A stretch of DNA of 33,188 nucleotides from Cytauxzoon felis (taxonomy: Eukaryota; Apicomplexa; Aconoidasida; Piroplasmida; Theileriidae), in NCBI GenBank assembly GCA_020283715.1, contig JAIQCW010000131.1, forward strand, positions 1-33,188, in the 5' to 3' direction. The notes beneath the pieces were generated by a model. It was given only the letters and a program-made list of their open reading frames with translations. It searched no databases and was not told the origin of the DNA. The translations under genes and the position numbers were made by a program. Position 1 is the first letter of the stretch, and every line of letters begins with the position of its first letter. Shown here piece by piece: positions 1-33,188 of this stretch.

Positions 1-439
1 GATGAAATTCTATCAAAAAATGTACTTGAAAATAGAGTATTGTACCGAGGATGATCTACGGGAATCCGAGGGGTACTAAATAGAAGAGCTGACGGCAGGA
101 CCAAGAGGGTTGGATTAGACCTCAAGTGTAAGTCAAATAGAGATGTATGAGGTATAAATTTCAACATACTAGATTTTTATTATTGATGCATCCGCTATAT
201 TTGAGTAGTGTTTCGCTATGTTTGATATAAATGTTATAATATAAACTATACTTGAGGTAGTAGACTCGTTCTTTATGTAGTCTAAAATAATGTGATTCAT
301 CTTCATTATCTTTAACAAGATCTAATACTTTATCACCTATGCTATTGGTGATGTATGATATATTATTACATTAATCAACATACTATACTGATAACTTTTG
401 GAAAACCAGTGTAGCTTCATCTTCACTTAGTGGTCTCAT
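1..439 (-). CDS. NIP7: Ribosome biogenesis protein NIP7, 5' part (cut by window edge)
   Basis: NIP7 is a small PUA-domain protein needed for 60S subunit assembly and 27S pre-rRNA processing in the nucleolus. Exon 1 (439-384) begins [18 protein letters not shown], the family's characteristic start (MRxLxEEExxxxFEKL). An intron with GTATGT donor and ATAG acceptor (383-342) leads to exon 2 (341-170), which encodes [20 protein letters not shown] and then [10 protein letters not shown]. This matches the conserved YIG...FRLxKDRVYYV stretch. The two exons join in phase (56 + 172 nt = 76 codons). A second GTATGT donor at 169-164 opens an intron that holds a modular repeat cluster and runs toward the left edge; the remaining exons lie outside. 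Identification rests on recalled family motifs and is strong for the N-terminus only. The start is the first ATG giving the canonical MRPL. Confidence 0.85.
42..131. repeat. Modular repeat cluster 1 (NIP7 intron)
   Basis: Contains the GATGATCTACGGGAATCCGA long cassette, a TACTAAATAG box, AGCTGACGGCAGG short cassette and an arm (GGTTGGATTAGACCTCAAGTG). It lies wholly inside the second NIP7 intron. Confidence 0.8.
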
Positions 440-494
440 TTTATAAATTTATATATAAAATAAAAGATTATAATGCGATTTAGATGTATAATTT

Positions 495-1037
495 AATGTT
501 TTGTGTGGATATGATTATTATGTGATGATTGTGCAACTCTTTTCATATTTGTCATTAAATTGTACTCTTTTGCTAATAAACGATCCTTTTCCTTTTCAAG
601 TTCTAAAAATGGATATAAAATTAGAAGTTGGTATTGATTAAGTGTATGAAATTGGGTGATTATAAATCGTCTAATGGTATATAGATGGAGGATCATATGA
701 TAATAAAATTGATGATATAATAATTTAAATTTATTATAACCATCAAAATTAATATAATATAAATAAATTTATAGTTAAATTAACCTTTATCAATAAGGAA
801 GGAGAGTTCTTTTAATAGATTTTTATATTCTTGATTAAAATATAACCATCTATAGATAGGATGGGGAAATTTTATAGATAATATGGATATAAATGAACCT
901 TTTTGATGCCATTAATTGTATATCTAATGTAGGGATATTACCATCTAATGATTGTTTATTAATGGAATCACGATGGTATTGTTGTGTTGATGTTATAGTG
1001 ATGTGGAGTAGAAGGATGAGTGGTGATATTAACATTG
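495..1037 (-). CDS. Tentative small multi-exon gene, unknown function
   Basis: I do not recognise this gene. On the minus strand an ATG near 1035 starts MLISPLILLLHITITSTQQY, which resembles a signal peptide, and continues to about 907 (...DIQLMASK). A plausible GTTCAT...CTATAG intron then leads to WLYFNQEYKNLLKELSFLID (about 855-795). After a gap without a convincing splice junction, an open frame from about 742 to 495 encodes a hydrophobic/tyrosine-rich stretch and ends with the charged ELEKEKDRLLAKEYNLMTNM and a short tail before the stop. The charged C-terminal segment and absence of stops make coding plausible. The middle junction cannot be resolved, so this could be one gene with a frameshift, two fragments, or non-coding. 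It lies upstream of NIP7 on the same strand. Confidence 0.35.
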
Positions 1038-1816
1038 ATAATTTATTATTTTTTTTAAAGATAATCTATAAAATTATGTAAAATAGTATATTTTAATATA
1101 ATAAAAAAAAGTAGTATTAATAATTTAATATATTAAATAATGATATAACATACCTATTATATAATAATATTATACAAGATGACTTAGTATATTGAAATGC
1201 ATACTAGTGCATCAATGTATACAGGTTGTAATGTAAAAAAAATTTTTTTTATATATATATACAAAATTTTTATTATTCTATTTACTTTTTTTTTAAAAAA
1301 TAAATATATATTCTTTTTATATTAAATAAAAGAACTTACTGTAAATTATGAAATTTTAATTTTATCAATTATTAATATTAATGCAGTAAATAGGTTATTT
1401 TAATTATTTTAGATTTTTAAAATATTAATTTATTATATAGGAATGAAATAAATTTCTATTATTATTATAATAAATAAAAGTATAATATAAATTCTAAAAC
1501 TTTTAATAAATTTATTATTATTATTATTTTTTTTAAAAAGATTATATTCCTATCTATTATCATTCGATTTTACACATCATCTATTCATGTCAGGTGTGTA
1601 TATACAAATATATTAAACATATTGATGTTGGGAATTTATTCATAAATATTATATATACTCGAACATTTATATAAGGATTAATCATTTCTATCATTTAATA
1701 TTTGTATTTAATCACTACTATTATTACACACCTTATTGGTTTTTATACTTTACATGTTCAAATGTGTAACCTAAATTCATCTTAATTCAAAGCATATACC
1801 CAATATCATTCACAAA
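1038..1816. other. AT-rich intergenic region upstream of the ApiAP2 gene
   Basis: Very AT-rich, with homopolymer runs and TA-repeats (for example near 1245-1262). There is no credible ORF and no modular cassette. It probably carries the divergent promoters of the small minus-strand gene and the ApiAP2 gene; I see no specific motif. Confidence 0.5.
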
Positions 1817-3556
1817 ATGGAAACACTTGATACCAATAATAATCCTACATCACAAAATAATGATAATATTACCGAAGCGGTAACACAATCTAATAATGTC
1901 GAAACTAATAATACATCGGATAATATCGAACATGATAAAATTGATACACTACAAAGAAATAAAGGATATAATAAAAATAAACGAGTCGGTGCCAAAAAAA
2001 TTTATCATACCACCACCACCCAGAGCTACACCATCATCATCTTCTGGGTTCCCAGGAGTTTCATGGAATAAAAGAATGGGAGCATGGCTCGCCTTCTACT
2101 ATGATCAAGGCACAAGAAGATCCAGAACTTTTCACCCAAAATACTTTGATATGGATGTAGAAGTAAGTTTACCACAATGATGAATACTACACCGAATGTT
2201 GTACGACCTCCCCACCCGAGGTTACAACCACCTGAAGTCCAATCCAACTCTCTTCGTCTTGCAGACAGCTCTCCACCTGAGGTCTTCCACTCGCCGTGGT
2301 GGCCTTCTCTATTTACATCCCCCTCCGCTTCCCTGAGATCAGCTACGGGTTCCACTCGAGGTTACATTTAACATATCCTTAGAACCATCTTCCATCATTC
2401 CCATGATGGATGATCCATCACTACCTTCTCACCGCCACGATCTCTGGGAGTGGCTCTACTCTTTAGAGATAGGTAATTGGAAGAGCTGACGGCAGGACCA
2501 ACAGTGGTTGTAACCTCAGGTGGAGAGCTGTCTGCAAGACGAAGAGAGGTTGGACTATTGGTAGATGTAACCTCAGGTGGAGTGGAGTGAACTTCGAGTG
2601 GAATTAATTTCTTATATATTGACATTTATATATAGAAGGCGAAGTTGGCGGCGATTGATTTTATGAATAATATAGAGAAGCAGCCTAGGTGTAGTTTGCG
2701 TAAATCTCGTCGTGATAAGACGGATCGTACATTATGGTCTGCGGGTGGTTTATCATCAGAATTTGAGAATCAGTATGAATTATCGATGCGTAAGAGGCGT
2801 AGTAATGCTGGTATGAAGCAGATGCATAGTGATTATATAACGGATGGTATAAAGCGTTCACCATTAAGTTGTTCAACACAAGCAAGTATGGGTGAGGTGT
2901 ATTTTGATGGTTTAAGGACAAGATATTTAGCAAGTACTGGTATGAATATAGATAAAAGTATATTATCAAATAATGGTGCAAATTTAATTGATAATAATAC
3001 AATAGTTAGAAATACAATAAATACAAATGATATATTAGATATGGCACCAAATGTATTTAGTCAAAGTTTAATGTGGGGAAATTGTCATAATATATTTATG
3101 AATGGACAAGATTTTTGTCATTCATCACAAGATTCTGTAAATTTTAGTGTACCATCATTTGAAGGTGAATTTACATTTAATTCACCTAATAGATCAAATA
3201 TATTTCATGATGGTAATGATATAGATAATGGTTTATTATGTATTGGACATGCTACAGATTTTGAAACATCACCTATTGTACATGATGATCCTGAAATTCG
3301 TAAACTTATGCAATCTATTGCACCCAATGATAATATTAATTCATTTAGTGGATCATATAATCCATATAATTGCTCTTCATCTTCATTATCTAGCCCATAT
3401 CTATCACCTTATACTATATTTAAACAAAATAATGATACTAGAAGCCCTGGATTCCAAAATCTCATTATTCAAAATGATAATAACAATAAACAAAGAAATC
3501 ATTGCCTATATCCATCATCATCACCATACGATATACTACCCATCGACTCAAACTAA
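1817..3556 (+). CDS. ApiAP2-family transcription factor (AP2/ERF domain)
   Basis: ApiAP2 proteins are the main sequence-specific transcription factors of Apicomplexa. The N-terminal segment starts [20 protein letters not shown] and is Asn/Thr-rich low complexity. From about 2036 the AP2 domain reads [20 protein letters not shown] then [20 protein letters not shown], the typical three-strand sheet (PGVxWxxxxxxWLAxxxxxGxxRxRxFxxxxF). At 2163 a GTAAGT donor interrupts the domain. The exon resumes near 2637 after ATATATAG with [12 protein letters not shown], the C-terminal AP2 helix, in phase. The remaining 300 residues are Asn/Ser-rich without a recognised domain and end at the 3556 stop. Oddities: the METLD frame and the AP2 frame differ by one base, near a run of seven A at 1994-2000, implying a homopolymer frameshift, a sequencing error or an undetected intron. 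The intron is occupied by a repeat cluster. The DNA target is unknown. Confidence 0.82.
2201..2608. repeat. Modular repeat cluster 2 (ApiAP2 intron)
   Basis: Arms, the CTTGCAGACAGCT and CACTCGCCGTGGTGGCC short cassettes, a CGCTTCCCTGAGATCAGC long cassette, the CCCATGATGGATGATCCATC spacer module and an inverted half with CCACGATCTCTGGGAGTGGC. It fills nearly all of the intron splitting the AP2 domain. Bases 2358-2478 are identical to 4096-4216. Confidence 0.88.
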
Positions 3557-3605
3557 TCTAATCTTATTTCAATCTCTATACTTTCTATACTATATACATT
3601 CACAT

Positions 3606-3752
3606 GAAGTGTAATCCAATCCACACTCCACTTGAGGTCCTTTCCCTATCTTCCACTCGCCGTGGTGGCCTCCTCTATTTACATCCCCCTTCGCTTCCCT
3701 GAGATCAGCTGCGGGTAATTCACTTGAGGTCTCCACCTGAGGTCCAGCCCTT
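3606..3752. repeat. Modular repeat cluster 3
   Basis: Intergenic cluster 50 bp past the ApiAP2 stop: arm, CACTCGCCGTGGTGGCC, TATTTAC box, CGCTTCCCTGAGATCAGC cassette and inverted arms. It directly abuts the AT-rich element that follows. Confidence 0.85.
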
Positions 3753-3756
3753 TAAT

Positions 3757-4060
3757 AATATAAAACTAATTATAATTATCTTCCTTCAATCACTTACAAT
3801 TGAAGTATAATATTTTTAATAATTTATAAAAGTATATATAATTAGTATTATTATAAGTATAATATAGTTACTACAGTAGTTACAGATCATGTTAGTAGTT
3901 ATATAGTATATATATTATAATAATTATTTATAAAAATACATATATAACTTCCTATAAGTATATATCATCCTTCAATTATATTAATATAATAGTATATGTT
4001 ATAGTCAATGAGAAATCTTCAATAGACATTAAAAATGTAGTGGAAATGGTGTTTTTTATC
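3757..4060 (-). repeat. AT-rich ~300-bp dispersed element, copy A
   Basis: The reverse complement of this stretch closely matches 22966-23310. Shared landmarks include CGGGATAAAAAAC at one end, a TAACTACTAACATGA word, and TATACTTATAATAATACTAA. It has no ORF and is flanked on both sides by modular cassettes. Strand is given relative to copy B as plus. Confidence 0.75.
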
Positions 4061-4081
4061 CCGACATTTCCCCCACAACCT

Positions 4082-4288
4082 CACATTCGCCACCTGAGGT
4101 TACATTTAACATATCCTTAGAACCATCTTCCATCATTCCCATGATGGATGATCCATCACTACCTTCTCACCGCCACGATCTCTGGGAGTGGCTCTACTCT
4201 TTAGAGATAGGTAATTAGAAGAGGCCACCACGGCTAGTGGAAGAAGAGGTGGATTGGACCTCAGGTGGAACGGCGAGTGGAAAGGAAT
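4082..4288. repeat. Modular repeat cluster 4
   Basis: Intergenic, between the AT-rich element and the 3' end of the FAINT-like gene. Carries an arm, the spacer module CCCATGATGGATGATCCATC, the CCACGATCTCTGGGAGTGGC cassette, box, the GCCACCACGGCTAGTGG short cassette and an inverted arm. The first 120 bases duplicate part of cluster 2 exactly. Confidence 0.87.
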
Positions 4289-4347
4289 GTCAATAGTTAC
4301 ATTCAACTTCATTGATTTTCTCTTTCTCCGGTTACTTTTTGATCATA

Positions 4348-5388
4348 TTATTCTAATTTATTGTATAGTTCATCTTTGGTGATTTGTATCCATTGGTTAT
4401 TATTTCTTTCCATGAAGATGTTACCATCTTCGAAATTGATTCCTTTGATATATAATTGTGCTAAGACGGGTATATTATTAGTATTGATATGTAGAATAAT
4501 CATTGTACATTTAGTATAATATGATTGACTTTTCCATAATTCTTCATTACCATATTTAACAGTAGTAGTATGTACATTTAATTTTGATATATAAACATTA
4601 GCTAATATACCATATGGATGATGTTTAATAATTTTAAATTTATCATTTGTATTTGTAGATAATATATCTAATTCAATTTCATTCATAATCATATCTCTTT
4701 TTAATTCACATTCATTTGATGTTATTTCAATCCATTGATTAATATTATTATATTCATAACATTTAATTATCATAAATTGATTTATAATTTCTAAATATAT
4801 TAATATACTTAATTCTTTTCTATTATATACCATAGTTGTTTTAACATATTCTTCTTCTTCTTTACGTATCCATATTATATTTTCATTATCTTTTATTTTA
4901 ATTATTTTTGATACATTAAATGGATCATAATTACAAACTGAATTACCATATTCTGTAGTTATTGTATTTGTATACATTAATAATTTAGATGTTCTAATAT
5001 CTAATATATCTTCAGCATATAATTCATCTAATGCTTTATAATATTCATCTTCATTAATTCTATTCCATATACCTAATTTCTTTATTAATATTATATCCAT
5101 ACCATCATCTATACCTATACATATTATACATCTTCCTATATCATTAGAACGAAAACGTATCTCATTACATCTCAAATCCTTACCAACACCATTCCATAAT
5201 ATCTCATCACCATCACATATACACATCACATTCATCATTGATGGAAATGTAGCTGAACAATATCTTATACTATCACCTGTATAATCTGTATTTATTGTCT
5301 CCTCTGGTATATAATTTATATCCACTACACGTATACCAAACACATTTATAAATATACAAAAATAAACAATAAATATCATAACATACAT
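4348..5388 (-). CDS. Secreted FAINT-domain-like protein
   Basis: A 346-residue protein from a single exon. It begins MYVMIFIVYFCIFINVFG, a hydrophobic signal peptide. The body shows three related units ending in a W-x-I/R-I-x-x-E/D-E pattern: IWNRINEDEYYKAL (about residues 106-119), QWIEITSNECELKRDM, and QWIQITKDELYNKLE at the C-terminus. This Trp-anchored pattern followed by a tyrosine-containing charged helix is typical of FAINT (DUF529) domains, found frequently in secreted proteins of Theileria. Family members are exported to the host cytosol or the parasite surface, but no individual function follows from the domain. No transmembrane segment or GPI signal is seen after the signal peptide. 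Repeat clusters lie on both flanks, none inside. The FAINT call is by eye and needs a profile search. Confidence 0.7.
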   Translation of the reverse strand: MYVMIFIVYFCIFINVFGIRVVDINYIPEETINTDYTGDSIRYCSATFPSMMNVMCICDGDEILWNGVGKDLRCNEIRFRSNDIGRCIICIGIDDGMDIILIKKLGIWNRINEDEYYKALDELYAEDILDIRTSKLLMYTNTITTEYGNSVCNYDPFNVSKIIKIKDNENIIWIRKEEEEYVKTTMVYNRKELSILIYLEIINQFMIIKCYEYNNINQWIEITSNECELKRDMIMNEIELDILSTNTNDKFKIIKHHPYGILANVYISKLNVHTTTVKYGNEELWKSQSYYTKCTMIILHINTNNIPVLAQLYIKGINFEDGNIFMERNNNQWIQITKDELYNKLE

Positions 5389-5648
5389 TCATTAATTCAT
5401 AAAGAATCATATTAAATACTCATAGAATACGCCATATTCATAAATGCATCCTTTAATAACATCCTAAATAGAATCACCAAATAATGGGGGTATTAAATTT
5501 ACAAATTTATTAAAATAATAACCAATCATATTTTATATAAAATACTCTCATAAACAAATTAATATATACACATTATATAGAATACCTGACGCAATTGATT
5601 ACCCATCGCACGAGATCTATATTATACATATATCCAATACCAAATTAA
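5389..5648. other. AT-rich intergenic stretch
   Basis: Upstream of the FAINT-like gene; no ORF or recognisable motif apart from general AT richness. It ends where modular cassettes begin. Confidence 0.45.
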
Positions 5649-5893
5649 CATCTCCTGAGGTCCAATTCTACTCTCTTTATCCTGCCGTCAGCTCCTCTAT
5701 TTATCTACCCTTCCAGCTCCCAGAGATCGCTTCCAGGTATGTCTACCCGGAAGAACGTGTTGTAGTGATTGGACCTCAGGTGGAACCCGTAGCTGATCTC
5801 AGGGAAGCGTAGGGGGAAGTAATTAGAGGAGCTGACGGCAGGACAAGGAAAGGACCTTACTGTAGGAGTTGGATTGGACATCATGTGGAATGA
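5649..5893. repeat. Modular repeat cluster 5
   Basis: Intergenic, about 40 bp downstream of the Rpn2 stop. Contains an arm, CCTGCCGTCAGCT, box, an AGCTCCCAGAGATCGCTT long cassette, TGTCTACCCGGAAGAACGT, then an inverted half with ACCCGTAGCTGATCTCAGGG and AGCTGACGGCAGG and an altered end arm (GGATTGGACATCATGTGG). Confidence 0.85.
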
Positions 5894-5933
5894 TAATATT
5901 TTTCTTGATATATAAATAAAAAAGGTTATAAAA

Positions 5934-8900
5934 TTAGTCATCGATTTCGAATGGTGTGAATGGAGGTGCTTCAGGTTGATTATAATCGAAGATGAGGTAA
6001 TTTTCATGTTCATTTGGTGTATGATCTATAATCATTGTGATACCATATATTCTATCATGGAATACTGGTGTATATCTTCCATCTTTTTTCCAAGTACAAT
6101 AAGTAGCTTGTTTAGGTAATATTCTACAAGGATTATCTAATTTGATTATATTTGATTCTGTTGCATCTAATGATGTTTCTCGAAATGGATCTGATTTATA
6201 ATCACCATTATCACTATTCATTGTTATATCCCTATTATCTACACTATCATCACATGAACCTCTACTAGATTGACCCATTGTTGCAGCAATACTCGATATT
6301 TCAGCTCTATATAAATATGGGGTACATACTTGAGGATAAAGTTAACATACTTTATAGATTTACCATCTGATAAAATTGAAGAAGAATCATCTGGTATATT
6401 TTGTTTATCAACAACATCATCATTTAAACTTTTTTTATTAGTCAACCAACTATTCCTTTTAGCAGATATAGATAATATAGCAGTAACCTCATCTTTCTTA
6501 TCACTTGTAACTACATCAGTTACATGAGGTATATAATCAAACATCTTAGATGGAGCATTACATATAATATTATATCCCAATGGAACCTTCAATTCCTCAT
6601 TTAACCCTATAAAAATGATAATTAATCTGAAAGGAACGTAGTGAATACTCCACTCGAGGTCCAATCCTACTCCTTCTCAACCTTTCTTCGTCTTGCAGAC
6701 AGCTTCTTCTATTTACCTATCTCTAAAGAGTAAAGCCACTCCCAGAGATCGTGGCGGAGGTTATGATTGGACCTCAAGTGGAACCCGCAGCTGATCTCAG
6801 GGAAGCGGAGGGGGAGGTAAATAGAAGAAGCTGTCTGCAAGAGGAAGACAAGGTTGTGACCTCAAGTGGATTAGAACCATTATTTGGTATAGAGACTGAC
6901 CTACTAGGCAAGTTGGTTGGAAGGTTAATGAGATGAAGTGTATAAAAGAGTGCCAATACCATAATTGTGTGAACATACAGAATCCTACAACAGCTTCTCT
7001 TCTCATATTACCTTTACATGTATATAACGATGCAATACAATTTTGTCCCTAAAATAATTATAAATTTATATTAAGAATTATAAACAAACACCAGCATTAA
7101 TTAAACCTAATCCTATTATAGCACCAAATCTTGCCATTATATCTTGATGCTTATCACCAGCAACATGAAGAAAATTCTCTCTAGTACTCTTCACTTCCGA
7201 ACACATCTCATAATTACATTGCTGCAATACCAAACCCAATCCCATAAATGCACCTAAAAATATTTATTATCAACATCATTGAACATCCACCCGATGTCCA
7301 ATCCTACTCTCTTTCCACCTCTCTTCCACTTGAGGTCGTCTTGCAGACAGCTTCTCTATTTACTTCCCCTTCCAGCTCCCGTAGATCGCTTCCAGGTATT
7401 CCACTTGAGGTTAGATCCAACACATCCTTAGCACCATCTTCCATCATTCCCATGATGGATGATCCATCACTACCTTCACCACGATCTCCGGGAGTGGCTC
7501 TACTCTTTAGAGATAGGTAATTGGAAGAAGCCTCCACGGCGAGTGGAAGAAGAGTTGGATTGGACCTCAAGTGGAGAGCTGACGGCAGGACGACATCAGG
7601 TGGAGTAGTCAACACTTCATTTATTAAATTCTTTTGTAACAAACCTTGTCGTACAAAATCGCTACGATCGAGTGACAATTTTTGTAATAGTTTGAGTGCA
7701 TCTTGAGATGCGGTAGCGGCGCAGCATATACCTAATGCTAATGTGACACCATATCTGACATGTGGGTTATATGATACGGCTAATAATTTTAATATTTTGG
7801 GTAATTCATCTGGTGTATTACATAATACAAATCCTAATGATATGACTGCTGCACGTCGTACATCATCTGATACATCTGATACAGCAGCAGATAATAAATC
7901 ATTAATAGCTTTAGACTAAATAAGAATATATACATATGGGGATAATATATAAACATACAGATCCTGTACCACAATATGCCATAGCATAACAAAACATTCC
8001 ACCATAACGTATAATAGAAAATGTATCTTTACATAACATTTTTATAGTATCATCAGCCTATAGAAATAATTATACAGGAAAATATTTTTATATAAAATAA
8101 ACCTCTTTCTCTTTACGATATAAAATCATACCAATTGCAATGATACAAGCACGTATAATCTTTTCATGCTGTGTCTCATATGAAAATGTATACAATTCAT
8201 GTATTATCGATTCCATACCACTACCTATTAATATTTATCCAAATAAAATCATAACACAACCAACCAATCATCAATAAACCTATCGCAATCGCAGCAGCCT
8301 GACCCTGTACAGCATTATTCCTAAACATCACAGCCTTCAACTCCTCATACAATTCTGTAATTTATATATATAAAAAAGGAATTTTCTCAACTACACCCGA
8401 GGTACAATATAACCCTTCTTCCACTAGGCGTTCCACCCGAGGTTGCCTCTACCAATAGTCCAACCTCTCTTCGTCTTGCAGACAGCTCTCCAGTTGAGGT
8501 CCAATCCAACTCTTCTTCCACTAGGCGTTCCACCTGAGGTCTTTCCACTCGCCGTGGTGGCTCTTTTAATTACTTCCCCTTCCAGCTCCCGTAGATCAGC
8601 TACGGGTATTCCACTTGAGGTCCATTAGATAAATTCAAGGTCTGTTCTTCCGGGTAGACATACCGAGGATGATCTACGGGAATCCGAGGGGAGGTAAATA
8701 GAAGAGCTGACGGCAGGATGAAGAGAGTTGGGAGTGGACCTCAGGTGGAGAGCTGTCTGCAGGACCAAGAGAGTTGGATTGGACCTCGAGTGGAGTGAAA
8801 AAGGTATGGAACGTACCTAAATCGCATTGTCCCATACAGACAAGACCGAGACCGAGTGCTGCTCCATGATGTATGGCTTCTTCTGCATTTTCATTACGTA

Positions 8901-10970
8901 AAGATGTTAGTAGATAATCTCGAGTGGAGACATCAAAATGATTAGCATGTATTAATCCAAGTGCATATAATGATCCACCACCTGAATATGAACCAGAATT
9001 TGTAGTTGATGGTAAATATGAGGATAATATTTTCATTGATTGATTTATATAACCCTAAATATATAAATATATAATAAATATAAAATTACCTTATGTATAA
9101 CACCAATTGATGCTGTCGCTGTAAATTTAGACCAATTATTAGCTTTAGATAACCATGTTAAATTATCTCTTAAAAATAAATCACAACATGTACCAGCTTG
9201 CATTATAGAATGTGATATCACAATTGCATTATGAGTTATACTATTACGCTGATCAACACTATTCTGTAAAAAAAATTAACATAAAAATAGTCTTGTAGAC
9301 AGCTTCTCCACTAGAGGTCCAATCCTTATCTCCACCTTCTTTTCCACTCGCCGTGGAGGCCTCTTCTAATTAGCTATCCCTAAAGGGTAATGCCACTCCC
9401 GGAGATCGTGGCAGTAGAGAGGTTAGTGATTGGACCTCAAGTGGACTACCCGTAGCTGATCTCAGGGAAGCGGAGGGGGAGGTAAATAGAAGAGCTGACG
9501 GCAGGATGGACCTCGAGTGGAAAGCTCCATGCAATGGGAATGAGAGTTGGATTGGACCTCAGGTGGAGAGCTCACTATACTCGTTTACTGATAAACATAC
9601 CATGAGTTGTTCTAATAGTCTTAGATCGGTATGATTTTTTCGGTGTAGGAATTGTAGATATAATTCAATAGTGGAGGTACCAGATAGGATATATTTAAGT
9701 CTAGTTATTTGGATGAGATCATCACATTTATTTAATATTGATGATTCTTGTAATAATTTAAGGAATTTTTGATCCCCAATATCTACAATATCATAAGCTA
9801 TCTGAAATGCTTTTAAATGATCACCATTCATAATTAAATTGTATAATAAATTACTCATACCCTCATAATCATTCAATTGATATAAACATACACATAAATT
9901 ACTATAATTCTGATTCAATACATCTTCATTTGATGATAATATTACATTACGTATCTTATTATATACCAAATCTTTAAATGATTTCAACAATATATCATCC
10001 ATAGATGACATTATATAATTTATCAAACCATTGCGATTCGTACTACCCTCCAATATCTCCATCATCATATCCAATCTCCTACTATCCAATACTATTCCCA
10101 TCGAATGCTGCTCATCTCCCATCATCACACTAGATCTTATCATATGCTCAACTAATACACACAATAATTCTATACATTAAACATATATATATATATATAT
10201 AATTAACTCTAACATCTTCATTTGTCTTGTAGTTCCACCTGAGGTCCAATCCACCTTTCTTCGTCCTGCCGTCAGCTCTTCCAATTACATATCTCTAAAG
10301 AGTAGAGCCACTCCCGGAGATCGTGGCGATGTTGAATGTGTAGATGGAATGAAGAGTAGTACTAGACCTCGAGTTGAGAGCTGACGGCAGGACTGACCTC
10401 GAGTTGAGAGCTGTCTGCAAGACGATGAGAGGTGGATGTAACCTCAGGTATATCATTCATTGTATTCGTTGTTGGGGGATGGACATACCTATTGTATCGG
10501 AATCGAATGGAGTATTTTGAGTGTGATCATTTTCGAATTTCATTCGGTTATATTTGACGTATTCGTCGAAGGCATTTGCGATGATAATATTAGTGTACTC
10601 AGATTTATCGGAGACGTCGAAATAATCACCGGCAGCTAGAGCATATTGTAATGCTTGAGGATATGCTTCAAGATGATAATATACTTTACTAATTACAAGA
10701 GCTGCTAACTCTCTAGCCTTGAATGTTTTATCTTCATATATATTCTCCCTATATATTAAATACATATAATAATTAATAAACTTACAACACAGGTAAACTA
10801 TCAACAATTTCTGACCAATATAAATCAACTAATTTATTTAACTGTTGTAAACCTAATTCCTTACAAGAATTCTGCTTCTCATCCAATAAAGATAAAGCAC
10901 TCTCTGCCGAACTGAGTTCACATAAATATGATGTCATAGAAGCAGAAGACATTACAACCTCCTTCACCAT
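5934..10970 (-). CDS. RPN2: 26S proteasome regulatory subunit Rpn2 (PSMD1)
   Basis: Rpn2 is the large solenoid scaffold of the 19S base; it binds Rpn13 and supports the Rpn11/Rpn8 lid. Thirteen exons were traced: 10970-10786, 10748-10489, 10169-9601, 9263-9090, 9054-8817, 8354-8280, 8224-8103, 8057-7959, 7915-7645, 7253-7092, 7048-6901, 6606-6351, 6306-5934. Evidence includes the PC/HEAT repeat core with the diagnostic AMAYCGTGS and [49 protein letters not shown], and the C-terminal [16 protein letters not shown] ending in PFTPFEIDD (animal and yeast homologues end similarly, with an acidic tail). Junctions are mostly GTATGT/GTTTGT to YAG. Five introns (10488-10170, 9600-9264, 8816-8355, 7644-7254, 6900-6607) contain modular repeat clusters; the other seven are short (about 30-60 nt). 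Exon order follows the family throughout, so the gene appears intact. Confidence 0.93.
6650..6874. repeat. Modular repeat cluster 6 (Rpn2 intron 11)
   Basis: Arm, CTTGCAGACAGCT, box, an inverted P3-type cassette (CACTCCCAGAGATCGTGGCG), arm, CTGATCTCAGGGAAGCGG, box and AGCTGTCTGCAAG with end arm. It lies between the exons encoding ...PTCLVG and [12 protein letters not shown]. Confidence 0.86.
7275..7608. repeat. Modular repeat cluster 7 (Rpn2 intron 9)
   Basis: One of the most complete clusters: arm, CTTGCAGACAGCT, box, AGCTCCCGTAGATCGCTT, arm, spacer CCCATGATGGATGATCCATC, inverted CACGATCTCCGGGAGTGGC cassette, box, CTCCACGGCGAGTGG, arm, AGCTGACGGCAGG, arm. The minus-strand frame of the preceding exon stays open through the whole cluster. 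Confidence 0.9.
8394..8801. repeat. Modular repeat cluster 8 (Rpn2 intron 5)
   Basis: The longest cluster in this gene: several arms, CTTGCAGACAGCT, TCCACTAGGCGTTCCACC, CACTCGCCGTGGTGGC, an AGCTCCCGTAGATCAGC hybrid long cassette, GGGTAGACATACCGAGG, GATGATCTACGGGAATCCGA, box, AGCTGACGGCAGG and AGCTGTCTGCAGG. The hybrid long cassette joins a P1 left part to a P2 right part. Confidence 0.88.
9293..9574. repeat. Modular repeat cluster 9 (Rpn2 intron 3)
   Basis: Short cassette CTTGTAGACAGCT, arm, CACTCGCCGTGGAGGCC, box, the TAATGCCACTCCCGGAGATC cassette, arm, inverted CTGATCTCAGGGAAGCGG, box, AGCTGACGGCAGG and end arms. Confidence 0.87.
10231..10450. repeat. Modular repeat cluster 10 (Rpn2 intron 2)
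   Basis: Arm, CCTGCCGTCAGCTCTTC, box, the TCTCTAAAGAGTAGAGCC / CCCGGAGATCGTGGC cassette, arm, AGCTGACGGCAGG, arm, AGCTGTCTGCAAG, arm. The arms at 10370 and 10396 have GTTGAG in place of GTGGAG, an arm variant. Confidence 0.87.
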
Positions 10971-11191
10971 TATAAATAAATTTATTTATAAATTATTTGC
11001 ATTTATATCGTCTACTCTATCATACTTCGCCTCACGCCCAAACTCCCACAACATTTACACAACGCATCACTGTTACCACGTTCAAACTAATTAGACATAC
11101 CTTAACAATACCAACTTAATATTCATCATTGAATATTCTCAATAAAAGGTCCTTCTATTATGATCCATCTACATTCTCTTCACTACTGATA

Positions 11192-11286
11192 TGTCACTCC
11201 ACCTGAGGTTGAAGTCTTGCAGACAGCTCTTCTATTTACTTCCCCCTCCGCTTCCCTGAGATCAGCTGCGGGTTCCACTTGAGGTC
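11192..11286. repeat. Modular repeat cluster 11 (left flank of antigen fragment)
   Basis: Arm, CTTGCAGACAGCTCTTC, box, CGCTTCCCTGAGATCAGC, arm. The fragment begins immediately after this last arm (CCACTTGAGGTC). Confidence 0.85.
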
Positions 11287-11867
11287 AACAAATAAAGAGG
11301 TACAAAATACATTAGCTCATGGTCATATAGAAACTGATTGGAATAAATATGCCAAACATGAAAATCATCCCGATCCTCCTTCAACATATACCGTTACAAA
11401 ACTACAGAATTGTCAATACACTTATAGTGCAACAGCTACTGCTGTTGGTAAGAAAGGTAAAACTCATGCCAATGATGTACCCGCTGATGATAGACCTGGT
11501 GGAAACACTCATGTGGCCAATACTCACCCTAATACTGGTCAAGAAGTCAATGGAATGAAATGGCATAATGATATTGATACTAGTACCGTACAAGCATATT
11601 CTGGTTTTACTGGTGATCACGGAGATGCTGTTATAACTAATAGTAATACTCGTCTAAATTGCGATTGAACGAGATTCATTATTAAACTCTGGTACAGTAG
11701 GCGGTGTTGACCATACTGGTTCATATACAAAACCCGTACATTGTTTCCTAGATACCACTGCTCATGGCACTGTTACTGCAGGTGAAGATAAACCGTTTTT
11801 GGAGAATGGTCAAACAACTGGTAGAATAAATTTTAACGATGGTGCATTTAACGATGATATAACTTAA
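11287..11867 (+). pseudogene. Broken antigen-like gene fragment between repeat cassettes
   Basis: Plus-strand coding-like sequence with no start codon of its own. The first part (to about 11665) reads a polar, His/Thr/Asn-rich protein with stretches such as HIETDWNKYAKHENHPDPPS, NCQYTYSATATAVGKKGKTH and GFTGDHGDAVITNSNTRLNC, then a stop. One base over, the frame continues SLLNSGTVGGVDHTGSYTKP and FLENGQTTGRINFNDGAFND to a stop at about 11867, so a +1 frameshift separates two halves of one former ORF. Composition (Thr, Gly, Asn, His) suggests an extracellular or surface protein, but I do not recognise the family. The piece starts and stops where modular cassettes begin on each side, as if a gene segment had been carried in with them. 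Confidence 0.55.
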
Positions 11868-11868
11868 C

Positions 11869-11983
11869 CATCGTTGTTCCGGGTTGATATACCTGTAAGC
11901 GATCTATGGGAGCTGGAAGGGGAAGTAAATAGGGAAGCTGTCTGCAAGACAAGGAGAGGTGGATTGGACATCAGGTGGAGGAA
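11869..11983. repeat. Modular repeat cluster 12 (right flank of antigen fragment)
   Basis: TGTTCCGGGTTGATATACC, CTGTAAGCGATCTATGGGAG (inverted P1-type cassette), box, AGCTGTCTGCAAG and end arm, in the opposite orientation to cluster 11. Confidence 0.83.
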
Positions 11984-12030
11984 CTCATCATGTTTATTAT
12001 AAATGGTATAAAATATGGTATGAGATTGAT

Positions 12031-15000
12031 TTATGGTGGGTCTAGTATGACATCTCTTTTCATTTGATTACTTCTTGGTGGTGTTGGTGGTCTGATTTCG
12101 GCCATTCTCATATCCCTAGTTGAAATTAATATTTCAATATAAAATAACAAACCAAGTTTCATAATTTGTGACTGCAGTGGATGGATAAATCAGCTTCGGT
12201 ACAATTGTCAAGTCACGTCTTATAAATAATAATGCACCAGCATTTTTGTGATGATTACAATAATTTGTAGCTGAGTAATAAATATTATCCAATATCCAAC
12301 TTACCAGAAAATAAAGTAATCAATTTACCACCCGCAAACCTCTCAAAACCATCCATTACACACTCATGAGCCCTGTTGAAATTATATACACAGAATATTT
12401 TACTAAAGTACAACCACCGTTCCACTCGAGGTCCAATCCCTAACCTCATCTAAGATCTCTCTTCTACCTCAAACCTCACGTTCGTCTTGCAGACAGCTCT
12501 TCCTTTTACTTCCCCTTCCAGCTCCCGTAGATCGCTTCCAGGTTCTATCTGAGGTCCAATCACTATACTTCAGCCACGATCTCTGGGAGTGGCTTTACTC
12601 TTTAGAGATAGATAATTAGAAGAGGGCTCCACGGCGAGTGGAACGAATGTTGTAACTTCAGGTGGAGTTGATTGGACTTCGAGTGTGGCACTCACTGCGT
12701 TCGTTCGTTTAATGTTTTCAAACAGACCTTATAATAAGTTCGAGATTATTATTAACAAGGAATCCATGTACACGATCTGGTCCGAATTTGACGATATGTC
12801 CTGCTTTTTCTGGATCTCTAATTTCATTTGGTACAGTACCAAGCATGGCATCACTATCTGTTGGATCGGACCATAATAGATCTAGTAGAATTTGATCCTA
12901 AATAATTAAAAGTAAATTATTTTAATCCAACATACTAAATCTGTTTGTGGTATAGCAGATACAGAAATTGGTCTTTGGATTTGTGAAATATCAGTTATTT
13001 TATTTATACTTTTACCTATACCACCATGTACACATAAAATTTTCTTCTCAATAATAGCACCAAGTGGTAACATCTCAAATATTTTATTTATATTTTGCCA
13101 ACATGAATGAACACTCATAGGATCTTCACGTAATCTTCTTTTACACTCATCTTGAAATCCATATATAGAATTAATAGCTGGATCCTCATGATTACCCCTC
13201 AATAAGTGTATTTGAGTAGGATATTTACATTTTAATGAAAATAATAAACATATCACCTCAAGACTATTATAACCACGATCTATATAATCACCCAAAAATA
13301 AATAATCATTCGATTCTATATCACCCACTGCACCAATCGATTCAGCCAATGTCTCACTCAATGGACATTTATACAACTTAAATAAACGCATCAAATCATG
13401 ATACTGACCATGAATATCACCATATACTGAAAAAATAATAAATATCAAATACAGATGACAATCCACCCGAGGTCCAATCCTAATCTTCTCTACCACTCGC
13501 CGTGGTGGCTCTCCTATTTACTTCCCCTTCCAGCTCCCGTAGATCGCTTCCAGGTTGATTTTGTTTTTCCGGAAATCTTGTTATTGTAGGGTAGGTGAAG
13601 ATTATGGGGATATTGTGTGAATATAGGGCTAATTAACCCCAGTTACCACATAATAGTAATAAACCATAGAGCATAATGCTATACCCGGAAAAACAAAATA
13701 TGTTAACTCGGAGGAACGTAATATAGTCAGGATTGGACCTCGAGTGGAACCCGTAGCTGATCTCAGGGAAGCGGAGGGGAAAATAATTAGAAGAGGCTCC
13801 ACGCCTAGTGGAACAGTGGTTGTGACCTCAGGTGGAAGAAGAGTTTTGACGTACTTTTTATGGGTGATCTTAATGTTAAGACAGTATCTTCATGTTTTAT
13901 GATATTATAAACCTATTGTGGTATTTCTATATTTCAGCAATGATTCAACATACCAAATTACATAAAGTATTGATATCATTCCATGGTATTGGGAATAATG
14001 AGTCATAACTATTTGAAGAATTTGGGCACATATCATTTATTATACTGAGATTTAATAATTTACGTATAATACGATCATATACTGTATCACCACTATCAAC
14101 TTGCCAATGAAGTTTAACTCTAGCCTCAGGTTTATTAATTTTCTTTCCTTCATCCTCTAATTTATCAATAGATATCTAAAAGTAATATTAACATTATATA
14201 CCCCATAAATTAAATTTACCTTTCTAACTAATACAGAAAAATCAGATACTGATTCATGTACAGCATGTGCATGAGATGATAAACGAATTTCACGTTCATA
14301 TGATTTAGGCATTATAAATTCCATCTGATTCTTAGGAGATGTTTGAAATGATAATACACCCTGAGATGATTTGACCTCAGTATCCCTCTTTTCCTGATTA
14401 GTCGGAGATGATAATACACCACTCTTTAAATGATCACGAAATATCACTATAGAATTTAATTAAACAAATATAATTAATAAAGTTTAGTCCCCACCTGAGG
14501 TCCAATCCAACTTGTCTTCACTCCATCCTCTCTTAGTCTTGCAGACAGCTCTTCTATTTACCTATCTCTAAAGAGTAATGCCACTCCCGGAGATCGTGGC
14601 AGTGAGAAGGTCAGGATTGGACCTCAGGTGGAGAACCCGTAGCTGATCTCAGGGAAGCGAAGGGGGAAGTAAATAGAAGAGCCACCACGGCGAGTGGAGA
14701 AGGAATAGGATTGGACCTCAGGTGGAGAAGCTCCATGGAATGATAAGTTGTAAACTAACATTCGCAATCGACTAGTCGTAATTCTGCTGTTGGCATTTGT
14801 TGTGTTTGATGTGTGAATCCTCCAAAGACGTAAAGATTACAGCCGGTAACCCAGGATGAGTGTCGGAACTATAAATGTATAGTAGAATGAGAATATTAAC
14901 ATTACCCTTTGTACAGTTGGCATTGTAAACCATTCAAGTGTGACTGTATCATAAACTGCCGATGGTAATTGCCTAAAAGGTAGATATGATGAGGTACGGA

Positions 15001-16322
15001 TCATAAGAAAACAACTAACGTATACAAATCATCAACTCTACCACCTACAATTACCATTTTCGATCCAATAAATACAGCAGCTATATTATTTACATGAAAA
15101 TATTTATCATTCAACATACAGTGTTGATAACGTGATGCAGGTGCTGTTCCTAATTTCACAGGAGCTTCAATCCAGTCCCAAGTACCATCACGATGCTGAC
15201 GTAATCCCCATGTATCATTCAATGATTTATTCTCCTCATTACGACCACCAAATATCACAATCATACCATTAGCAGGACCCTCTTTACAAACCTGAAAAAA
15301 AATAATGAAACTATCCTCCACATGAGGTCCAATCCACCTCTCTTCGTCCTGCAGACAGCTTCTCCACCTGAGGTCTTTCCACTCGCCGTGGAGGCCTCTT
15401 CTAATTACTTCTCCCTCCGCTTCCCGTAGATCAGCTACGGGTTTATCGCCACGATCTCCGGGAGTGGCTCTACTCTTTAGAGATAGGTAAATAGAAGAGC
15501 TGTCTGCAAGACGACCTCAGGTGGAGAAGCTGTCTGCAGGACGAAGAGAGGTGGAGTAAAGATGGTAGTGATTGGACATAGGGTGGAGATTCACTACGTT
15601 TTTGGGTTCGCTATGTGATTCTAACTTACATCTGCAGAATGGTAAACTCTTTTTGCGGGTTTCTTCATATTTGTTGTGAATGTGATTTCGGTCCAGCAAA
15701 ATGGTGATTGTTCTACGTTGAGACACCACACATCATTATTCGATTGTATTCTGAGAGGTAGTGATACAAATTATATATCCTTTCAACTAACCCATCATTA
15801 CCTCCAATGATAATTAGGTACGGTTTACAAAAAACCATGACATGCCCATAGCGTCTACCGGGTGATGGACCGGTGGTTGGTACAATGATCCACGACAATT
15901 GTTTATCTCTTCGTAAATCCAATAGATAGAGCTAAGTAAGGTGCATATAATGTATATATGAACGTCAACATACATCATCTGATGATAAACCTCCAGCGCC
16001 TGTAGCTCCACCGTATACAACAACTTGCATTGACTCTACACAGGCAGCGGAATGAGCTGCTCTGGGAGATGGTACATTCTCAACATTTAATTTGGACCAT
16101 GAATTCTTGTTGGTATCGTATATATACGAATCATTAGTTATAGTATATCTACCAACATCTAAAAGGGAAGAATATAGAAGGATAGACAGGATTTTTTTAA
16201 AACAAACCTCCAATAGCTCCTCCAAAAAGTACTACTTTACCTCCACCAACAGATGTTGATGTGTGACCAAATCTAGCTGGTGGTATCTCACCTTGAAGAG
16301 AGATAACCTTTTGGTATGTCAT
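12031..16322 (-). CDS. PPKL: Kelch-repeat protein phosphatase (PPKL / BSU1-like)
   Basis: PPKL is a Ser/Thr phosphatase with an N-terminal Kelch propeller and a C-terminal PP1-like domain; in Plasmodium it governs ookinete polarity and in plants the BSU1 orthologues act in brassinosteroid signalling. The start [20 protein letters not shown] leads into Kelch blades: [72 protein letters not shown]. The catalytic domain carries [11 protein letters not shown], then [48 protein letters not shown] and [16 protein letters not shown], so metal-binding and catalytic residues appear intact. The tail [15 protein letters not shown] precedes the stop at 12031; the PPTP tail is also typical of the family. 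Well over ten exons; the exons before and after 15751-15767 imply a 17-nt intron. Four introns carry repeat clusters (about 15629-15292, 14770-14445, 13859-13428, 12730-12390), the third also a MITE-like element. Confidence 0.92.
12417..12686. repeat. Modular repeat cluster 13 (PPKL intron)
   Basis: Arm, CTTGCAGACAGCTCTTC, box, AGCTCCCGTAGATCGCTT, arm, inverted CCACGATCTCTGGGAGTGGC cassette, box, CTCCACGGCGAGTGG, arms. It lies between LELIIR and AHECVMDG of the phosphatase core. Confidence 0.86.
13458..13556. repeat. Modular repeat cluster 14a (PPKL intron)
   Basis: Arm, CACTCGCCGTGGTGGC, box, AGCTCCCGTAGATCGCTT ending CCAGGTTGA, where the MITE-like element starts. Confidence 0.84.
13559..13698. 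mobile_element. MITE-like element, 140 bp, with 14-bp terminal inverted repeats
   Basis: The left end TTTTGTTTTTCCGG (13559-13572) is the exact reverse complement of the right end CCGGAAAAACAAAA (13685-13698). The interior is non-coding, with no cassettes. No clear target-site duplication is visible, since the flanks are other repeats. It sits between two halves of a modular cluster inside the PPKL intron. Confidence 0.6.
13706..13845. repeat. Modular repeat cluster 14b (PPKL intron)
   Basis: CTCGGAGGAACGTA linker, arm, inverted CTGATCTCAGGGAAGCGG, box, CTCCACGCCTAGTGG short cassette, arm. Together with 14a it forms a cluster split by the MITE-like element. Confidence 0.84.
14490..14740. repeat. 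Modular repeat cluster 15 (PPKL intron)
   Basis: Arm, CTTGCAGACAGCTCTTC, box, TAATGCCACTCCCGGAGATC, arm, inverted CTGATCTCAGGGAAGCG, box, GCCACCACGGCGAGTGG, arm. Confidence 0.87.
15315..15592. repeat. Modular repeat cluster 16 (PPKL intron)
   Basis: Arm, CCTGCAGACAGCTTCTCC, arm, CACTCGCCGTGGAGGCC, box, a CGCTTCCCGTAGATCAGC hybrid cassette, CACGATCTCCGGGAGTGGC cassette, box, AGCTGTCTGCAAG, arm, AGCTGTCTGCAGG, end arm. The hybrid shows exchange between long-cassette types. Confidence 0.87.
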
Positions 16323-16585
16323 AGGGACATGCTATCACTAATTTTACATAACCAAATGATTTTATATAATAATTTGGTACTAATTTATAATGTCTAGTAC
16401 TATTTTATCCTTTTTTTAATCCCCACCTCTTAATGTGTAAGGGCTACTTCTACCTCCAATTCTATGCTTTGAAAATTATAATATGATGTACACATCTCTT
16501 AAATTATATATCCAATATTCTATAATTTATCGCATCGCAATTTATAAATTGTAATGATATGGCTAATTGAAATTAACTTCAAGAT
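16323..16585. promoter_or_regulatory. Divergent intergenic region, PPKL / secreted protein
   Basis: A 263-bp gap between two divergently transcribed starts, so it presumably holds both promoters. No conserved box could be assigned; AT-rich with no cassettes. Confidence 0.4.
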
Positions 16586-18123
16586 ATGTCAATGGGTATT
16601 AACAACATCACTCTGGTACTTTGTATCATTTTAATATACTCTCTGAATGTTGATACAAAGAAACATAAGTACACATCTCTAGAACAGTATAGATATCCAT
16701 TATTATTCTATGGGTATGTAAAAACTTGATGATTTTTCATGAAATTATACTGTAGTTATAAAAGAGATTCATATTCAGTCTTGGACTCGATTTTTTCATT
16801 GGATATAGTGAGTTTTGTCTATCAGTAAGTATCTTCACTTTAAAGGTCCAACCGACACATTTATACTGTAAGAAGCAGTTGAATGTCTTAGTACATAAAG
16901 CTGAATTATTCTTTCATACTAATGACACATCTGATGTTGATTTTAACTGTACCGAAATTTTGAGGGGTAAATGCCTCAATAAGGAGAAATGTTTAGTGAG
17001 TTTTATATGTTTGTACTAATTTATACATTCATAGGTCAGTCTATATGACTGTGCAAATGCCTATAAGAATAATGAAGTATATAGTAAAATGAATGAAAAG
17101 TTGATCAGACTCGAATATACATGTGAACCATCAAAGTATGTTTAAAATATGGGGTTTAATATCCACATAAAGGTATCCGAGGCCTTTATTTGATGGTATG
17201 AAATTTATAGAAGGAGTATCACCACAATTTCTAATGTGAGTTTGGAATTATTGGGTATATTATATAATTTCCCCCATAGTATACCATATGATAATTGTGA
17301 TGAGCCATTATTACCAAATACAACCGAACATTATGAGAAGATTGCCAAGTGTATAAATACACCCAACTGTAGATACATAATCGCAAATGATGACAGACTT
17401 TATTCAGACGACTACTTATCCACAGTATGTCAATCGAAGCCATCATACACCCATCATTAGAGGAATCATATCAAGTCACATATATACGTTAAACCAGATA
17501 CATTCAAACTAAGAGGATATACAGTACTACTTAACTATACAGGTATGGACATAGTGAAGCCTAAGTATTGAAGTCCAATCCTCCTTCTCTTCGTCTTGCA
17601 GACCGCTCTCCACCTGAGGTTACATCTACCTCGCGTTCTCCTGCCGTCAGCTCTTCCAATTACCCATCCCTAAAGAGTAATGCCACTCCCGGAGATCGTG
17701 GCAGTGAGAAGGTATCTATTGGACCTCAAGTGAACCCGCAGCTGATCTCAGGGAAGGGAGAGATAAATAGAGAAGGCTCTCTGCAAGAGGGAGACAAGGT
17801 TGTAATCTCTGGTGGAAAGCCTAGTTATATATATAGTGCGCTGTAGATCGTTAGAAAATATAAGGGGAAAATTCTTCTTTATATAGGTATATGTCAGTAT
17901 CCTGAGTACAAGGACGAGCCTGATTTTTATAAAGTTGCTGAATTGGCAAATTCTAACAAGTATACATTTTTCTCATTGAGTTTGTTTATATCTCTTTAAA
18001 AAAAATTATCTTCAGACTATTACCCATCAAAGCTGTTCAATTTAGACCCAAAGAAATCTTCGTGGTATGTTAACACTACTCACCTCTTTATTATATCATA
18101 GGCTATGTAAAGGGTATGAATAA
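16586..18123 (+). CDS. Secreted cysteine-containing protein, possibly SUEL-lectin-like
   Basis: Starts MSMGINNITLVLCIILIYSL, a signal peptide. Exons were traced through short introns: ...YPLLFYG / YKRDSYSVLDSIFSLDI / VQPTHLYCKKQLNVLVHKAE ... GKCLNKEKCLV / SLYDCANAYKNNEVY ... RLEYTCEPS, then PYDNCDEPLLPNTTEHYEKI, AKCINTPNCRYIIANDD, NHIKSHIYVKPDTFKLRGYT, CQYPEYKDEPDFYKVAELAN, ending LCKGYE with the stop at 18121-18123. The arrangement of C...A.....C...C...V...C followed by L.R.EYTCEP is reminiscent of galactose/rhamnose-binding SUEL lectin domains, with a second degenerate half. That is a motif impression, not a profile match. A repeat cluster fills a late intron. Several exon borders (near 17160-17280) are uncertain. 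No transmembrane segment after the signal peptide was seen. Confidence 0.6.
17560..17815. repeat. Modular repeat cluster 17 (intron of the secreted-protein gene)
   Basis: Arm start, CTTGCAGACCGCTC, arm, CCTGCCGTCAGCTCTTCC, box, TAATGCCACTCCCGGAGATC, inverted CTGATCTCAGGGAAGGGAG, box and CTCTCTGCAAGAGG short-cassette variant. Confidence 0.85.
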
Positions 18124-18287
18124 TCACTAAAATTATATATTCACTCAGAAAACCTACAATCGTACCCATGATTGGACACATTATCGCATTACCATCAAGA
18201 TAATCCAACCTTTAATGTCAATAGATATACACTCTAGATTTATTCACTATATATAATCCTATACCCGTAGTCAGTCCTTATGTAAGC

Positions 18288-18588
18288 TCTTCTCCACCTG
18301 ATGTCCATCCTGCCGTCAGCTTCTCTATTTACCTCCCCCTTCGCTTCCCAGAGATCAGCTACGGGTTCCACTTGAGGTTACATCCAACACATCATTAGCA
18401 CCATCTTCTATCATTCCCATGATGGATGATCCATCACTATTTTCATCACTGCCTTCGCCACGATCTCCGGGAGTGGCTCTACTCTTTAGAGATATGTAAT
18501 TGGAAGAGCTGTCTGCAAGACCTACGGTGGAGGCGAGTGGAAGAGGAGTTGGATTGGACTTAGGGTGGAGAGGAAGTGGTTTAAACTT
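18288..18588. repeat. Modular repeat cluster 18 (intergenic)
   Basis: Arm, CCTGCCGTCAGCT, box, CGCTTCCCAGAGATCAGC, arm, spacer CCCATGATGGATGATCCATC, inverted CACGATCTCCGGGAGTGGC, box, AGCTGTCTGCAAG, end arm. It lies between the convergent 3' ends of the secreted-protein gene and rpS3, leaving about 160 bp of plain AT-rich DNA at 18124-18287. Confidence 0.88.
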
Positions 18589-18644
18589 CGGGTTAAAGTG
18601 TACATTAGATATAGATATATATATGTGTAAGTATTGTTAAAATA

Positions 18645-19351
18645 TTAATGTTTTTCGGGTTTGGGTTCGAGTACGGTGATGCTATCGGGTAGTATTGTGG
18701 ATGGCCCGATTTTACCTTCTGGATCATATGGTAGCATAATTTTGACTCTGATACCTAATACACCTTGTCTTAATTGAACACATCTGGTTGCACTATTAAC
18801 AAAAGTTTTAGCTGGTTGACCAGTAGATATAATATAACCATCTTTAAATTTCATACTTTTTGCACGTTGTGCTCTAAGTTTACCAGATACTATTACTTCA
18901 CAACCTTTAGCACCAGATTCCATAATATGTCTTAATACACCATATGCTGCTCTTCTTACTGCTAAACCTTTTAATAATTTATAACGTAATGATTCAGCTT
19001 GTGCCATTGCACATAATCCTCTATTTTCTACACGTTCAGCATATAATTCTACACTATCTGATGAAAATCCAAATCTTTTTTGTACTAAAGATGTCAATTC
19101 TCTAATCCTTCTAGCCTTTTCACCTAATACTTCACGTGTTCTAGTAGCTCTAATAATAATTTCTGTACGTACAGGTGTTATTCTCAATTCTACACCTGAA
19201 TAACCATCTTCTGCTAATATACGAGATAAAAACTCATTCAACTCGGCATTAAATACACCATCGTCAATGAATCTCTTCTGTTTAGATTTCTACAAATTAT
19301 TCATCAGCCATAATAAATTATAATCAAACATACCCCTGCAATACCTATCAT
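18645..19351 (-). CDS. RPS3: 40S ribosomal protein S3
   Basis: uS3 lies at the mRNA entry channel of the small subunit. Exon 1 (19351-19334) encodes MIGIAG. A 44-nt GTATGT...GTAG intron follows, and exon 2 (19289-18645) encodes [20 protein letters not shown] and the rest: 220 residues, close to the usual length for this protein before any variable tail. The type II KH domain is clear in [20 protein letters not shown] with the GEKARRI loop and [13 protein letters not shown]. The C-terminal half has [40 protein letters not shown] and [20 protein letters not shown], all hallmark S3 motifs. The start is the only ATG giving an in-phase short first exon. This gene has no repeat cluster in its intron, but cluster 18 lies 57 bp past its stop. 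Confidence 0.95.
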
Positions 19352-20430
19352 TCTCTATAATTTTATTAATCTAATTTATACATAGAATCATTAAAAGCCT
19401 AATGAAATATAATGATTAAAATAAGTTAATAAGGATAATTGAATTCATATAAGATCAAAATTATTAATGGAATCACAACAAGTGTCACATTAATAATAAA
19501 CAAAGGGATCTTCTAAACATACCGAGATAACAAGATTTAATATAACGTCAATAATAAAGTAAAATGAAACAATAGTTATATTCTGTGGGGAACTGATCAT
19601 TGTACCAGAATATGCAAAAAATTATTACAATAACAATTAATAATCATTTATAAAGTGTTATAAATAAGTTAAAGTGAATTAAGATGGCAAAAATGATGTC
19701 TGACTGAAGTTTAGGCGTCAATTATTCCATGAGACTTAAAAAAATTTTAATCTCATTCAACTGGAGATTTAGTTATTAGAATATTCAAAATAAATTAATT
19801 TAATAGTAAATTAAAATTTTGTTGTTTAATCATGTCATCAGATGATACCTTTCTGAATCTTGACTCCGGTATGGAGCGCCTCACATTACACCCTCACCTC
19901 TAATCTCCATATTATTCGCTAACCCAAGTATAAAATATAATTCATTCTCGTATTGTACTTTTTACTACCGTATATATTCATAATTATGCCTTCTGTACTT
20001 GTATATAGTCTGGTTGTCAGTGTACCCAAAGATGTTGGACAATTTTTGAAACATTACTTTTAGTCGTCAAATCACAATCATTTCACCTACTGTTACTTCA
20101 TTTAAAACATGAATATCCCGTATCCTTGATAAATTTCCGAAAATGTCTATTCCTGGAGTTAGTATCTACGTGTACATAGGCGTCTCGGCGATGCGCAATT
20201 GGACGCTAGAATCCGTCCATGAAAGCATTAAGATGGCGTCTCATTTGTATAAGAATTATAATACATGTAAAATATTTTTTACTAATTCTAAATTTCTATA
20301 CTTAATTTAGAAATCGAATTCTTTATAATAAATACATAGTCTATTTCTATGTGAATTATACCTTGAAACTTTTTTAATTAAAATCAAGCGTAAGCACCAA
20401 GTATCAATTAAAGAGATTAAGTTTTTGAAA
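19352..20430. other. Intergenic region, rpS3 / membrane-protein gene
   Basis: About 1.1 kb between divergent genes and free of modular cassettes. It is mostly AT-rich. Two GC-richer islands stand out at about 19845-19910 and 20140-20245; the second has an open frame of about 55 codons beginning MSIPGVSIYVYIGVSAMRNW but no family resemblance. It presumably holds both promoters; no RNA gene could be identified. Confidence 0.45.
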
Positions 20431-22643
20431 ATGTCATCTTCTGAAAGCAATACCTCTGAACAACCTGAAGTTGTTGTAGAATCCTCACTAAGTGGTGAGG
20501 TCTTATCAGCATCTAGTCATGATAATGCAACATCACCAACCGGAGAAGCATCTCCATCAAGCGTTGTATCTTCAAAGTCATTATCATCTGAAGCATCTAA
20601 CGTTGAAGGAAGGGAAGGAGATTCACAATCTTCAGTATCTCCATCTTCATCACCTTCATCCCCAACTTCATCTCCATCATCTCAATCATCTCAATCTTCT
20701 GTTGCAGGTATGTCAACATCCAAAGGATAATATCACCTAAACCGCAATCATCATTATCATCGAAGACCATAAAATATCAGCCTGAGGTCCAATCCAACCT
20801 ATCTTTCCACTTCCACCTGAGGTTACAATCCTACTCTCCTTTCCACTTCCACCTCTCCTTCTCTTGCAGAGAGCTCCTCCAATTACTTATCTCTAAAGAG
20901 TATTGCCACTCCCGGAGATCGTGGTGAAGGTATTGATGAAGGTTGTGATGGATCATCCATCATGGGAATGATCGAAGATGGTTCTAAGGATGTGTTGGAT
21001 GTAACCTCAAGTGGACTACCTGGAAGCGATCTACGGGAGCTGGAGGGGGAAGTAAATAGAGAGGGCACCACGCCTAGTGGAAGAAGAGTAGGATTGGACC
21101 TCGGTGGAAGAGCTGTCTGCAGGACGACCTCGGGTGGGATAGCGAGTGGAATGGACAGTATGACTCGACTTCGAGTTGACTACAATTCTGTGTTCATATG
21201 TATATATATATTATTATAGATGTTGAGGATAAGTCAAGGGATGAGGCATCAGCTGAGAGTGTAGAGAATGGTTTATTTGCTAGTGTATTTTCTGACATGG
21301 ACAAGGTTGAGAGAACGTAAGTTTATTATTATATAGAGATAACAATTTTTTCTAGACTTCGTGTATTTCTCATTGTTGGTATTGTTCCATTTACTTTTGT
21401 TGGATGGCTAGTTGGTTTAGCTTATTCTACATTTGTCAAGAAGACTAAAAATATCCATAGAAAGGTGTGTATTATTGATATAAATTATATTATATATTAT
21501 AGTTACATAGCCTTTTGGCTATATTATCAGCTGTATCTGTATTCTTGGGAATTGTAGGTTTTTTCATTTACTATGGTATGTTGATACTTTAATATAATCA
21601 TCATATGATTACTTTAGCTTATACAAAAGATGTTGTTACAACACCAAGGACTGAACGTATTGTCCCGAAAGTTTTTGTACCATTAAGAACTATGGATTGT
21701 AATGATATGAAATTTGATTACATAAAGAGTATGTTATAAATATAAATATAAATATATTTCCTATAGGAGACAAAGGAGCTAATAATAATGTTGTATTTTT
21801 ATTTAGTGGCTTAGCATATGGTTGGCAGAATCATGGTATATTTGAATGTAAGTTAAATGATTATAATTAATTATATATAATAATTTCTAGTCCCTGATAA
21901 TATGGATTATAATGTCATTGCTGTTAATATTGATGATAAGGTTGAAGATTTAGGATCCAAATATGCATCTGTATTGGATAAAGTTACTAAATGCTTTAAA
22001 TTAAATGCATTACCAAATAAGACACTTGTAGTTGAATTCTCTGACTCTAATGTTGAGAGTCTTGTGAAATCTAAAAATGTAAGCTTAAAATATATTTTAA
22101 ATTTAACCTCATTTTTAATAATATAGTGGAGTTCATGGAAGAATGTCATGGCTATAAATAATGAAGTCCAATGTAAGAATAAAGTAGAAAAAACGGTATA
22201 TTTATATACAAATTTCATTTATCATTATAAATTATATATAGAATACTGATGAATCATTTATGTCACCTGTATCATCCTTGAAAACTCATATTGGTTATTC
22301 CAATAAACATATTTCATGCGGTAGAGAATATGTACATTTACCAGTACAAGTCACAGAAGATGGTGTCAATAGATACCATAAAAGAGTATGTTCATCTATA
22401 GTCTTTTTAATCATTCATTCTTAATAGGGATCTAACTTCAGTGATGTATTAAACTCATTCTTTACAGTTACACCACTCGTCAAAGAACGCTGCTTCCGTA
22501 CCAAAAACAGCTCATCCGATGTTAAATCTTACTTGAATGATTTAATCGAACCATTAGATACATTCCTAAACTATACCAATGAATCCGTACTCAAAAGCCC
22601 ATTATCCACCGCTATATTATGCAATAAAGCATTCTCATTATAG
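20431..22643 (+). CDS. Multi-exon two-pass membrane protein, unknown function
   Basis: Starts at ATG 20431 (MSSSESNTSEQPEVVVESSL) with about 90 residues of Ser/Glu/Pro low complexity, then a GTATGT donor at 20709. The intron holds a repeat cluster and ends at about 21219 (TATTATAG). Following exons encode DVEDKSRDEASAESVENGLF, then two hydrophobic segments, FLIVGIVPFTFVGWLVGLAY and LLAILSAVSVFLGIVGFFIY, separated by a basic VKKTKNIHRK loop. A roughly 280-residue C-terminal domain follows: TPRTERIVPKVFVPLRTMDC, NNVVFLFSGLAYGWQNHGIF, NALPNKTLVVEFSDS, ISCGREYVHLPVQVTED, the last exon with PLVKERCFRTKNSSSDVKSY, ending ILCNKAFSL. Its scattered cysteines and N-glycosylation-like sites would suit an extracytoplasmic location. 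I do not recognise a family. About nine exons with short introns. The Ser-rich start is not repeat-derived. Confidence 0.72.
20778..21180. repeat. Modular repeat cluster 19 (intron 1 of the membrane-protein gene)
   Basis: Arms, CTCTTGCAGAGAGCTCC variant, box, CACTCCCGGAGATCGTGG, spacer module in inverted orientation (GATGGATCATCCATC), arm, AGCGATCTACGGGAGCT, box, GGCACCACGCCTAGTGG, arm, AGCTGTCTGCAGG, arm variants. It fills almost the whole intron. Confidence 0.87.
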
Positions 22644-22827
22644 AACATTAACGTAAATTAATGATTTTTGATTAAAGGTCTTGTAGATTAACATCTTCAT
22701 TACATATGAAATAATAATTTAATACTACATAAAATTACATTTATAATCACTCAGTCTCATTACATATACACGAGATTCATACTATTCTCCATCTACTACA
22801 TCCATATATTCCATTCAATGCTCCAAT
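22644..22827. other. Intergenic AT-rich stretch after the membrane-protein gene
   Basis: Under 200 bp of plain AT-rich DNA between the stop at 22643 and the cassettes; no feature seen. Confidence 0.4.
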
Positions 22828-22930
22828 AGAAGTTACATTCCTGCCGTCAGCTTCTCCACCTGAGGTCTATCCTGCCGTCAGCTCTTTTATTTAGTTCCCC
22901 CTCCAGCTCCCATAGATCGCCTCCGGGCAT
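22828..22930. repeat. Modular repeat cluster 20a
   Basis: CCTGCCGTCAGCTTCTCC, arm, CCTGCCGTCAGCTCTTT, box, AGCTCCCATAGATCGCCTCC. It lies directly left of AT-rich element copy B. Confidence 0.82.
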
Positions 22931-22965
22931 TATTTATCATAAAAAATACATGCTCTATAAACCCT

Positions 22966-23310
22966 ATAATTATCGGGATAAAAAACCTCATACTCAAATA
23001 TTGTGGGGCGATTACCCCATGATCCAAATTCATATAGCATTTTAATATACTTCCAATAATTTATTATGTATATTAATACAATTGAAGGAAGAAATATAGT
23101 TATATGATGGTATACAAGTGTTTATATAAATAATTATTATAATATATATAGTATATAACTACTAACATGAGCTGATACTATTATACTAACTATATTATAC
23201 TTATAATAATACTAATTATATATACTTTTATAAATTATTAAAAATATTATACTTCAATTATAAATGATTAAGAGAAGATAATTATTATAATTATAATAAA
23301 TTAATTTACA
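22966..23310 (+). repeat. AT-rich ~300-bp dispersed element, copy B
   Basis: Inverted relative to copy A (3757-4060). Shared landmarks: CGGGATAAAAAAC end, ATAACTACTAACATGA, TATACTTATAATAATACTAA, AATATTATACTTCAATT. It is flanked by modular cassettes at both ends, as copy A is. The CGGGATAAAAAAC side carries about 60 extra bases (GTGGGGCGATTACCCCATG region) that are weakly reminiscent of the MITE-like element interior. Confidence 0.75.
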
Positions 23311-23317
23311 GAATATT

Positions 23318-23494
23318 AGTGGATTGGAACTCAAGTGGAGTACCTGGAAGCGATCTATGGAAGCTGGAAGGGGAGGTAAATAGAGAGGCCACCACGGCGA
23401 GTGGGAAGACAAGGTTGTAACCTCAGGTGGAACGTAGAGTAGAAAAGAAGATGGAGGAGTGTGGAGAAGATTAGGTGTAATGGACATAGAGTGG
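23318..23494. repeat. Modular repeat cluster 20b (at the K+ channel 3' end)
   Basis: Arm, AGCGATCTATGGAAGCTGG, box, GCCACCACGGCGAGTGG, arm and degenerate arms (GTAATGGACATAGAGTGGAC). The stop codon of the channel frame (23471-23473) falls within this degenerate part. Confidence 0.83.
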
Positions 23495-26193
23495 ACAGTT
23501 CATTGTGTTTATATGTGAACAAACCTCGAATGTGCATCCATGAAAGACGTTTGGAATTGAGTGTATACATAGTCGTTTCGATGCTCCTCTTAGATACCAG
23601 TGGTATAATCTTAGTGATTTATTGAGTGATTGTGGGTATCTTTGTGCGATGCTATAATTTTGATTGAGTGTGAGATTGACGATTAGTGTAATGATTCCGG
23701 GGCATAATATATTTTTTGTAATCATTGACATTTTCAAAAGATGTAAATTAACTATATATTATGTAAGTAATGAGGATATAGGAAATTACTTACCATTAAT
23801 ACCAATAGTTTTAGTAATGAAATCATGTCCTATCGGTGAACAGAATTGCATAATAATATTATCAGTACTACATCCATATTTTTTAGCGCTAATAGCTCTT
23901 ATTATAGTTTTCATATCATTAGTTCTTGGATCTTTACCTTTAAATGATGATAATACAAATACAGACATTGCTACTCTTGCTTTAACATCTTCTAATATAT
24001 TAATATTACCATTAAGATCAACATCTCCATTTAATAAACAAATTTGTACACCTAATGTCGACGCTTGATCTATTTGACATGAATACATTTCAATTTCATT
24101 TGGTGTTATTAATATAATTTTACTAAAATGGGGATTATATAATTATTACAATAAATCAACTTACATATCCTCAGATGAATAATATACTTTTGATATAAAT
24201 TGCGATAATTGAAATGGATCAACATCACCAATTAATAATACAAATTTTTTTATACTAGCCCTATATACAATTAATAATTATTCATATTCATTTATAACAC
24301 ACCATGAAAGTAAATGACCACTAATCTTACATTGACCATGTAACATTTGTATAGTATGATTTATAGTTATTGGGATCCAAATAAGTACCCAAGATATAAA
24401 AAATAATGCAGAAAATCTAGCACCCAATGTCAAAGGTTTCATATCACCATAACCAACTAATAATTATATTATATGAAATATATTTACATCAACAAACCAG
24501 TAGATATAGTAATTATAGCAAAATAAAATAAATCAGCATATTGCTCAAGAGCATAATTAAATTGATTAACATTAGCATCAGGATGTATACCCTGCATCAT
24601 ATACATTGAACCTATAGAAGAAAATAAATCATCAAACTTATTCTAACAGTTCCACCTGAGGTTACCACCACTGTTAGTCTTGCAGACAGCTCTTCTAATT
24701 ATTTCCCCCTCCGCTTCCCTGAGATCAGCTACGGGCATTCCACTTGAGGTTATAAACCTAATCTCGGCGAGATATGACTAAAGTGACGGAATCTATGTTT
24801 ATGAAGATATCTCAATGAATATTGAATGGATTAAAGTGAGGATGAGTAAATTAAATAGAATCATCAAATTCCTTTTCAATGAAGTATTAACATCAGAATT
24901 TCATCCAATCGTCATTGAGATATTTTCAGTAGTTTCCCCAGAAATTCAGGATTTCCTTCAAGTTTTGGAGGTAAAAATGAAGAAGTGAAATTGGACCACA
25001 AGTAGACACCTCAAGTGGAACCCGTAGCTGATCTCAGGGAAGCGGAGGGGGAAATAAATAGAGGAGCTGTCTGCAAGACAAGGATAGGACCTCAGGTGGA
25101 TATAAGTATGATTATTAAATGTTATAAACATACCGGCGAAACAACATGACATGACGAAAATTTCGAGTACAATTTTGATGATATGTTTTGCTTTATCACG
25201 GCCATCATTACTTGCTTTTAAAATTGTATTCGTCCATACTGTATATGATTAATATTTGTGGTATATAGAGTATTACCGAAAATTTTGATCCAAATTAGGA
25301 ATCCATGGAACCAATAGACTTGCATATATGTCAAATCTTTGAAGAATATAAGTTTCATTATTATTACCAGTGGTGGTAGTAATAGAGAATTGATCCAAAA
25401 GACGGGTGATGAGATAATATCTTTAAATTCTTGTGTCTCTAGGATAAATAACAACATCTCTGCTGTGGACTGGATTTGGATATGAAATTATTAAAATTAT
25501 GGACTTACAGCTGAAATAACGAAGAAATGTATCGGGTATAGCCATGGGGGTACTAAATTAAATCTCCATCCAATATCGATATTATCCCTTCTCCAATATG
25601 TAATAGTCACTAACCAAACAAATAATCTTATCACATCCCATATTAACAAGACTATACCAGAATTCCTCATCATACATGTCAATGTAAGTCTAGAATAACT
25701 ATACCACAGCTTAAAATGGTAATATCCTAAGAAATATATAATTAAATACTTTTATAAAACCAACTTGCTAATGAAAATCTAGCAACTTCTTTCCTTATCT
25801 TGTCGTCATCATCATCAAATGACTTATCCATAGACGCTAAATTACCACCGATTGTAAGTCTCTTGTTGACTTGTCTGAAATCATAAAATATTTCTACATC
25901 TACACACACCTTTCAATATATGCACCAGTAGATCTATGTTTCAGAAATACTCTAACAAAATTTATGACATATAGTGTTATAAAGAATGTAATGGCACCAA
26001 AAATTGCCGGTAAGATCTCAGCCCATCGACTATCATCTGAAATGTAAATTATTATCATTTAAAGCCCAAATTTACCTTCAGATGCAGTGATAGTAACGAT
26101 TAATAATGACGTAACGTATAAAGCCAGTAAAAGAACAGCAAATATACCTCTAAAATATTTATTTGTTGTCTTTACCTTAAAGCTTATAGACAT
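23471..26193 (-). CDS. BK (Slo)-type calcium-activated potassium channel
   Basis: The start MSISFKVKTTNKYFRGIFAV enters a transmembrane helix (FAVLLLALYVTSLLIVTITA). Further exons give EILPAIFGAITFFITLYVIN, SGIVLLIWDVIRLFVWLVTI, WINSLLLPPLVIIMKLIFF, WFHGFLIWIKIFG, and the pore ADLFYFAIITISTGLL joined across an intron to IGYGDMKP, a GYGD selectivity filter. The following helix FSALFFISWVLIWIPITINH leads into an RCK domain with ALSI-type features: RTNDMKTIIRAISAKKYG, then NVNLHLLKMSMITKNILCPG and IITLIVNLTL, where BK channels have LKLGFIAQSCLAPG..T.L.NLF. About ten exons. The frame stops at 23471 soon after this point, inside degenerate repeat sequence. Full BK channels have a second RCK domain, so the gene may be truncated or continue through splicing I cannot see. 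Two introns carry insertions (24650-25105 region). Confidence 0.82.
24651..24755. repeat. Modular repeat cluster 21a (K+ channel intron)
   Basis: Arm, CTTGCAGACAGCTCTTC, box, CGCTTCCCTGAGATCAGC, arm, leading directly into the duplicated ORF-bearing segment. Confidence 0.85.
24750..24985 (+). repeat. Duplicated ~230-bp ORF-bearing segment, copy 1
   Basis: Closely similar to 28340-28578, with small differences. Both follow the arm (TTCCACTTGAGG) with TTATAAACCTAATCTCG and end at GGAGGTAAAAATGAAG. From an ATG at about 24817, an open frame of about 57 codons contains NRIIKFLFNEVLTSEFHPIV and SPEIQDFLQVLEVKMKK; copy 2 keeps the same frame. It lies within the channel intron on the opposite strand to the channel. 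Origin unknown. Confidence 0.7.
24986..25105. repeat. Modular repeat cluster 21b (K+ channel intron)
   Basis: Arm, inverted CTGATCTCAGGGAAGCGG, box, AGCTGTCTGCAAG, end arm. With 21a it encloses the duplicated segment. Confidence 0.85.
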
Positions 26194-26712
26194 ATTCGAT
26201 TAAATGCTGTTACTATCATTCCTTGCTTCAAATTTTATCACAGAAATATACAATCACCATTATAAGGGACAGATAAACATATTAAGCTCCAATTTGGCTA
26301 CATATAACATTATAAACGATGCGATATCAATATTAAAAATCACAATTTCATACAAATATACAGAGTTAAATATAAAATTTATACAACAATGTGCAAGTTT
26401 TATATAAATTATAACGCCCTTTTAACACGGAAATGGTCCCGTCATGTAAATTGATACATAGCTGTAGTATCCGACTGAAATTTGAAAATTTAAAAATTAT
26501 TCACCAAAAATCAAAAGACATAACTGTACACATTGATAAAACATCTATAAATCATAATTTATGGACTAATTTAAATTAGTTTTTACATTAGATATTGGGA
26601 CTACTATCTTCGTGATTCACCTCTATCAATACACTACTTACCATATATCGTCCGAACTATGTATAATGATTAAATTAACATCCAAACTCTATTCTTATAC
26701 TAAATACAGACA
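26194..26712. other. Divergent intergenic region, K+ channel / MED4-like
   Basis: About 520 bp without cassettes. A plus-strand frame of 67 codons from 26204 starts MLLLSFLASNFITEIYNHHY, but without family resemblance or a downstream continuation I do not call it a gene. Probably promoter sequence for both neighbours. Confidence 0.4.
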
Positions 26713-28200
26713 ATGGGAGAAGTCGTAAGCATATTAATCCTATTGCTGAATATCATTTCATTTATCATAGGCTACGACGCTTTAATAAGAGTAGGCGTTG
26801 GAATCTCGCTAACTGGCTTACACAATTGACGTACGAAAACTTGAAATTTAAAAAGGGCTGGAAGACAAAGACATTTATCAATCCCCCGAAGGAATTGTTA
26901 ATTAATACAAGGCCTACTAGATTATGTGATATGGAAAAGTTACATTCTCAGGATAGACAATACTATAAGAAGTAGGATAATATCAGGAGTCTATTATTAC
27001 ATCAAAATGTCAAGGTTGAACGAATTTGTTGAGTTAATTTCGAATATCATCAAGGATGACTGGTATAAAGTGAAGGTACCATATACTGAGGAATGGGATG
27101 AAGACTTCGACCGATATGTCAATGGACTAATAAACAGTAAACATAGTGATGCTAACCCGGAGGAACGAACTTCTACCGTAGATCCTGCCGTAAGCTCTCC
27201 AGCTGAGGTTACATCTACCTCTCTTCCACTCGCCGTTGAGGCCTCTTCTAATTACCTATCTCTAAAGAGTATAGCCACTCCCGGAGATCGTGGCGGTGAC
27301 AAAGATGGTGAGGATGTAACCTCAAGTGGACTACCCGTAGCTGATCTCAGGGAAGCGGAGGGACAACTAAATAGAGAAGGCACCACGCCTAGTGGAAGAA
27401 GAGTAGGATTGGACATCGGCGAAGAGGCTGTCTGCAAGACAAAGGTATTAAAATCATTTTTGATGATTATAATTCTATAGGATTTTATAATGCTGCGTGA
27501 ATATTCGAATGATGAACGATTTAAATTATGTTTTGATATCTTTAATATGATGGAAGGGTTATGGTTGGAAGGTAGAAAACGTATTAAAGCTATAGAACAA
27601 TGTGAATTAAGTAATTCATTAACATTAGATGATTTATTAAAATATTCTTTGAGGTAATAATAAACCCCATAAATAAATGGTGCATTGCCCTATAGGATTC
27701 GTAATACAACATACTCACCACCGGAGAATATGAATGTTACAGATCCTACACATCATTATGATATATTTCCACAATATCACTTTTTGGGTATACCAAATAT
27801 GGATCAGATGCATAAATCACGATTATTCAACTTGAATAAATTACAAGAACAAACCCCACCACCACAAATCAAATTTGAATATGTATCAGAGACAATGAAT
27901 AAAATGATAATATTATCACCAAATGAAAATTGTATTATACACTTTCAAACTTCAAGGATTAATCCAAATATTATTTGTCCACAGACTGGACAACCAACGG
28001 TATCAATCACAGAGCCTACTGTATATAATAAAGAACGTAATTATAATTTTAAAGTCAATTGCCAACCATTCACTGTTAGGGCATGGGCTACATTTGGTGA
28101 CTTGAAAGATTCACAAGTCGTCGAAGCCACTTACAATCCAAACATCACAACAAAAAAAGAAGAAATCAAAGAACAATTCGGATTCATGCTCTCTAGATGA
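26713..28200 (+). CDS. MED4: Mediator subunit 4-like protein with exonic repeat insertion
   Basis: MED4 is a middle-module subunit of the RNA polymerase II Mediator. Exons that join in phase: 26713-26724, 26790-26971, 27015-27444, 27481-27653, 27696-28200, giving 433 residues. The MED4 signature spans an intron: LTLDDLLKYSLR then IRNTTYSPPENM, matching the family LL.YA.RIS.TT.APP.., followed by FPQYHFLGIPNMDQMHKSRL, like the Pro-rich ...P.PQDEQMRASQL. The upstream region is a predicted helix (YYKKLNEFVELISNIIKDDW). Exon 3 carries about 95 residues (27158-27440) made of modular cassettes, in frame and without stops. The C-terminal 120 residues (KFEYVSETMNKMIILSPNEN...) are unassigned. The first two exon joins are inferred; an alternative start at ATG 27007 would leave a shorter protein. 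Confidence 0.65.
27158..27440 (+). repeat. Modular repeat cluster 22, coding, within the MED4-like exon
   Basis: Same grammar as intronic clusters: AACCCGGAGGAACG linker, a GATCCTGCCGTAAGCTC short cassette, arm, CACTCGCCGTTGAGGCC, box, the TATAGCCACTCCCGGAGATC cassette, arm, inverted CTGATCTCAGGGAAGCGG, box, GGCACCACGCCTAGTGG, arm, GGCTGTCTGCAAGAC. Translated it reads [20 protein letters not shown], then [20 protein letters not shown] and [11 protein letters not shown], with no stop. Confidence 0.88.
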
Positions 28201-28237
28201 TATAAGAAAATATAACGATTATTAAAGTCGTAACTTA

Positions 28238-28345
28238 TCACATGAGGTATATCCACCTCGTCTTCCACTTGCAGAGAGCCTTCTCTATTTAGTTCCCCTT
28301 CCAGCTCCCAGAGATCGCTTCCAGGTTCCACTTCCACTTGAGGTT
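28238..28345. repeat. Modular repeat cluster 23a
   Basis: Degenerate arm, CACTTGCAGAGAGCC variant, box, AGCTCCCAGAGATCGCTT, arm. Intergenic, downstream of the MED4-like stop. Confidence 0.82.
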
Positions 28346-28578
28346 ATAAACCTAATCTCGATGAGATAAGGATAAAGTGATGGAACTATGTTTAAGAGGA
28401 TATCTCAATGAATATAAATTTGAATGCAGTGAGGATTAGTAAACTAAATACAATCATCAAATTCCTTTTCAATGAAGTATTGACATTTAAAATGCATCCA
28501 ATATTCATTTCACAATCTTCAGTAGTTTCCCCAGAAATTCAGGATTTCCTTCAAATTTTGGAGGTAAAAATGAAGTAA
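28340..28578 (+). repeat. Duplicated ~230-bp ORF-bearing segment, copy 2
   Basis: Second copy of 24750-24985 in the same orientation. The open frame is retained (SKLNTIIKFLFNEVLTFKMH, SPEIQDFLQILEVKMK) and ends at a TAA. It is bracketed by modular cassettes as copy 1 is, but intergenic rather than intronic. Confidence 0.7.
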
Positions 28579-28772
28579 TGTACCGAGGATGATCTACGGG
28601 AATCCGAGGGGAAGTAAATAGAAGAGGCTGTCTGCAAGACGACGAAAGTTGGAGAAGATAGTGATGTAACCACAAGTGGAAGTGGAACACCCGTAGCTGA
28701 TCTCAGGGAAGCGGAGGTAAATAGAGAAGGCCACCACGTCGAGTGCAAACGTCAGGACAGATCGCAGGTGGG
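28579..28772. repeat. Modular repeat cluster 23b
   Basis: GATGATCTACGGGAATCCGA cassette, box, GGCTGTCTGCAAGAC, arm-like pieces, inverted CTGATCTCAGGGAAGCGG, box, GGCCACCACGTCGAGTG and a degraded arm. Confidence 0.83.
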
Positions 28773-29122
28773 AATTTCTGCATGTGAGGGAAGTGTGTAG
28801 TGGAAAAGGAGACGTAATGGCTTGGGCTTATAGGTTTATAATTATCTGAATGATAGTGATGATATTTAAATTATTGTAGTGGCATGTAGGACAGCTCCTC
28901 TATTTAGTTCCCCTTTATCTCCCGTAGATCGCTTATGAATTTATTATTTATGATTATCAGATTCTAGAGATATAACGTAGTAATTTATAACTTTTAGAAC
29001 CCCATATTATTTAATTTTATTGCCATTATGTGTAATCTATAGACAAGTGTGATGTTAAAATACCCCATTAGACAAGTTTGATTTTTATGACATTTAAATT
29101 GTGAATTGTCAGATTTGTCAAG
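28773..29122. other. Intergenic region upstream of the surface antigen, with a degraded cassette remnant
   Basis: AT-rich. At 28886-28940 a decayed piece reads GGACAGCTCCTCTATTTAG then CTCCCGTAGATCGCTTATG: short cassette, box and long cassette without arms. The rest is probably the antigen promoter. Confidence 0.55.
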
Positions 29123-29932
29123 ATGAAATTTATAACATTTCTATTGGTATTCTCTATTTCATATTCATGTGCCACGGAATCAAGTGGGAGTTCATCTACA
29201 ACAACTTCAGGTTCTAGCACATCAACCACTACTCAAGCACAGAGTACTTCCTCTGCCTCTACTACCACTACTACATCTACTGCAACTACAACAACTACGA
29301 CTCCTTCTGTTTCCTCCTCTTCAGCTCCCCAGGGATCGGCTTCTGAAACTTCTCCATCTACACGAGCTGGTCAAGACGAGAGTGAAGCTGTACTATCATC
29401 TAATGTCAACCATCCAGTTCTCAAGTTAGATTTAAATTCAACAACAACTGCAAGTGCATCAACTTTGGAAACACTCCAAGATGGTAATTTACAAAAGAAA
29501 GTATTAAGGGCTAACGACGGCGCATATCATACACATGTAGTGTTGGGTGATACATTATTATGGCAACCTAAAGAAGATGAAAGATTATATACTTGCACAT
29601 TTCATTCTTTTCAATCGAAGGTTCTGTTGGTCAAGGTGGTGGTTGTAGACAGGCAGCCAACTGGTGAAGCAGCAGCATCTGAAAGTCAAACACCACAACC
29701 AAGGGATGGATTCTACGCTTACAGATGCACAGATAACGATACATTTGTACGCCTTTATGATGAAGACTACGAACCAACATTACAACGCTTCAAAGACAGA
29801 GCTGAGAAAGCCGACGCAACACTTGAAAGCGTTGCATTTGTAACCAAAAATGTCAGAGTTAATGACAGTTTCACAACACCAGCTGTTTACATTGCCATAT
29901 TTGCAATTGCATTCTTCGTTACCAAAATTTAA
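29123..29932 (+). CDS. Secreted Ser/Thr-rich surface antigen, FAINT-like, probable GPI or membrane anchor
   Basis: A 269-residue single-exon protein. Signal peptide MKFITFLLVFSISYSCATES. Residues about 20-85 are almost only Ser, Thr, Ala and Gln, a mucin-like stretch likely to be O-glycosylated or disordered. Then comes a folded domain: HPVLKLDLNSTTTASASTLE, VVLGDTLLWQPKEDERLYTC, FHSFQSKVLLVKVVVVDRQP and FYAYRCTDNDTFVRLYDEDY. The last piece resembles the end of a FAINT unit (Y.C.D...W/F....DEEY). The C-terminus SFTTPAVYIAIFAIAFFVTK is hydrophobic, consistent with GPI-anchor addition or a tail anchor. Architecture is that of piroplasm merozoite or schizont surface antigens, but I cannot name the orthologue. 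Flanked by cassettes on both sides; none inside. Base usage is more GC-rich than its neighbours. Confidence 0.8.
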   Translation: MKFITFLLVFSISYSCATESSGSSSTTTSGSSTSTTTQAQSTSSASTTTTTSTATTTTTTPSVSSSSAPQGSASETSPSTRAGQDESEAVLSSNVNHPVLKLDLNSTTTASASTLETLQDGNLQKKVLRANDGAYHTHVVLGDTLLWQPKEDERLYTCTFHSFQSKVLLVKVVVVDRQPTGEAAASESQTPQPRDGFYAYRCTDNDTFVRLYDEDYEPTLQRFKDRAEKADATLESVAFVTKNVRVNDSFTTPAVYIAIFAIAFFVTKI

Positions 29933-30027
29933 AGAAATCTGTCTACCCATATATAATAATACGAAATTCCGTATTCAATTTCATGCAACTATACATTATA
30001 TATACAATTCACACGTCTACACTTGGG

Positions 30028-30226
30028 TCATCCTGCCGTCAGCTCTTCTAATTACCTATCTCTAAAGAGTAAAGCCACTCCCAGAGATCGTGTCAAAGTT
30101 GAGGATTGGACCTCGAGTGGAATACCCGTAGCTGATCTCAGGGAAGCGGAGGGAGAAATAAATAGAGAAGGCAGGACAACCTCAGGTGGAATGAAGAGAG
30201 TTGGATTGGACCTCAAGTGGTAGACA
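30028..30226. repeat. Modular repeat cluster 25 (intergenic)
   Basis: CCTGCCGTCAGCTCTTC, box, TAAAGCCACTCCCAGAGATC, arm, inverted CTGATCTCAGGGAAGCGG, box, GGCAGGACAACCTCAGGTGG, end arm. It lies just before a tentative small gene. Confidence 0.87.
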
Positions 30227-30241
30227 AGTAAATGGTAATCC

Positions 30242-30583
30242 ATGGGATATACGATAACTAACTCATTGTATCAATCATATTACGGTACTCCATGCTGGTA
30301 TTAGGATACTATATAATAGGGTGGACAGAGTGATGTGTAAATACGAAACCATATTTAGATATCAAATTACTCTATCAACAGCTTAATTTTAGTACAACAA
30401 GCGTAAGGTTGCATATTTCATACATGAATGAAACTTTGGATATCAAATATGATCACTTGGGACCAATACCTATATCCCTGTATAATGGTAGGTACATTTG
30501 GGGTGGGGAGCATGACTTGTGTATCGCTGAAATGATTAGGTGCTTTAATTAGAGATTATATGATGATAATTTCTATAGACTAA
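30242..30583 (+). CDS. Tentative small four-exon gene, unknown function
   Basis: Exons that join in phase are 30242-30297, 30320-30334, 30393-30487 and 30540-30583, giving 69 residues: MGYTITNSLYQSYYGTPCW, VDRV, TTSVRLHISYMNETLDIKYD, HLGPIPISLYNG, ALIRDYMMIISID. One intron would be 22 nt and one has an unusual GTGTAA donor. The product shows balanced composition rather than AT-bias noise, which supports coding, but no family is recognised and the four-exon chain was assembled by choosing splice sites that fit. Confidence 0.35.
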
Positions 30584-30618
30584 ACTATTATATTATTTAA
30601 ATTTAGAATTATGCCAAA

Positions 30619-31419
30619 ATGTTGAAAATTACAAACAGGTTACTAAATAACGGTAACAATATGTTTGGTAGTGTTGTATTGTATAGTAAATTTGGTTTGC
30701 AGACAAGATTTGTATACAATAGGAGTAATATTTTTAATAATTATAGATTTAATTTTTCTAATTTGGCTAGAAATCCTAATGATGTATCAGTTTCTACAAA
30801 TGGGTCTTTGTATGACTTGACTGCACGCCCCTTGGATGATTTCGATCCATCAATGTTACCAAACAAATATAAACCAGGATTGAAATCATGTCGTATATTC
30901 GATAATCCAAACATTGTACATGTTGTTACTGGTGAAGGTGGTGAGACATTAACTGATAAGCTTTATCGATATCTAGATATTGGTGGTTTCTTTTCAATGT
31001 TGAATAGTAGGAAGATTCATTTACTTAGGACACCACCTGAAGGTAGGAATTCTATTATGTGTATGACAGAATTGGAAAGGAAACAATCATTAATAACAAG
31101 TGCTGTATGTAGTTTGATGATGTTTTATCTGATTGTTTGTTATATTCAACACAAGAAACATATTTTTGATCGTCATCCAAGCCCTGACTTCCCAGTATAT
31201 GAAAACACTAACAATAAAACCCGTGATTTCACTTGGCATGGTGGTTTACCATTCCAATATCCTAAAGGTCGTTGTAAAGAATGTCGATGGCTTGAGTTGG
31301 AATGTAAGAAGAAATGTTATGACCGTTTACTAGAAAGTGGGCATAAATTTATTTTACAAAACCCGATGCAAGTCCCACGTAGGGAACTTTTGCCTTCACC
31401 ATACCCACCTATGAACTAA
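30619..31419 (+). CDS. Probable mitochondrial single-pass membrane protein, conserved type, unknown function
   Basis: A 266-residue single-exon protein. The N-terminus MLKITNRLLNNGNNMFGSVV is basic and Asn-rich without acids, consistent with mitochondrial targeting. A central hydrophobic segment SAVCSLMMFYLIVCYIQHKK (about residues 162-181) is followed by a basic-aromatic tail: DFTWHGGLPFQYPKGRCKEC, RWLELECKKKCYDRLLESGH. The C-terminal domain with CxxC and CxxxC pairs recalls small respiratory-chain accessory subunits (CHCH or COX6B-like), so an inner-membrane complex component is one possibility; this is inference. Not preceded by a repeat in its own frame and no intron seen. The start is the first ATG (30619). 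Confidence 0.6.
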   Translation: MLKITNRLLNNGNNMFGSVVLYSKFGLQTRFVYNRSNIFNNYRFNFSNLARNPNDVSVSTNGSLYDLTARPLDDFDPSMLPNKYKPGLKSCRIFDNPNIVHVVTGEGGETLTDKLYRYLDIGGFFSMLNSRKIHLLRTPPEGRNSIMCMTELERKQSLITSAVCSLMMFYLIVCYIQHKKHIFDRHPSPDFPVYENTNNKTRDFTWHGGLPFQYPKGRCKECRWLELECKKKCYDRLLESGHKFILQNPMQVPRRELLPSPYPPMN

Positions 31420-31470
31420 TTTTTAATATCGCATCATATATTTTATTCATATTCTTCAGTTCTTTACATC

Positions 31471-33188
31471 ATGGATTCAGGGTTTGATGTTGATGGACGT
31501 TTGTCTGGAGGTGGAGGTAAATTTGATGGATTTCCTATGTCTAAATCTCAAAATTCGCTAGAACTCCCAGATCTTAATGAATTATCATCAATTGGAAACT
31601 TCAAAAACATTATTCCGGACTTGAGGTTGGTAAGATTGAAGCGACTGATTGATAATTTGGGTTTGGTATTGGATGTGACGCGACCGGTGTTGGAGAATGT
31701 AGAAGAATTATCAGCAAAATTGAATGATATTTCAGAGAGGCTGTTGAAAAGTCAGGATTTACTAAGGTTGGTTATAGAATTTGACACTAATGAATTAGAA
31801 TCATTGGATTTATCCATGAAGATTACACAGGATAAGTTGAGATGTGTAGATGAGTTGATTCAACGCTTAGATCCAGCAATTTTATATTGTGATATGGATG
31901 GTAACATTGATGTTGATATAATTTTAATGTATTCTGAAGCTCTAGTTATGTCTATGGACTATTGCAAGTCATTAAAAAATGGCCAAGGCCATAAGTTAAT
32001 TAAGGATGCATTAAGAAGCATAGAAGACAATTTGGTTAAATTAGCAGAGATTGCACTTCATTGGATCATCAAATTATCCAGACAATCCCTAGCCGGTAGC
32101 GATCTACGGGAGCTTTCAGAGGAATTAAATAAAAAAGACATCAAACCTAGCACTATAGCCAGTCATACTATTACAGACAGATCTACACCTGAGGTTACAA
32201 CCTCGCATTCTCCTGCCGTCAGCTCTTCCAATTACCTATCTCTAAAGAGTAAAGCCACTCCCGGAGATCGTGGCGATGTTATCCCGGAAGAACATGATAT
32301 GTCTACCCGGAAGAACGTGAATGTTCAACCCCTAAGAACAGGAAATCTACCCGGAGAAACAGGAAATGTCAACCCGGAAGAACAGACCTCAAGTGGAATA
32401 CCTGGAAGCGATCCACGGGAGCTGGAAGGGGAGATAAATAGAGAAGGCTCCACGCCTAGTGGAAGGAGAGTTGGTGAATCTCACGTTAGGACTTCAACTG
32501 GAAAGGACTCGATTACAAATATGATATCTCCTTTACTATTGACATTTGATTATAAATTTGATTCGATTTTCCAGATTACTAGTGAGAATAATAAATTGAA
32601 ATTATTTAGGGTTTTAAATTTATTGAAAATTTACCCGTCATTTATTTATCATTTTATGGATCATATGGAAACTTTACAAAGTCAAATATTATTAAAGAAA
32701 TTTTTAACAATTTTATCAACTGTTGATGCTACTAATCGTATCAATGCTATTTCTGATATATTTATGAATCTACAAATATTAATATCAATTCAAAAATCTA
32801 ATATTATCGCATTATATACAAATTGTGGATTATCATTAGATTGTTATGTTCATTATAGAACCCCAGAATTATATATAAATAATATTACAAGATCTATATC
32901 ATCAAGTTTAGAAATGAAATTGAAACAATTAATGACATTTATTAATACAGATACAAATTATATCAATTGTAATAATGTATTGGAAATTTATAATGTAATA
33001 CAATTATGCAAATATTATATTATCAAATTAAATGATATCCTACATCAATCATGGCACAATACCACAGATCCACTTCCACCTGAAGTCCAATCCAACTCTC
33101 TTCGTCCTGCTGTCAGCTCTCCACCTGAGGTCAGTCTTGCAGACAGTTCTTCTAATTACCTCCCCATAAACGGTAATGTCACTCCCAG
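31471..33188 (+). CDS. COG6: COG6-like Golgi tethering subunit, 3' end beyond window
   Basis: COG6 is a lobe B subunit of the conserved oligomeric Golgi complex, which tethers retrograde intra-Golgi vesicles. The ATG at 31471 starts MDSGFDVDGRLSGGGGKFDG. Coiled-coil segments follow (ENVEELSAKLNDISERLLKS, ESLDLSMKITQDKLRCVDEL), then LIKDALRSIEDNLVKLAEIA and LHWIIKLSRQ, corresponding to the helix before LYRWAQ in COG6. The next conserved block, FRVLNLLKIYPSFIYHFMDH METLQSQILLKKFLTILS, aligns with ALQxRPxLFxxxLxEFxxxRRxxVxxxFIxALT. Between these blocks lies about 130 residues of cassette-derived sequence, in frame (32089-32476). A second, smaller cassette segment begins at 33066, also in frame, up to the window edge. 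No intron or stop through 1718 bases. The family call is by motif alignment in memory. Confidence 0.65.
   Translation, partial: MDSGFDVDGRLSGGGGKFDGFPMSKSQNSLELPDLNELSSIGNFKNIIPDLRLVRLKRLIDNLGLVLDVTRPVLENVEELSAKLNDISERLLKSQDLLRLVIEFDTNELESLDLSMKITQDKLRCVDELIQRLDPAILYCDMDGNIDVDIILMYSEALVMSMDYCKSLKNGQGHKLIKDALRSIEDNLVKLAEIALHWIIKLSRQSLAGSDLRELSEELNKKDIKPSTIASHTITDRSTPEVTTSHSPAVSSSNYLSLKSKATPGDRGDVIPEEHDMSTRKNVNVQPLRTGNLPGETGNVNPEEQTSSGIPGSDPRELEGEINREGSTPSGRRVGESHVRTSTGKDSITNMISPLLLTFDYKFDSIFQITSENNKLKLFRVLNLLKIYPSFIYHFMDHMETLQSQILLKKFLTILSTVDATNRINAISDIFMNLQILISIQKSNIIALYTNCGLSLDCYVHYRTPELYINNITRSISSSLEMKLKQLMTFINTDTNYINCNNVLEIYNVIQLCKYYIIKLNDILHQSWHNTTDPLPPEVQSNSLRPAVSSPPEVSLADSSSNYLPINGNVTP
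32089..32476 (+). repeat. Modular repeat cluster 26, coding, within the COG6-like gene
   Basis: Starts with a diverged inverted P1-type cassette (GTAGCGATCTACGGGAGCTT), arm, CTCCTGCCGTCAGCTCTTCC, box, AAAGCCACTCCCGGAGATCG, repeated CCCGGAAGAAC linkers, arm, inverted AGCGATCCACGGGAGCTGG, box, GGCTCCACGCCTAGTGG, arm. Encodes [47 protein letters not shown]. Its first 30 codons (DLRELSEELNKKDIKPSTIA) look like an older, drifted version of [14 protein letters not shown]. Confidence 0.9.
33066..33188 (+). repeat. Modular repeat cluster 27, coding, at right edge
   Basis: Arm, CTTCGTCCTGCTGTCAGCTC, arm, CTTGCAGACAGTTCTTC, box, then a long cassette variant cut by the window end. It stays in the COG6-like frame: [20 protein letters not shown] and LADSSSNYLPINGNVTP. 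An intron starting here cannot be excluded, but no GT donor is evident before the arm. Confidence 0.82.

Follow-up and report, generated by a model that had tools for sequence, protein, structure and literature searches.

MITE and foldback DNA transposons are small and carry inverted terminal arms, and the double-hairpin elements of Allomyces show compensatory changes in their stems. Rickettsia palindromic elements (RPE) are bacterial palindromic repeats of 100-150 bp that occur in many copies, some of them within open reading frames (ORFs) without breaking the frame; the cited excerpt mentions no combinatorial mini-palindrome slots and no cassette grammar (PMC3767692). The GC clusters of yeast mitochondria are GC-rich palindromes in an AT-rich genome that are described, in the passages cited, as subject to rapid substitution, merger and shuffling of units, with a putative target-site duplication (PMC4478555). 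In bacterial BIME, REP and REPIN sequences, short palindromes that alternate in orientation are combined into composite arrays (PMC2817692), and the repetitive hairpin-forming or double-hairpin elements of mitochondria, which are organellar, are hairpin repeats thought to be mobile (PMC2800124).

Here, we analyzed a window of 33,188 nt from Cytauxzoon felis (contig JAIQCW010000131.1, forward strand 1..33,188; assembly GCA_020283715.1, 8.62 Mb in 181 contigs with a G+C content of about 33%). Its repeat consists, like BIMEs and REPINs, of alternating palindromic units with extra motifs, but is found in introns and exons too, whereas REP sequences are by name extragenic. It shares the shuffling of palindromic units with the yeast GC clusters, as suggested by assortment, linkage decay and near-identical copies, and differs from them in its nuclear contigs, in a rule that pairs two unlike halves and in showing no duplication at six clusters. 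From RPEs it is set apart by host and description rather than by sequence comparison: it resides in a eukaryotic nucleus, with about 7,400 cores and a copy in an intron. Among the matches listed from the open-licence literature, no described family had this grammar, in agreement with the initial annotation.

A GC-rich repeat family with two unlike halves

Tagging of the individual parts, merged by our own rule, resulted in 33 clusters of at least two tags each (Table 1), somewhat more than the 27 or so first proposed. They cover 5,340 bp (16.1%) of the window and have a mean G+C content of 52% compared to 34% for the window, while 20 block-shuffled windows gave a mean of 0.5 tags and not a single cluster. 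Genome-wide (8.62 Mb), we counted 7,389 copies of the long-cassette core against 18 of a reversed control pattern, and 2,623 copies of the outer arm, allowing up to 1 mismatch, against 0 in the control. Elements were distributed throughout 100-kb stretches of two contigs, and clusters covered 8-16% of three tagged stretches, which is notable because a survey of 64 genomes, in the part cited, had reported no transposable elements in C. felis and no DNA transposons in Apicomplexa (PMC9141347). Rfam returned no match in the window at the gathering score. A FAINT domain, an RPS3 at 93% to T. orientalis and matching cf76 primers identify the host as a piroplasm. The cf76 primers, both exact matches, point to C. 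felis or a very close species; a C. felis 18S diagnostic primer had no match at up to 1 mismatch, and rRNA may be absent from this assembly. The element-bearing contigs hold nuclear genes, namely an RPN2-like gene and RPS3 in the window and Yju2-like, kinesin and CAF1B-like genes on contig C9.

Table 1. Elements and parts in the window (letters and numbers, cassette types; ', inverted; O, outer arm)
Position	Strand	Parts	Remark	Basis
43..129		4' b' O'	partial cluster, contig start	tagging
2212..2580		O O a O c 2 O 3' b' O' a' O'	complete, nested O-a unit	tagging
3628..3744		O c 2 O O	half	tagging
4090..4268		O 3' c' O'	half	tagging
5680..5843		b 1 O' 2' b'	two non-3 halves, short spacer	tagging
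6650..6869		O a 3 O' 2' a' O'	complete	tagging
7326..7603		O a 1 O 3' c' O' b' O'	complete	tagging
8433..8793		O a O O c 1/2-hybrid O 4' b' O' a' O'	cluster, stem hybrid ~8580-8610	tagging
9290..9566		a O c 3 O' 2' b' O' e' O'	complete, in RPN2/PSMD1-like intron	tagging
10235..10423		O b 3 ... b' a'		tagging
11199..11286		O a 2 O	half	tagging
11892..11978		1' a' O'	half	tagging
12422..12665		O a 1 ... 3' c' O'	complete	tagging
13463..13554		O c 1	half	tagging
13736..13835		O' 2' d' O'	half, faces 13463-13554, ~200 bp between	tagging
14491..14743		O a 3 O' 2' c' O' e'	complete	tagging
15318..15542		O a O c 2 3' a' O' a'	complete, compact, centre hybrid 15418-15441	tagging
17593..17789		a O b 3 O' 2' p'	complete	tagging
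18294..18521		O b 2 O ... 3' a'	clusters 18294-18379 and 18457-18521 taken as single element	tagging
20813..21137		O p 3 ... O' 1' d' a' O'	clusters 20813-20925 and 21003-21137 taken as single element	tagging
22839..22927		b O b 1	half	tagging
23327..23430		O' 1' c' O'	half, faces 22839-22927, AT-rich segment between	tagging
24652..24751		O a 2 O	half, long form, ~230-bp internal segment next	tagging
25007..25099		O' 2' a' O'	half, opposite end of 24652..24751 long form	tagging
27183..27440	+	b O c 3 O' 2' d' a'	complete, in frame in 192-codon stop-to-stop ORF (26902-27477)	
28266..28345		p 1 O	half, long form	tagging
28581..28746		4' a' O' 2' c'		tagging
30031..30220		b 3 O' 2' O' O'	complete	tagging
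31471..33188	+		572-codon open frame through blocks 32092-32274, 32385-32462 and 33076-33186 to window end	
32092..32274	+	1' O b 3	in-frame block	tagging
32385..32462	+	O' 1' d'	in-frame block	tagging
33076..33148	+	O b O a	in-frame block, then box and partial type-3-like unit to window end	

The order of parts first read from the window proved real: an outer arm, a short cassette, a TATTTA/AATTA box and a long cassette with a GATC core are followed by the mirrored half. Each half is a fixed framework that carries mini-palindromes, i.e. the outer arm O, the short cassette H1, the long cassette H3 and, in type-3 halves, H2. Elements form a bipartite, asymmetric (3 versus non-3) design: a complete element pairs half units in inverse orientation, of which one carries long cassette 3 and the other 1, 2 or 5. 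Among convergent neighbors at most 250 bp apart, 91 of 97 pairs joined type 3 with one of these three types, and none was 3/3. Type 4 is present too, facing 1 or 2, which brings the long-cassette classes to five instead of the four claimed. Two facing 3/3 pairs are known, separated by 705 and 2,729 bp. The mini-palindromes, the asymmetry of the halves and the in-frame protein copies had been overlooked in the initial annotation.

A long form with a common internal segment of about 230 bp was seen in nine cases. For classification, 257 long-cassette sites were collected by similarity to the class consensus, a procedure that favors intact arms; five of them are stem hybrids, and in a further 23 one or both arms fit no class. 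One of the two hybrids proposed earlier (8580-8610) has a left arm of type 1 and a right arm of type 2, whereas in the other (15418-15441) both arms are type 2 and only the center is type 1. Short-cassette classes were taken from an improved parser (8/257 units unclassified); an earlier version clipped the long c and d forms and left 96/257 units unclassified, and was kept for the box test alone, its H1 counts being dropped.

Assortment of cassettes between copies

The clusters are indeed not copies of one repeat, as the 91 complete elements in 233 kb showed 66 distinct combinations (an unclassified part counted as its own class). The H1 class of the left half was independent of that of the right half (n = 87/91, MI p 0.72), with the same class on both sides in 19 elements and 18.9 expected. 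It was also independent of the long-cassette type (p 0.88) and of the box (p 0.50). Only the short cassette shows the proposed independent choice of parts between halves; for long cassettes within 250 bp this was rejected by the 3/non-3 pairing, with which the choice of box goes along. Nor is it a rule that neighboring clusters use different combinations: in successive elements, the short cassettes of the type-3 half were alike slightly above chance (27 vs. 21.1 of 88, MI p 0.03).

In type-3 halves (n = 104), the mean r2 was 0.29-0.31 within 10 bp, 0.085 at 11-20 bp and 0.011 at 21-35 bp, so that linkage inside a half unit has fallen almost to the 1/n background once sites are more than about 20 bp apart; type 1 showed long-range linkage over background (0.051 vs. 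0.024, n = 41). At single sites, part of this decay could come from recurrent mutation, which hardly applies to multi-base palindromes. Several pairs of copies, 93-100% identical for at least 100 bp, cease to match at a differing short cassette. Positions 4096-4223 (128 bp), for example, are 99.2% identical to 2358-2485 but end in a different short cassette, and 197 bp of the element at 7326..7603 are 97% identical to C9:63105-63301, where the short cassette at the left end differs. In about 11 of 19 element-bearing pairs, judged by eye, the match ended within about 4 bp of a differing H1; alignments end at differences in any case, and this pattern illustrates swaps rather than testing them. 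Because H1 is unlinked from the tested parts, linkage decays and near-identical copies carry different cassettes, shuffling between copies is well supported. The earlier proposal of cassette shuffling by recombination or template switching stands as far as this inter-copy shuffling goes; its addition "rather than simple transposition" is not supported, and the two processes are compatible.

A conventional MITE or foldback origin, in which a transposase acting in trans makes and moves the elements and later decay and occasional recombination turn them into mosaics, would fit the inverted O arms, the small size, the high copy number and the long form with its internal segment. The number of combinations and the free assortment of H1 argue against this explanation, as does the cited survey, without apicomplexan DNA transposons or C. 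felis transposable elements (PMC9141347). Moreover, at the six window clusters bounded by O and O', no target-site duplication of at least 5 bp was present (longest shared flank 4 bp in one and less than 4 bp in five), although the true element ends are uncertain because the O arms are nested. We consider such an origin rather unlikely. The short shared flanks also count against the mobile family favored below, as does the lack of an autonomous partner in a genome-wide search that covered PF01797 alone: in contrast to BIMEs and REPINs, this REP-associated Y1 (tyrosine) transposase had 0 matches at E ≤ 1 in 8.62 Mb, with the control positive in 6 of 14 genomes.

Matched changes in the cassette arms

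The alternative cassettes are mini-palindromes whose stems switch on both arms together around a constant center. The H3 arms were paired at 96.6% of positions versus 54.7% after shuffling, and each position was dominated by two or three pair types (n = 257). H1 of the form NNN-YTGCA-NNN reached 97.7% versus 73.1% (86/90 such units), and the inner positions of H2 97.5% versus 83.9% (n = 106). Genome-wide, the c/d short cassette was found as GCC..GGC 1627 times, as GGC..GCC 845 times and mixed 171 times, i.e. matched in 2472 of 2643 copies. When H3 was anchored by its center only (244 sites), the three inner positions were 95-98% paired versus 43-75% shuffled, and positions 4 to 7 gave a mixed result (46, 57, 11 and 69% vs. 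42, 36, 27 and 55%). There was no covariation signal at the outer H2 positions (48.6 vs. 48.6%), in the first c/d stem (97.0 vs. 97.0%) or in H3 within type 3 alone (96.8 vs. 96.7%), nor between the H3 centers of the left and right half (MI p 0.44, n = 91). As the covariation is one between a handful of classes and nil within type 3, independent double changes are few.

Matched arms in every class, classes that differ on both arms and constant centers would also be in line with functional DNA or RNA sites, at which host proteins bind palindromes or RNA hairpins and every locus preserves them by compensatory changes. However, the same few discrete classes occur everywhere, which is not expected from independent evolution in place, and a consistent preference of G-T over A-C was not observed (5 vs. 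14 in H3 overall, 13 vs. 6 in type 3). Local RNA folds were less stable than those of dinucleotide shuffles (z +1.1 and +0.6; 60/91 elements), on which grounds an RNA hairpin function was rejected; the strong fold of the full-length element (z -3.3 and -4.2) arises because its two halves are inverted copies. A function of this kind is therefore improbable in our view.

Copies in genes and a model for the family

In ORFs of at least 250 codons, 32 of 37 units share one orientation and frame (17 ORFs), a residence in coding sequence that resembles RPEs; four of these ORFs hold the five units in another frame. With a limit of at least 150 codons (29 ORFs), 42 of 56 units were in the shared frame. 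Thirteen "exonic" elements were picked from ORFs with phase-0 units, and their 13/13 open frames restate this count rather than being a second test. The Yju2/CWC16-like protein contains an in-frame half element, again as in RPEs, at a place where 7/7 compared proteins have a 21-residue gap. A further in-frame element is held by cf76: both published cf76 primers match the genome exactly, and cf76 was amplified from cDNA with primers located in its element, as stated in the cited excerpt (PMC3748084). In the RPN2-like gene, exons 9601-10164 (-) and 9090-9263 (-) match PSMD1 residues 148-263 (weakly to about residue 354) and 360-413, respectively. The intron between them (9264..9600, -; splice sites assigned by eye) encloses the cluster 9290-9566, which in this one intron lies near the splice sites and not flush with them; introner-like elements form the whole intron, flush with the splice sites.

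The open frame might suggest a coding repeat, whose peptide (given by two stretches of 16 and 13 residues) serves as a useful disordered module and was spread by exon shuffling. Its presence in cf76 and the Yju2-like protein would fit, and so would the 78 elements outside the 13 chosen ORFs, copies in shorter exons included, where the core distance was a multiple of three in 37 (binomial p 0.011) and the frame was open in 29. But the remaining 49 are broken in that frame, one copy sits in an intron, and third codon positions had no excess variation. We regard this explanation as very doubtful. A protein search with the 572-residue window frame found no relative, and Pfam had nothing for this ORF or an 859-codon ORF of contig C4. 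Collapsed or misjoined repeats might produce mosaics in an assembly of 181 contigs with repeats near-identical in places, yet the spread over 100-kb stretches of two contigs, the matched arms, the open frames and the cDNA product of cf76 (PMC3748084, in the part cited) make the likelihood of an artefact negligible.

We favor, with slightly more confidence than doubt, a nonautonomous modular palindromic repeat family of the nuclear genome of C. felis (or a very close species) that is shuffled by exchange between copies, and whose exon copies are tolerated mainly in a single open frame, adding a peptide, as are copies in introns and between genes. The family would be mobile and spread as selfish DNA. 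Short tracts would probably be exchanged through a strand that is held up at a mini-palindrome during replication or repair and jumps to another copy, a step proposed by analogy; alternatively, ectopic gene conversion in the sexual stage may be the route. The two arms would also stay matched if one were copied from the other where a palindrome stalls. More speculatively, the unit of heredity may be not the element but the mini-palindrome of 10-20 bp, exchanged singly among dispersed copies that number in the thousands, probably when single-strand hairpins stall and change template, and delivered into proteins since the scaffold is open in one frame.

If the latter idea is true, the genome amounts to a population of palindromes that recombine freely while their scaffold stays fixed. 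With cf76, an in-frame copy resides in a real antigen and vaccine candidate, and element peptides common to several proteins could confuse gene models, primers and serology. If shuffling is confirmed, the elements of C. felis would be a eukaryotic nuclear parallel to the Rickettsia palindromic elements inserted in proteins, and their thousands of copies would record, as natural replicates, how template switching or short-tract conversion acts on palindromes in a eukaryote with a sexual cycle.

Modular architecture and abundance of the family

Tags were assigned by consensus for the outer arm (O), short-cassette (H1) classes a, p, b, e, c and d, and long-cassette (H3) classes 1-5, with two or more tags defining a cluster. 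The 233-kb sample comprised the window (C76:1-33188; 179 tags in 33 clusters, 16.1% covered), C9:1-100000 (475 tags, 84 clusters, 13.9%) and C4:1-100000 (287 tags, 48 clusters, 8.3%), C9 and C4 being other contigs of the genome (8.62 Mb in 181 contigs). Twenty block-shuffled windows gave on average 0.5 tags and 0 clusters. Clusters have a mean G+C content of 52%, the window of 34%. Genome-wide pattern counts, which are lower bounds for repeats, gave at least 7,389 copies of the H3 centre TCCCNNRGATC versus 18 of the reversed pattern, and at least 2,088 strict type-3 matches versus 0 reversed.

A complete element consists of two inverted half units and is modular. Among 109 pairs of long cassettes lying within 250 bp, 97 are convergent (our own sum); 91 of these 97 combine type 3 with type 1, 2 or 5, six combine two non-3 types, and none is 3-to-3. 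The short form therefore has two unlike ends. Two facing 3/3 pairs occur at larger distances (705 and 2,729 bp), and 47 long cassettes are solitary, with no neighbour within 250 bp. In nine aligned cases a long form without type 3 is seen, in which a common internal segment of about 230 bp separates two non-3 halves at a spacing of 278-321 bp. This segment is present at about 24740-25005 and 28336-28577 in the window and has a ATCTCGGCGAGAT-like palindrome near its start. An AT-rich 230-bp inverted duplicate (3759-3988 and 23069-23298, 88% complementary), each copy between facing half elements, is a second kind of internal segment. A further putative interchangeable part is a CCCGGAAGAAC-like motif that recurs in linkers (about 32280-32390 and about C9:28830-28950) and reads NPEEQ/STRKN in frame. 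At C4:63924-64132 one half element is tandemly duplicated (period 103 bp, 97% identical).

Matched arms and assortment of cassettes

The alternative cassettes, long and short, are mini-palindromes whose arms change together between classes. All long cassettes have the centre TCCCnnAGATC in common and differ by class in the flanking arms: CCAC/GTGG in type 3, GCT/AGC in type 2, AGC/GCT in type 1, GGAT/ATCC in type 4 and AAAC/GTTT in type 5. Over the whole set of 257 sites the arms were paired in 96.6% versus 54.7% after shuffling. When only the centre served as anchor (244 sites), the inner three positions were paired in 95-98% versus 43-75% shuffled, and each had two or three dominant pair types; pairing was mixed at positions 4 to 7, one of which scored below its shuffle. 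The H1 forms GTC-TTGCA-GAC, CTC-TTGCA-GAG and CCA-TTGCA-TGG were paired in 97.7% versus 73.1% shuffled (86 of 90 such units). The short cassettes CCACTCGCCGTGGTGGC and CCACTAGGCGTGGAGCC differ by a GCC..GGC to GGC..GCC swap, and genome-wide c/d stems were matched in 1,627 (GCC..GGC) and 845 (GGC..GCC) cases and mixed in 73 and 98 (pattern counts, lower bounds), i.e. 93.5% matched versus about 54% predicted under independence by our own arithmetic. Type-3 halves also contain the palindrome H2, as CTCT-AA-AGAG, CCCT-AA-AGGG or CCGT-AA-ACGG. Pairing did not exceed the shuffle at the outer H2 positions (48.6% versus 48.6%), in the nearly constant first c/d stem (97.0% versus 97.0%) or within type 3 taken alone, where the arms vary too little (96.8% versus 96.7%). 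The covariation consists of double differences among few classes, not of many separate events. The outer arm (ACC-TGA-GGT) looks palindrome-like.

The initial annotation had proposed that the two halves choose their parts independently. This holds for the short cassettes: in the 87 of 91 complete elements whose two short cassettes could both be classified, left and right H1 classes were mutually uninformative (MI 0.173, shuffled 0.204, p 0.72; same class in 19 versus 18.9 expected). For the long cassettes it fails, given the 3/non-3 rule. H1 was likewise unlinked to whether its half carried long type 1 or 2 (n=129, p 0.88), and to the TATTTA/AATTA box between short and long cassette (n=241, p 0.50), and the 91 elements comprise 66 distinct combinations; the box tracks type 3 versus the other types (n=243, 0 of 2000 shuffles as extreme).

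Linkage is nearly lost within a few tens of base pairs. In type-3 halves (n=104) the mean squared correlation of variable columns was about 0.3 for distances up to 10 bp and dropped to 0.085 at 11-20 bp and then to 0.011 at 21-35 bp, the no-linkage expectation being about 0.010. It fell from 0.32 to 0.012 across this range in type 2 (n=82) and from 0.53 to 0.018 in types 1 and 2 pooled (n=123), where single pairs reach 0.69 at 21-35 bp because the types differ as classes. Two results run counter: some correlation persists at long range in type 1 taken by itself (0.051 versus 0.024, n=41), and the short class of type-3 halves is slightly too often alike in successive elements (27 versus 21.1 of 88, MI p 0.03).

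Of 20 close copies (at least 100 bp at 93% identity or more), 19 involve elements, as judged by eye. In the window, 2358-2485 and 4096-4223 are 99.2% identical, the match ending at a short cassette (b' versus c', the prime denoting reversed orientation); 7355-7551 matches C9:63105-63301 at 97%, beginning directly past a short cassette (a versus d). C4:48797-49131 and C4:22433-22099 match over 335 bp at 99% identity, with a type-3 unit adjoining on one side. The family may spread as selfish DNA, and template switching or gene conversion may let its dispersed copies swap short tracts. No target-site duplication of 5 bp or more was found at six window clusters bounded by O and O', whose true ends are uncertain, and no Y1 transposase (PF01797, the sole family tested) in the 8.62-Mb genome. 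Local folding disfavours an RNA-level function, and codon-position variation a coding function.

Residence of elements in one reading frame

The window codes for a FAINT-domain protein, an RPN2-like proteasome subunit, ribosomal protein S3 (93% identity to Theileria orientalis, 91% to T. equi) and a calcineurin-like phosphoesterase, and a 572-codon open frame crosses three element blocks and reaches the window end. In the 233 kb, 17 stop-to-stop ORFs of at least 250 codons contain 37 units. Of these, 32 share orientation and reading frame, with type 3 forward, types 1 and 2 reversed and phase 0; the five exceptions are spread over four ORFs. In whole elements outside 13 chosen ORFs, the favoured frame was open in 29 of 78 and each other frame in 0 to 4 of 78. 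Survival of in-frame insertions alone would suffice to account for this bias.

Features with coordinates (the window unless a contig is named)
Feature	Coordinates	Strand	Observation
FAINT (DUF529) domain protein	4351-5388	-	domain match in the window
RPN2-like intron	9264-9600		complete element nearly fills intron
cf76 (published C. felis vaccine-candidate antigen)	C114:6472-8778		in-frame element

Among the ORFs that host elements are those of a kinesin, a Yju2/CWC16-like splicing factor and a CAF1B-like WD protein. In the CAF1B-like protein the element separates two stretches that match a solved CAF1B chain, at residues 227-262 (weakly) and 305-380. For the Yju2/CWC16-like protein, alignment with seven proteins (from T. 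equi, T. orientalis, T. annulata, three Babesia species and one further contig) leaves every one of them with a 21-residue gap where the element peptide stands, the tail of the peptide being aligned to unrelated variable residues. Both published cf76 genomic primers have exact, single matches facing each other on C114, so the genome belongs to C. felis or an extremely near relative. The 722-codon open frame of cf76 contains the element with its GATC core in phase 0. As far as the accessible text of that study goes, cDNA work on cf76 used primers sited in the element (PMC3748084), so this copy is transcribed. Since two published internal cf76 primers fall in the repeat family, they probably have near-matches elsewhere. 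A single 1307-codon ORF at C9:27338-31258 has three element insertions, two of which have 315 bp in common at 97% identity.

Relation to known repeat families

A survey of 64 apicomplexan genomes, in its accessible portion, records no TEs for C. felis, and its MITE candidates, whatever their species of origin, were set aside as probable false positives (PMC9141347). Our literature search, which reached few subscription papers, found no earlier description of the palindromic family. Judged from the available parts of the respective papers, the closest in behaviour include the Rickettsia palindromic elements, which reside in ORFs and keep the frame (PMC3767692), and yeast mitochondrial GC clusters, whose palindromic units are shuffled (PMC4478555), followed by bacterial BIME/REP (PMC2817692). 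The Cytauxzoon family has all defining features of none of the known families compared, and there is a real chance that exchange at the level of palindromes sets it further apart from known kinds.
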